From Agrypnia vestita (Eukaryota > Arthropoda > Insecta > Trichoptera > Phryganeidae), in NCBI GenBank assembly GCA_016648135.1, contig JADDOH010011057.1, positions 56,552-120,551 on the forward strand: a stretch of DNA of 64,000 nt, given 5' to 3'. A program made the translations under genes and the position numbers. The notes beneath the pieces were generated by a model that worked only from the letters and a program-made list of their open reading frames with translations, was not told the DNA's origin and made no database searches. Shown here in pieces: positions 1 through 64,000 of the stretch. The stretch's first letter is position 1, and each line of letters begins with the position of its first letter.

Positions 1-2758
1 CTCCCTGCTACATTTATTAATCAAAAAACGAATGATGTGTAACATTTAAAATCTCACAATTAAAAATATCAATTGACATAAATCAAGCGACAGAAATTAA
101 TCGAAATTTCAATTACGTCAAAATTGAAAAAAACTAAATACGGAAATATTTATTCGAATAAATATTTATTACAACTCACTTGTAATAACATATTGTAATA
201 ATATATATATATATTGCAACGGATGGACTCGGAGAGGCTCTTATCCCGCCCTCGGGGCTAGGAGTAGATCCTCCGAGGTCCGTTGTTCACCAGCTGGATT
301 CAGTCGGGGGTCGTGAGGTGCGTTCACTGGAAACCTGCTAGCCGCAAAGGGAGTTCGAGCAAGATGGATTCACACAATGAGCATAAATATTTGGTCTTAT
401 TACAATTTAATTTCAAAATAAAATGAAAATGAACAAAATGATAAAACAATGTTTTAGAAATAAAATAAGCGTTAAATACAACCGAGATGTGAATAAAATA
501 TTGCATTTTCAAACAATGTGTCAGAAAAAAAATAGGAGTTAAATGCAACTGAGATGTGAATAAAATATTATTGCGTTCCAAACAATGTTCTTAATATGAT
601 GTAAAAGCTGAAATTCTAGTCTTAATGCGTCAGATCCCCAGCGTTTGCAACAAAAATTTTTTTTTGAAAGACAGCCCAAGGCCTTGTTATTTGAGTAATT
701 TATAAGGCGAACTTGTCAATTTAAAGAAATTAAAATTAAATGATAAAAATGTTTTGTAAAAGAGGTTCAAGAGGATCAAGCGGCGAAACAAATCTAAATA
801 TTAAACGTGCGGACGAAGACTTGTTATAAACAACAAGATGGGGATGAACTGTATTACAATGTAGTAAGATTTGGGTAGAAACAAATTTTAGGAGCAAGTG
901 AGGTTATCGTAAGATTGTAATTTTTTTGCCATACGGGCCAAGCAAAGTATATGAAGAAAACTAATGATGAGGTAAAAGACCCAAAATGCTTCAAGCAGTA
1001 GTTGATTTATAATGTCTGACGTCACCCTTTTAAATCTTAAATAAAATCATATTAATTTAACATGACTAGAATGTCACAGCGGCAGCTGAGGCTTATGAAT
1101 CCTTTCTTTACAGATAATAAAATACGGGACATCTTGAAAAATAGGGAGTATCCAGTTGCAAGCAGTTGGTAATTTGGAAGATTGAACGATGCGGCAGAAT
1201 TTAAATGATGAGGTTACAAACAGCATTCCCAGACATTGCGAAGCTAAGATGTGGGTAGGCGTGCGAAGATACTGACTAGACGGAAGATTCTTCATTTGTC
1301 TTCAACCAACGTCCTTCAGGTCACAATTTAACATGAGAAAGATTCGTTTTTACTTGTGATTACGCCGTGATGTCCGGGATGGCAGCTCGAGTGTAGCGGA
1401 CGCCGACGTCGCCATCTTTCCATCTGGCTTTGCCGCGTCGATCTTGAGTTTTGCTGGCTCGTGTGGATGCGGTCCAGCGGGGATGAACGGGGTCCGAGGG
1501 TGTTGATCGGGTCGACAGGATTTATAGGGTCGCCTTGTGATTACGCCGTGATGTCCGAAACGGCCGCTCGAGTGTAGTCGGACGCCGCCGTCGCCATTTT
1601 GTCCATCTGTCCACAGGGTCGAATGGAATTGATAGGATCGCCCTGTGTTGCTAACCTAGAAATGGGCTAATTTTTATAATAAAATCTATTTAGCTACAAG
1701 GTAGGTTTTTTTATAAGTGAGCGGCTGTCGTACTCACTGAGGTAGTGAAAGAGAAAAAAATGGCATACATTTATATAATATCTATAGTATGATATAGATA
1801 GATATATATATATATATATTTGGTGCACTGTGAGCTGTCAATAAAGAATTTTGGCGATGTCAATAAAACAGTGTAGGTACTTCGTTACCGTGGCAGCTGT
1901 GATAATGTTATCAAAATATATTTGACATATTAAAGAATAAACTTTTAATGTCGTTTCCTTATTTACAAAGCAACACCAGAAGGTTTATTTTCTTTAATTA
2001 TGTCAATCTCTCCAAAGTTTGATAGAAACAAACTGATATTATACATTCATTAATATAGTACCAACCTCACGGAAAATGGGTTGACAATGGTTGCCACCAT
2101 CTGACGCTCAATGAAGTACCTTAGATTTTCACGGCCGTTCAGAATCTTCTGTGTATAGTTTTCTGGAATATTCTGCCGTGTGTATGTGACCTCTCGATTC
2201 AATGAAGTAGCTCGCGCGTCCCCGGCTTCTTGTTTCCTGTTAAAAATTTCCGCCCATTTTCACGAAATCACACAGAGTGCAAGAAAGCTAGAGGAAAGAT
2301 ATTACATATCAAGTATTGAAAATCCAAAATTGTTTATAATTAATTAAAAATAATAATTTTTATTTTATTTAGTTTCCATATACGTACGTAATTTATTTAA
2401 ATTCATTGATTAGCTCAATTTATCTATTACTGAATATTCCATTATCATTCTTTACAGTCCATATATTTTTGTTGAATTAAATTAAACATTTAATTGTGTA
2501 CTTTTAAAATATCTGTTATGTACTGAATTACGTACATTACTTTAATTATATTGCACTGTTAACTCCCTCTCTAAACAGTTTTGCTTTATAAGAAAGGTAC
2601 CACAACAACTTAACAACTTTAATATATTTCTCGTAATTCATATAACATTCTGTGATCAACTAGTACATATAATAACAATAAGAAAAAACTTTACGTAACT
2701 AATATACTCGATAAATTGTTGTGTCAGAATAACAACACTCTGATTTAATTTTTAACAG
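1..2758. other. AT-rich flank upstream of gene 1
   Basis: I see no convincing gene here. The stretch is AT-rich, with a GC-rich patch near 220-360 and a direct duplication at 1353-1645. Gene 1's repeat exon begins at 2759 with a 3' splice acceptor, so this stretch should be its intron, or contain the missing signal exon. I looked for a short ATG-led hydrophobic stretch ending at GTAAGT or GTGAGT, as in genes 2 and 3, and did not find one. The first exon may lie upstream of the window. Short AT/GATA microsatellites occur near 200 and 1796-1821. Confidence 0.5.
1353..1645. repeat. Direct duplication, about 181 bp period
   Basis: A block beginning CTTGTGATTACGCCGTGATG occurs at 1353 and again at 1534. 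Both copies are followed by matching GC-rich sequence that includes GCTCGAGTGTAG. The unit is much richer in GC than its surroundings. It is probably part of an unidentified interspersed element, and I see no open frame across it. Confidence 0.7.
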
Positions 2759-3370
2759 TATGCCGAGGCAGGTCCACCCGGTGATTGGCGAAATTATGCT
2801 GTAAGTGATGAGTCAATCGAAGCTTCAGAAGAGTATCCAAACGATGATTCAAATGAAGAGTCATACAAAAAACCTTGTTGTCATACCACAACATGCACTA
2901 CTAAAAAACCTTGCTGCCACACCACAACGTGCACTACTAAAAAACCGTGCTGCCATAAGAAAACCACGTGCACTACTAAAAAACCATGCTGCCATAAGAA
3001 AACCACGTGCACTACTAAAAAACCTTGCTGCCATAAGAAAACCACGTGCACTACTAAAAAACCTTGCTGCCACACCACAACGTGCACTACTAAAAAACCA
3101 TGCTGCCATAAGAAAACCACGTGCACTACTAAAAAACCTTGCTGCCACACCACAACGTGCACTACTAAAAAACCTTGCTGCCATAAGCACACCACAACGT
3201 GCACTACTAAAAAACCGTGCTGCCATAAGCACACCACAACGTGCACTACTAAAAAACCGTGCTGCCATAAGAAAACCACAACGTGCACTACACCATGCCC
3301 AATACGCCCATGGTCGCATGAGGATGACAGCTCCGGCAGCCCTGAAGAGGAATATGATGATGAAGAATAA
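2759..3370 (+). CDS. Gene 1, repeat exon: secreted Cys-Cys-His/Thr-Lys repeat protein (5' partial)
   Basis: This exon encodes 203 residues in a frame that contains no methionine, so it must be joined to an upstream first exon. It opens after the acceptor TTTTTAACAG and begins Tyr-Ala-Glu-Ala, like the repeat exon of gene 2. Residues 1-37 are acidic (Asp/Glu/Ser-rich). Then come 11 near-identical units built on Lys-Pro-Cys-Cys-His followed by two to five Lys/His/Thr residues and Cys-Thr-Thr-Lys-Lys-Pro. The last 20 or so residues are acidic again and end Asp-Asp-Glu-Glu before TAA. Each unit carries three cysteines and one histidine, so dense disulfide bonding or metal binding is possible. The Thr runs could be O-glycosylated. 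I infer an extracellular structural, silk-coat or glue role from composition and kinship with gene 2. The signal exon is not visible in the window. Two long minus-strand frames over the same repeats are by-products of the repeat. Confidence 0.8.
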   Translation, partial: YAEAGPPGDWRNYAVSDESIEASEEYPNDDSNEESYKKPCCHTTTCTTKKPCCHTTTCTTKKPCCHKKTTCTTKKPCCHKKTTCTTKKPCCHKKTTCTTKKPCCHTTTCTTKKPCCHKKTTCTTKKPCCHTTTCTTKKPCCHKHTTTCTTKKPCCHKHTTTCTTKKPCCHKKTTTCTTPCPIRPWSHEDDSSGSPEEEYDDEE

Positions 3371-3465
3371 AAAAAGTAATTGACATGGTCTTCTCTATAA
3401 ATTTTAAATTTTCTGGTCGTCAGGTGTAATGCATAAACATTTTAATGGATGTATTTCTGAAAAGT

Positions 3466-3471
3466 AATAAA
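3466..3471 (+). other. Poly(A) signal of gene 1
   Basis: AATAAA lies about 95 nt past the TAA stop of the gene 1 repeat exon, a normal distance for a 3' UTR. Confidence 0.55.
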
Positions 3472-6400
3472 TTATTTTGTTAATATGTACATAGACATCA
3501 ATTTTTCGATCATACCCAAACTTCCACTTTCCAATGTATAGGAGTTCCAGATAACGATAAAAATGTTATGTTTTCTAATTTTTTTTAAATTTTCAAAAAA
3601 CTTCTGTAGTTCTGTAATTTATTTTAAAATCTATCTAAACAATATTTAAAAATAAAACGGATTTAAAAAAATGGTTGAATAGTAGAAGTTAAGTAACAAA
3701 AAATTACCAAAAAGTTATTATAAATATTAAATTATTACAAAAATTTGGCCGAAAAAAATCAGTTTTTAAAGCCATGTAGCAAAACCTCGGTAGCGAGAGC
3801 TGACTTTTGAAAAATTTCGGTAGCAAAAGCTCAGATGCTTTTTAAACATTTTTTATTTTAGTTATTTTCTTTTAGCACATTTAGAGTAGATTTTTTATTG
3901 TCACGAAATGCGAGACCATGAATTAAGTTAACGATACGACTTTTAATTTAATTAGCTGGAATTAAATTAATTAGAGAGGTCCTGGCTACGCCAGGAGGCG
4001 GAGGTACTCGAATTCGCACCTCGTGCTCTCAGGCTGTATCGCTATTCTTTCAATCAGTCACTTAGAGGGTGGGACGGGGAGACAAAATAAAAAAATTATA
4101 TAACAAAAATAATTATATTCCTAGAAATCAAACCTTAACCTACGGACACACAAAATAAATCAATAAAAGAAAATTATACAGAAGTAGCTTATGGTACAAT
4201 TACACGTGACATCATATATTATCTATAGGGGCACAATGAATATACAAACAACAACAAAAATTAATCTTATTACTACCTTAAATCTCCCGTCTTCTCTTCG
4301 TCGTCTTATTTCAGCCACGCGTGGTGCGATGATGGCCACGTCTTCCACGTTCCCGTCTTCTGTGCCGGCACTGGCGGCCTGGTAATCGCCCTGATAGCCG
4401 GATCCACTGATCCTATCGTCTTCTTCTAGACCTGTCTATAACAGCGGTAGTATCAAGCTACTCAATCCACCTGATGCCGCTGTTGATAGACTTCTAGGTC
4501 CTCGTTCGAGGGGTCCACTGGACGGTCGCTCTGACCGGTCCTGACCGTTGCCTCTGGAGACACTTCCCTGTCTTCCGCGGAGCTCCTCTGCATAGTCAAC
4601 TCAACTGTCGCACTGACACGTTGAATTCCACTACTTCTGTTCTACCACACGGCCAGTAGGCATCTCGTCACTCTCGTCTGCGGAGCACTTCGACCCTCAC
4701 TGGTCCACTCTCAGCCGTCGTGACTCACTCCTTTCTCCGGGCTTCAACTGTCACACCTTCTCTCCGGGTTTCAACTCACACTGTGGGAGGGGCCAGCCGT
4801 CTCTTATATAGAGTCTTGGCGGCTGTGGGCCTGCCTCTCCACGTCTAGCGAATCCCTTATTGGATAGGTCTAATTTTTGACTACACCCCCCCTAATATTT
4901 ATTTTACTATTAATTAACTAAAAAAATAAACACCTTAATATTAGTACAACTGATAAAAACAATACATACAATTAATTACATAAATATATTCGACTAAATT
5001 GTACTAGAAATATTTATTTATTTTATTTAATAATCTATTTAACTAATTACCTTAAAATTTAGTACAACTGGTAAAAACAATTATTTTATCACTATACAAA
5101 ATCTTAGCACTTAGTAGGTACCTAACCCCTTTTTATTAATATAGCTAACATATATTTACATTCAAATTATAAAGTACATCTCTATCTATACATTTACCTT
5201 AATCTATACATTCTACATTACATTAAAGTCCAATAAAAAAACACACAGTAAGAAGTAGGTATATTCACTTCCCTGTCAAAATATAATCGTCAAAATCACA
5301 AGGTAATAATCATATATTATACATCAGTCTTAACTACCTATTAAGGAACATTTAATTATCGATAATCTTAATATAATATTGATATTTACAAGACAATATC
5401 TCCCTCATTCTAGAGTAGGTCCTGGCTACTTGTAATAATGGGTGGTTTGAAATTCAACGGATGTGACTTGACAGCGATAGCTAAAAGAGATCTATGGAAT
5501 TTTTTCTACATGTCCTTATTTTTCTATTATATAACATTACAGACAGTTTTTCGGTCGTCGTAATTAATGTGTTTCTATCCTAAGACAATCGGCCAGTACC
5601 CGGAAAAGTTGCGGTAGACCATGTAACCTGTCAATTCTTCGTAATATATTTCTTCCTTATAGAGACAATGGCGGACCTTCCTAACATAATGTATTTATTA
5701 CCCAGAACTTATTCGTTAAAAATCATGTTCAATATTTCTTTATGAACGAACGGTCGTTTCAACCAACGCAGCTAACACGTGTCCGGCCCACACAATGAGG
5801 GTGTTTTTATGACAAGAGAGAATTTTAAATGGATTGACCCTTGGCTCCCGTATCTCTTACAACAAAAACAAACGACCACCCCGTCGTCGGGAATAATTAC
5901 GATCGAAATTGGCGCGTTTTCCACAATAAAATTAATATAAAAGTTGTTAAAATTAAATTTTAGTATGTAATGAAATGCGTGCCAGAAGCTGCCAAAGAGA
6001 GTATAATGTGTATATTTTATATGTTAACTGTGTGTAACTGTCAAAATTTTATTCACTTGATGTTAGTGTTCCAGTAATATACATAATGTATTGTCGACCA
6101 CCTTAAAGCGAGTACCAAGCGTAAGGATTCTGAATTCAAAGGCCGACAAATGATTGGCTATATGTTGTTGTCGATTTTTGACTGCGTTCAGCTGCATTTG
6201 ACAGATTGCCATCAGTTTGGAAATGCCCGCTGGTAAAACCTTGTAATTACTATTCGATTCATCAGATTTTTAATAATGGAGACGACAACATCAATTGAGA
6301 AATTTCAGGGGAAGCCGCTATTATCATGGTAATGTATACTTTTACATTTGAATATATAGTTTTTACTTTAATATCAATTTAATACGTAGTTTTTAATATA

Positions 6401-6587
6401 TGCCAAAGAAGTATAACTTCTAACGCGTGTATAAAAGTACACATACCCACTTTTTTGTATAAATACAAATAAGTGTTATTGAAAAAATAAAATATTATAG
6501 GAACAGCGCCCAAGATATTTTTAATTTAATTAATTATTTGTATTTTATTTTTATTACATAATCAACAACTTATATATATACATAATT
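3472..6587. other. Intergenic, AT-rich
   Basis: No gene is seen. Apart from the GC-rich repeat element at 4270-4880 this is AT-rich sequence with stop codons in all frames. The phrase GGTCCTGGCTAC occurs at about 3978 and again near 5418. It may mark the ends of a larger old insertion around the GC-rich element, but I could not establish terminal repeats. Confidence 0.5.
4270..4880 (-). repeat. GC-rich interspersed element with TATA box, copy 1 (minus)
   Basis: On the minus strand a TATATAAG box near 4802-4809 is followed by a GC-rich, purine-rich stretch with no long frame. That stretch includes a phrase like CAGCGGCATCAGGTGGATTG and a GGCTATCAGGGCGATTACC near-palindrome. The same succession, in the opposite orientation, is present at 41275-41960. 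A TATA-driven, noncoding, repeated unit suggests an LTR/5' leader of a retroelement or a repeated noncoding transcript. The class is not resolved. Confidence 0.55.
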
Positions 6588-7105
6588 TCATTTATTTATT
6601 TCTTAATAAATATTACGGGACTCGCTTCCATAAATAAATGAAAAATATAAATAACATATATACTTAATTTGCAGTTTAACAAAGAATACTTCCATTATTC
6701 GGAAATCGACTAGCGGGAAGACGTCAAAGCTTCGTTTGATATTCTCGCAACAATCGATTACTCTCCTAATAAAAAATGAAATAATATAAATAAGTGAATC
6801 AAATATTGACGACTTATTAAGTGGCTGGGATAGTGAAATTGGTATCACGTTGTCACAAAGGTCCGTGGTTCGAATCCAGGTTCCAGCATTTAATTTTTCA
6901 GTTTTATCATTTGATATTTGTGTGTTTTTCTTAATTTCATTTATTTATTTCTTAATAAATATTACGGGACTCGCTTCCATAAATAAATGAAAAATATATC
7001 AGTTTTATCATTTGATATTTGTGTGTTTCTCTTAATTTCATTTATTTATCTATTAATAAATATTACGGGACTCGCTTCCATAAATATGAAAAATATAAAT
7101 AACAT
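6588..7105. repeat. Three-copy repeat with conserved ACGGGACTCGC core
   Basis: A roughly 65 bp phrase containing AATATTACGGGACTCGCTTC recurs at about 6588, 6935 and 7035. Copies 2 and 3 are tandem, about 100 bp apart, with a shared TTTTATCATTTGATATTTG spacer. A tRNA-like sequence sits between copies 1 and 2, so the block may be a rearranged SINE or a small satellite. Confidence 0.65.
6824..6888 (+). pseudogene. tRNA-like sequence, probably SINE head or tRNA pseudogene
   Basis: The ends GCTGGGA and TTCCAGC pair over seven positions. A D-arm-like GTGA...TCAC with the A-box phrase TAGTGAAATTGG and a B box GGTTCGAATCC are present. The anticodon arm is too short to fold (about 15 nt between the D arm and the T arm), and the T stem has a mismatch. 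It is therefore unlikely to be a working tRNA. Confidence 0.55.
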
Positions 7106-7163
7106 ATGTATATATATATGTATATATATATATATATGTATATATTATATATATAGATATAAT

Positions 7164-7368
7164 GTTAGTTCTAACTGACTTTGGGGTACCCGCGTCAAAT
7201 TCTGGTCGTCAGGACCTCGTCTGCCGACGTTTCGAACAGATCTCAATGTCATCTTCAGGCGCATTGTCCGGCCCAAACGTTGTAGCTCTTTTGGAGAAGC
7301 AGCTCATCGCCAACTGGTCCTGACGCCAGAATTTGCGCGGGTTACCCCCAAATTAGTTAGAAACTAAC
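7164..7368. mobile_element. MITE-like element with about 50 bp inverted ends
   Basis: The left end GTTAGTTCTAACTGACTTTG is mirrored on the right by ACTAACTAATTTGG in the reverse complement. The match continues through the phrases ACCCGCG, AAATTCTGG and GTCAGGACC on both arms, with a few indels. The core is unrelated single-copy sequence without a frame. AT microsatellites flank both sides, so the target duplication cannot be read. Confidence 0.7.
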
Positions 7369-7593
7369 ATATTTTAACCCGTGAAGCCTTAGTGTTTTTA
7401 ACATATATAATATGTTATATATTCTATAATATATATATATATATAGATATATGAATATTGGTGGTTTTGAATTTGACTTGAATATATAATTTCTTCTTCA
7501 GTGGGCTTCCCCATTTAATGTTCGAGCCTCTGAGTTAGCCTGCGATGTCTTTGACCATTTTCCTTCCTCCAGCCCTTTTTTCTATATGCCCGC

Positions 7594-7680
7594 AATTTGT
7601 ATATATATATATATATATATATTATATACATATATCTATATATATATATATATATAAATATATATATATGTATATAATAT
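7594..7680. repeat. AT/ATAT microsatellite
   Basis: A long run of alternating TA with occasional CATA and GTATA interruptions. Similar tracts lie at about 7105-7160 and 7430-7455. Confidence 0.9.
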
Positions 7681-8398
7681 AAGTTATTTAGTAAATTTAA
7701 AATTAATGGCAATAAATCTGATGATCTTTCGATATTTTACGAGATAGAGCCAAATCATTTGAAAACGAGTGTTACTTCAATTACACCTCTAAATAGAGGA
7801 GTCTGTAGTACGTAACCCCATAACGTTCTGGTTATTTATTAAATCAAAATGTATATCATTCAACCTGCCAAGTAATATGACATACGGTCATATCAGGTTC
7901 TGACATATGTAATTATTTTTCAGATTATTTTTATTCTACGATTTCCAATCCCGCTTCACGTACTCAAAATACGAATTTTCTCACCGTTTGTTTTATTTCA
8001 TCAATAGAAGTCAGTAAATTCAACATAAAACATCAATTTAAGCATCTTGATATAAATAAATCTGCTGGACCTGATCAAATACCGCCAATATATTTAATTA
8101 AATGTGCTGATATAATCGCTATGCCTCTATTTTATTTAAAACTTCTATTAAGAATGGATTTGTGCCAGATATCTAGAAATCGGCATTTATTACGCCGATT
8201 CATAAAAAAGGCTTGAAATCAGACGTCGCAAATTATAGGCCTGTTTCTATTGTGCACAATTGCTAAGGTTTTCGTGAAGATTATATATGATCAAGTCTAT
8301 GCAACTCTTCATCACTCGATTCATCCAGATCAACACGTATTCGTCAAAGGGAAGTCAACCGTCTCCAATATAATCCTTTTTAATTACTCTCTAACTGA

Positions 8399-9748
8399 GC
8401 CCTTGCCCGGAATAACGTTGTATCCAACAATACTCTCATTCCGAGAAAAATTGAAAAAATGAAACCAGTTACAATTTATTACATTTTATATTTTAAATAT
8501 AACAAACATATAATTCTTAACTAATCTCAATATAAAATAGGTGGAAAAGTCAATTAAATTTGAATATATTGTAAAAAAACATGCTGAATCAGTGGAAAAA
8601 CGTTGTAGGTATATGAAATTTTCACAAACAACGTTATTCCGCAAAATGGATTTTTTTATTCTGCTTTACTTGATAATGCCTTTTAAAAGCAGCATGTGCT
8701 CATCTAACATGAATTCACAAATGTCATTGAGGTCCTTGAGCTTAACAGTCTTATTGGCAGTAGATTGGAATACATTGAAGTTAGTTCCAGGCTCCCTAAC
8801 TGCATGATTTTTTTCCAAACGGTAGCCAATCTTGCCCTCCTTCCACAAATAGTTGGTAGAAAGCTATAGGAGGTCCATGATTCTAATTCTTTGAGGAAGG
8901 TTTGAGCTCTGATTGTGATGAGATCATTAGTAGGTAAAGAGCTTTTACGGAACGATAAGTCTCTCGTACATACTATTACATATCTCCGTCTGTTTGCTGA
9001 ATATGGCGTCGGACATTCAATTTTTTAATACACAAGACGAGATGATTACTTTTTTCATTGTAATTCAGTAACCTGAATACTGATTAAATATTTATCTTGA
9101 TATTAAAATGGAGAAAACATCCCGGATTTAAACATTTTTGGCACAAACTCGACCCTGCGAAAAAGAATGAGGAATTAAATAAACTTTTTGTATCGGTGTT
9201 ATATTAAGTTACGATATAAAGAGCACTATAAAGCCAGCATTATTATCAAAAAGCATTTCAAATATCAATATGGATAAATCAATTGAGTAAAATCGGTTAA
9301 CGTTCGACAAAATAATATTGTCACATATGAAATCACAATATCAATCAGAACTGCCAAATCGTATACAACGTTATTCCACAAACATGTTCTGGCGGGTCAA
9401 TTGCAGGTTTGATAATATTTTTTCTGGATAAAAACTCCTTTCCTGCATCCTTCAACTTATTGGCTTTGATATCTTTCCAATTTAGAACATTAGATGTTCG
9501 TTTTCTCCCTTTATTCATGTGAATTAAACCACGCTCCACGATATTGACGCTCGGCGACGCCATTTTGAGAAACACTATACAACGTTATTCCACAAACCAA
9601 TAACTTTAAAATGCAGCCAGAAGCTTAAATATTTTTTTCTTGACATATTATTTACCTTAAACGATGCATAATAACATACCTAACATAACTCCATCAATAA
9701 CTCAAAATTGACAATTGTGTTGGATACAACGTTTTTCCGGGCAAGGGC
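8399..9748. mobile_element. TIR DNA transposon (1.35 kb) inserted in the LINE
   Basis: The ends are inverted repeats of about 31 bp. The left end begins GCCCTTGCCCGGAATAACG, and the right end finishes CGTTTTTCCGGGCAAGGGC. The flanking 8-mers CTAACTGA (8391-8398) and TCAACTGA (9749-9756) match at six of eight positions. Removing the element and one flank rejoins the LINE reading frame, which fixes the boundaries. An 8-bp duplication fits hAT, P or Merlin elements, but the terminal bases do not decide between them. No transposase was recognised; short minus-strand frames at 8666-8848 and 9345-9575 remain unassigned. The TIR core ACAACGTTATTCC recurs inside, near 8623, 9364 and 9580. Confidence 0.8.
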
Positions 9749-10352
9749 TCAACTGATAAAATGGATAATGGACTTCAAACAGATGTGATCTATACTGATT
9801 ATAGTAAAGCGTTTGATAGAATAGATCATCATTGGTTGATTAATAAGCTCTTCCTGGCCGGAATACGTGGCGACTTGCTAAGGTGGTTTGCATCCTACAT
9901 GGATAATAGAACTCAGTCTGTGGTAGTAAGCAACTACATGTCGAGTTGGGTTGCAGTTCCCAGCGGAGTACCCCAGGGATCACTGCTGGGGCCATTGGTG
10001 TTAACAATCTTCATTTCCGATATTCACGATTGCTTTTGTCACTCTAGGGTCCTAATTTTTGCCAACGACATGAAAATTTTTAAACCAATTTCTAGTATTT
10101 ACGATTCGTTAAATTTACAAGATGATTTGCTACGGTTAGATAATTATTGTAAATTAAATAAACTTGACTTGAATCCCTCAAAATGTTCTTATGTAGTTTT
10201 CGCACGCAAAAATAATAAAATATCATTTAACTAAATACTCAAAGGAGAACAATTAGATAGAGCTACATCAATCAGAGATTTAGGGATGATCAATGATACC
10301 AAATTATTATACGATAACATATCGATTCTATTATAAGTAAGGCTTATAGGGC

Positions 10353-10820
10353 TGTGGTGGAGCCAGACCTGCCTGGACTCTAGCCCCTCGAGCGTGTAAA
10401 ACGGACCAATCGCGCTCGAGGGATACTGCCCAATGAGAAGCCCGAGGCGCCGACAAAGTACCAAACTCATTCTCTCATCGACCGTCGCCCGCAATACCAC
10501 GCTTAAACTCACGCTCCGTATATTGTTGTATACGCATTCTCCAACATGTAAAGTTTTGTGACTGCAATAAATCATCGAGTTAATTGTGAGTACATATTTC
10601 TATTCATCCTGTATCACATCCCGCCTTACATACACCTTCACACACATTCACACACACGCCTTCAGCGTTCACTCTACATGCATCAGACTGATTGTGCATT
10701 TTGGCAGAGGTGCACAGTCACACTGCATCCTTAGTGAATACACGCACATTACGTTAAATCATATCCGCCACATTGGTGATACCGATTTGATTTATAGTTA
10801 CAAAACAACCATGTGCTACA
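10353..10820 (+). mobile_element. Probable solo LTR inserted in the LINE
   Basis: The block opens TGTGGTGGAGCC and ends TGCTACA (TG...CA ends, 468 bp). It is flanked by GGGC on the left and GGGT on the right, resembling a 4-bp target duplication. LINE coding sequence resumes directly on each side (Ser-Lys-Ala-Tyr-Arg before, Leu-Gly-Phe-Ile-Leu after). An AATAAA lies near 10566 in the middle, as expected of an LTR R region. There is no internal retroelement sequence, so this looks like a recombined solo LTR. The family is not identified. Confidence 0.6.
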
Positions 10821-11289
10821 GGGTTTTAGGTTTTATCTTGAGAATATCTAAAGATTTTAAGTGTGTAAAGACATTGATAGTACTTTACTGCACTTTTGTC
10901 AGAGGCAACCTTGAGTACGAATCCCAAGTATGGAAACTACAGTAACTATGTAAATCGCTCGGAACACATTAAAAACATTTATTCGCTTTCTCTACTTCAA
11001 ATTTAATTGCGTATCTGATGATTATGTAGTTTATGCAAAAAATATCACATCCTACCATTATACAAACGTCGGGAAATGGGTGATTTGATGTACATACTAA
11101 AAATTGTATCGGGCGACGTTGACTGTCCTGAACTATTAAATAGACTAAAATTCCATGTTCCCTGTAGGTCTCGTAGATACAACCCAGCATTTTACTTCAT
11201 CCAACTATCGTTGTAATTCATATCAACTACAAACATAGAAAGTCAAGTCGTAGAAAATCAAGACCAGTATATAAACATTAATTGAATCA

Positions 11290-13560
11290 TCAATAAATAA
11301 AGCATCGTATGAAGAAAAAGAAAATGGAAAAAGAAGCTGTTCAATGGTAGTAAGAGAAAAAACACTCCCCATACCAAAACCTAATCATGCTATTATAATT
11401 TCCTCGAAAGCAGCAGAAGATATCAAAAGAACATTAAAAAACAAGATAAATGTTCCTTAACTAGGCACAGGAATAATGGGACTAAAAAAACCTTCAGAAT
11501 AAAATATTACTAACACGCGAAAAACAATATGATACAGAAATGATAAAAAAAGAAAATAAAAAATACACAAACATTGGAAATGATGCCGAAGACATTAAAA
11601 AAATTATTCTTGCATATTAATAAAAGGAAAGGACAGCGATCATAGCGAAAGAGAATTATTATCTGACTTAACAAATCAAAACGAAAAAAACTGAAAAACT
11701 GGAAAACTTTATTATACAAACAACACCAAAATGAAGAAAAATAATAACATCAAAAGAAAGAATAAATATTGGATTCACAAGAGCACATGTAGAAGACTGC
11801 GATCCACTTATGCAGCGTTATCACTGCCTTAATTACGGACACACATCTTTAAGATACCTCGAGAGCATGAAAAAGCCAAGATGCTTCCACTGTGCTGAAG
11901 AACACAAGATTCAACACTCCACAAAAAAGCAAGAGCCTGCCAAATGCTACAATTGCTTGAACAGAAGAGATTATAACAGTGATCATTCAGCCAACAGCGA
12001 ACTATGCGAATTGCGCAAAAAATGCTTTACATAGCTCTAACGCGCATAAATTATGAGTGATCTTGTTTTGTCCTGTTTACTCGTTTATTCATAAAACAAT
12101 GCAAGACTTCCTCAATGAAGAAATAGATAAATCGAATAATATTATTGAAAATATCTGCTCTAGTAAATGAATGTAATAAAATTCTTGATAAAATAGCTAC
12201 TTCACTATTTGTTTTACATTTAAACATCAGAAGTATGAACAAAAATTTCGATGAATTTCTAATTAATATTAACTTATTGAATCAAAATCCGGATGTTATA
12301 GTGTTAACTGAAGCATTTTTAAATAAGTAAAATATTAATAATTTTTGTATACCCAACTATAATAAACTTGTTACATCTTACCCAATAAACAGAAATAGTG
12401 GTATTGATGTATTTATAAAATCTTGCTATTTAAATGTCTCAGTAATAAAAGTACCTATGCATCGACTGAATTGTCTTCACCTCAGTTTCACTACAAATAA
12501 TATTCCATTTAACATTATCGCCATTTATTGAACTCATGGCTCAGATGAATATAAATTTATATATGAAATTAGAAACACTTTATTCAGAAACCCCAGTACA
12601 CGAATTTCGTATTTGCTCTCGATTTTGCTAAATTTAACGTAAATTTATTAAATCATTTTGCAAAACCCATAGCTCGGCCGCGCACGTGGGTATTTAACCT
12701 AGATCAGCAAGGTGAGTTCATCCGCTCTTCATGCCCTCTAGCGATTCTCGCCGTCGTCCTCGGTCATTGTTCCGGCTTACATCGTCGCTTATTCGTTGTG
12801 CTCAGCGCTTTTGCCGCGACCTCCTGTGTCGAGGGTAACGGTCTGCCGTGCTCGATGTCAGCATATGTGGTACCTCCATACACGTGTATATGTACGCGTC
12901 TTTGGTCACCACACACTTAATCTAGTACATTTTCAAATAAAGGCCAAATATTTAATTTACAAATTGATTTACACAGTTTGAAAAAGAAGTGATGCTATTC
13001 AAAAATTAATATTTTTTGACAAGTTGTTAAATATATCGTTTTAAAAAAGACAAAATTAAGTGTTCTGTTTCCTATATTGCAATATCCATAAAACCATTAA
13101 AATATCGATAATTTTAATTAAATTTTACATGCATACTAAGAACATTTCACTGTCATTAATACAAAAATATTCAAAAAATTATACCTCATACTCAAGAATT
13201 CGAATTAATTAAATCGTATATTCTGTTATGGCCGTGCGAGCTCGTGCATTTCAGACTATACGATTTAATTAATTCGACTTTTGCAAAATGATTTAATAAG
13301 TTTACGTTAAATTTAGCAAAATCGAGAGCAAAAACGAAAATCGTGTACTGGGGCCTCTTTACTTAAGACAAAAACGAACAAAATTTAATAATTATAGGTG
13401 ATTTTATACGAAAATAATAGTAAAACAAAATCTGATTATATTGTCTCTATGTCTGAAATTAATTTTAAAATTATGTCTTATAGACTACACCAGAGAAATG
13501 CCCGGGCAGCGTCCTTCGTGTATTGATCATATATGGCGTAACATAAAAGACACAGAATAA
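11290..13560 (+). pseudogene. Second LINE copy: gag-like ORF1 and endonuclease start, degraded
   Basis: From about 11380 the broken plus-strand frames resemble a retrotransposon Gag. At 11810-12034 Cys/His knuckles of the Cys-x2-Cys-x4-His-x4-Cys type are still recognisable. From about 12190 the start of an apurinic-endonuclease ORF2 appears (Leu-Asn-Ile-Arg-Ser-Met, then Leu-Thr-Glu-Ala near 12306). It is split at 12591-13353 by a long-TIR element, and matching sequence resumes after it to about 13560. Stops and frameshifts show it is dead. It is a different copy from the one ending at 11230, because the order RT, then gag, then endonuclease is not that of one element. Confidence 0.7.
12591..13353. 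mobile_element. Non-autonomous element with 75 bp inverted ends
   Basis: The left arm (12591-12665) begins CCCCAGTACACGAATTTCG. The right arm (13279-13353) is its reverse complement with few mismatches and ends CGTGTACTGGGG. The interior has a GC-rich section (12670-12880) without recognisable coding. A second nested inverted repeat lies at about 13197-13277, with arms of about 21 bp containing AATTAATTAAATCGTATA. It interrupts the LINE endonuclease sequence. I could not read a target duplication. Confidence 0.75.
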
Positions 13561-13593
13561 AATTGAGACGATTGTCTCAATTTTATTCTGTGT
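13550..13593. repeat. Perfect 20-bp-arm palindrome
   Basis: The arm ACACAGAATAAAATTGAGAC, a 4-nt loop GATT, and the exact reverse complement. It sits at the 3' edge of the LINE fragment and could be an inverted-repeat scar or a foldback insertion. Confidence 0.85.
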
Positions 13594-14559
13594 TTTATTG
13601 TTGTCAATCCACTTTTGCCATTTTAATGGAAGTTCATTTTTGCATTTGCCAAAGGAATCCTGGGTAGGTACGGGAATTGATGAAAAATTTCAAAGCGTTT
13701 TTCTCCGCACTAACAAACCAAAAACAATGACTTTATGCTTTTTAGTAAATTACTCGGAATTAGATTTTTTTTATATTAAGATTTTTTAAAGTAAATATTT
13801 TGAATTTTTTTAAATATTTCATTTTAATGAAAATTAAAACTCATAAGTGCATCCATTGCTATATCAATTGTCATTGTTATTAATGATTAATTGTTATTAA
13901 TCAATAATCAAAATATATAATTCTCTAAGAAAAATGTCCACTAACGCTATCAGATGACACGAATAATATTGAGATGCATAAAATGAGGTACAAAATAAGG
14001 TTTTATTTTCTACGTAATAATATCCAACAGTGAAGCTACCAGATCGCTCAAATAATATTTAAGCAAAAAATATAATTCTATATTATATATTATGTTCATC
14101 AGTGATGCTACCAGATAACCGACTAATGGCGGCCGAAATATTATTATTAAAGTTTTTTTAACAAATTTATATTAAAAATTTATTATTCCTAGAGGAATAA
14201 TTCCATAGATGGAAAAAATCCTGTAATAGTGCGCTTAGAGCATACATAAATATTATCATTATTGTACATTTTTCTTTTGACTTATTTTGTATTAACAATT
14301 CAGACCACAAGTCCAAAATAATGTGATAAATTTTGTTTTGTTTCTTTAATTAATGGCTGCTAAAGCAAGTTACTTTGGATAAGTGTGACAGTGTAAATAC
14401 AGGCATTCATTTGGCTTCACAAATAAATATGAAATTACTACCAATACTGTATTCATAGTGTCAACAACGTTGTAAAGGCCCGGAACTATACTTTTTAATA
14501 TGGGCGTTTTAATAATGCGAAACGTAGGCAACCCAGCTGGGATAAAGGCAGATCATCTT
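13594..14559. other. Intergenic, nothing recognised
   Basis: AT-rich sequence with stops in all frames. I see no gene, no terminal repeats and no tRNA-like boxes. Confidence 0.5.
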
Positions 14560-15260
14560 CTTATTCTTCTTGCACTGTCCCAACTCATTGCCTAGGTAGG
14601 CTGTTGGGGTCGGCTCTTCTCGTTCTCAGGCTATATCTTCTTCGGTTCTGGGTATCGCTTTCATCCAGGCCGTTTCTCTGCAATATTTTGGAGCATTGAG
14701 TTATCCAGGTTCTTCAGGAGTTCTTCGGTCTTCCTCTGGATGACTGTTTATGATGCTCCATAGACATTGCCTGCTTCACTGTGTGGTCTGGTGGTATCCG
14801 TCTCACGTGCCCATACCATCTCAACTGTCGCTCCTCCAGCTTACTGTTTATGTCCGTGACGCCCAGGCTACCACGAATGCGTGAAATTTTAACCCTATAT
14901 TTTAATGTTACTTCTGCCGACCATCTAAGCATTCACATTTCTGCTGCTAGAGTAGGAGTTATCCATTCAGCATTCAGAGCCATACATTATCACGGGTCTA
15001 ACAATAGTCTGGTATACCTTTCTTTTAAGTTTTATAGGCATTTTCGGGTCACACGAGATTCCTGTTGCGGATCTAAATTTCATCCATCCCACACCTATTT
15101 TATGGTCGACATCCACAGCACATTTTCCATCTCTGTGAATGAGTGAGTCTAGATACTTAAATGCGTCACAGTTGGCTAATGTTTCCCCATCTAGTTGCAT
15201 CGAAGGAGTTACGCATTTGTGTCTTCAGCTATGCAGTATTTTTCCTGTTAATTTTTAGGC
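14560..15260 (-). pseudogene. RTE-type LINE reverse transcriptase, C-terminal fragment
   Basis: Two minus-strand frames (15200-14967, then 14932-14714) give the usual C-terminal part of this LINE type. The first is a Phe-Lys-Tyr-Leu-x-Ser-x-Ile-His motif followed by Arg-Pro-Val-Ile-Met-Tyr-Gly-Ser-Glu-Cys. The second contains Leu-Arg-Trp-Tyr-Gly-His-Val-Arg-Arg and an Arg-Gly-Arg-Pro stretch. The frame changes between them, and the catalytic core is absent, so it is a 5'-truncated, decayed copy. Confidence 0.75.
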
Positions 15261-15874
15261 CATTATCCTCCAGGATGTTTCTCTAAATTTTCAGGTGAGC
15301 CGTAAAACATAAGGAAAGCCAGTCGTACAGAGTGTGAAAAGAATAAAAAAGGTTGAAGACAGATCATCGAAACAAAAAAAAACAGCAGCAAAGGATAATT
15401 GAAGATCTGACCTTCTAGAAATCCACAAAATTAACCTTTAAATACTAAGGCTCTCTCTGTGGAATAAATTTGAAAAAGCTTTATCTTATATATGATACCT
15501 ACTAGTATGTTTTTTTTGCAATATAAATCTATTTCATAGTATTCAATTCATATAAAATAACATTCAAAATAATATATCACCTTAAAAAATCAAATAAAAA
15601 CAATCATAATTTTTATTTTATTATTTATTTTTAATGAATATTTTACCACCCATTCACGTAGAATATTTTTCAAGTGACTTGCGAATTAACGAAAGGTGCT
15701 CCGATAAATTTCGTGCCCAGTGACTTTTTTATTAAAATATTAAATTTAATCATTTGCCCGAATGTCTTAATTTGTAATCTTTCTCAGCATTCATTATGTC
15801 AATTAATTATGTACAATTTACCAATTGCAGTACTGTTTAAATTGCACACACGCGACGACCATATATCACCTCTG

Positions 15875-15899
15875 ACACCAGACAAACACACTCTGGTGT
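15875..15899. promoter_or_regulatory. Inverted repeat just upstream of the gene 2 TATA box
   Basis: ACACCAGA (15875-15882) and TCTGGTGT (15892-15899) form 8-bp arms around a 9-bp spacer, ending four bases before TATAAA. The position and symmetry would suit a dimeric transcription factor. No factor is assigned. Confidence 0.4.
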
Positions 15900-15902
15900 T
15901 AA

Positions 15903-15908
15903 TATAAA
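15903..15908 (+). promoter_or_regulatory. TATA box of gene 2
   Basis: TATAAA lies 85 nt before the ATG of the signal exon. With the usual spacing, transcription would start near 15930-15938 and give a 5' leader of about 60 nt. A strong TATA box is common in highly expressed tissue-specific insect genes. Confidence 0.6.
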
Positions 15909-15992
15909 CCGTTCTGCTACGTTTCCACCGACTGTAAGGCGTAATTCGTGGCATCTTTCTGGACAAGTTGATCTCTTATTCAAGGTTCAAGA

Positions 15993-16046
15993 ATGAGGGT
16001 TTTACGATTGTCCTTTGTCTTCCTAACTTTTCTGTTTGCATATCAA
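15993..16046 (+). CDS. Gene 2, exon 1: signal peptide
   Basis: Eighteen codons give a classic secretory signal: Met-Arg-Val-Leu-Arg, then a Leu/Phe/Val-rich core, ending Phe-Ala-Tyr-Gln. The exon stops in phase 0 at a consensus donor (CAA then GTAAGT). The TATA box at 15903 and the short leader support this ATG. Joined to the acceptor at 20858, the protein continues Tyr-Ala-Asp-Ala, so signal cleavage is expected close to the exon junction. Reading through the donor instead runs 45 codons into the intron without resemblance to anything. Exon 1 of gene 3 has the same length, phase and ending type (Phe-Ala-Phe-Asn). Confidence 0.85.
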
Positions 16047-16319
16047 GTAAGTACACGCCATGTTATTTTCTTAACGACAACTTTCGTGATTTGTCGAATC
16101 ACAGGGATCCAAGTGATACCATTTGTAAACAATCGTCACATCCCGTTCTCAGAACAACGTTGTACTCTTCGTCAATTTTGACGTGACGATATATAAAATA
16201 AGTGCCAATATTATTTTAAATGATTAAATTATAAGGTTAGAAATTAGATCGTTTCGCTTATTACTACTTATTTATTCATCCTGTAGTGGATTACTTCACA
16301 AATACATAAATTTTAGTAA

Positions 16320-17290
16320 AATTATAGACACATTTAGCAATCTAAAACTTACTAATACTGGAGTATCCCAGAGATCCATTCTTGATCCATAACTAAATAT
16401 TATTTATGAATCTACTATGTCTAAAATCTTTAAGTATGCCAAGCATTTTGCGTATGCTGAAGGTGCTGGTCTTGTGATTTCCCACAAGGATGTAAGATGG
16501 ACGGAAAATTGTATCCAGGAGGACTATAATGCTTTGCTTAAATGGTCTCATGATATGGTTTAGTTATTAATGCAAAAAAAAACTAAGTCATGCGTCTTAA
16601 GTCAACTCATATAACTGCGACTAATCAAATAAATATTATTTCTCATAATTTCGATTGTTTACATTCCGAAATTAATGCATCGTATAATTGTAAAAAAATT
16701 AATTAGTTAATGAATAGGTGTATCTTGGTACTACCATTGATATATTCTTCAAATTCGATACTCAGATAAATAAGGTATGTAAGAGATTGAGAACTGTATT
16801 GGAACGTATGCGCAAGATTAAATATTGTGTTCCGATGCAGATTGTGAAAACTATACATCAATCTTTAGCGGAATCGGTAATAAGGTTATGAATAACTAGT
16901 TGGGGTCTACCTTGCAAAAAATAAATTAGAAAAATCCAAAATATTCAAAATTTGGCAGTAAAATTAATAAATAAAGATAGTGCTACTAAAGATATACATG
17001 AACTCTTCAAGAAGCAAGGCTCTATGCACATTCGTGGTATCTTGTGGTACAAACCAATTACACGATATCACGAAGGTGAAACATATAAACATATTGATTC
17101 ATAAACATAGTACCAGATTTACTAAGGTTTAAGAAGGACTACGAATACCGAAGGTCATAAATAAGTATGGACAAAGAACACTGAAATATGTCATACCAAA
17201 AATATTTAATAAAAAAAATGGTCAAAAGACAGAATTAACGAAAATGTTATGAAATAGAAGAGACTTATTTTGATTTTTGTATTTTTATAT
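16320..17290 (+). pseudogene. LINE reverse-transcriptase fragment in the gene 2 intron
   Basis: The plus strand carries, across stops, a degraded Gly-Val-Ser-Gln-Arg-Ser-Ile-Leu motif near 16360 and the sequence after it that normally holds the catalytic loop (Tyr-Ala-Lys-His-Phe-Ala-Tyr-Ala, with the aspartates gone). A C-terminal section around 16770-17070 is similar in layout to the LINE at 7930. It has many stops and is inactive. Confidence 0.65.
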
Positions 17291-17927
17291 TGTTTCTTGT
17301 ATTATTGATTTGTATTTGAGTTTTTAAGATTTACGTATTTATTTCATATGTATGTATTCTGGTGTTTATAATGAACAATTTGTAAATATATTGATGCACC
17401 TACAAATGTCCAAGGAAATATTGATATTTGATAGATGCTCGAAATTTCTCGTAAAGTAAGTTCATAAAATAAGTACGCCCCGCAGTATATAAAAATTTAC
17501 AGAGATAAACTTATAACATTCTTTGGGATGACGCGTAGGGTCACAGCGAAAGAGTTTCTCCCCTCATTTGTACTCTTACGACACGTTTGTAATCCAGTTA
17601 AAGAATTTATTCTTGTATAATCTTTAACTTTTTTAAATTCCCCTCCAAACCTGAACTCTTAGTTAAAAAGTCTTGTTGCAATAATGCGCGACTTGTTTAC
17701 TAAGAAAGTATACTTTTTAAGTATTTATAGTTTTACCTTTTGACGCGGAAGCAGTGGTATCTCCAGGAACCACACGTAGAGGGTTTCTCTCATGCTCCTT
17801 TAATTGGACATCATTTGTTTTTTATGGAATTTTTTTTATTTTGTATGATAAATTAAAGACTCCTTATATTCAAGAACACATTCGTATTTATGAAGTTGTA
17901 ATTTTTCGGAACAAAGTTCTATGAAAT

Positions 17928-18071
17928 TTTAAAACCAAATTAATTAATCAATTAGAAAGACATACAGAAAAATCTAATCCACGAAAAAGTATTTGGCTAA
18001 GCCAAATATTGTTTCGTGGATTAGATATTTCTGTATGTCTTTCTAATTGATTAATTAATTTGGTTTTAAAA
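17928..18071. repeat. 144-bp near-perfect palindrome, no loop
   Basis: The arms of about 72 bp meet near 17999/18000 (ATTTGGCT and AAGCCAAAT) and differ at about three positions. Each arm includes AATTAATTAATCAATTAGAAA and ATCTAATCCACGAAAAA. The same phrase occurs once at 55590-55655 next to a tRNA-like head, so the palindrome consists of two SINE 3' parts joined head to head. Confidence 0.9.
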
Positions 18072-18689
18072 TACTCCTTTGTCACAAATGTTAAAATTTA
18101 TTACCAAACTTTAAATAAAATTATTCAAAAATGAAATTAAAAATATGAAAAAAAATTTTTTTTTTTAAAACAGTTATTTTTCATAAAAAATAAAAAATAA
18201 TTCAAATAACAAAAAAAAAATATTTTTCTACCATTCTTCAAGGGAGTTACTTTTGAACGTATGAAACAAAAACATTTAACATGTTCGTTGCACAGTGGTT
18301 TTTCACAACATTATATTTTGGTACAGGTTTTTTTTCTTCTATGCCAGATTCGAACATATTCCATGAAGATTGTGTTAATTATCTTAGGATCGAAAATGCA
18401 ACAGTTTTTTCCATTCTCTGGCGAAGATCTGACGATACACTTTGAATACTCGTCCCCCTGTGGTGTATGGTTTTATCAACTGAATACCCAGCCACCTTAA
18501 AAAAATCGGCGCTAACGACTAATTTCAAAATTGCTAGAAAATATTATTTTTCCGTTAATATCAGCAATTTTGAAAAGGGAACGGAACAGTTTGAGGCCAT
18601 CTATTACTTTTTCTGGTTCTTATACCTTTCATCTCATCAACACCGAACTTGGTTGGTCACTGTTGGAATCGATAGTAGCGAAGGGAAAA

Positions 18690-19330
18690 ACTACATTTCA
18701 AAATGAAGACTACAACACACACATTCACCAGTTTGAAGACTACAAAGTGTACACTACAATTATAGTAAAAACTACTTGAAGTGAAGTAATTGTAGTACTA
18801 CGAAATGAAGTGAAGTAATGAAATGAATTAATTGTAGTATTAATGAAGTGAAGTGTAATGAAATGAAGTAGGTAATGAAGTGTAATGTAGTACTAGTGAG
18901 TTAATATTTTTTTCCTAAATAAAAATTTGGCGACCTAAAGAAAAAAAAAAAAGGTCGCCAGCCAGACTTTTTCATTCGATTCCAAAAAATTTTCAATCCA
19001 TGGGGGGGGGGGGGGTGTTGTTACAGTTTCCAGAGATTTCTTCGTTTTTAGCTACATCATCTTCCCAAAAATACATCCAATACTTCCAAAAATTTCACGT
19101 AAATAATGCACTATTTAAAGTATGTTTCTCATACTTTCGATAACTTTGAAGTGTATGTACTTTGTAGTGTTCGCTTTGAAATGAAGTGTACTATTTGAAG
19201 TTTATACTTTCAATAACTTTGGTGTCTGTAGTTTGTAGTGTGCACTACACTTCAAAACGTGCGAAGTGTGCACTTCAATGTAGTGTAGTACTACATTGTA
19301 GTAGTGAGTATAGAGCGGACCCATCACTAA
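18690..19330. repeat. Cryptically simple GAAGTGTA-rich block
   Basis: Repeated GAAGTGAAGT, GTAGTACTA and CACTTCAA phrases occur at both ends of the block, partly inverted. A run of at least 13 G lies near 19002. The right edge reads GGACCCATCACTA, which resembles a hAT-type end, but I found no matching left end. It may be a decayed non-autonomous element. No coding is seen. Confidence 0.5.
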
Positions 19331-20857
19331 TCGATAGAGTAATAACATATTCTTCTTCCAGCCATAAAGCGATAGTGCCGACTGCTTCTAAATTCATCAG
19401 GTTTAGCATTTGTCTAGAGGTCGACCGCTGTGAATCCCTGTCAATCTAAAAAAATGTAAAAATCAGAAAATCTTCGTATAATATATCGGGAAAATATTAA
19501 TTTACTTAAAAATACTATATATATAAAAATGTTGCATATGATACATGTTGATAATTTTTGCGATAAATCAAAACTTATAATTTTTTGAAATTGCGTGGAA
19601 ATAGAAATCATACGTCATTAGTGGCTCAATGAGAGAATCCCTCACGACTGCGAGGCGCGTGCAGATAGCCCTCCGTAGTACGGTTGCTTGAGTACTAAGT
19701 AAGTAACTAAAGGTACAGGTCGAGTGGAAGCAACAATTATTACGCTTTATTTATATGCCAGACGTTTAAAAATTTTGGTGAGGGAAACCCTCATTACGCC
19801 ACTGCTCCCGGGTTAATAATTGTTTTAAATTTTACAAGCTCGTAGTAATTATCTAAAACAAGTCGTGGCACCAGGTTTAAATAAAATTACGTTTTCTCTA
19901 TGGTACGCCCCTTATATTTTTGAGTGTTATGTGTATTTTTAAAGAAAAAATTACTATCTTAATTTTTATAGACAAATCTCAACCTTGTTGTTCCAAGGTC
20001 AAGATCTGTCAATATATCGACTGTTTCTTTATTTCTTACCTTTCAGATTAATTAATTAAAGGGTTCTGTGGTTACTTGGTGGTGGACTTTGTGGAGATTT
20101 TGTTTCTGTCAAATCACAGGCAATAAGTTAACATTTTCCCTGCATTGTGAGATAAAAATCTCGTACTTATCTGAATGTCTCGTCACACGTCCGAGATATT
20201 CAAGTTTTTATTTATTTTACTATTAGAAAAAAAATAATGTAAAGAGATATTTTTCTTAATTCATCCGACCAACATAATCTTCATTCGTAACTCTGTCCAC
20301 CCAGCTTATTAAGGTATTATTCTGTACATCCACATCTCGAATGCCTTAAATCGCCTGATCAATATCGTTCTAGTATTTGATCATTCACATTCGTAATTTA
20401 TATAATATTTGTCACTATTATAAAAACATAACACATATGCATATAGACAAGAAAATATAAATATCTACTCAGTTTTATTATAAATTCGCATTTTTCTTTA
20501 TTCATCCGAAAATTATATTAAAAATCAAAAGCATTAATAAGAATGTGTTCTGTAATATAATATTTTATTAAAATTGTATATTTCACAAGTTTTACAAATT
20601 CATTTATGTGACTTTATAAACAATTTACGTATGTTAGTTAAGTTTTTTAAGGTGTTAAAAACTAAAGCCTTCAAGCCCTAAGGCTTGAGAAGAAATATGT
20701 GAAAATATACCATTCGTGGTAAAATGGTAACTCAATACAAGATATGAACTCATACTATATACCAAATCAATCTTACAGTAAAATGCAGCTTCATACATCT
20801 GCAAGACATTCCCAGACCTGTGTATCATTTAACACTGTGTAATGTTTTTCCCAACAG

Positions 20858-22252
20858 TATGCCGATGCGAATCCTTGGGGACGATCGCCTCACCACCACC
20901 ATCGGCGTTACTACAATGACTACGACAATGACTACTACAATGACTACTACAATGACTACTACAACGACTATGACAATTACTTAGATTCCAGAGAAGTTTG
21001 TAAACCAACTCGAAGACCTTGCCATGAGCATACCACTCCATGCACAACCAAGAAGCCTTGCCATGACCATACCACTCTGTGCACAACCAAGAAGCCTCCG
21101 TGCACAACTGAAAAACCAACAACATGCACAACTAAAAAACCAACGACTTGCACAACTAAAAAACCCACAACTTGCACAACAAAAAATCCCTGCACAACCA
21201 AAAAGCCCACAACATGCACCACTAAAAAGTCAACATGCACAACTAAAAAACCAACAACATGCACAACTAAAAAACCAACTACATGCACAACTAAAAAACC
21301 CACAACATGCACAACTAAAAAGCCAACATGCACAACTAAAAAACCAACAACATGCACAACTAAAAAACCAACAACATGCACCACTAAAAAACCAACATGC
21401 ACAACTAAAAAACCAACAACATGCACAACTAAAAAACCCACAACATGCACCACTAAAAAACCAACATGCACAACTAAAAAACCTACTACATGCACAACTA
21501 AAAAACCCACAACCTGCACCACTAAGAAGCCCACAACATGCACCACTAAAAAGCCTACATGCACGACTAAAAAACCAACAACATGCACAACTAAAAAACC
21601 CACCACATGCACCACTAAAAAACCTACCACATGCACAACTAAAAAGCCCACAACATGCACCACTAAAAAGCCAACATGCACAACTAAAAAGCCCACAACA
21701 TGCACCACTAAAAAGCCAATATGCACAACTAAAAAACCCACAACATGCACAACTAAAAAGCCCACCACATGCACCACTAAAAAGCCCACGTGCACAACTA
21801 AAAAACCTACTACATGCACAACTAAAAAACCCACAACATGCACAACTAAAAAACCCAGAACATGCACAACTAAAAAACCCACTACATGCACTACTCCGAA
21901 ACCCACTACATGCACAACTCCTAAACCCACCACATGCACAACTCCGAAACCCACTACATGCACAACTCCACAACCCACTACATGCACAACTCCGAAACCC
22001 ACTACATGCACAACTCCTCAACCCACTACATGCTCAACTCCTAAACCCACTACATGCACAACTCCTCAACCCACTACATGCACAACTCCTAAACCCACTA
22101 CATGCACAACTCCGAAACCCACAACATGCACAACTCCAAAACCCACTACATGCACGACTCCGAAACCCACTACATGCACAACTCCGAAACCCACAACTTG
22201 CACAACAACATTGCCAACTATTTGCACGACGGTTAAACCATGCCTTGGATGA
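20858..22252 (+). CDS. Gene 2, exon 2: Cys-Thr-Thr/Lys-Pro mucin-like repeat protein
   Basis: The exon adds 464 residues to the 18 of exon 1 (482 in total) and ends Cys-Leu-Gly before TGA. Its frame has no ATG. After Tyr-Ala-Asp-Ala come four His, then a Tyr/Asn/Asp run (Tyr-Tyr-Asn-Asp repeated). Two transition units of the type Pro-Cys-His-x-His-Thr-Thr-x-Cys-Thr-Thr-Lys-Lys-Pro echo gene 1. About 50 short units of seven or eight residues follow: Cys-Thr-Thr-Lys-Lys-Pro-Thr(-Thr) up to about 21890, then Cys-Thr-Thr-Pro-Lys-Pro-Thr-Thr with Gln variants. Cys, Thr, Lys and Pro make up almost everything. Drosophila salivary glue proteins such as Sgs3 have a similar Cys/Thr/Pro composition. By analogy the threonines may carry O-glycans and the product may be a silk or salivary glue or mucin. 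That is inference. Other frames over the repeat stay open only because the repeat lacks stops. Confidence 0.85.
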   Translation, partial: YADANPWGRSPHHHHRRYYNDYDNDYYNDYYNDYYNDYDNYLDSREVCKPTRRPCHEHTTPCTTKKPCHDHTTLCTTKKPPCTTEKPTTCTTKKPTTCTTKKPTTCTTKNPCTTKKPTTCTTKKSTCTTKKPTTCTTKKPTTCTTKKPTTCTTKKPTCTTKKPTTCTTKKPTTCTTKKPTCTTKKPTTCTTKKPTTCTTKKPTCTTKKPTTCTTKKPTTCTTKKPTTCTTKKPTCTTKKPTTCTTKKPTTCTTKKPTTCTTKKPTTCTTKKPTCTTKKPTTCTTKKPICTTKKPTTCTTKKPTTCTTKKPTCTTKKPTTCTTKKPTTCTTKKPRTCTTKKPTTCTTPKPTTCTTPKPTTCTTPKPTTCTTPQPTTCTTPKPTTCTTPQPTTCSTPKPTTCTTPQPTTCTTPKPTTCTTPKPTTCTTPKPTTCTTPKPTTCTTPKPTTCTTTLPTICTTVKPCLG

Positions 22253-23209
22253 TGATTTAAAAGTCTCTTAGACTTAGGTTATGTATGAAACTTTGAATTA
22301 ATTTTTTTATAATATTATCCATTATATATATTTATATATTAAGAATTAAAATATATCATACACCTTTACATGGATCACAACATTTTATTATGGATCGTGT
22401 CATGATTATAATTCCATTTACTATAGGAGTGCACCTCAAACCTAGACCAGTTGACCTTGGAACCCATGCACTTTACACTTGCACGGCGATTTTATGTTCA
22501 TTTGTTGATTTAGAACATTACTTTTTATTTTTTATGTTGATTTACCACAAAAGTCATAATTCGTATTAATTTTCTACATTTATTAAAGATTATCCAGCAT
22601 ATTCTTTAATTTCTAATCATCCAGGTATCCAAATAGTGTCATTAAAGATCTCTTTCTTACGTTACGTAACGATTTCTATGTTATCTATGAAACCTTGATT
22701 AGCAAGTTGCAATTTTAGATCGCATTTCTACAGGGTAGTAGAAAATATTTATAATTTACTGTTGTTTTTTTGGAACGCCTTCCAATGGAGTTTCATTTTT
22801 TCATTTGTTTTTCAATTAATGGAAACGTAAATTTGAGTAAAATTGAACGAAAGTCTGAAAGTAAGATGAAGATATCTCGAAAACTATCGAAGTGAATTTT
22901 AAATTTGCGTTTTGCATGAATAATTTGGTTCCATCCGGTGGAGTCGCGTGACGTCATCTCTCGCACCCGGCGTACATCGCGGCTCGAGCTCCGCGTGACG
23001 TCACAGGCGAATTGGATTCCGCGCAAAAATATACTTAACTTATATATTCCTTTTCTTTTTTATTAATTTATTGGTCCAACTAGTTTCAAAGTATGAAATA
23101 TGCCATAAGGTTACCCAGTTTTAAATCTTTTTTTTTAAAACTGCATCATTTGACACATATTTTATACTTTGGAAGTTTTATTTTCAAATAGAAATTAACG
23201 CGTTTTTAT

Positions 23210-23420
23210 TACTCCCTTTATATTAACTCGGTGCATCTGCTTGCTTGCCGGCTTGCTGTCAAAAAAAAATTTGGATTAATTTTTTACCCTTTTCCCGTGA
23301 TCCAATCGAGCTGAAACTTGTCAAGTAGACTCGTGGCAACGATAAAGAAGATCTTTAAAATTTTCGTTAAAAAAATAATAATTATAGTATGATTTGGGAT
23401 TTTTAGAAATTTTATTGGTT
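23210..23420 (-). repeat. Interspersed repeat, inverted partner of 42000-42200
   Basis: The reverse complement shares GATTGGATCACGGGAAAAGG, a GCCACGAGTCT phrase, TTTTTTAACGAAAATTT and ACTATAATTATTA, in the same order, with 42000-42200. The copies diverge by substitutions and short indels. The element class is unknown. Confidence 0.75.
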
Positions 23421-24271
23421 TTTTCAAATTGGAATCATTACAAAAGTTTGATTAGCAACGGCGGCCCGATAACGTCGCGGAATATTTTCTTAATTTGAAT
23501 TACTCCGTCAGTATACATAATAGGTACTTCACTACGAATGTCGAAAATCTAAATTGACTGACAAACGTTTTTCGAATTTAATCCTTAAAACATGAAGTGT
23601 CTCATCAAAGCTCAAAACATCTGACATTTTAGAAATATATTAAATTTCTGTAAGTTTAGTGTTATGTTATATGTTATAATTCGTCTTGTATTGTTGTTAT
23701 ATTTTACAAAGAAATGGAGTATAATAAAAATTTGGTTTTTATGGGTAACTTTTTTAATACAACAGAATTTACTTTTAAATATTAGTTGGAGACTCAAAGT
23801 ACGTGTGTAAATACAATATATTGTTTATAATTATCTTTTTATATGAATAAAAAGCATTTTAAATTCATCAAAAAACCTTAAAATTTGTTGCAAATTTAAA
23901 GTTGTATAATTGTAATAATATTGAACATTTCTTAAAGATGTTAGTACAATACCTAGCTCCACACTCGTAAGAAAAAATATTCAAAATCAATTAATTTTTT
24001 CTTAGACATTGAAAACGAATTTTTTGGCCGCGGCCTGATAATTAATGCAAATATTTTCATAATTATTGCTAAAAGTCTTCAGTTTATTACATTTACAAAG
24101 GTATTATCTAAATTCTCGTTCTAAAATATATATTCTAATTTAAATGAATAATAAAAACCCATATTTTCGAAATAAAAAACCGAAACATGCATTTGAAGTG
24201 AATGTCCATCCTTAAGTTAAATATAGTATTATCTGTTCCGCACAGAACAAACAAAACATAGGGCGGTCCGC

Positions 24272-24553
24272 TCAGTCCGCTCCGTCGGCCAAGAAGCGTA
24301 GTAATGGCCGGAGAAATACAGCACGGGTGTCTCGTGTCAAACAGCATACTTTCGCTGTGATGCGAAATTCGTCATAGAGAAGCGCCAGCCGTCGTCCAAA
24401 ATTCTCAGCCAGGGGCGCCGAAGATCGCGGAGGCTGGATCGTAGATTCACTGCAGTAGTCAGGTCCCAGCAGAATTCTCCAATAGGTATCGGGAGATAAA
24501 TAAAATGCAGATGAAAGTGGTCCGACAGCGTTTAAATCACCACGCGTGAGCAT
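24272..24553 (-). other. Unassigned 93-codon frame in a GC-richer block
   Basis: An ATG-led minus-strand frame with balanced composition, no domain I recognise and no obvious splice signals. Just upstream on the minus strand, about 24555-24860, lies a GC-rich stretch beginning near TGTCACGGCC that contains AATAAA. That could be an LTR-like sequence, so the frame may belong to a retroelement edge rather than a host gene. Confidence 0.2.
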
Positions 24554-27218
24554 AACAGGTGACCGCTCTACAAAACCTTTTTATTATATAACATTCTCAG
24601 AGATTTACAAGATATGATATGACAGCATGTTACGTAACCCAATCAGAGTGAGCCAAATCTCCCCTCTGTGTCGCCGCGGTTTGAACCGCGACTAGTGTCA
24701 TCTCGCGGCGCTTCTAGAAACTAGACCCGCGAGCGGACGTACTGATCTCGGTCTGAAGACAAAAAATGGTTAATTACAGGTTTTGCATGTATCCCACAGG
24801 GCTACAAACTATGTCACGTATAGAGGCCTGACCTTGCATAAGGCCGTGACACAGTTCATCGGACCTGCAGGTCCTACTAATTTATGAAAATGCGCTAATT
24901 ATGTCGACCGTGAAGGTTCGAAGTTAAATCAGGTCATAAAAGTAGGTAGTTTAATTGTTACGCGATGCTTTCCATGATTACTGCATAGTACTCGCCCTAA
25001 CGAGTATTTTGATACCACTTTCGTCTATGGACAAAGTGGTTTTTGATACTTATCGCGTTTTTAAGAAAAGTCCAAAAGGTCAATTTTTCTTCCAAGTCAA
25101 AACATGAGCCTATATAGGCATGTGTATACTCTCTGAATAGGTATTTACTTTGCGATCATGATGCAAAAAGATTCATCAAGATCGGATACTTCTATCAGAA
25201 GTTATTTCTATTTTTGTGATTCCGGCGGAAATTTACCTCAGTGGTGGTCAGATTAAATTCATTAAAAATTAGTGACCAAATGTTTATCGATGTCTTAGCA
25301 TTACCAATGAATAGGTATTGACTGGGCGCGTCTTGTAGTAATATTTTCAAGTCTGTCATGTAAATATTACTTGCACTATATGCCTTCAAAGGGGGCGGCG
25401 GAGAAACTTTCTCATTTAGCTTTCTCCGGCGTCTTAAGAAGTATTCTTGTTGAGAACACTGTAAAAAAGGTTTCAGTTTGATTTTAAGTCTGTGAGAGCT
25501 GCAATCTCACTTTGATTAATTCCCATAAGATATTCAATTATCAGAAAAAATGTGTTTTTTACCATATCACTGCCGATAACTCACTATATCGCGCAGTGTG
25601 TGTATGTGTGTGTGCATTTACTTGACAACTCTTTATTTTAGGTAAATTTCATAAAATATTTTTGACCATGTAATTTCTTCAAAGTGACCGGCAACTGATT
25701 TTGCCGGGATTTTAAAATGACTTTACTTTCAGTGTTCAACCAAAATGGTTCAGATAATAGGGCAAACTTGCGTCTTACGCAAAATAAAAATACCTCCCGC
25801 TTTCTCTTTATTGAACAATAAAATGTGACATTCCATTTTTACATACAGTCATGATGCAATTCTGTCAAGCTCCTGGATTTCAACAAGGAATTCCAAATTC
25901 TGAAATCAGAGATATTCATTAGCATTTATAATACAATATTGTGCCAGTATGAAAGACATGTCTGGATCACGCTGTACAACACATTTACATGTTCAAAGCG
26001 AGGCGTAATTTTACTTTCCGAGAGCATCATTTCTCTCGATTCATCTTTTAATTGCGAGTTCCAGACCTGTCGCCCAGGTTACCGACTTAGACACGGTATT
26101 CACGCCCGACTGGGTCGGGGGTAACCAAGTGCTGATGATGATGATACCCGGTTGTCATGTCAACCAGGCATCAATGCTCTTTACATGTGGAATAAAATCA
26201 CCTCCCGCTCTCTCTCCTCAACTTGGAGCAATGAAATGCGACATTTTTATTAGATACAATTGTGATTCAGTCTCATTGAGATCTCTGAAACAATTCAATA
26301 AATTCCATAATTTTAAAAACTCTGAGAATCTGAAAATTAAGATTTTCATATAACATTTCTCAGTCAAAAACATATACATTTCAGCCCATGTCGTGTACGC
26401 ATTTTTATCGCTCCCAGCGAGATGTGATTTTATGAAGCTACTTCCTTCCAATTCGCTTCCCCCCTTCTCGGTTGCCGCCGCCTGACGCCCGCTACGATCG
26501 AAAGCGACCACCGCGGCCGAAAACTCGCGCGCCGTCTTCGGCACGGTACCCACCCCCAACCGGTGCGGCCATCGGCAGCGGCCCTGAAAGGGGCCTTTGT
26601 GGAGAATGCAATCTCCGCTCTGCTTGGCATTTAGAACTCGAGTGTTCTGTTGTCTGATGGTATGATCAGGTCTTGTCCTGTCCGTAACATTATCAACATC
26701 ATGAAACTTCTCCGTTCTGTAAACTCTACAACGTAATACGCTTTAGATGGTTTTTGGTTTAATTTTGCAAATAATTCATATTTTTCTTGTTTCAGGAATA
26801 GGAACACTCAAAATCATCAACACATCAGGCATAAGAAAAATAAACCTTTTGCAGCTAATTCAAATTAATATATTTTGACATCACCAGAAGAAATATTTAA
26901 TAAAAGTTTAATAATTATATTATAAGGCTTTTTATTACTTTCTTATTTTTAGCGGAATAACCATTAGGTAGATATTATAACAATAGAGCAATGCCGCAGC
27001 CATTGATATGTTGAGATGTTTTTCAAAAATCGGAACATCCCGATGGAATGAAAATAAAATTTGAGTGAGTCCTACAGTAGTCGCAAATAGTAGTCTAAAC
27101 GACCCCTAAACTGCTTATTGCAGTTTGGATGAGTCAGTAGAGAAATTCTTTCCGTGAGCCGAGCGTAATGATGTTACACATTGATACCATACAGATAGTA
27201 TTAAATCGCTTCATCTAT

Positions 27219-27563
27219 ATACAGGGTGTAACAGAGATAGTCCTCAATACTTCATAGGTGGATATCTGCATTGATTGTGAGTCAAAAATGTTCTAGCAAC
27301 CATGACCTAATGAATATAAATAGTTAAGGAGATATGCGACATCAAATTTTGCATTTTTTTTTCAATATTTCTAATTTATTTTTTGCAAAAAGATTGAATA
27401 TCATTACAGTTACTTATGTCTAACATAAAGAAATCATTTTTTAAATAGTTTTGTAAAAAATATGTCAGATATATTGAAAAAAATGCAAACCTTGATGTTG
27501 CATAACTCCTTTAATATTGATATCAGGTCATGGTTGCTTGAACATTTTGAATAAAATGGTTTT
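27219..27563. repeat. Foldback element with about 110 bp arms
   Basis: The left arm contains ACAGGGTGTAACAGAGATAG, then AGCAACCATGACCT and ATGCGACATCAAA. The right arm contains the reverse complements of AGCAACCATGACCT and ATGCAACATCAA, followed on both arms by a T-rich run and CAATAT. The arms are diverged. It resembles a widespread insect repeat that starts ACAGGGTGT. Confidence 0.65.
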
Positions 27564-28900
27564 CCATACCGACCGGTGGGAGACGTATACCATCATCTAT
27601 ATTGTTGATGATATTCATTGTTTTATGTATCTCTATAGCTTCTCTAAATATCCTTACTGTTTAATAACATAACCTAAGCGATATTTCACCCTACTCTTTT
27701 ACGCTCTTCCCCTCCCCTGATATATTTTCCGTGAAAATCTGTATTGTAAATTTTGCATACTTATTTTTTAGAACTTATTCTTTAGGAGGGTAACAAAGAT
27801 ACAAATATTGGAGTATCACCCTGTCAAATTCACAACAACGGTAGAGCATGCGTGAGAAGATGTATGAATGTAACCGAAGCAAAAGTGGTGTGTTCAGATA
27901 GAGAACATGGCGCTATATTCTCTCTGACTACCTTTAACTAACTAGAACTAAATATTGAGTCCCGGTGACCTGAGCACCGTGTTTTTGAGCGTGGTGTTTG
28001 CAGGGGCACGGTCCGTGTCTTCCCAAGTCATCTCCAGTGAGATCAGACGCTGTAAAAGACAAGAATAGATCGCAGGTCCATATGCCCTCCGAGAATAATC
28101 CCGGAGAGGAAGCCCACTACCGGATCCTATCCAGTCACCTTCCAGGGATCAGAGTTGCCTATCACAGTGACCCAAAGGCGCCAGGAGTTAAGCTTCATGA
28201 CCAGTTGGCCTCGTGGACAACCCCGGGATAGGCCGCTCTATGAACAAGAAGGAATACGAATATCAGGTAGCCGAGGGAAAAGATGAAACTTTGTAAACTT
28301 GCTAACCTTGTAAAAAAATGGTAAATTTAAAAAATCAAAAAACCCGATTGCGTAAAAAGTCAAATTTAAATAAAAACTGAAAAGAAAGAAACAAGTCCAG
28401 TAGTTTAGTATTCTAAGTAATATTGAATAACTACACCATTGACATAGTTTCATGATCGATACACACATAAAACCAATAAGAAATTGTATTGAGGAAATAG
28501 CGACTTTAACAGTCGGGACCCGTTATTGGGAAGATTTGAGCCGTTCTAGGTTTTTAATGCAAGGTTAAGACAAATCGATTGACGTAAGAATCATCAAAAT
28601 CGAGACCAAAGAGGATTGTTCTCTAGAGCGCCACAAAGGAACAAACATACATACTTTCACGTATCGTGGAGGAATTAATGATAACGGTACACGTTTAACG
28701 TTTAAAAACAGATGAATGATGATGAAATACAGAGATAAATAAAGCCACCGGCTTCAATCTTCGTGAAATGGGAAGGAAGGGTGAAGCAAAATCGGGAAGA
28801 AGACGTTACTATTAAGTTAAATTTTACTTAGATAATAAGGTTTGATTCTAGAGCAATGAGACACTTAATTGTTTATATATGTAGATATAACTTTCGTTAA

Positions 28901-29860
28901 CCCTTAATTACTCGAACGATGAAAATTACATAACTACTCGCACGGGGTCTCAGGTGACCCCGAATTGTAAGAAATATTTTTAATATAAATTGAATAAATA
29001 TGTAAATATAACTATTTCATTAATAAAGTGCTTTATTTGAACTATTATATTTTCAAGAAACAACATGAATTAATATCTAATTAGACAAAAAACAAACTAA
29101 TGTAAAATTACTAGCAAAAATTAACATTTCGTGTTTATGGTTGACAAATGTGTATGGTGTATGGTACAAAGTTAAAAATTACAATACTTATAGGAACTCT
29201 CAGAATCATTGTTATCAAACTGTTGACAATATATAAACGAGTGATCATTGCACACAAATTTTACGCATTTTTTGCATTTTGTTGCCACTTTGCGATCGCT
29301 TTTACGCAGACAATTGTTGCAACGCCCATGTTTTGTTGTGGTTGGCGAAACGCGATTGTCCAGGTTATGCACTTCTATAAGACGATTTTTTACAATCTTA
29401 GGAGTTGCATTGACTTTGAGTCATCGTCTCTGATGATTTTGAACAAGTTAGGTAGACAATTGCCACAAGAAATGACGCCTCGCGTAAGTACGTAAATTGT
29501 CTGTATTTGCTCGATGCACAACGAATGCATTTATGCCCGTGACATTTATAATGTAATGTTTGGATAACTTTGTTTTATGACATGTATTTATACACTGAAC
29601 TAATAATAATATAAATTGAATAATTCACGAAAAAATATGATAAAAAAAGCAACTAACCTCTTTCATAAAAGTTACTTAACTACTCGCATGGGGTCACAGC
29701 TCAAGAGAGCAGAGACGCGTTCTACTGCCCCCGTGACTTGATTGCTGCTAAAACGCAAACTTTGCCATGAGTTAGGAAGCTAGCGGGGGAGCGGAGAAAA
29801 AGGGAACACGGCAAGTACTTTTTTTTTAAAACGCGAAAGTGCCATGCGAGTAATTAAGGG
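28901..29860. mobile_element. piggyBac-like element, internally deleted
   Basis: TTAA target duplications (28897-28900 and 29861-29864) flank 14-bp terminal inverted repeats CCCTTAATTACTCG. A subterminal phrase ACTACTCGCACGGGGTC is repeated as ACTACTCGCATGGGGTC near the right end. The only coding relic is a cysteine-rich C-terminal piece on the minus strand. At 960 bp it is far below the size of a full element (usually 2.3 kb or more), so it cannot encode a complete transposase. Confidence 0.9.
29172..29372 (-). pseudogene. piggyBac transposase C-terminal cysteine-rich domain, remnant
   Basis: The 66-residue frame has Gly-Arg-Cys-Asn-Asn-Cys near its start and Thr-Lys-Cys-Lys-Lys-Cys, Val-Cys-x-x-His and Tyr-Cys further on. 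This is the cross-braced Cys/His zinc pattern found at the end of piggyBac transposases, which helps bind the element's ends. The last zinc-binding cysteine appears lost (Tyr-Cys-Gln-Gln-Phe). The DDD catalytic core is absent. The fragment lies inside TTAA-bounded ends that match the assignment. Confidence 0.8.
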
Positions 29861-29914
29861 TTAATTCAATTTCGGCTACCTCTGTGACCATGGCACACTT
29901 CTTCTTCATGTGCC

Positions 29915-30142
29915 CTATCGGGTCCCCCCGATCATCTGGGAGAAAGTTTCCCTATCCAGGGCAGTGCGGAACAGCTCTTCCACGCTTCTTATCCCGGTCC
30001 ACTCTCGGATGTTTCGAAGCCAGGAATGCCGCCTCCTTCCGACCCCTCTGCGACCTTCAATCTTCCCCTTCATGACGAGCTGAAGGATGGAGTATTTTTC
30101 GCCTCTCATTATATGACCAAAATATGAAATTTTACATGGCAC
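29915..30142 (-). pseudogene. LINE ORF2 C-terminal fragment
   Basis: The frame begins Tyr-Phe-Gly-His-Ile-Met-Arg and continues through Gly-Arg-Arg-Gly-Val-Gly-Arg-Arg-Arg, then Trp-Leu-Arg-Asn-Ile-Arg and Trp-Thr-Gly. This is the typical tail of RTE-like insect LINE proteins. No reverse transcriptase core is attached, so it is a truncated copy. It starts about 50 bp outside the piggyBac-like element. Confidence 0.75.
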
Positions 30143-30202
30143 ACTAGTAATATGTAATTACACTTCAGAGCGACACTCTAGCCGGAGATCTGTTCCCTGT
30201 AA

Positions 30203-30353
30203 GGCCGGTTGTTTCAAGTTCGATCAAAGTAAGCGGTCGATCAAAGCATAGATTTTTACGAAAACGGATCGTCTGATTGGTGGAGAACGTAAAAATCTAT
30301 GCTTTAAAACAACCGGCAACAACAATTTTTATCCAACTTGAAACAACCGGCCC
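30203..30353. mobile_element. MITE with GGCCGGTTGTTTCAAG ends, copy 1
   Basis: The left end GGCCGGTTGTTTCAAGTT pairs with the right end AACTTGAAACAACCGGCCC. TAA trinucleotides flank both sides. A 3-bp TAA/TTA duplication points to the PIF/Harbinger group, though a MITE this short carries no transposase to confirm it. The interior folds again around GTAAAAATCTATGCTTT. Related copies occur at 48738-48815 (partial) and 63500-63644. Confidence 0.8.
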
Positions 30354-30551
30354 TAAGGTGGACCAAAACTCACCTGGAGATTGCTTTTTCATTTAAAAAA
30401 AACATTAATTTTTTGTGCCTTATTTTAAAATATTCCAGATCAAACGTCATCGTGAAACGCTTTATGTGCACAACGTGGATGGTCTTACGTTCACTGTTTT
30501 GACAAGTGCGGATTTAATTAGATACATCAAACATCACTCACACACAGACCT

Positions 30552-30584
30552 ATCATTACATCAGCTATAGGCTGATGTAATGAT
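30552..30584. repeat. 14-bp stem palindrome
   Basis: ATCATTACATCAGC, a 5-nt loop, then its exact reverse complement. The function is unknown. It could form a short hairpin in RNA. Confidence 0.8.
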
Positions 30585-31614
30585 GGGATCATAAAATATA
30601 TATTATTATTACAATTTAATATTTATTTTACATGGACCGTTTCTTTTCTAATTTTCATTTTCATTGAAAATAATAGCTGTTCGAGATTTTGACATCTTCT
30701 TGAATGGCGGTCTTTTGTATTATGAGCGTGCTTATATTGATTTCCATATTTTTTCTTTTCAATTCTGCCGATATTTTTCCGGTGAGGATCATTAAAATAT
30801 TTACCTTAACGTCGTAATATATTACAGGTTAGATACATTGAGTTCTTTCAATTCTAGTATTTGAGCCACGAGATTCCATTGCGATCTCCATGGATCTTCC
30901 CCAAATTACATTCAGAGGAAAACCAAATTCATGGGTGGTGCAAAGAAATGCTCAGATACAGAGTCATGGATTGCGTGACGTGATACAGAATAGAATTGAA
31001 ATGATGCCAGGGAGAAGAAGAAGAAGTCATACAGAGAAGATTGGTAACTCATCGGTCAAATAAAAAATCTGAGGGAAACAACTCCTGGAAGACAAAGGAC
31101 ATCCTGGCTATGAAAAGCAACACACCACATGCATAGCCGGATAGTTTGATGAGCAAAGGCTCCTATATTATTCCTTCTAATTCGCCGGAACAAAGTGGGA
31201 CAGCAGAAATTCAGCACGGAATTGTCCGTACAGCGCAAAATAAATTTAATCAACATCAACAACTCCAAGGTTCGAAAACCGGACAAGCAATATAAGTTTA
31301 TACCAATCTCTTCTCAACATTGTTCTCGCAGTCTAATTTCGCAGTACTAACAATAATGCTACAACCTAATTGCCAAATCTGGTTCGAACCAGCTACTTAT
31401 TTAATAATTACGGTACAGTATTTTCGCGTTTGTATTTTTGCAGATGTTGGATGCAATCAATCATTTTTTGACAGTCTGTAAATATTCTGGCCTATAGAAT
31501 TAACATAAATAGATAGATAATACAACGGGGTTGTATAACACATCTCGCAGTTACCAAAATATTTTTGGACTGCTTCGTTGCTTCTGGAGCGAGCAAGCTC
31601 CGAGCGGCCCAGCC

Positions 31615-31671
31615 ATGACGCCCGTCAAGATCGTCTTCTTGTTTTCCTCGGTGTGCCTCTTCGCTTTCAAC
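31615..31671 (+). CDS. Gene 3, exon 1: signal peptide
   Basis: Nineteen codons from an ATG in a favourable context (CCAGCCATGA) give Met-Thr-Pro-Val-Lys, then a hydrophobic Ile/Val/Phe/Leu core, ending Phe-Ala-Phe-Asn. The donor is GTGAGT in phase 0. Length, phase and ending resemble exon 1 of gene 2. With exon 2 the mature protein begins around Asn-Ala-Ala-Ala-Ser-Pro-Cys. A weak TATA-like GTATAAC lies near 31530, about 85 nt upstream, the same distance as in gene 2. The reading frame through the donor ends after 74 codons without similarity to a known domain. Confidence 0.8.
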
Positions 31672-33581
31672 GTGAGTATTTCACTATGTGATCGTAACAT
31701 GTTCTTCGACGTCTTTCCCGCGGTCGCATCCGTGGATGTGGATACATTGGAGTAGGTAATATTTTTTAATATTCGAATGAATGTGTGGTCACGATATCCG
31801 GTTCGTTATATACGACTTGAAGTTTGTGATTCTACCTGATTCTTCTCTGTCCATATTCCTGTGTAGTATATTTTTTTCTCTCGGATATTATATTTTCTAA
31901 TAATTTTTCTAAATTTTCTCGTGTTACTTGTAGCCACATTTAATTTCATATGACAAAATGATAATTCTGTTTAGTTTCACTGTTTATTTACAACAATAAG
32001 AACGTTTTCCATCATCATCTTCTGTAATATTAGTATCTTTAACTTAAGATCGACGAGAGAAGTGAAAGGGGGATGAGAATCTGATTTGTATATGGGCGTG
32101 GTTACTAAGCACAAAAGAGGGGACGTAATAGAATCTGAAAAAAGTTTTTAATATGGTAATTTTGAATCATTACACGTCTCTTTAGCATCGCATAGGCGAA
32201 ATTTCCACCCTCCTTCTTTACCCCTTCCTCTCCCCTGATATATAACACGTTTTAAATTAAATTTAAAATAAAGAGAGAAATTCTAAAGTGCCCACGATTT
32301 AAATGATTTTAGAATAGTGCCAGAATGTGGGTACGTGCCCGAACATCTGAGATAATTTTTAAATTATTTTCAAATGTGTGCGTGTCTGCATGTTTGGCAA
32401 AAAAGTATATTAGAATGCATTATCTCCGACATCAAGTCGATGTGCAAAATTTCAGCGTGATTGGATGACGGAAAATATGTTAATTTTCACTCCCATGATT
32501 TTTACACGGTAAAGGTTTTATAAAGGATTAAAAAAAAAACTACCATACAAAAAGAATATTTAATTAATTAATTAGAACGAATTCAATAAAGAAATCCATT
32601 CTTTATTGAAAAGACTGGGTGACGCTATTTGTCGTGCGTTAGAATCTACCAAATAGTTATACTTAGGTATGTTAGGTAAAAGATGAATCTTTGTCCAAAT
32701 GTACTATTCGTATTACGAAGTTGCATTTTATTTTGTAAGGTGGTGGTGAAGTTGCATTTTATTTTGTAAAATAGTGGTGTTGTAGTGTGTTGCTGCACGG
32801 TGCAACGAAGATTCATTCTAATCCCAACAATAATAATTTCGCCGTCTGTCTATAACTTCCTTTAATTTCCGTTACTCATTCATTTACAGATGCAAAAGTG
32901 CATTTTACTTAATTCATTTTACACATTGATATTTTTAACTCAACTATTCGGGATGTAAAACGAAAATTAATTTCGCACCCAATCCAGTTCTCTCAATTTA
33001 TGTTCCCATATACTCCCATCCTTTCCTTTGTCCTAATCCTACGTCCCACTTCGTCCTTTCTCAAAAAAATTGAAACAATATATGTCACACTTTGCAAATA
33101 ATTGACATAATTTACTATTTTTTATATAATGTTTGTTAATTTGAGATTTGCTGTTAATTTTTTCTAAAAATAAACAAATCACAATATTTTTTTTTTCTTA
33201 CTTTATTTCTTCTTTTTTTTAAAAAAAATAAATACTTATTCTTTAGAATTTGAAATATAAAGGTAAGCTCATTGTTGGTGTTACAGCTAGTTTAAAGTAA
33301 TTGCAGTATAGAAAGTGAATTTAAAATAAACTGAATAATGTAAAGTGTTGCATTGTCGGATCTACTTTTTTTGACATCACTATAATATACGTTTCTGAAC
33401 TTTGATAAGCAGGTCTATTATATCGCATAACCCTCTATCTCATGTGGAACGGTATCATCAAAACAAATCTCTCTATGTAATTCTTCTGTGTAGTCAGTTC
33501 GAATAATTGTGCATGTACCTCTTAGAAACTCCAACATTACACCAAGAGGATAGTGATAAAAATGTTTTTTTTTTCTAACAG
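31672..33581 (+). other. Intron of gene 3 (1.9 kb)
   Basis: Bounded by GTGAGT and by a polypyrimidine tract ending TTTTCTAACAG. It is AT-rich. It carries a CCTCTCCCCTGATATATA phrase near 32223 that recurs near 27713, 36018 and 52550, so part of it is an interspersed repeat. No coding is seen. Confidence 0.75.
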
Positions 33582-35540
33582 AATGCGGCTGCATCACCTT
33601 GCATAGCGCAGCGGGAAGCACTACCAAAGCCTTGTGGTCTTCCGGTGATCATACCAAAGCCTTGTATTCAGCCAGTACTGTCGAAACCTTGTGTAAACTC
33701 ACCTCCACCACCACCAAAGCCTTGTGTAAAGCCATCCCTACCCCTACCCCAGCCTTGTGTAAAGCCACCCCCACCCCCACCAAAGCCATGTGTAAAGCCA
33801 CCTCCACCCCCACCCCAGCCTTGTGTAAAGCCACCTCCATCCCCACCCCAGCCTTGTGTAAAGCCACCTCCACCCCCACCCCAGCTTTGTGTAAAGCCAC
33901 CCCCACCCCCACCAAAGCCATGTGTAAAGCCACCTCCACCCCCACCCCAACCTTGTGTAAAGCCACCCCCACCCCCACCAAAGCCATGTGTAAAGCCACC
34001 TCCACCCCCACCCCAGCCTTGTGTAAAACTACCCCCACCCCCACCCAAGCCTTGTGTAAAGCCACCCCCACCCCCCCCTCCACCAAAACCTTGTGTAAAT
34101 CCAGGCCCACTCCCACCCCAGCCTCCTACAAAGCCACCACCATCCCCACCAAAACCTTGTATAAAACCACCACCACCACCACCTCCACCAACACCACCGA
34201 AGCCTTACGGGCTAAGCCGAAGCGAATCACGCTCTGTCAGTGAAGCCGAAGCTTCCAGCAAATCAAAATCCTCCAGCAGTTCCAAATCTGCAAGCGAATC
34301 AAGCTCCGCGAGTGAAGCCGAAGCTTCCAGCAGATCCAGGTCTGAAAGCGAATCACGCGCCGCTAGTGAATCTGAGGCTTCCAGCAAATCAAAATCTTCC
34401 AGTCGTTCAAAATCTGAAAGCGAATCAAGCTCCGCGAGTGAAGCCGAAGCTTCCAGCAGATCCAGGTCTGAAAGCGAATCACGCGCCGCTAGTGAATCTG
34501 AGGCTTCCAGCAAATCAAAATCTTCCAGTCGTTCAAAATCTGAAAGCGAATCAAGCTCCGCGAGTGAAGCCGAAGCTTCCAGCAGATCCAGGTCTGAAAG
34601 TGAATCACGCGCCGCTAGTGAATCCGAGGCTTCCAGCAAATCAAAGTCTTCCAGCCGTTCAAAATCTGAGAGCGAATCAAGCTCCGCAAGTGAAGCTGAG
34701 TCTTCTAGCAGGTCCAGGTCTGAAAGCGAGTCACGCTCCGCCAGTGAAGCCGAAGCAGCTAGCAAATCAAAATCTTCCAGCCGTTCAAAATCTGAAAGCG
34801 AATCAAGCTCCGCAAGTGAAGCTGAGTCTTCTAGCAGGTCCAGGTCTGAAAGCGAGTCACGCTCCGCCAGTGAAGCCGAAGCAGCTAGCAAATCAAAATC
34901 TTCCAGCCGTTCAAAATCTGAAAGCGAGTCAAGCTCCGCAAGTGAAGCTGAGTCTTCTAGCAAGTCCAGGTCTGAAAGCGAGTCACGCTCCGCCAGTGAA
35001 GCCGAAGCAGCTAGCAAATCAAAATCTTCCAGCCGTTCAAAATCTGAAAGCGAATCAAGCTCTGCGAGTGAAGCCGAGGCTTCCAGCAGATCCAGGTCTG
35101 AAAGCGAATCACGCGCCGCTAGTGAATCCGAGGCTTCCAGCAAATCAAAATCTTCCAGCCGTTCAAAATCTGAAAGCGAATCAAGCTCCGCGAGTGAAGC
35201 CGAAGCTTCCAGCAGATCCAGGTCTGAAAGTGAATCACGTTCTGCCAACGAAACCGAGGCTTCCAGCAAATCAACATCTTCCAGCCGTTCAAAATCTGAA
35301 AGCGAATCAAGCTCCGCGAGTGAAGCTGAGGCTTCCAGCAGGTCCAGGTCTGAAAGCGAGTCACGCTCCGCCAGTCAAGCCGAGGCTTCCAGTGAATCAA
35401 GGTCTTCCAGCTATTCCAAATCTGAAAGCGAATCAAGTTCTGCAAGTGAATCTAAGTCTTCAACCAGCTCAAGGTCTTCCAGTGAATCAGCATCAAAAAG
35501 CTATCCAGATGGCGGAATTGAAGAATGTGACCTTTACTAG
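33582..35540 (+). CDS. Gene 3, exon 2: Pro/Cys-rich plus Ser/acidic/basic repeat protein
   Basis: The exon encodes 652 residues (671 with exon 1) and ends Glu-Cys-Asp-Leu-Tyr before TAG. It begins Asn-Ala-Ala-Ala. Domain 1, residues 1 to about 208 of the exon, is built of 11-residue units of the form Cys-Val-Lys followed by six or more Pro and Lys/Gln-Pro, giving one Cys per unit. Domain 2, about 209 to 640, is Ser-rich: ten copies of a 42-residue unit in which serine alternates with Lys/Arg (basic half) and with Glu/Ala (acidic half). Ser-x-Glu sites are frequent, the sequence that secreted Fam20-type kinases modify, so phosphorylation is plausible. Sericins and caddisfly (Ser-X)n silk proteins have comparable serine-rich repeats. 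A secreted silk-coat or adhesive protein is my best inference. Long frames in other registers and on the minus strand are by-products. Confidence 0.85.
   Translation, partial: NAAASPCIAQREALPKPCGLPVIIPKPCIQPVLSKPCVNSPPPPPKPCVKPSLPLPQPCVKPPPPPPKPCVKPPPPPPQPCVKPPPSPPQPCVKPPPPPPQLCVKPPPPPPKPCVKPPPPPPQPCVKPPPPPPKPCVKPPPPPPQPCVKLPPPPPKPCVKPPPPPPPPKPCVNPGPLPPQPPTKPPPSPPKPCIKPPPPPPPPTPPKPYGLSRSESRSVSEAEASSKSKSSSSSKSASESSSASEAEASSRSRSESESRAASESEASSKSKSSSRSKSESESSSASEAEASSRSRSESESRAASESEASSKSKSSSRSKSESESSSASEAEASSRSRSESESRAASESEASSKSKSSSRSKSESESSSASEAESSSRSRSESESRSASEAEAASKSKSSSRSKSESESSSASEAESSSRSRSESESRSASEAEAASKSKSSSRSKSESESSSASEAESSSKSRSESESRSASEAEAASKSKSSSRSKSESESSSASEAEASSRSRSESESRAASESEASSKSKSSSRSKSESESSSASEAEASSRSRSESESRSANETEASSKSTSSSRSKSESESSSASEAEASSRSRSESESRSASQAEASSESRSSSYSKSESESSSASESKSSTSSRSSSESASKSYPDGGIEECDLY
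34251..35480 (+). repeat. 126-bp coding tandem repeat inside gene 3
   Basis: The phrase GCTTCCAGCAAATCAAA recurs at exactly 126 bp steps (34251, 34377, 34503 and so on) for about ten units. Several neighbouring units are almost identical at silent sites, and a variant block (GCAGCTAGCAAATCAAA) occupies three consecutive units from about 34755. That points to recent unequal exchange. The last unit is diverged. Confidence 0.9.
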
Positions 35541-36485
35541 GTAACAACTAAGTATATTATTTATTCAACTTTATTGTTTTTAAAAGATGTAATGTTGACT
35601 ATGACACGATCCTGAATACACCTGGCGGAAGGGTATCCAACTACTACTGTGACGGCAGCCGTAGGTCGTACTGCACAGTTCCATACATCACCTTGGCACT
35701 CTTGAATTCGTCAACATCGTTCCTTTTCAAACTATGTATTATAATTCCACCGCATAAATTCTATCTATTCTTAACAGTTGTAAAACCTCTATGCCCCTTT
35801 GATGACATACCGTTCATGTCCATATATTTTGATATTCACCTTTACTCGTAAGAAGGAAGTTTGAGTAAGTACATGGAAAGATTGAGTTTGTTATATTGCT
35901 TCGGTATCACTCGTTTGCCCTGCATTTTTACAAACATAGCGAAAGTATTACTGTAATTACATTATTTTATATGTAGTTTACAACGATTCCCCCTCCACTT
36001 TTACCCCATCTCTATTTTACCCTCTACCTGATATATTTACATTGCAAATCTGTACGGTTTGACCGATCGGACTCAAAATTTGGAAACATATTCTCTAGGA
36101 CCCGGCGGGTAAAATATGAGAAATTTCCTCCATCACTTCTACCCCTTTCTATCCCCCTGATCTATTTTTAATGCAAATCAATACCTGTTCTGAGATAGGT
36201 AGCCTTTTTAATCATTGTACCACCTTAGATCAATATTTTGAATATTTACATTTTCTCAGCATGTCTCATTATGTAACACACTATTATAAGATTTCTTTTG
36301 GCCATATCTATATTAATTACTACTAATTTTGGTTTTCAGGTTTCAGAAGACTGGCTCCATTTAACGTTGACTAGGAAGTGAATCTTAATATTTTCTTTTT
36401 ACATTATTATCTTGATTATTTTTTTTTAATTTTGTCTTCATGTTGGTATTGAAAAATTCTTCTAAATTTTACAAAAAATAAACCG
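35541..36485 (+). other. Gene 3 3' region: possible 3'-UTR intron and poly(A) signal
   Basis: GTAACA follows the stop codon immediately, and TTTTGGTTTTCAG stands at 36327-36339. An intron starting directly after the stop is therefore possible, giving a short final noncoding exon. AATAAA at 36477-36482 would then end the transcript about 140 nt on. Inside the putative intron (about 35980-36190) there are two copies of a C-rich repeat with the phrase CCTGATATATTTAC or CTGATCTATTT and an ACCCGGCGGGTAA motif. Confidence 0.4.
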
Positions 36486-37334
36486 AATATTAATAAGTAT
36501 GTATATATTTTTCCGCAACAATTTCGGGATAATAAATTTAAATGAACAAATTTCATTTGTTTTATTAATATTTATATAATAGTATAAAATGATTTTGATA
36601 CGTCAAAATAAGGATAGAATGAAATGGTACTTGATTCGAGTAAACACAACATTAATATTTACAACTGAGTTTATCTGCGCTTAAATGTAAAATAAAAGTA
36701 AAATCTATTATTTCACACTGAACTTATTCAAATTTAATTAATTAAAAAGGTTTGGATTAATTGTATGCGAGATAGAAGAGCGGAAAACAAAAGCTTCCGA
36801 CAGGTTCGAAAAAGTAATAGAAGTGAGTGGTGGGTCAGAAGGTGTGCTTGAAGTCAGCAGAGGGTGCATGCGGCCAGTGCATTGTGGTTATTCTACTGGG
36901 TAACCAGTGACCTGGCTGCGTTTCTACGTATTTTGTTCTATAGAGCTGATCAACAGAGTAACCATAACTACTTAACTACAATGTAACTTGAAGGTATGTT
37001 AAGTTTATAATAAATTGATAAATCTAAGAAACTTATTTTGGACTTTCTGTATATTAATCATGTGAACTGTATAATGAGGGCTCCATACAACTATATTAAA
37101 TTCTAGTATTGGTCGAATCAGGGTCTTAAATAATAATATGAAAGTGTTAATTTTCTTGAAACCTTTGCTTAACTCTAGTAAGAAATCTAAAGTTCTTAAT
37201 CCTCTATCAACTGTCGAGTTGATATGGGGGACTAAAGAAAACTTTTTGTCAATAATTACGCCTAGATCTCTTATTTCATCTACTACACTCGTGTTAATGT
37301 CTCATTTAATTTATTTTTTTTAAAATGATACTAA

Positions 37335-38505
37335 AATATCCACCGTTTAGCCCTCCAGGTAAATGAACTAATAAAATTATTTATAATGTCCCTTCCTAAC
37401 AAATAAAGTTTATATGAATTTAGAAACAAGGGATTAAGTATATAAAAAGTACGAGGGGGAGGAAGATATACATCACTCTGTTCTCAATTTTTATCCTTTT
37501 AGTTCTTCCTAAATTTATTTATTTATTTTCTTGTACAAGTGATTAGTACAACCTTTTTAAATACCAATACACCCGAGTGGACAATTTAATTTGCACTTGT
37601 TATAACCCCGCTACCATTTCCATATTTAGCATTTATTTTAATATATACCTAACATTTATTTGAAATAGATTTTTATCGATTTTTTATTTAGGTTAACCAT
37701 TCAGGTCAACGAACGTATAGCTTACATTAGTCCCAAGGTTGAAGTATTTGAAGTCAAAGAGATGAATTTTTACCCTTTAGCCTGTTGAGCCTCTCGGGTC
37801 AATGAACTCATTTAATTGTTTATATTAACACAATAAAAATCGAAACGAGTAGTATTTAAATTAATTTGGTAACAAAGGATGTAGAGTATAAATAGTATGG
37901 AAGGGTAGAGATGCGTCACTGTGTTCTCGATTTTCGTCATGTTAAGTTGTTTTTCAATCAATGTATTTATTATCCTGTAGAAGTGTTCTACTGAAGTAAA
38001 GCCCTTTTAAATACCAATACACCCGTGTGGGAAATTTAACTACTGTTATATCATGCCTAGAATATTTTAGCATTTATTTGAACTAGAATATCGATACAAA
38101 TATTTGTTTTGTTTAGGCTAGCCATTTAGGTCAATGAACTTATTGTTTACGTTAGTCTCTAGGTTGGAGGATTTCATATGAGGACAAAGAGATGAATCTT
38201 CACCCATTAGCCTATTCAGTCCTTTAGGTCATTTCATTTCATAAATTGTTCATTTTGACATCATAAAAATCCCTTCGAAATAAATAATGTTTATATTCAT
38301 TTGGAAACAAAGGATATAGAGTAGGTATAAATACTAAGAACGTGCGGAAGCCTCATCACTGTGTTTCTGATTTTTGCTCTGTAAAGTTCTTCTCAAATAA
38401 ATTTATTAATTCTCCTGTAGAAGTGTTTAATTGAATAAAACCCTCTTAAATATTGATACACTTGTGTGGGAAATTTAATTCTACACTTGTTATTTGTTCT
38501 AGCTG
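37335..38505. repeat. Tandem array, about 440 bp monomer, nearly three copies
   Basis: Markers recur in the same order. CACTCTGTTCTC (37473), CACTGTGTTCTCG (37917) and CACTGTGTTTCTG (38357) are 440-444 bp apart. Each is followed by a TTCTCNTGTANAAGTG-like phrase and a TGTGGGAAATTTAA-like phrase, and preceded by TAGCC...AGGTCAATGAACT. The copies differ by many substitutions and small indels, so the array is old. No open frame spans it. Confidence 0.8.
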
Positions 38506-39060
38506 ACCTCTATGCTATAATTCGATAAGACAGCTGCAGATATTAAACGTAGATACCTTCCTGACTAACGTTGTAATTAACAGCGATCACCGACAGATGG
38601 CAGTTTTTTTTAATGTTTTAGTAAATTTACAGATTATTAACGTGTCTTTGATAACCCTGATAGGTAGTTCTATGTAGTGTGACATTAAATCATAAGGTAT
38701 ATTTGAAGTGAGGCTTCTTTAGGCGTATTTGATGCGAAATTTTAGCTATAGAACGGAATACTTGAAAAGTTTCATGAACACCATAGAAGATATGTTGGAT
38801 ATTAAAAAAATTGAGTTTTATACAGGTACAGATAAATGCGCAAAGGTGACGCGTACAGCACTTGAAGATCCTTATGTCGCCAAGGTTTGACTGAAATCAA
38901 AAATTGAAAGCATCCCTATAAAAAAAAAATTATACGCAAAAACAAAATTTTACGGGAGAGAGAAAAACACTTGGTGAAATAAATAACCAGAATCTCCGAT
39001 TTTTTCATTTTCTAAAACTCACTTGCCTTATATTTATGTTTTTTTGATTTTCATGTCATC

Positions 39061-39114
39061 AAGCAATCCCAGTAACATATAACAAATATTTGTTATATGT
39101 CACTGGGATTGCTT
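39061..39114. repeat. 54-bp palindrome, 27-bp arms
   Basis: AAGCAATCCCAGTAACATAT runs on through ACAAAT and is followed without a loop by its reverse complement, with one mismatch. Transcribed RNA would form a near-perfect hairpin. The lack of a loop argues against an ordinary microRNA precursor. Confidence 0.9.
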
Positions 39115-40258
39115 GTTTGTTGTTTGTTGATTTTTGTTATTTGTTACTACCAGATGAATATAGAGGAATAAAGACTCTTTTTCCAAGTTAGCTTTGTAAC
39201 TTTTGAGGTCAAATTTCGGCAAGATTGAGTTGAAATCATGTTACAAAATACCGCACATGGTGCATACTGACTATTTTTAAATAATAACATCACTTTGTGA
39301 CCTGATGTACTATAAAGACCCTTTTTCTAAGGACGCCTTCAATTATTTATATGTTAAAAAATGTAATGTCTACAATGTAGCGTATCAAATGAATATTTTT
39401 TTATTGTGAAAATGAGAGCAGTTTGAAAATAATTTGCATTTTTTTCCTTTTTTAAATTTAGTTTTATAATAAGTAAACGGACCACATTATCGAAAAAATC
39501 GTAGGTACCTACTCTACATAGTAAAAAATGTTATAAGTAAGATGTGTGTATAGTTTGAACAAAATCGGTCAAGTATTTTTTGAGATATTCCAAGAGTCTA
39601 AAAAGGAAGCAAAAAAAATATGGCGACACAAAATAAATACACAATATTCCACATTATAAAAATAAAGCTATCATTAGCAGCTGCGAAATCTATGTATACT
39701 AACTTTGGCCTGAATAAATAATGATTTGAAAGTAAAAGAACGCTTTAAAAGTAATCTGTACTGGAAATTACTCTTTTAAAGTAAAGTAAAAGTAAGAGTA
39801 CTGCAAATTACTCTTTAAAAGCTTACCTTAACCTTTAAATCATTAAGTATTATCTTTGTATTCGGGCAATCTGTATCATGGCAGGGATCATGTATGTCTC
39901 TATAGTAGTCCATTTGAATATACGAAAGAAACTCTTTTAAAACATATATACAACTTTCAAACATTTGGTAATATATGGATGTTCTTAAGACAGAATCGAT
40001 AAAGACTTCCACACACTTTTCCCAAATGAATAACTTAGTCTTCGTGAGACTTCTACAATTTACCTTAATGAAAATAAAATCATTTCTAAATAATAATTCT
40101 AAGTAAATGAAGAGTTTTGTAATATCTCTAATCTTCGATTCCTGGACCAGGCGTCAACCTTTAATAGTATAAGCAATGTCCCCGCAATATTTGAGCTGCC
40201 CCTTACAGTTTTCGGTTCTTATCTGTGCTTTCTTAAATTTGCTATGTATCATGTTAAT

Positions 40259-40345
40259 GTATAGCTATTTAGGTCGCACGTGTCTTTACTGTATAGCTTT
40301 TTAGGTCGCGTGTGTCGTTACTGTATAGCTATTTAGGTCGCAGTA
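40259..40345. repeat. Minisatellite, about 32 bp unit, three copies
   Basis: GTATAGCTATTTAGGTCGC recurs at about 40259, 40291 (one base changed) and 40323, separated by similar GTGTCTTTACT and GTGTCGTTACT spacers. Confidence 0.85.
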
Positions 40346-41274
40346 AATACTTATGACAGTCAAAATGATTGATGTATTCATATTAATTTTTATTGTGAAA
40401 AACGCGTCAAATTCGTTCTCTTTCTTTTTGGGTGGTTGCGTTTTTTTTTTCTTCCGTAAGATTTCGAAGCCAAGGGTAATTCTGCGAACGGTTTTGTCGT
40501 AAGAACACCCTCATGGTCGTGGCTGCACATGTGCTACAAAGCCATAAATTTCTAAGGAGACGGGGTACATGATTTTTACCAAATTTTCTCCGAATCCGTG
40601 CTAAGGAAGCTATTACTTTCTAAAACCGACATTTAACATTGTTCGCCAGTCCGTTCATTCATTGTAGAAAAATCTCGCTTTGCTTCCGTATATTCTTGAA
40701 CGGTAATAAATTATATAGCCCCAGCCGGGGTGGTCCAAAAGCCATATGTGCCCAGACGCGCATTCCATCTATTGTTTTTATTATTATAATAATTAATAAA
40801 AACATGTATATAAGAGCAGCAGATAATAAAGTTAGCTGGATTTCGATATTTTAATATATAATTATAGGTAGATATAGGTAGACAATGATTAGGATTCTTT
40901 TATCAATTTTAAATGTACATAATTATAAAATTATCAATCAATAGTATTTAATCTAGTTATATTAATATCATAGTTTGGGTGACCACCGAAAATAAGTTTA
41001 AAAATAAGATATGCTAAGTTGTATTTTATCGTATAGAATTAGGTAATTGTATTGTTAATTACATAGTGTATATGTATGTACTTGTATGTTAGGTATATTA
41101 ATAATAATTTGATGTTGTGTGTTGATAAATTAATTGTTAATGTAATTAATTTTATGTAAAAATTATTTATAAATTGTAGTAATTTTAAAATGATTATTTC
41201 TTGCTAATTAAGTAAAATAATATTAAGAGGCGTTACCAAAAATTAGGCCTAACGAATAAGAATTAAGGGTTGGA

Positions 41275-41960
41275 CAGGAGGGAAGTGGCCAAAACGCTGA
41301 AATGTATAAAAACCCTGCGTGGCCACTCCCACAGGCAGTTGGGGCTTGCAAGCAGTTGGGAGTAGTTAGCACGGACCGTAGTGAGACAGTAGCTAGTTGG
41401 AAGTGGAATTGTGATGTGAAATACGGCGTCGGCCGGCAGTGAGAGATGGCTGTCGGCCGACCATCAATTAAGTGAACCGCGGAAGGAGTGCCGAGAAGGA
41501 AGAGGTAAGAGATCTCGGCTAGTCAGAGCGACAGTCGAGAGGACCACGCCGAGAAGCCCCAGCGGAGGAAGAAGACTCCCTGGAGAGCCGGGTGGTCTGA
41601 CGTGATCTTGACTGTCAAGGCGACAGTCAAGCAGGCTGAGGAGGACGCCTGAAGTCCACTAACAGCGGCGTCAGGTGGATTGATGTAGCCTGACGTGGCC
41701 GCTGTTACGGACAAAAGAAGAGGACAAGGGCGGAGCCGAAGACCATTGGAGATGGTCAGCTGGTTATCAGGGCGATAACCAGCCCGCCGCCAGCGCAGAA
41801 GGAGACCAGCGTGAGATGGGCCTCACGCCATGCGTCACCTTCGGCGTCGCTGGAGCAGAAGCGCGAGGGAATCGCGCGGCGACGTCGCTCCGTGATGCGT
41901 ACAGCGTCGCGTCGCCGGACCAGGACGTCGCCACGTTCAAGACGGTAGAAAGGTAGAATT
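41275..41960 (+). repeat. GC-rich interspersed element, copy 2 (plus)
   Basis: It starts near TATAAAAACCCTGCGTGGCC and continues with CACTCCCACAG, a purine-rich GC-rich body, the phrase AGCGGCGTCAGGTGGATTG and the palindrome CTGGTTATCAGGGCGATAACC. It ends with an AAGACGGTAGAAAGGTAGAA-like tail. It is the inverted counterpart of 4270-4880. A TATA-type box just ahead of the GC-rich part suggests a promoter at 41306. No long frame exists; a 63-codon minus frame is probably chance. Confidence 0.6.
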
Positions 41961-41999
41961 AACGTTAGATAATAAGGTTAGATTTAACGATGAATTTGA

Positions 42000-42200
42000 A
42001 CATTAAAAATTTGAAAAATCCAAAATTATACTATAATTATTAATTTTTTAACGAAAATTTGTTAGATCATTTTTATCGTCGCCACGAGTCTGCAAAGTTT
42101 CTGCTAAATTGGATCACGGGAAAAGGGTTAAAAATCGATCCAAAGTTTTTGCGTCAAGCAAGCAAACGCTACGAGTTAAAAGAAAGGAAGTAAAAACAGG
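42000..42200 (+). repeat. Interspersed repeat, inverted partner of 23210-23420
   Basis: It contains ATTGGATCACGGGAAAAGG, GCCACGAGTCTGC and TTTTTTAACGAAAATTTGTT in the order seen on the minus strand at 23210-23420. It directly follows the GC-rich element copy 2, so the two may be parts of one larger insertion here. Confidence 0.75.
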
Positions 42201-43989
42201 CCGGTAAACATTTAAATATAGTTGACATCTCGAATAGGTAAAACATATAAAATTAATAATAATACAAAAGTGGTTACAAATAACAAAATACAACTACTAA
42301 ACGACCTCGGAAACTTCGATATCAAATCGTTTTAAGTACATAACTTACTCCATATAAAAATTACATTAATTTCATAATATACATGAAATTAAAGAGTCTA
42401 CATAGACCTCTCGGATAAACAGAAATAAAATGTAAATAGTCAAAAGGGGTACATGAATTTAAGTTTTTGGTTGATTAAGTTTACGAAGAACACTTATTGA
42501 TATGCTGCAGTATATGAAAAAAGTATTATACGAAAATAAGGTCTGGTCAAAAATCAACAAATATTAAAATTCATTATTTTGGCTGTACGAAGTTCTCAGT
42601 TATTAAGAGGACACTTATATGATCTTATTATATACCTGGACATTTGCGTAGTTTCTTCAAGGGGAAGACCCAAATGACCAGGGTAGATTTTGGGTCTTAT
42701 TTTTGTTGATGTGGGTTGGTGGTGGATGAATCAAAAAATCGTATAAAGGTTTCCACAATTTTCACAGTTCTTTTAAATATTATTAGATCAGTCCAATATA
42801 TACAGGACAATAATGTCAATTCACTTTACACAAAAAGATTATTTTTATAGTTCCAACATAAAGTTTAAACAACTCTGGTATTATTGATATTAGATCAACA
42901 AAGGTTATTCATTAAAACAACTCACTGTTTGAATATACATACTTCAATTAATAGTTAAAACCTAATTCTTTCTCTACTGAATTTATTAGTTATTCAATAC
43001 AAAGTAGGTGTAGAAGAAACTAAACTCGGTCGTTGAAAAACACATGTTTATCGTACCACCGTAGAAAGACGAAGCGCCGAGGCAGAAGAATACCTCGCGG
43101 CGAGGATAATTTTAGGAATCTTATAGCACACTTACAACGACACGTATATGAAACAGTGACATATGTGTGAGACGACAGTGATACTAAACTACAATCAATT
43201 GCTAATTGGGGACCCTTTGTGATCCATCTTGTAGAAAGGGACCATCTATCCAGTTCGTGGGCGCAATGAATCGACGTCACTTAGGTTCAAGTGTCGTTTG
43301 ACCTATATACGAAGGCTGGTCTAAACCAGTTTAAGCTGGTTTTTCCCAGTATAAATGCAATTTTTAAAATAAATTTGCGTCGCAGATTTAAAAGATTTGG
43401 CAGTTGAAAATGTTTTCTGTCACCTAATTCATTCGTGAATACAAAATGATTACGATATAATCCAGATTTACGTATTTTTTTAAATATACCATGACAAGGA
43501 GGCCTCCATGGCGCCATCACCAGCGGCTGGGGATGCATGGAGAGGAGACGTGACGTGGCTATGACGGAGGTGCTTAAGTATTATATTGCATATAATTAGT
43601 AACCCGTGTTGCACAAGTTTTAAGTTAAGTTTATTTTTTGTTTTGTGATAAAATTTGTGAATTTTAATTATGAATAGCCGTCGTCTTTTAGAAAATCGAT
43701 CGTGTTCGTGCATGTCTTCAGCTCAAAAAGATGCGTGCTCATCAATATAAACAAATCTAAGTTTGTTTAATTTCTTATATATACTTTTTTAATATATACT
43801 CATAGAAGTAGAAGAAATGAAAAAATATTTTTTACAATAACAAACATATCTACTATGTTCTTATAAATAATTGTTATAAAAACTTTTTTAATGTTTTTCC
43901 GATTTATTCATTAAAAATTAAAATTAAAAACCTACGATGGATTGCGCTTGTAGTTTTGATTGCACGTATAAGGTACACTGTGAACAAGA
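42201..43989. other. Intergenic, nothing recognised
   Basis: AT-rich. A few minus-strand frames of 77-86 codons near 43020-43713 have no domain I recognise and no consistent splice signals. Confidence 0.45.
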
Positions 43990-44321
43990 AAAAGTTTTTC
44001 AAGTGTCTGAAAGCACATTTACTGATAAATGTGTTTAACGACTACACGAATAACCCCACATGATCATGAAAACAGTTATTCGCCAAAGTGCGTCTGAGCA
44101 TACCTTTTAAATATGACTTAGGATTGAAAAATTAATTTATATATAAACCCTTTTTCTTACCTGGTGTATGACAGTACATGGAGTTCAAAGTGAGCTTTAA
44201 TACTGCTCAAGTAATTACAACGTGATCATAAAAATAGATATTTCACCAGTTTGCTCAGCACATGCACTTGTAAGCTAGATTTATGAATGCACGAATAATT
44301 GCACTGCAAACATAAAAACAG
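43990..44321 (-). pseudogene. Decayed zinc fingers past the stop of the 13-finger exon
   Basis: In the same minus-strand frame beyond the TAA at 44322, finger-like sequence continues (Leu-Cys-Leu-Gln-Cys-Asn-Tyr-Ser-Cys, then Arg-Cys-Asn-Tyr). It has stops and lost His residues. The ancestral array was evidently longer, and the present stop arose in a linker. Confidence 0.65.
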
Positions 44322-45523
44322 TTATTTCCTATTATGCGCAAGAGCATGTCTTTTTAAGTTAGACTTCTGATTGAAAGAATAATCGCACTGCGAACATGAA
44401 AATAATTTTTCTCCAGTGTGCGTAAGAGCATGTCTTTTTAAGTTTGACTTCTGATTGCATGAATAATCGCACTGCAAACATGAAAACGATTTTTCTCCAG
44501 TGTGCGTAAGAGCATGTCTTTTTAAGCTTGACTTCTGACTGCAAGAATAATCGCACTGCGAACATGAAAACAATTTTTCTCCAGAGTGCGTAAGAGCATG
44601 TGTTTTTAAGTACGACTTCCAATTGCAAGAATAATTGCACTCCGAACATGAAAACAATTTTTCTCCAGAGTGCGTAAGAGCATGTGTTTTTAAGTATGTC
44701 TTCCGATTGCAAGAATAATCGCATTCCGAACATGAAAACATTTTTTCTCCAGTGTGCGTAAGAGCATGTGTTTTTAAGTATGACTTCCGATTGCATGAAT
44801 AATCGCACTGCCAACATGAAAACATTTTTTCTCCAGTGTGCGTAAGAGCATGTTTTTTTAAGTTTGACTTCTGATTGCATGAATAATCACACTGCAAACA
44901 TGAAAACGATTTTTCTCCAGTGTGCGTAAGAGCATGTCTTTTCAAGCTTGACTTATGACTGCAAGAATAATCGCACTGCGAACATGAAAACAATTTTTCT
45001 CCAGAGTGCGTAAGAGCATGTGTTTTTAAGTACGACTTCCAATTGCAAGAATAATCGCACTCCGAACATGAAAACAATTTGTCTCCAGAGTGCGTAAGAG
45101 CATGTGTTTTTAAGTACGACTTCCAATTGCAAGAATAATCGCACTCCGAACATGAAAACATTTTTTCTCCAGTGTGCGTAAGAGCATGTGTTTTTAAGTG
45201 TGACTTCTGACTGCAAGAATAATCGCACTGCGAACATGAAAACAATTTTTCTCCAGTGTGCGTAAGAGCATGTCTTTTTAAGTTTGACTTCTGATTGCAT
45301 GAATAATCGCACTGCAAACATGAAAATAATTTCTTTCCAGTGTGTGAGATCTCGTGATTCCTTAAGGAAGCTTTCTGCTTGCTCGTGAACGGGCAATGAG
45401 CACATGAAAATACCTTAGGAGCTGGGGCAAGTGTGCACCTGCTTGACAAGTCTGGCTGGTCTCCAGGGGCAGGCGAAAACACAGTAGAATTTTCCGAAAG
45501 AGAATATTGTATTCTCAAGAGAT
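44322..45523 (-). CDS. C2H2 zinc-finger protein, 13-finger exon
   Basis: The exon begins after the minus-strand acceptor TTTACATTGCAG in a frame needing one base from the preceding exon. It runs 400 codons to TAA at 44322-44324. About 36 residues of linker precede 13 tandem C2H2 fingers of 28 residues with Thr-Gly-Glu-Lys-type linkers. Finger 1 is divergent (Phe-Ser-Cys-Ala-His-Cys). Fingers 2-13 share Cys-x2-Cys-Asp-Tyr-Ser-Cys, in which a cysteine stands where most C2H2 fingers have a core Phe; finger 13 has Phe there. The helix contacts repeat every five fingers. This is a DNA-binding protein of unknown target. Three small minus-strand exons upstream (47608-47784, 49092-49247, 50360-50510) end in the matching phase and are candidate 5' exons. 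No initiator lies in this exon; the Leu codon at 45518 is not the start. Confidence 0.85.
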
Positions 45524-46189
45524 CTGCAATGTAAATATTTTGGTATAAAAAATATGATTTTATTTTTTAATGCAGTGCTAAATAGTTATGAAGATGAAGT
45601 TCAAACAATATTGTCATCTAGAATCCGGATAAGTATCCGTGTTTAACGACTGATGGCGCAATTGATTCAAAATATTTGTAACATCTTTACTGCCATCTTT
45701 CGAAAGACGATTGAGTTTAAAACTTAAGACATATTATTGAGGAGCATTACGTTTGTTTGGCAAGTTTGTGTTTATTTGTTAATAACGAAATATAAGAATG
45801 TTGGAATATCGCTGGACTAAATGCATCGAGCTGAAATGAGAAAAGAGAAAGTGGAGAAAAAAAGAAATAAAATGTTTTTTCGCTGCCTGGGGTTCACATT
45901 ATACGGCCCCCGTTCAAACGTACGGTATGTTTGCTTGCACGAATAAAAAAATATGTATTCATTAGTCGGCACCGCACTCCGTACTGGCTATCCACCATAT
46001 TCTACCCGCCGCATAATACTGAAACAAGTAACTCTGCAGGATCTAGAGGCGGGAATGCGCTGTGTAAGGTCGCGCGGGAAGTGCTGGCATGCTCAGCAAC
46101 TAGAAAATAATGTCCCAAAAACTCACCTAATTCGATGAATGGTTACACATTTTAATAATTTCTTTGGTGGGATCTTGGTACTCTTTCAA
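45524..46189. other. Putative intron of the zinc-finger gene
   Basis: On the minus strand this lies between the zinc-finger exon and its likely 5' exons. AT-rich with a GC-richer patch near 45900-46090. Nothing recognised. Confidence 0.4.
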
Positions 46190-47300
46190 TGTATATTTCA
46201 GTATAACAAACTATTACTCTTGGACCCCTACTAGAATGTAATTTTCTTTTGTATGCAGATGACCTTAAAATTTTTCACAAGATCAACACAACAACTGACC
46301 ATCAAGAACTCCAAAAAGATCCTGAAATCCTAAGTAACTGGTGTGATTTGAACGATATGCACTTAAATATACAAAAATGTTTTTGGATCTGTTTTACGAG
46401 AAACAGAATTATAAATAATGTAGAATACTCTATTAATGGTATTGGGCTTAATTCTGTTCAAACTATACGAGATCTTGGAATTACGTTACGAATTCGAATT
46501 ACGAATTGATTCACGCATCACGTTCACTTATCACCTTAATAATATCAAAGAAAAATCTCTAAAAATATTAGGCTTCATAAAACCATTCAAGAAACCATCA
46601 TTATTAATATGTTTATATAATTCATTGGTTCGTAGCAATTTGGAATTTGGTTGTGTCATTTGGTCACCTCATTATATAACTCACAAAAATATGATAGAAT
46701 CTATACAGCAAAAATTTCTTCGCATGCTTACATTTAAGTGTAATCTGGGCAGGACATTAGTATCTTATCAACAGCGCTTAGAAAATTTTCATGTAGACAA
46801 ATTGGAAGATAGAAGACTAATTGCTGAGTTAATGTACCTATATAATATAATACATGGCAATATTGATTCAGAATTTTGTATAGAAAACATAACTTTGAAT
46901 GTTCCTAGTCGCCGACTTAGGACATATAATACGTTTCAACTTGCAATAACAATATGGCCCACTTTAATTATTTATCTAGAATGTTGAGGTCATACAACAA
47001 AATAGAAAATAACCATAACGTCCTCATTGACATATTCCATGATATCTTCCACGAATATAAGAGAACTATTACCAAACTTATGAAATTAGCTGTTAAGTCT
47101 CTTTATTCAACGTCACTCTATAACATCACTTTTTTCTGTTCTTTCCTGTATATATTTTAGCCTTTATTTTATCTCTATGTTAGCCGTGTTCACATTTAAG
47201 TGATGAAAAGCATTTAAACTAATTGAATTATAACTGTATTATCCATATTATGTTGTGTGTTTTTCATTGTTCGTGAACCATCAAAATAAATAAATAACAA
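46190..47300 (+). pseudogene. 5'-truncated Jockey-type LINE, C-terminal half of ORF2
   Basis: It begins inside the reverse transcriptase with Tyr-Ala-Asp-Asp intact (46252) and continues through the palm. One frameshift near 46505 is followed by the thumb region to a stop at 46987. A Asn-Leu-Glu-Phe-Gly-Cys-Val-Ile-Trp motif is present near 46636, as in related LINEs. The AAATAAATAAATAAC tail near 47285 marks the 3' end. Lying antisense within the zinc-finger locus, it would be intronic there. It lacks the N-terminal half and cannot be autonomous. Confidence 0.8.
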
Positions 47301-47607
47301 ATTTTTACTAACTGACATTTACTTAACTTCGGATTTTATTTTAGTGGAATATACTAGATCAATTCACAGGAAGAGTTCCTAATTTTTTACCCTATGGATG
47401 TCCCTCGTAAGCTGAGAGCGCCTTAGTTCAAGTAAGTAACATTGTAGATTTATCTATCATGAGTTCTTGAGTGAACTTAACAATGAAATCTGGTGTAGGC
47501 ATTTAATCTGGGGTTCGAACAACCCACCAGAATACCCATACATCATCCCGTTACGGAGGGCGGAATCTACTATTTGGTATAATAATCCAAGGGAAACAAC
47601 TGCTCAC

Positions 47608-47784
47608 CATTACATTGGTCGGCCCTCCTGGAGTACTCCGAGCACTCCTGCTTTATGTCAGGATACGATATGTCCACATCAGTGTAGGGCGCTCCTTCAC
47701 CGCCGCTCTCGGCTGCAGACTCTTCACCTATCTGCACATCACCTCCCTGCGCACTTCCCCAGACCGCATTGCCGGAACCTACTT
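47608..47784 (-). CDS. Small acidic exon with Ile-Lys-Gln-Glu motif, copy A
   Basis: A minus-strand exon of 177 nt between an acceptor (TTTTGCTTCCAG) and a donor (AATG then GTGAGC), phase 1 on both sides and open throughout. It encodes an acidic Gly/Ser/Glu-rich segment ending Asp-Ile-Ser-Tyr-Pro-Asp-Ile-Lys-Gln-Glu-Cys, then Ser-Arg-Arg-Ala-Asp-Gln. Ile-Lys-Gln-Glu fits the SUMO-attachment consensus (hydrophobic-Lys-x-Glu). The outgoing phase matches the 13-finger exon at 45523. It lacks an ATG, so it needs an upstream exon, or is an alternative or relic exon. Confidence 0.6.
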
Positions 47785-48149
47785 CTGGAAGCAAAACCAA
47801 TAATTAGGTTCAACAGAGCTGGAGAGTTAGCTGTCTCCCGGGCTCGGCTCCACGTCTCCTCGGGCTGTACTCGCACAAAGCAGGTCATCGTATAATAACC
47901 TGTACCAGGCAGACTGCTACTTATTGCGTGAACTATTCTCCTATAAGGGCACTAAATGCTCCGCCTATTCTCAAGTATACTTATTTGAAGAATATTTTTA
48001 GCAAAATGCCAAATTATCTATGAATGTGCATCTTTAAATGTTAGAAACGTTCAACAATTCACTTGGTACTCGTATTGTCGGTATTGGATTTAAGGAAGCC
48101 ACTTTCATAGAATATGTGCGGAATGTGAACTCGGAGAAATATTACTTAC

Positions 48150-48245
48150 GTACTTGTAAGCTAGATATATGATTGCACGAATAATTGCAATATGAACATG
48201 AAAATGGTTTTTCTTCGTTGTGTTTAAGCGCATGTCTCTTCCGTC
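48150..48245 (-). pseudogene. Isolated zinc-finger fragment with donor site
   Basis: The minus strand reads His-Ala-Leu-Lys-His-Asn-Glu-Glu-Lys-Pro-Phe-Ser-Cys-Ser-Tyr-Cys-Asn-Tyr-Ser-Cys, then a helix that loses its histidines. It ends at TTACAAGTAC followed by GTAAGT. One finger and part of another survive. It could be a relic of a duplicated finger exon or a tiny spliced exon; I favour a relic. Confidence 0.6.
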
Positions 48246-48737
48246 GCGGAACGCCGCTACATTTCATTCCATACAATATGCCCTTATCATACACTGCGCG
48301 GTTGCGCATTTGCTTTGCCGAGTAGACGCGACGGAAGATCCGTACATTGTGGCGCCGGCCTTAGAATTCAGACTTTTGCCTAATTTTAGTGCATAGTTAA
48401 GATCCGGTTGTATTTGAGGATTTGGTCAGTGGTAAGTTGAAGGCACTGATTTCAAAAATAACGTACTATCGAATAGCATTAGGTACCTATTAAAAAAGCA
48501 TTTACTTTAAAATTTCCATATTTCACCATACATTTTAACGTCTGACATGATTAAAATAAAGTTACGCTTAACAATGGTTAACATCAGGTGACGTTTAATC
48601 TATGGTTAACATCAGGTTACGCAAACCATAGAACATAAACATCTTCGGTCATTTCAAAAGGATTCATTTTCCGTAGTCCAAAATTTTAACGTGTGACATG
48701 ATTAACATCAAGTGACGCTTAACTATGGTTAACATCA

Positions 48738-48815
48738 AAAGGGATCGTCTGATTGGTGGAGAACGTAAAAATCTATGTTTTAAAAGAACGCTTACTTTAA
48801 TCGAACAACCGGCCC
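48738..48815. mobile_element. GGCCGG MITE, copy 2, left-truncated
   Basis: It matches the right half of the 30203-30353 element (GGATCGTCTGATTGGTGGAG, GAACGTAAAAATCTATG) and ends AACAACCGGCCC followed by TAA. The left terminal repeat is missing. Confidence 0.8.
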
Positions 48816-49091
48816 TAACTGGCAAGGTTCTCGTAACTGTCAAAACCTTGTTAAATCATTGGCGCCAACACTTCAAGCACCGATTCCGACCAATGACATT
48901 TCAGCATTTCGATCGGCGATAGGTGATTACGAAAACCAGGGAAATGGCGAATGAATGTGGAAGCTTGGTATTACATTTTCATAGAAGAAAATATCGACCT
49001 ATTCTATATACCTGTACATCATCCTGTAACGGCCACACGGAGGGCGGGATCTACTTTTTGGATAAATAATCCTAAGGAATCAACTTCTTAC

Positions 49092-49247
49092 CATTGCGCT
49101 GGTCGGCCCTCCTGGAGCACTCCTGCTTGATGTCAGGATGTGATATGTCTATTTCAGTGTAGGACGCTCCTTCATCACCCATCTCGGCTGCAGACCCCTC
49201 ATCACCTCCCTGCGCACTTCCCCAACCCTCATTGCTGGAAACTACTT
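49092..49247 (-). CDS. Small acidic exon with Ile-Lys-Gln-Glu motif, copy B
   Basis: A 156-nt minus-strand exon between an acceptor (TTTTTGATTCCAG) and a donor (AATG then GTAAGAAG), again phase 1 to phase 1 and open. The sequence parallels copy A (Gly-Ser-Ala-Gln-Gly-Gly-Asp; Asp-Ile-Ser-His-Pro-Asp-Ile-Lys-Gln-Glu-Cys) with two short in-frame deletions. Retention of splice sites and frame suggests it was, or still is, used. The homologous stretch upstream (GGAGCCGAGCCCAGGAGACA) is shared with the copies at 47.6 and 62.1 kb, but here the ATG seen at 62.0 kb reads ACG. Confidence 0.55.
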
Positions 49248-50359
49248 CTGGAATCAAAAACAATAATCGGGCTCAACTAAGCCGGAGAGTTGCCTGTCTC
49301 CTGGGCTCGGCTCCGTGTCACCGCGAGCTGTAGTTGCACCAAGCCGGTCACATGCTCCTTATTGCGCCGTACTTCCCACTATTTATTTGGAGTGAAGCAA
49401 ATTTTTATTTCCGGAAATTTGATAAAACATATATTTTTATTGGGTTTTGATTTTCATTCAGAACTGATGGACAGTTGATGTAGCGAAATAAACAGTTAAT
49501 AAATTTTGAGCGATGAATTGTTCAATAATGAATGGCACATCTCTATATTTATCTACAACATCTGACACACTAATGTGCACTACTTTTGGAAGTTCGAAAT
49601 ATGTGTTATATGGTTTCGGGCCGGATCTTTTCGGGAGTTTGTTTGATGCCAAAAAAATAGCATTGATTTCAAAAATGAAAAAATGATTTCAAAAATAAAT
49701 AGCGTCAAGCATTAAGTTCTTTTTTAATTCCCAAATTTCTCTACATATTTTAACGTCTGACACCTTTAATCTATGGATTAATCAGGTTACGAAAACCATA
49801 GATAACAGAGAAACATAATGAACACTTTATAATTTTGTAAAAGATTGATTGTCGGTAGTTCGAGTGTCCCGACTCCTAGAAATAATTCAAATTAATCGCT
49901 GATGATGAAAAGTTTTAGCTCGCTCTGAATGTGTGAGTATATTACGACACTTTTTATTTGATGGTTAGTTGGGTTCATTTAGGTGAGAAACATTTAGGTA
50001 AGTAAGGTTTATTTGTACGAATCAATTAGTCTCGGGTATATGCATGACGATGAAGAGTTTTTGGATGTTTTCGATGATAAATGAAAGATTTTTCATAAAA
50101 CGCGCCTTTGATAAGAATCTCCGAATTTGCTACATATATATCACAACAAAAGATAGTATAAGAGTGAATTAAATGACAGTGAAAAATTTGAAACTTTTGC
50201 CTAAATATAGCTTTTCCATTACTTGAGACCAGGCCATTCAACTTATATCATAACAATATATATCCAAACAAAGCCTCTAAAACTACAACTTTAATGGTCA
50301 CATCAGGTGCGCGCATTCCTCGTCACTGAGAATGGATCAATAATGAAGCAACTCCTCAC

Positions 50360-50510
50360 CGGCGCGCTGGTCGGCCTTCCTGGAGCACTCCTGCTTGATG
50401 TCGGGGAGCCACACGTCCATGTCCGTGTAGGGCGCTCCTTCATCGCCGCTCCCGGCTGCAGACCCTGGCTCGGGCTTCACGGCAAGAACATCTTGGGCAG
50501 CGCGGCTCAT
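50360..50510 (-). CDS. First coding exon of a zinc-finger gene (Ile-Lys-Gln-Glu family)
   Basis: An ATG at 50510 starts Met-Ser-Arg-Ala-Ala-Gln-Asp-Val-Leu-Ala, then Val-Lys-Pro-Glu, an acidic stretch, and Pro-Asp-Ile-Lys-Gln-Glu-Cys-Ser-Arg-Lys-Ala-Asp-Gln-Arg-Ala. The donor is GTGAGG after one extra base (phase 1). Val-Lys-Pro-Glu and Ile-Lys-Gln-Glu both fit the SUMO consensus, often seen in transcription regulators. The phase fits the finger exon at 45523 (the split codon would be Asp). It is the only copy of this exon family here that has a start codon in its own frame. It may be the true 5' end of the gene whose fingers lie at 44.3-45.5 kb, with copies A and B as skipped or alternative exons. 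Confidence 0.65.
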
Positions 50511-51309
50511 GGTACTACTACGTTCCGGACTACACGAGGCCCGACAGGCAAATGGCGATTGTCAAATGGCGTGGACCATAGACACGAGCGGGGCATAGAC
50601 GAATTATCGAATTAAATAATCGATAGGTAGGTCTTCTAAAAATGTGACGTCTAACCAATTCTCCAATTTAATATTCTGTAAGTTGACATAGTTATCACTA
50701 TCAGACTGCATAATTTTCACAATACCAACGATGAAACATGACAATCCGGGTCTCAGAGATAGCTCTAGCAGATGGTCGCTATGCAGGGTCGGCCCTGAGA
50801 CCGTGATAAAAATAAATAGAGGCCAAGTCGGAAAGCTCAGGGCTACCTATAAAATAAATTAGGATATCGTTTCAAAGTTATATTTAGTTTGTGGCGCTCG
50901 GAGAAACGTGCTAAAAGAATTGAAATGGCTTCATGGCCCCGAGCCCGGCGGGCAGCAGGCTGATGGCACGGCCGTGTAACGGACAACCCCCTTTCCTTTG
51001 GAATACAATGAATGCGAACCTTTCCCGGGAACTTGAAGCCGCCTTCTCACAAGGATTATGAAATACGGCCATCGCAGAGACACGCACCTGATATGTTTGC
51101 TTTGAATCTGGCGACCGCGGATGTGCCGCTTAGAGAACCTATCCGAGGGTAATTGCAGTTTACGAATGGACCCATGGACATCCTTTTTAGACTCTTGCGA
51201 GAAAGAATTCCCCAACGAAAATAATTTGGGGACGGTGCAATAAAAGATTTACCGACTCTTTTTGAAGCAGCGAGATATTTACAGTAAATTTGTTTACGGG
51301 AATTTTTTT
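50511..51309. other. Unassigned spacer
   Basis: Upstream of the zinc-finger first exon. A CG-richer patch at 50930-51240 has a 94-codon minus frame without a recognised domain. There is no clear promoter motif. Confidence 0.4.
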
Positions 51310-52080
51310 TTTAGATCGGCAATATTTTCATACTTTCGAAGACGTCGTCTCGTCGGAACAAAGAGAATATAATAGCAGATTTCATACCAATACAAAACAA
51401 AGAATACAATAACCTATTGAAGAGACTGAAATTACTCACCTTATATGATAGAAGAAAAATTTGTGATATAGTTCTTCTTTACAAAATTCTAAATAATATA
51501 TTGGACAGCCCTGACCTTGTAGCGTGTATCAATTATAATATCCTGTCCTTACATAGAACTCGACAAACTGTAACATTTCATCGCCAGAATTTCATTAATA
51601 ATTATCAATTAAATACTGTATTTAGCAGAATATTAAAGACTGGTAGTGAATTTCGTTATACGGTTGACGTTTTCAATGACATTCTAATGAAAATAAAGTT
51701 TATACTTAAAGGGACAATTATTTCATACTAACTGCTGTTAACATGTAATAATGTGTAATATATATTTTTGTATACACATTACTACTCCGTATTTTGTATT
51801 TTTATATTTTAAATTTAAATTTTTAATTTTTACACTCATATTTTAATGCTTATATTATGTTTTTTATTTTAATTTTTATACTCATATTTTAATGCTTATA
51901 CCTGATACTTTCACTTCATATACCTTTTATTGCTTTTTATACATGTACTTTATATTCATATATTTTATATTTTACTGCTTATTTCCGGTATTGTTTAATG
52001 TATATACTTTTTGATTTTATGTAATATTTTTTATGTAAAAGCCTGTAATGGGCGTAGAAAAGTAAATAAATAAATAAAGA
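51310..52080 (+). pseudogene. LINE 3' end fragment
   Basis: A 104-codon frame (51417-51731), Arg/Leu/Ile-rich with Leu-Tyr-Lys-Ile-Leu-Asn-Asn, resembles the C-terminal end of Jockey-type LINE proteins. An AT-rich 3' UTR made of repeated TTTTATACTCATATTTTAATG-like lines follows, ending GTAAATAAATAAATAAAG. The same 3' UTR in reverse orientation is inside the hAT-like element at 52995-54763. Confidence 0.65.
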
Positions 52081-52410
52081 TGTGCGGGAATCTGAGAAAA
52101 GGTTCGGTATATGCGTTTATATTCCGAATAAACTTTACAAGCCTAAAACTTTGGATAACGACCGATATCTGGAGAGTAGAAGGGCGTTAATGGTTATCGT
52201 GTATAATAAGACTTGGAACGGGGACAGATTTCTTGAATCTAAGGGCGAGCTATCCGAAAAGTTATCGGTTGTTTTAAACAAACAGTTTTCTTTAATAATA
52301 TAATGCATTAGTGATCGAGCGGAGATGGTACTACCTGTAGACATATAAAGTATTGAGCGAGATTAAGTACGATGTGGCGATTCCTAAGTAATTACGCAAT
52401 ATCAGCTGAT

Positions 52411-52680
52411 TCTTATCTATACCTATAAAACTCAATGTATGTCTGTTTTCTATATAAATCCACACCGTTTGTCCGAATCGATTCAAATTTTGCATTCTTA
52501 TGCTTTGGGACCCGGCGGGTAATATAAATGACATTTGCTCCTTCCCCTTTTACCCTTTCCCCACCACCTGATATATTTTCGACGCATATCTATGCCCTTC
52601 GAATAGAATCATTGTTTCCGCCCACAAATTTATTTACAACTTAATCTTAAACCGTGCAACGACGGGAACGAACAGCTAGT
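52411..52680 (+). mobile_element. Short Helitron-like element
   Basis: It begins TCTTATCTATACCTATAAAA and ends CTAGT, followed by T. About 12 nt before the end a small hairpin ACCGT-GCAACG-ACGGG can form. A TC start and a hairpin followed by CTAG are the Helitron signatures, and 270 bp is non-autonomous size. The interior carries the ACCCGGCGGGTAA and CCTGATATATTTTC phrases also seen in the gene 3 region. Confidence 0.65.
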
Positions 52681-52994
52681 TCATCATATTTCTTTCGTCT
52701 ATAAATATAAATTTGTCATGTAAACCATGTATGTAAACGTCGTATGTTATCTATGATTTACACATTTTTTCTCAGATATTGCCTAAATTCGATTGTCAAA
52801 AGCGATTTTCAAAAAGACTTCAAATAATATTCTTCGAAACAATAATCTCCGAATTCAATTTTTTTTTCAGCTAAAGCGGGGCATTCTCTATCCTACATAG
52901 CAGTCAGCCGCACTAGGGTGACACGAAAAATAATGAATGGGCCCTCTTATAGTAAACGTGATTTGGTATTTTCTATGAATAAGGCAGTAGAAAC

Positions 52995-54763
52995 TAGGGA
53001 TGGGTCGTCGACGTATTTACCGTCGACGAAACGAGACCGTCCACGTCCATCCATCGACGAGACGATCAACTAGTTGAATTCGTCAACTAGTTGACGCGTC
53101 AACTTCGTTACGCGGACGTCGCGGACGTTTATCTAAACATCGGGACGATAGTCAACTGTCTACGGTTTGACGCGACGCTGCTCGACGGCACAAACGTTGG
53201 TTATTTTTATTACGTTAATTTTTAAAATTTAAAGAAGTTCGAAGGAATATAGTTTCGGGGAAAGTAAAACCGCTACTTGTGCTTATATGTAAAAAGAAAT
53301 ATTTTATTATTTATTTGTTTATAGGCTTTTACATATTGTTTTATATAATTCTTTCTATATATAATAAAGAAAGAAGTAGGTATACACAACAATATCAGGT
53401 GTAAGCAGTAAAATATAAATATAAACTACATATATAAGCAGTGAAAGTATCGGGTATAAGCATTAAAATATGAGTATAAAAATTAAAAATATAAAGTACA
53501 AAGCAATTTGTGTATAAAAAAATATATTAGATACACATTATTACATGTGTACAGGGTTATTTGTAAAACAATAATAACCTAGCAGGACTATATTCCTGCC
53601 TTGATTATGAGTATTATTTTTTGTAAAACGTTGGACTATCACTACACTAACTCAAATCGATTACGAAAAATTCATTCGTTTCAATACAAGTTAAATAAAA
53701 TGATAAAAACCTTTACATTTATTTATTATCTATAAATTTATAAATAAATACATAATTTAAAAATACTTTACATTTGAGATGTTATCTAGAAATTTATTGA
53801 AGAATACATCTTTCAAAGTCAGACTTTCACTTTGTGGTGACATTATTAATAAATAAATATATCTGTATTATTTGTCAACTTTAGTTTAAGGCTCAATTTG
53901 AGAAAAGGAACATTGTTCCCGAAACATGTAAAAAACCAATAAAAAGTGGTGTAAACAAAATTATAATAGATTTATTTTTTTTATCTACAAAGTTGAAAAT
54001 AGGGAATTTATAATAAAAATTAATTAAACCTAAATTCAAGATTATATTACATATACAATAATTAATGTTGGACTCCTGAATAAGGACCATAGTTAGGTAT
54101 AGAAATTTTTATTCCCTACAAGTTGTTTATCATTTATATGCTAAAGTTGAAAAGTAAGGAAATAACACAATAATTAAATTTTAGCATCCCTTTTCAGGTA
54201 AATATATAAGAAGTCGAGATCGATCGAATAAAATATTGATTTTAGAAAAATATCTAGCCGGCCTATTAATTAATAATAGTTCAATAAAAAATAAAATAAT
54301 TAAACAGAATTGTTTTATTTTATACGGCGTAAAATTGGGAATTCACCGAATCGTCGCACGTGACATCACAAAAAATCAAGTAAAAAATAATAGATAATAG
54401 CTTATTAAGCCTATCTCGCGCTACGCATGTATTCAAATTTCAAATCTCTAGTCATAGTTCGTGTACACAGATCTGCACTCTATGGTAGTGTACTTTAGAG
54501 TTGAAATGAAATTACCCGTCGAGCCGTCTATGACGTCTATGGCATCTACAAGTCGACAGCGAGAGAAATAAACGGAGACGTTTTGTCTTGCTCTCGCTCG
54601 TTGCTTTGCATTGCGTTAATCTCGAATCGTCCACCGACCACGGCGTCCGCTGTCCACCGTCTACGAATTCAACTAGTCCATGCGATAAACGTAAACGGTC
54701 GACGCGTCGATGCAACGTCAACGGTTGATTTCAACTAGTCCGTCCATTCAACGCCCATCCTTA
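52995..54763. mobile_element. hAT-like non-autonomous element, copy 1
   Basis: Exact 8-bp target duplications GTAGAAAC (52987-52994 and 54764-54771) flank ends TAGGGATGGG and CCCATCCTTA. Subterminal regions are rich in GTCGAC, CAACTAGT and CGTCGACG phrases, typical binding-site clusters. The interior holds the inverted 3' end of a LINE (53290-53535) and AT-rich filler with no transposase. Confidence 0.9.
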
Positions 54764-54771
54764 GTAGAAAC

Positions 54772-55524
54772 ATCTATTTTCTATGGGCATATGGCCTCAA
54801 GTGTCAAAAATGTATCTTTGTTTAACCTAAAGTCACTGCTTTTAAATTCACTTGTGCCTAAATTTGACTTCATTTATGAAATCAGGATCCTTTATTACGC
54901 CAGGGAAAAAATGAAAAAATTCGGTGTTTCCTAAATATGCCTAACTATAGCCAATTATCAATGGAAAGGACTATATTTGGGGATTAAAGTACAGTAGACC
55001 GATACGCGATTGAGATCATATTGGATTATTTTATTAAATTAAGCGGTTTCATTTACAGTGTGGAAGTTCATGATTAAGGCAATAAACGTTTTATTTCACT
55101 GATCTGAGCCCTTTCGATAGGCACACCCATCATCTCCAGTTCGAATTCAGTTCGAACGAAATAGAAATTCAGTTCTAATATTGCCTCTGAAGATAATGGT
55201 TGTGCCCATTGACGTATAATATAGACACGTTATTCCCATACTAGCCGGCCTTCATATGTAACAAATATTGCATTGAAAGAGACAGCAAATCACGGCACGC
55301 AAACGCTCTGCGTGTAGACAGGAAAATCAGGTAATTTGAAGTCTCATGATTAAATAGTGTCCATCTGGGACACTATAACCAAGTTTGAATTATAGTCGAG
55401 TCTATACCTAGATTATTGGTCAAAAACTTGATTTGAAAAAGAGAAAAATCAAAAGCACTTCATTCAAAAAACGTCTTTTTTCAATCATCCAATTGTTTAT
55501 TTAAAATTAACAATTCACTATTAT
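54772..55524. other. Spacer, nothing recognised
   Basis: Non-coding between the hAT-like element and the SINE. A 74-codon frame at 54710-54934 crosses the transposon end and is chance. Confidence 0.45.
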
Positions 55525-55745
55525 ATTCAAGAGCACATTCTTATTGGGAAATTGCATTTTTTCAGAACAGTGTTCTGAGAAATTTAAAAACAAATTAATT
55601 AATCAATTAAAAAGACATACAGAAAAATCAAATCCACGAAAAAATATTTGGCTGCTACCGGGATTCGAACCACGGATCTCCTTCTTTCCGGGGCAGGCGC
55701 GTTATCCAATTACGCTATAGAAGTCTTGTATATTTCCGTGAATAT
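55525..55745 (-). mobile_element. tRNA-derived SINE
   Basis: On the minus strand an A-box-like TATAGCGTAATTGGATAACG and a B-box GGTTCGAATCC are spaced as in a tRNA. The 3' body contains CGTGGATTTGATTTTTCTG and TAATTGATTAATTAATTTG. The T stem is imperfect, so it is not a working tRNA. The 3' body is what forms the palindrome at 17928-18071. Confidence 0.75.
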
Positions 55746-55856
55746 ATCGACCTTATCTGTTAGTCTCATTAATTAATTGATTAACATTTATGATCCATTT
55801 TTAGAGCAATCCACTTTTTCTGATACGGTAGGACCAATTTAAAACCCTGTTTCTGT

Positions 55857-56010
55857 AGCGAAATACAAAGAAAAACATTTACGACCAATATAATCACACA
55901 GCTGTATTGTGACCCCAGTGGAAATCGGACCCGGAGCTCCTCGCCTGGAAACCCACCGGACTCGAGGGCCGCTATAACGGACTTATCGGACAAGCCGGTG
56001 TTACCCAGGA
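55857..56010 (-). mobile_element. SINE-like repeat, copy 1
   Basis: It shares with 63370-63660 the phrases TAGCGAAATACAAAG, ACCGGACTCGAGGGCCGCTA and a CGGACTTATCGGACAAG end. On the minus strand TAGCGGCCCTCGAG and GGGTCCGATTTCC resemble A and B boxes, so a tRNA-derived SINE is likely. Confidence 0.65.
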
Positions 56011-57369
56011 ATAAATAAATAAAAATGATTTAGTCACGTATTTTAATTAATGTTTATACCATGTGTCGGACAAAAACCGGCAGCCCTGAAAAGTGCCTTT
56101 TTTTCACCAACCTGCCTAGGATAGGGCCCTTATAAAAAAGTACATGAAAAAGTTATTTTTATTATTTGCTGTAAAATTGATATTATACTTAAATCATGCG
56201 GAATTGTGAGCGCGAGCGCGCAGAGGGGCACTAATAAATAAAACCCTTTGGGTATGCCCAGCGCACTCGACGCAGTTTTATTGAAAGAATAACTGATGTA
56301 AATTTCCTTGTGTATTTTTGATGTTATGTTAATTGAAAAATGCCTTCGGTAATTGCTTTGTATGAATTTTAATTGTGAAATACTATGAATTTGTGTAGCC
56401 AGGCTTGCCAGAGAGACCAAAATATACGAAATTATTGTACCAAGCTTAGCGAGCGACACTTTTAACTGATTATTTCGTCACGGATGGTCCATGTTTTTAA
56501 TTTAATAAAATAAAAATAAATATATTACGAAAGATAAGTATGAAAAAAATATTGAAAAGGTTATGAAACCAATAGAGCGGGACCACTGCTCATAGAGCTG
56601 CGACCAGAATTATGAGTAGTGATCTCGCCGACAGACAGAGGTCGGTTCCCGAAATGCCGCCCTCTGACTGGTTGATGCAAATGCGCCTGGGCGTGCGCGC
56701 CCTGAAAAATATTTTGAATAAATTGCGTGACACAGGCGGTCAGAATCCTGTTCTGCTCCACCTGCGCCCGCCTCCAGATCTACTTGGGACTTTCTCTTCT
56801 CTCCTACTCGACTCCTGCTTTAATCGTGGACCGCTCTGAGATTCTCAGAGAAATTTTATACGAACTTGTTTTCATCTGAGAATCTGCGATATCGGTTCCA
56901 TCAGGTTGAACTGTGACCATAGGACGGTGGAATCGCCCGCTATTTTTGCGTGTTCCCGTCAAGAACTTACCATATATGTTTGTACAGTAAAATAAAGTCA
57001 CATTCAAAATATTATTTCGTTAAAAAGTTTTGTTTTAATTATTTATATACCCTCCGTAGACTTGAATACGTTGATAAGCATACAATTAAAATCGAAATAA
57101 GTAAACAGTTTTTTTTTTGAAAATTTACTAATATTTAAAAATATATACAATGTTCTTGTGATCTATAAGTTTTTTCCAATATACAGATTGTTCGTTAAAA
57201 ATTAGAGTAAATAAAAATATATTTTATTTATTTATTTACACAGTAGATACATGTTTTTTTTTCATAATAAATTGATTATATATTGTAACATTTTTTCAGA
57301 CATTTTACTACCTATAATATGAGCCAAAGCATAAGAGTTTGGCATGGGAAATAGTTGTTTCATGAACAT
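56011..57369. other. Spacer, nothing recognised
   Basis: AT-rich, with a GC-richer patch at 56590-56830 containing short frames on both strands. No domain or splice pattern recognised. Confidence 0.45.
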
Positions 57370-59035
57370 GAAAAAAGATTTTATCCGGTGTGTTTGAGCA
57401 CATGTACTTTTAAACTCGACTTATGATTGCAAGAATAATTGCACTGTGAACAAAAAAAACTTTGTTTCCAGTGTGGGTAAGCACATGTATTTTTAAATTT
57501 GACTTTTGATTGCAAGAATAATTGCACTGCGAACATGAAAACGGTTTTTCACCAGAGTGCGTAAAGCTATGTCTCTTTAAGTATGATTTTGTATTGCATG
57601 AATAATTACACTGCGAACAAGAAAAAAGCTTTTTCGCGGTGTGGTTAAGCACATGTACATTTAAATTAGACTTTCGATTACAAGAATAATTGCACTGCGA
57701 ACATGAAAACGGTTTTTCACTAGAGTGCGTAAAACTATGTCTTTTCAAGTGTGATTTTGTATTGCATGAATAACTGCACTGCGAACATGAAAACCGTGTT
57801 TCACTAGAGTGCGTAAAACTACGTCTTTTCAAGTGTGACTTTGTATTGCATGAATAATTGCAATGCAAACATGAAAACTGTTTTTCTCTAAAGTGCGAAA
57901 AACTATGAATTTTTAAGTGTGATTTTGTATTGCATGAATAATTGCACTGCGAACATGAAAACGATTTTTCACTAGAGTGCCTAAAACTATGTACTTTTAA
58001 GCGTGATTTTGTATTGCATGAATAATTGCACTGCGAACATGAAAATAGTTTTTCACCAGAGTGTGTAAGACTATGTATTTTTAATAGTGATTTTTTATTG
58101 CATGAATAATCGCACTGCAAACATGAAAACAGTTTTTCACCAGAGTGCGAAAGAGTATGAATTTTTAAATATGATATGTTATTGCATGAATAAACGCATT
58201 GCAAACATGAAAACAGTTTTTCACCAGAGTGCGAAAAAGTATGTATTTTTAAATATGATATTGTATTGCATGAATAATTGCACTGCGAACATGAAAACAA
58301 TTTTTGTCTAGAGTGCGTAAGAGAATGTCTTTTTAAATTTGATTTTGAATTGCATGAATAATCGCACTGCGAACATGATAACAGCTTGTTTCCAGTATGG
58401 TTTAGGACATGTACTCTTAAACTTGACTTTTGAATGCAAGAATAATTGCACTGCGTACAAGAAAACGGATTTTCACCAGAGTGCGTAAGAGTATGTCATT
58501 TTAATTTTGATTTTGAATTGCATGAATAAATGCACAGCGAACATGAAAACAGTTTTTTTCCAATGTGATTGAGGACACGTACTCTTAAATTTGACTTCCG
58601 ATTGCAAAAATAATTGCACTGCGAACATGAAAATAATTTTTCATCAGAGTGCGAAAGAGTATGTTTTTTTATGTCTGATTTAAAATTGCAGGAATAATTG
58701 CACTGCGAACATGAAAATAGTTTTCCACCAGAGTGCGAAAGAGTATGTTTTTGAAAGTATAATTTTTTATTGGATGAATAGTTACACTGCGAACACGAAA
58801 AAAGTTTTTTTCCAGTGTGGTTAAGCAAATGTACGTTTAAAGTTGACTTATGATTGCAAGAATAATTGCACTGCGAACATTAAAACAGTTTTTCTTCAGA
58901 GTGCGTAAGAGCATGACTTCCGATAGCAAGAATAATTGCACTGCAAACACGAAAACTTATTATTTTCAGCGCTACTCAGCAATTTCGGCTGCTGTCCAGA
59001 GGAGGGCGATGGCTCAGTTGAAGAATCGTGTATTC
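57370..59035 (-). pseudogene. Broken C2H2 zinc-finger array, about 18 fingers
   Basis: The minus strand carries tandem 28-residue fingers of the Phe-Ser-Cys-x2-Cys-Asn-Tyr-Ser-Cys type with His-Thr/Ser-Gly-Glu-Lys linkers. They are related to the 44.3-45.5 kb exon. Lesions, 5' to 3' on the minus strand: a stop right at the exon start (TCTCTCTAGAATACA against TCTCTTGAGAATACA in the intact exon), a deletion with frameshift near 58915, a stop near 58882, and an in-frame TGA at 58496-58498 where the neighbours have an Arg codon. A one-base loss in a T run near 57450 and terminal stops follow. The frame is otherwise open for long stretches (58828-58499 and about 58495-57455). The array is therefore a young pseudogene, not chance. 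Confidence 0.85.
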
Positions 59036-59369
59036 TAGAGAGATTTGAAAAGTAAATAGTTATTGCTTAACGCCAATTTTGGTACGGCCTCTGTCAAAAT
59101 TTCATTCTTGAAAATGGACAAGTTTGTATTTATTTGCAAACATGGAAAAATGTAGTTCGGATTCTTGCGTAAGTATAAAATGAAATTACAATAACTATAA
59201 TGGCAGAAAATATAGAGTCGATAGTAAGAAGGGATTGTTAATAATTCATTTTTATTTTCTGTTTTCTTTGCGCCCAACATAATTGTTGAAGCGTCGTCGG
59301 TGAAAGTGAACGGGAAGTTCAAAAAGAACTGATTATTCAAGAACACAGCATCTCTAATAAGATAAGCAT

Positions 59370-60094
59370 TAGGGATGGGTCGTCGACATATTTACCGTCG
59401 ACGAAACGAGACTGTCCACGTCTATCCATCGACGAGACGATCAACTAGTTGAATTCGTCAACTAGTTGACGCGTCAACTTCGTTACGCGGACGTCGCGGA
59501 CGTTCTATCTGAACATCGGGACGATGGTCAACTGTCTACGGTTCGGCGCAACGCTGCTCGACGGCTATTTTTATTACGTTAATTTTTAAAATTTAAAGAA
59601 GTTCGAAGGAATATAGTTTCGGCGAAAGTAAAACCGTCACTTGTACTTATATGTAAAAAGAAATATTTTATTATTTGTTTGTTTACGCACATTATATCTT
59701 TTACATATTGTTTTATATACTTATTTCTATATATAATAAAGAAAGAAGTAGGTATACACAACAATATCAGGTGCAAGCAGTAAAATATTAGTTCAATAAA
59801 AAATAAAATAATTAAACAGAATTGTTTTATTTTATATAGCGCAAAAATCACCGAAACGTCGCACGTGCACATCGCACAAATCAAGTAAAAAATAATAGAT
59901 AATAGCTTATTAAGCCTATCTCGTCCTACGCATGCATTCAAATTTCAAGTCCTCGAATCGTCCACTGACCACGGCGTCCGCCGTCCACCGTCTACGAATT
60001 CAACTAGTCCATGCGATGAACGTAAACCGTCGACGCGTCGATGCAACGTCAACGGTTGATTTCAACTAGTCCGTCCATTCAACGCCCATCCCTA
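59370..60094. mobile_element. hAT-like non-autonomous element, copy 2
   Basis: Target duplications ATAAGCAT (59362-59369 and 60095-60102) flank ends TAGGGATGGG and CCCATCCCTA. The sequence is collinear with copy 1 but lacks about 870 bp of its interior. The join is at GCAGTAAAATAT / TAGTTCAATAAAAAAT. It keeps the beginning of the inverted LINE tail, so that insertion predates both copies. Confidence 0.9.
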
Positions 60095-60102
60095 ATAAGC
60101 AT

Positions 60103-62030
60103 ATTATCTATGGCATCTGTCACGAAAAGTGGATTGATTATTTTCATACACCAATCACAGACTAAATGATATACCCTTCTTTACAGGATCCACCACAATT
60201 AGCCTCCTTTCAAACCACATCCAAAATAAAATAAATAAAACACTTGAGAAGAAATATAAACGTACGCAGATAGGGCCCTAGAAATCGGTAAACCGAAGGG
60301 TACAGATGGAAACAGAGACAGCACAAACAATAGACCAGGACGGTGGAAAATATGAAATATTTAAGTGTCATCTAATATATTTAAGCCAAGCACAGTGAAG
60401 TAAATTCATAATCCCAAGTAATATATTTAGGCTCAGCACACTGAAGTAAATTTATAATGCCAAGTTATTATTAAATTGTATTTTGACCTTGTGACGCACT
60501 CAGAATGAGGTTTTAATAGAGCTTGCCCCAAGACACTCCACACAAACGTTAAACCTTAATGCAATTGAAATTTTTATACTTTTTTAACTCTTCCGTAGTG
60601 AGTAACTGTTTTGTGACCCGCCCGAGCGGTCAAAGTACTACAGGTTTTCAGAGAAGTTTTATTTTCAGTATAAATGAAAAAAAAATGCTTTCTGGTTTTC
60701 GAAATCTGGTAACCTTTGTTTGGACTTCTTTCGGCTAACTGTACAATGCAGGCACCTTCACGGATGTTGTTCTACGTAATTTCACAATTTTCTCCTTATA
60801 AATCCTATAGTTGCATGTTATGTATGACATGAATAACGCTTTACCGTAGACAGCAGATACATATTGATTGAATAGATGAATTTATCTACGGATTCACCTT
60901 ATGTGAAGTAGGCACTACAAGGTAGTAATACATTATGCTGTATTACACACACGGTTTTAAGTGAACAAGTAGTTCTATTTAACAAAATTTTCACGAAATA
61001 TTCAATAAATACTTTACGAAGTTAACTACAGAATAAAGGTACACTTAACACATTGATAATTGATAGTAATAAAGCCATTTTTAAAAGCGGCGGATCTCTC
61101 TTAGTCCGATTTCTCACCTGTGACCCGTCTGGCTCCTGGTATTTGCACTACAGCCCGCTTTTAGATTAGGTTAGGTTTTAACTTTTTTTAGGTTAGGTTA
61201 GTAAAGGTTAGGATAAGTAAGGTTTGTTTAGGTTTTGTTTGATTTTTTATAATTTTATAACAACTCTTTTGAGGTAAGGTTAGGTTAAGTTACGTTAGGT
61301 TATAATTTTAGTATAAAAAAACCAAACCTAACCTAACCACTTTTTTATGTTGTGGTTTTTTAGGTTAAGTTAGTATAGTTATAGTTAGATTAAGTTAGAT
61401 TTGGTTAGTTTAGGTTTGATTTTTTATAATTTTATTACAGTTCTTTTTTAGGTTAGGTTAGGTTTTATAATTTTATCACAAATTTGTATAATAGAACTAC
61501 TTGTTCAATTAAAAACCTTGTAGTACCTACTTCACACAAGGTGAATATTTATCTATTTATGTATATTATAGATATCTCACCGAGACGAAACTGTATTTTT
61601 TATGGGAAAGTAGTGTATTGAAGTTCATTTGGGTGTTGTAAAGGGGTGGACTTATGACCTATCTTATGGAGTGGCTTAAGTGATCACTTTACACATGGAA
61701 CCTTCCGCCATTTCCACCCTGATAGAATATACCAGCTTACCCTACTTTTTGGAAGTTGTATATATGTTCAAATTGCGTGGAAAGCTTTCATATATGAGTT
61801 GTAAGCGCCTTTTCCATGCGGCCTGTACAAAGCCATTTTCATTCCCCTAAATCCCCACAGATGTCGCTAATGAGAAAATCTACAATTGATTGCAGAATTT
61901 TGAAAGCAATATACTTTTTTTTTGTGTAATGAAATTCATCCGAATTACTTGCATTACACTAGGATACGCCAGGAAATATAATATATTTATATATATAAAT
62001 ATATTATATTTGTGACATGGAGCCGAGCCC
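60103..62030. other. Spacer with TTAGGTTAGG-like repeats
   Basis: No gene is seen. 61150-61480 holds degenerate GGTTAGGTTAGGTT phrases on both strands. The short repeat CAAGGTGAATATTTATC / GATTCACCTTATGTGAAG pairs 60890 with 61545 as an inverted repeat, and AGAACTACTTGTTCA with AACAAGTAGTTCT likewise. The TTAGG-like section may therefore be the core of a large foldback of about 650 bp. Confidence 0.55.
61150..61480. repeat. Degenerate TTAGGTTAGG repeats
   Basis: Many GGTTAGGTTA phrases, with one block in the opposite orientation (CCTAACCTAACC near 61325). The insect telomere unit is TTAGG, but here the spacing is irregular and both orientations occur, so it is an interspersed repeat rather than a telomere. 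Confidence 0.75.
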
Positions 62031-62082
62031 AGGAGACAGGCTCTCCAGCTCTGCTGTACCGGATTATTGTTTCTGATTCCAG

Positions 62083-62264
62083 AAGTGGGTTCCAGCAATG
62101 TGGGCTGGGGAAGTGCGCAGGGAGGTGATGTGCAGACAGGTGCGGGGTCTCCAGCCGAGAGTGGCGATGAAGGAGCACCATCTATTGACATCGACATATC
62201 ATATCCTGACATCAAGCAGGAGTGCGCGGAGTACTCCAGGAGGGCCGACCAGCGCGCCGCGCCG
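62083..62264 (+). CDS. Small acidic exon with Ile-Lys-Gln-Glu motif, copy C (plus strand)
   Basis: It parallels copies A and B (Gly-Ser-Ala-Gln-Gly-Gly-Asp-Val-Gln; Asp-Ile-Ser-Tyr-Pro-Asp-Ile-Lys-Gln-Glu-Cys) after the acceptor TTTCTGATTCCAG. The donor GTGAGA follows five extra bases (CGCCG), which changes its outgoing phase relative to the family. Either a different partner exon is used or splicing would shift the frame. Upstream an ATG at 62018 opens a short frame (Met-Glu-Pro-Ser-Pro-Gly-Asp) that could be a first exon. No zinc-finger exon follows on the plus strand before the window ends. Confidence 0.45.
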
Positions 62265-62524
62265 GTGAGAAGTTGCTTCATTAATATTTAATTCACTTGA
62301 AGTGACCCATAAAGATTGAAAGAAGGGTATAATTGTAGGTATAATGAAAGCACCTTCACGGAAATAATTTTTGTTTTTTTCACATGTAAAGTCGAGTGAT
62401 AATTATATTTATATACGGCGGTACAAAGTATTAACAATGTTTAAACTTTCCAAATTTTCATATTATTAATCTGACAGTTGCATGTTTTATCTATAACATG
62501 AATGTTGCCTTACCGTAGACAGCA

Positions 62525-62620
62525 GTATATATTATTATATATATATATATATATATATATAAGCTATATCTATAGGATATATAATATATATAATATACTA
62601 TCTATAATATACTGTCAGAT
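62525..62620. repeat. AT microsatellite in an imperfect palindrome
   Basis: A TATATA tract, then ATAGGATATATAATATATA. The flanking phrase TTTTCATATTATTAATCTGACAG near 62455 recurs inverted as CTGTCAGATTATTAATATGAAA near 62608, so the tract lies inside a small inverted repeat. Confidence 0.8.
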
Positions 62621-62694
62621 TATTAATATGAAAATTTGGAATTACTGAAGTCGTTACAATATAAAAACATCCAAGCTTGGGTAAATCACATAGA

Positions 62695-62776
62695 TTTATT
62701 GTGACCTCACCGGTAATCGATCCCGGAACCCTCTGTGTGAGACGCCAGTGTCATGCCCACTGGGCTATGCGGGCAA
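62695..62776 (-). mobile_element. tRNA-like SINE head
   Basis: The minus strand reads GCCCGCATAGCCCAGTGGGC (A-box like) and GGGATCGATTACCGG (B-box like). No cloverleaf with a full anticodon arm forms. A SINE fragment is more likely than a gene. Confidence 0.55.
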
Positions 62777-63369
62777 CTTTTTTAAATTAAAAATTATACG
62801 GGGTGTCTCATAGCTAGTAGCAATAACTTACGTTACGAGTGCGAGTGTACACTATAAGAGGGGAGTCATAATTATCAATTGGGAGTTCAATATTTATATA
62901 TGTAATCACTTTTTGGTAATAGTGGAACAATAAGCAAAGCATAATACATATGAAAAATAGATGTATCCTGGTACCTACATTGAAATAAAACATTGGAAAA
63001 AAAATCTTAAAAATTTGGTCACGATACTTACTTAACCTTAGATAATGGAAGATATCCGTCAGCATCCACCATTTCAAGCTCTGCATTCTATTTGTGGAAT
63101 ATATTGTGTTGGCAGAGCCCTAAAGATATGCTGTTACAAGAAACGATACTAAATTACTGAAGAACTCCCATCCAACCATTACAATAATGGTTTATTAATT
63201 CTGGTCACTCGTTCCTGAATCGATTGTAAAACAGATCATTAAGCGTTGCATATTAATATTTATAGTGGTGTACACGGGGTGCCCAACACTTGTATTCTAC
63301 CAATTACAATAAAAGTATCTATTTAATTTTAATTTAAAATGATCCAACATCTTATAAGACCCTATTTTG

Positions 63370-63660
63370 TAGCGAAATGCAAAGCAAGAACATCAAAGTC
63401 CGATTAAATCATATGGCTGTATTGCGACCCAGTGGATATCGGACTCGGAACAACTCGCATGGACATCCACCGGACTCGAGGGCCGCTATTGCGGACTAAG
63501 GGCCGGTTGTTTCAAGTTGGATCAATGTAAGAGTTCATTTAAAGCATAGAATTTTGCGTTCTCCACTAATCAGAGGAACCGTTTCCTTAAAAATCTATGC
63601 TCTAAACGAATTTTTATTCTAATCCAACTTGAAACAACCGGACCTTATTCGGACAAGGCA
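63370..63660 (-). mobile_element. SINE-like repeat, copy 2, split by a MITE
   Basis: It matches 55857-56010 from TAGCGAAATGCAAAG through ACCGGACTCGAGGGCCGCTA to GCGGAC. The homologous end TTCGGACAAG resumes at 63649 after the MITE. Confidence 0.75.
63500..63644. mobile_element. GGCCGG MITE, copy 3, nested in a SINE
   Basis: The ends GGGCCGGTTGTTTCAAGTT and AACTTGAAACAACCGGACC are flanked by TAA and TTA. Comparison with the uninterrupted SINE at 55857 (GGACTTATCGGAC) shows the insertion fell at its TTA, which agrees with a TWA-type target. Confidence 0.85.
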
Positions 63661-64000
63661 TCCAAAATCAAGAAAAACGCTCATATGTGAAGTGGTCTTC
63701 TTTACATGTTATCACATTGTTCATGTAAAATGAAACATACTCCATGCAAGTAGTATTAATCCGAGGTAGGTACTGAAAATATCGTTTGTAAAAATATTCG
63801 GTAAGAGACGCTGGCCGTGTCGTTACGTACGTAGCCGCTACCTTTTAATGCCAGCGCGGTGGCGTCTCCAAGGTTATAAATTCTGACAGTAGCTTCTCGG
63901 CCGACATTTCATTTAAATCATTCAATATGTAACGATTGAAAAGTGCGGATAGACTGCGGCTATATTGCTATCCGGTAGGAGTTTATATGATTTATGCGTG
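63661..64000. other. Right edge, nothing recognised
   Basis: Single-copy-looking sequence with mixed composition. No frame or repeat is supported before the window ends. Confidence 0.4.

Follow-up and report, generated by a model that had tools for sequence, protein, structure and literature searches.

Sequence models for a cluster of putative silk-coat genes in the caddisfly Agrypnia vestita

Results

The window analysed here, 64,000 nucleotides of an Agrypnia vestita contig (JADDOH010011057.1, C10000 below), carries three genes whose predicted products are low-complexity repeat proteins. Their places, exons and motifs are those given by the original prediction, which was made from the sequence alone, and gene 1 gains a first exon ahead of the window:

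C10000:47985-48038, outside the window, plus strand: gene 1 exon 1, MRFLRLDLVFLVSLFAIH followed by gtaagt
2759..3370, plus strand: gene 1 exon 2, 203 aa, YAEA, then (CC-H...CTTKKP) repeats and an acidic tail
15993..16046, plus strand: gene 2 exon 1, 54 nt, MRVLRLSFVFLTFLFAYQ followed by gtaagt, phase-0 donor GTAAGT
16047..20857, plus strand: gene 2 intron, 4.8 kb
20858..22252, plus strand: gene 2 exon 2, 464 aa, YADA, with His and YYND tracts
31615..31671, plus strand: gene 3 exon 1, 57 nt, MTPVKIVFLFSSVCLFAFN followed by gtgagt, phase-0 donor GTGAGT
31672..33581, plus strand: gene 3 intron, 1.9 kb
33582..34208, plus strand: gene 3 exon 2, Pro/Cys part, NAAA, then PCVKPPPPPP(K/Q) units
34209..35540, ending at the stop codon, plus strand: gene 3 exon 2, Ser part, 42-aa (126-nt) (SX)n-type units

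For genes 2 and 3, the 54- or 57-nt exon, canonical donor, phase-0 intron and single repeat exon were confirmed. The architecture claimed for all three genes also extends to gene 1, with the correction that its first exon is not inside the window: it was found at C10000:47985, about 8.5 kb ahead of the window start on the same contig, giving an intron of about 11.3 kb with a predicted junction at C10000:48038-59310. The stop-to-stop ORFs of the repeat exons of genes 1-3 (205, 470, and 654 codons, stop counted) contain no Met codon, so a separate first exon of the signal-peptide type is required. A search of the entire 120.5-kb contig for signal-peptide exons that end in phase 0 at a 6/6 GTRAGT donor gave one match on the minus strand and three on the plus strand, the latter being the exon 1s of genes 1-3. 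These exons encode the start of a signal peptide and not, as predicted, the whole of it, since the -3/-1 cleavage site (YAEA, YADA, and NAAA in genes 1, 2, and 3) sits in exon 2, and the intron interrupts the signal peptide about four codons ahead of the likely cleavage site. The structures of genes 1-3 are sequence models with a shared plan of a short first exon, a phase-0 intron, and one repeat exon. The gene 2 intron contains a palindromic MITE-like element and also, by eye, a LINE-like stretch.

Thr is the main residue of gene 1 (25.6%, followed by Cys and Lys at 17.1% each and Pro at 9.0%) and of gene 2 (41.3%), and Ser that of gene 3 (34.6%); Ala makes up 9.3% of gene 3 and is outside the top eight residues in genes 1 and 2. 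Exon 2 of gene 2 has two gene-1-like PCxHxHTTxCTTKK units and then CTTxxP units, with 49 CTTxxP matches in total. Gene 3 is a two-part protein, Pro/Cys plus (SX)n: the Pro/Cys part, with units of about 11 aa, is 54% Pro with a pI of 9.7, and the Ser part is 49% Ser and 18% Glu with a pI of 5.1. In gene 3, 210 of 441 residues lie in (SX)n runs of at least 3 (mean 34 and maximum 82 in 1000 shuffles). The C-termini of genes 1, 2, and 3 are EEEYDDEE, TTVKPCLG, and GIEECDLY.

Comparison of the repeat copies indicates that the repeats are under coding constraint. Among offsets of 9-399 nt, all matching repeat offsets were multiples of 3, and codon position 3 held 89 of 139 mismatches in gene 1, 1013 of 1530 in gene 2, and 206 of 371 (Pro part) and 495 of 812 (Ser part) in gene 3, counts that are not independent because the copy pairs overlap. 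Could the ORFs be untranscribed, either as pseudogenes or as open frames that arose by chance in tandem repeats? Open frames come cheaply from repeats, and a second copy of gene 1, on contig C16426, has the acceptor AACAC instead of AACAG, pointing to decay of copies or to an assembly error. Nevertheless, we find this explanation very improbable: third-position bias is present in all four repeat blocks, the canonical donors are correctly placed, TATATAAG lies upstream of gene 1 exon 1, and pN is lower than pS in exon 2 between gene 3 and its paralogue.

The original prediction treated the three proteins as unrelated-looking, with bodies replaced behind one front end. For genes 1 and 2 this does not stand: they are, on sequence comparison, plain paralogues with one repeat motif, because they have a common repeat unit (blastp 75% over 32 aa, E 1.8e-7) and 11 of 18 identical residues in exon 1. 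Of 13 synonymous sites in their exon 1s, 8 differ, and the 200 bp upstream are 54% identical in a global alignment.

The place of gene 3 in one family is less clear. All three repeat exons follow AACAG, as predicted, with starts at 2759, 20858, and 33582, and AACAG[TA]ATGC occurs in the 64 kb three times on the plus strand, always at these acceptors, and never on the minus strand. In a comparison made after the likeness had been noticed, the first 18 nt were compared among 339 acceptor-like plus-strand sites (CAG behind a pyrimidine-rich stretch). The exon 2 starts of genes 1 and 2 were mutual best matches (13/18 nt); the best two matches of gene 3 were gene 2 (11/18) and gene 1 (10/18), with the next at 9/18, and for gene 1, gene 3 shared second place, at 10/18, with an unrelated site (41905). 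This short junction likeness and the architecture weakly suggest common descent of gene 3 with genes 1 and 2. It is possible, if somewhat doubtful, that partial convergence took place instead, genes 1/2 and gene 3 being adjoining silk genes of separate origin whose junctions are alike only through signal-peptidase (AxA) and splice-site constraint. The AxA codons indeed account for four matching junction bases, exon 1 of gene 3 has 4 of 18 residues identical to gene 2, within shuffles (p 0.10), and a marginal 5 identical to gene 1 (p 0.019), genes 2 and 3 showed no DNA likeness beyond 7-mers around exon 1, and the gene 3 body gave no blastp match to genes 1/2 at E up to 10. However, the introns have the same phase and lie equally far from the likely cleavage site, the exon lengths are nearly equal, the genes are adjacent on one strand, and the two exon starts closest to that of gene 3 among 338 other sites are those of genes 2 and 1. 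Separate origins would be compatible with the explanation preferred below.

Body turnover behind a conserved front, the predicted mode of change, is best seen in gene 3 and its paralogue on C16426 (g3b). Exon 2 of g3b is open for 610 aa. The two exon 1s are identical at 55 of 57 nt and 17 of 19 residues, and none of the differences falls among the 12.7 synonymous sites. Identity over the 180 bp upstream is 73%. The Pro parts have a pS of 0.41 and a pN of 0.11, and the Ser repeat unit is 24 aa in g3b versus 42 aa in gene 3. The introns, at 43%, look unrelated, as does the DNA further upstream, at 42%.

Between 31 and 92 kb, one strand of C10000 holds genes 1-3 together with gene B and, probably, a gene A; paralogy within this cluster was demonstrated for genes 1 and 2 only. 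Gene B, upstream, is a two-exon sequence model with a short first exon and a 5/6 donor; an exon 1 was looked for in gene A and not found. The upstream genes A and B resemble each other by eye, and blastp between them gave no match at E up to 1. Elsewhere in the genome, three candidate relatives were rejected: the weak gene 1 matches on C18445 (a different tandem repeat) and C19635 (no similar ORF of at least 100 aa), and C1040 for gene 3 (a different repeat). The other weak matches include an open frame at C18958:29263-29805, to gene 2 (E 5.9e-19, 27% identity). Additional relatives may exist in the genome.

The original prediction had assumed a moth. This origin is ruled out by the fibroin evidence: the genome carries, at C1086:51635-59626, an H-fibroin with SVSISVSVEGGRRRGG repeats of the caddisfly (SX)n, Gly/Ser/Arg type, and a single match, covering profile positions 143-218 of 242, exceeded the cut-off of the L-fibroin profile PF05849, which had no such match in 14 control genomes. 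In an 1800-codon frame, the H-fibroin has 27.2% Gly, 14.7% Ser, and 11.0% Arg; the excerpted values for Limnephilus lunatus FibH are 27.8, 17.2, and 14.7% (PMC11092239). Its exon 1 is 42 nt, MRASFLLIVLCYWQ followed by gtaagg, in phase 0 before IHA/TG. As in genes 1-3, a phase-0 intron thus lies within the signal peptide, a few codons ahead of the probable cleavage point; the (SX)n motif occurs in gene 3 as well. Unlike FibH, genes 1-3 have, by inspection, no FibH-like N- or C-terminal sequence, and their bodies are much shorter.

Database searches were largely negative. Pfam at E 0.01 gave no family for exon 2 of genes 1 and 3, and the Cornifin match of gene 2 was judged compositional. Protein-database searches gave 23, 10, and 0 matches; the seven of 33 examined were all judged to be low-complexity, and none of the matches was named as an insect silk protein, the named ones coming from bacteria, various animals, and a fungus. 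An IMG/VR scan with gene 2 gave three pattern matches and no relative. By sequence, the PDB gave no match for gene 1 and one low-complexity match for gene 3 (E 4.7e-4). AlphaFold, run on gene 1 from a single sequence, gave regular short strands with a best mean pLDDT of 68.5 (five models, 50.8-68.5), and none of 26 Foldseek matches to the model reached E 0.001; given both results, no fold is claimed for gene 1. No mention of CTTKKP, CTTPKPT, CVKPPPP, or PPKPCVK was found in published text.

Thr/Pro/Cys repeats are common in insect mucins, and P0025, a compositional match of gene 2, resembles a chitin-binding mucin by eye, with no Pfam domain listed. The products might then be no silk components but mucin-like proteins that a different epithelium secretes into the peritrophic matrix, cuticle, egg coat, or some other glue, with a fibroin-like plan due to descent or convergence. 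We consider this unlikely, as the phase-0 intron splits the signal peptide just as in the H-fibroin of the same genome, the cluster, architecture, and Caz1-like composition fit a published silk family, and Pfam found no chitin-binding or other domain, Cornifin in gene 2 excepted.

Discussion

What is supported is a tandem array of genes for secreted repeat proteins that share a two-exon front end, and the three genes very probably belong to a caddisfly cluster of cadhesin/pseudofibroin-type silk-coat genes. The suggested role in silk coat or glue is made probable by the architecture, the cluster, and the Caz1-like composition, from which we infer expression and function. The short first exon would supply the start of the signal peptide and, across a phase-0 intron, the long exon the signal-peptidase site and the low-complexity repeat body. 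The products would be made in the larval silk gland and secreted, forming a water-proof adhesive coat. Genes 1 and 2 may act through Cys disulfides and O-glycosylated Thr; in addition, Cys and His could bind metal in gene 1, and Tyr of the YYND tract could form cross-links in gene 2. In gene 3, a stiff Pro/Cys arm would carry an acidic (SX)n tail, open to phosphorylation, which could bind Ca2+ as H-fibroin does. On this model, phosphate on peptides such as SESESSSASEAE and Cys-linked CTTKKP peptides would be expected. The front end may be kept because high-level secretion needs it, while unequal exchange would re-tile the repeats.

One could also imagine, more speculatively and at rather long odds, that the promoter and exon 1 act together as a conserved secretion cassette, possibly subject to gene conversion and ultimately common to heavy fibroin as well, and that new coat genes arise when repeats of any origin come to lie downstream of its phase-0 intron. 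A hint of this comes from the gene 3 pair, with its unchanged synonymous sites in exon 1, 73% upstream identity, and re-tiled repeats. However, no conversion is seen between genes 1 and 2, given the divergence of their exon 1s and upstream DNA.

These genes offer complete sequence models for putative coat genes of caddisfly underwater silk in their clustered genomic setting. They include paralogue pairs of two degrees of divergence, and show coat-type genes and fibroin of the same genome sharing an intron design. The pairs make it testable how glue repeats change relative to a constant secretion front end, and also which chemistry (Cys disulfide, Cys/His metal, Tyr, or phospho-Ser) serves wet adhesion.

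Among known systems, the sericins of Lepidoptera are likewise coat proteins with repeats in large exons, clustered and rapidly changing; they are Ser-rich, and the sericin-1-type CXCX motif near the C-terminus described in the excerpted sources is absent from genes 1-3 by inspection (PMC9745057, PMC9684489). The Til/EGF2 domains of zonadhesin-like proteins were not found in genes 1-3 by Pfam at E 0.01. In Drosophila, one intron position splits the signal peptide in all five adhesive genes Sgs1/3/7/8 and Eig71Ee, the repeats of the larger ones change fast, and Sgs3/7/8 are clustered (PMC6352337, excerpt). We liken the evolutionary mode, which seems similar, without claiming homology: that intron is in phase 1 and in another insect order, whereas those of genes 1-3 are in phase 0. 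The cadhezin-like/sericin-like proteins of the primitive moth Neomicropteryx cornuta, two of them proline-rich, also have a short first exon, a long repetitive second, and small clusters, but are much larger than the products of genes 1-3 among the rows listed in the excerpt (PMC11906653).

Closer still are the pseudofibroins (Pfib) of Plectrocnemia conspersa, which have two exons, a very short first exon coding for part of the signal peptide, and some repetitiveness, lie partly on one scaffold, and are found in silk (PMC9432349, excerpt). They are Ala-rich (33-44% in four table rows of the excerpt; PMC9432349), whereas Ala is not a main residue of genes 1-3. The original prediction knew of no family with this exact trio; in Limnephilus lunatus, however, a cluster of cadhesin (Caz) genes has been described with this architecture (PMC11092239, excerpt). 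Caz genes are clustered and mostly two-exon, the first exon coding for part of the signal peptide and the second being long and often repetitive, and they are mostly Ser/Thr-rich without a FibH-type C-terminus (PMC11092239). Here, the models of genes 1, 2, 3, g3b, and B have two exons with a short, partial-signal-peptide first exon, genes 1, 2, and 3 have a long repetitive Ser- or Thr-rich second exon, paralogues cluster on C10000, and the C-termini show, by inspection only, no conserved FibH Cys sequence. The Ser/Pro/Glu make-up of gene 3 has no counterpart among the Caz of Table 1 in the excerpt, of which even the nearest, Caz10, fits poorly (on average 7.4 points apart across the listed residues), and the excerpted description was found to make no mention of Cys/His units or of a Pro/Cys plus (SX)n fusion (PMC11092239). 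Gene 1, for its part, has the same order of Thr, Cys equal to Lys, then Pro as Caz1 (32.7, 15.9, and 10.0%; PMC11092239, excerpt). Based on architecture, cluster, and composition, genes 1-3 appear to be new members of the known cadhesin/pseudofibroin kind of silk-coat gene, published in 2022-2024, which is their best match.

Gene structure and coding status

The three plus-strand repeat genes, each with a short signal-peptide exon 1 and a repeat exon 2, lie at the coordinates of the original prediction:

Gene 1, exon 2 (repeat): 2759-3370, +
Gene 2, exon 1: 15993-16046, +
Gene 2, exon 2: 20858-22252, +
Gene 3, exon 1: 31615-31671, +
Gene 3, exon 2: 33582-35540, +

The repeat ORFs of genes 1, 2, and 3 (205, 470, and 654 codons, stop counted) contain no Met, and an in-frame stop lies 1, 5, and 1 codons ahead of the respective acceptors. 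All three therefore require a further exon upstream. The sequence AACAG[TA]ATGC occurs three times on the plus strand of the 64 kb, only at these acceptors, and never on the minus strand. Repeat copies within each exon were compared in 36-nt windows of at least 75% identity, at offsets of 9-399, and every offset that matched was a multiple of three. Counted over overlapping copy pairs, third codon positions held 89/139 mismatches in gene 1, 1013/1530 in gene 2, and, in gene 3, 206/371 in the Pro/Cys-unit (Pro) part and 495/812 in the following Ser part. The repeats behave as translated repeats under protein-level constraint.

Gene 3 has a possible 3′-UTR intron (35541-36340), with GTAACA right after the stop codon and an acceptor-like TTTTCAG at ~36340, ahead of AATAAA (36477); 3′-UTR exons have been reported for caz1, caz8, and caz9, which belong to the cadhesins (Caz), silk-coat genes of the caddisfly Limnephilus lunatus (PMC11092239). 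The gene 2 intron holds a near-perfect, MITE-like palindrome (95%, 147 nt, 17926-18072), with a related copy at 55521-55653, toward the far end of the window.

No signal-peptide exon for gene 1 was found within 1-2758. The window corresponds to C10000:56552-120551 of the 1.32-Gb, 19,947-contig assembly, and this exon lies farther upstream on that contig:

Gene 1, exon 1: C10000:47985-48038, upstream of the window; MRFLRLDLVFLVSLFAIH, then GTAAGT

TATATAAG is found ~84 nt ahead of its ATG. All of C10000 was scanned for phase-0 signal-peptide exons of 45-69 nt with a donor of at least 5/6, giving 12 rows on the plus strand and 3 on the minus; requiring the full GTRAGT donor left, on the plus strand, only exon 1 of each of genes 1-3, and one row on the minus.

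Relations among the genes

Judged by their sequences, genes 1 and 2 are paralogues. Their exon 1s share 11/18 residues and 36/54 bases, a likeness reached by 0/50,000 shuffles, and blastp aligned the two proteins at 75% over 32 aa (E 1.8e-7). At its N-terminal edge, the gene 2 array keeps two gene-1-type units (PCHEHTTPCTTKKPCHDHTTLCTTKK vs PCCHKHTTTCTTKKPCCHKHTTTCTTKK); the core of the array consists of a shorter unit, CTTKKPT. It had been proposed that the repeat body was replaced; for this pair, the blastp likeness and the retained units indicate instead that the array was re-tiled. The split is old, since 8/13 synonymous sites differ between the exon 1s and the 200 bp upstream are 54% identical.

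The body of gene 3 showed no likeness to gene 1 or gene 2, and the exon-1 regions of genes 3 and 2 share nothing beyond 7-mers. Its exon 1 matches that of gene 2 at 4/18 residues, within shuffles (p about 0.10), and that of gene 1 at 5, which is marginal (p 0.019). Among 338 other acceptor-like sites, the exon-2 start of gene 3 is closest to genes 2 and 1, although in the ranking for gene 1 an unrelated site ties with gene 3 for second place; the AxA constraint accounts for part of this likeness.

Gene 3 has a paralogue, g3b, on the 28.5-kb contig C16426:

g3b, exon 1: C16426:26469-26525, -
g3b, exon 2: C16426:22433-24265, -; 610 aa, no internal stop

The exon 1s of gene 3 and g3b are identical at 55/57 positions, with two amino-acid changes and 0 differences across 12.7 synonymous sites. 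Upstream, the first 180 bp are 73% identical and the 420 bp beyond them 42%; judged by percent identity, the introns (43%) and the 3′ flanks (44%) seem unrelated. In the repeats, pS and pN are 0.41 and 0.11 for the Pro part and 0.56 and 0.14 for the Ser part, values that repeat misalignment may inflate. The Ser unit is 24 aa in g3b vs 42 aa (24 + 18) in gene 3. C16426:3327-10185 also holds pieces 93-99% identical to C10000:59118-67645, including a near-identical copy of gene 1 (3327-4085; 188 aa, acceptor AACAC, different repeat number). C16426 may be the other haplotype or a duplication.

Further candidates lie upstream on C10000:

Gene B, exon 1: C10000:37419-37472, +; MDFFKVVFILMMAFYAIE, GTGGGT donor
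Gene B, exon 2: C10000 from 38940, +; 90 aa, T 22%
Gene A (probable), exon 2: C10000 from 31069, +; 101 aa, T 35%

No exon 1 was found for gene A, and blastp gave no match between A and B at E up to 1. The gene B exon 1 does not resemble that of gene 1, 2, or 3 (2-4 identities, none outside the shuffle range). An open frame at C18958:29263-29805 matches gene 2 (E 5.9e-19, 27% identity), which may reflect composition only.

Other features of the window

C2H2 zinc-finger array 1: 43954-45566, -; 84-nt unit FSCSQCDYSCNQKSNLKRHALTHTGEK
C2H2 zinc-finger array 2: 57363-58969, -; 84-nt unit FSCSQCDYSCNQKSNLKRHALTHTGEK; two ORFs, split at ~58495
Non-LTR retrotransposon fragment: 9701-10945; Pfam RVT_1
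Non-LTR retrotransposon fragment: 46424-46987; assigned by eye only
tRNA-like match: 55650-55724, -; 32.5 bits; possibly a tRNA-derived SINE

The zinc-finger arrays are ~67-79% alike. Dispersed duplicated pieces at 52995-54786 and 59370-60113 (88-93% identical) are probably a transposon family.

Proposed working of the proteins

The products of genes 1-3 would be secreted by the silk gland. The gene 1 protein, whose predicted fold is unreliable, could be linked by Cys disulfides and perhaps bind metal through Cys/His sites; that of gene 2 would combine Cys with Thr bearing O-glycans and a YYND tract fit for dityrosine formation. Gene 3 would supply an arm of Pro and Cys together with an acidic (SX)n tail: 210/441 residues lie in (SX) runs of at least three vs a shuffle mean of 34, and there are 73 S..[DE] sites vs 40 in shuffles. 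This tail could be phosphorylated and bind Ca2+, both discussed for caddisfly fibroin (PMC11092239).

Comparison with known silk and glue genes

In genes 1-3, the intron sits inside the signal peptide, and the small-residue cleavage motif (YAEA, YADA, and NAAA, respectively) lies in exon 2; by the simple -3/-1 rule used here for cleavage sites and signal peptides, rather than SignalP, the g3b site is less clear. This genome's heavy fibroin gene, located with a caddisfly-type query, has a 42-nt phase-0 exon 1, MRASFLLIVLCYWQ, with donor GTAAGG, then IHA|TGSS:

Heavy fibroin gene: C1086:51635-59626; 1800-codon open repeat exon, then an 804-codon second frame

The repeat exon is interrupted once in the assembly, at ~57178-57214. 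It carries SVSISVSVEGGRRRGG-type repeats, and its composition (G 27.2, S 14.7, R 11.0% in the 1800-codon frame; G 24.0, S 15.4, V 12.9, R 11.9 in the 804-codon frame) can be set beside L. lunatus FibH (G 27.8, S 17.2, R 14.7; PMC11092239 Table 1). L-fibroin (PF05849) scored above its cut-off once in this genome (43.3 vs 27 bits) and in none of 14 control genomes. On this match and the heavy fibroin repeats and composition, the organism is a caddisfly.

Most Caz genes are described as clustered and built of two exons, the first coding part of the signal peptide and the second long and often repetitive (PMC11092239). We compared compositions as the mean difference across the residues that Table 1 of that paper gives for its 15 entries. 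Gene 1 is closest to Caz1 (T 32.7, C=K 15.9, P 10.0), at 2.6 points with the next at 8.1; gene 2 is closest to Caz5 (3.9) and Caz1 (4.9); gene 3 has no close Caz among the 15, the best being Caz10 (7.4). The matches listed in the cadhesin/pseudofibroin and caddisfly silk literature included no description of the trio, and full-text search found no paper describing its repeat motifs, both largely without subscription journals. Pseudofibroins (PMC9432349) and cadhezin-like genes described from a primitive moth (PMC11906653) have the same gene plan as genes 1-3. In five Drosophila glue genes (PMC6352337), a common phase-1 intron splits the signal peptide and the repeats diverge, by analogy the same evolutionary mode in another insect order.
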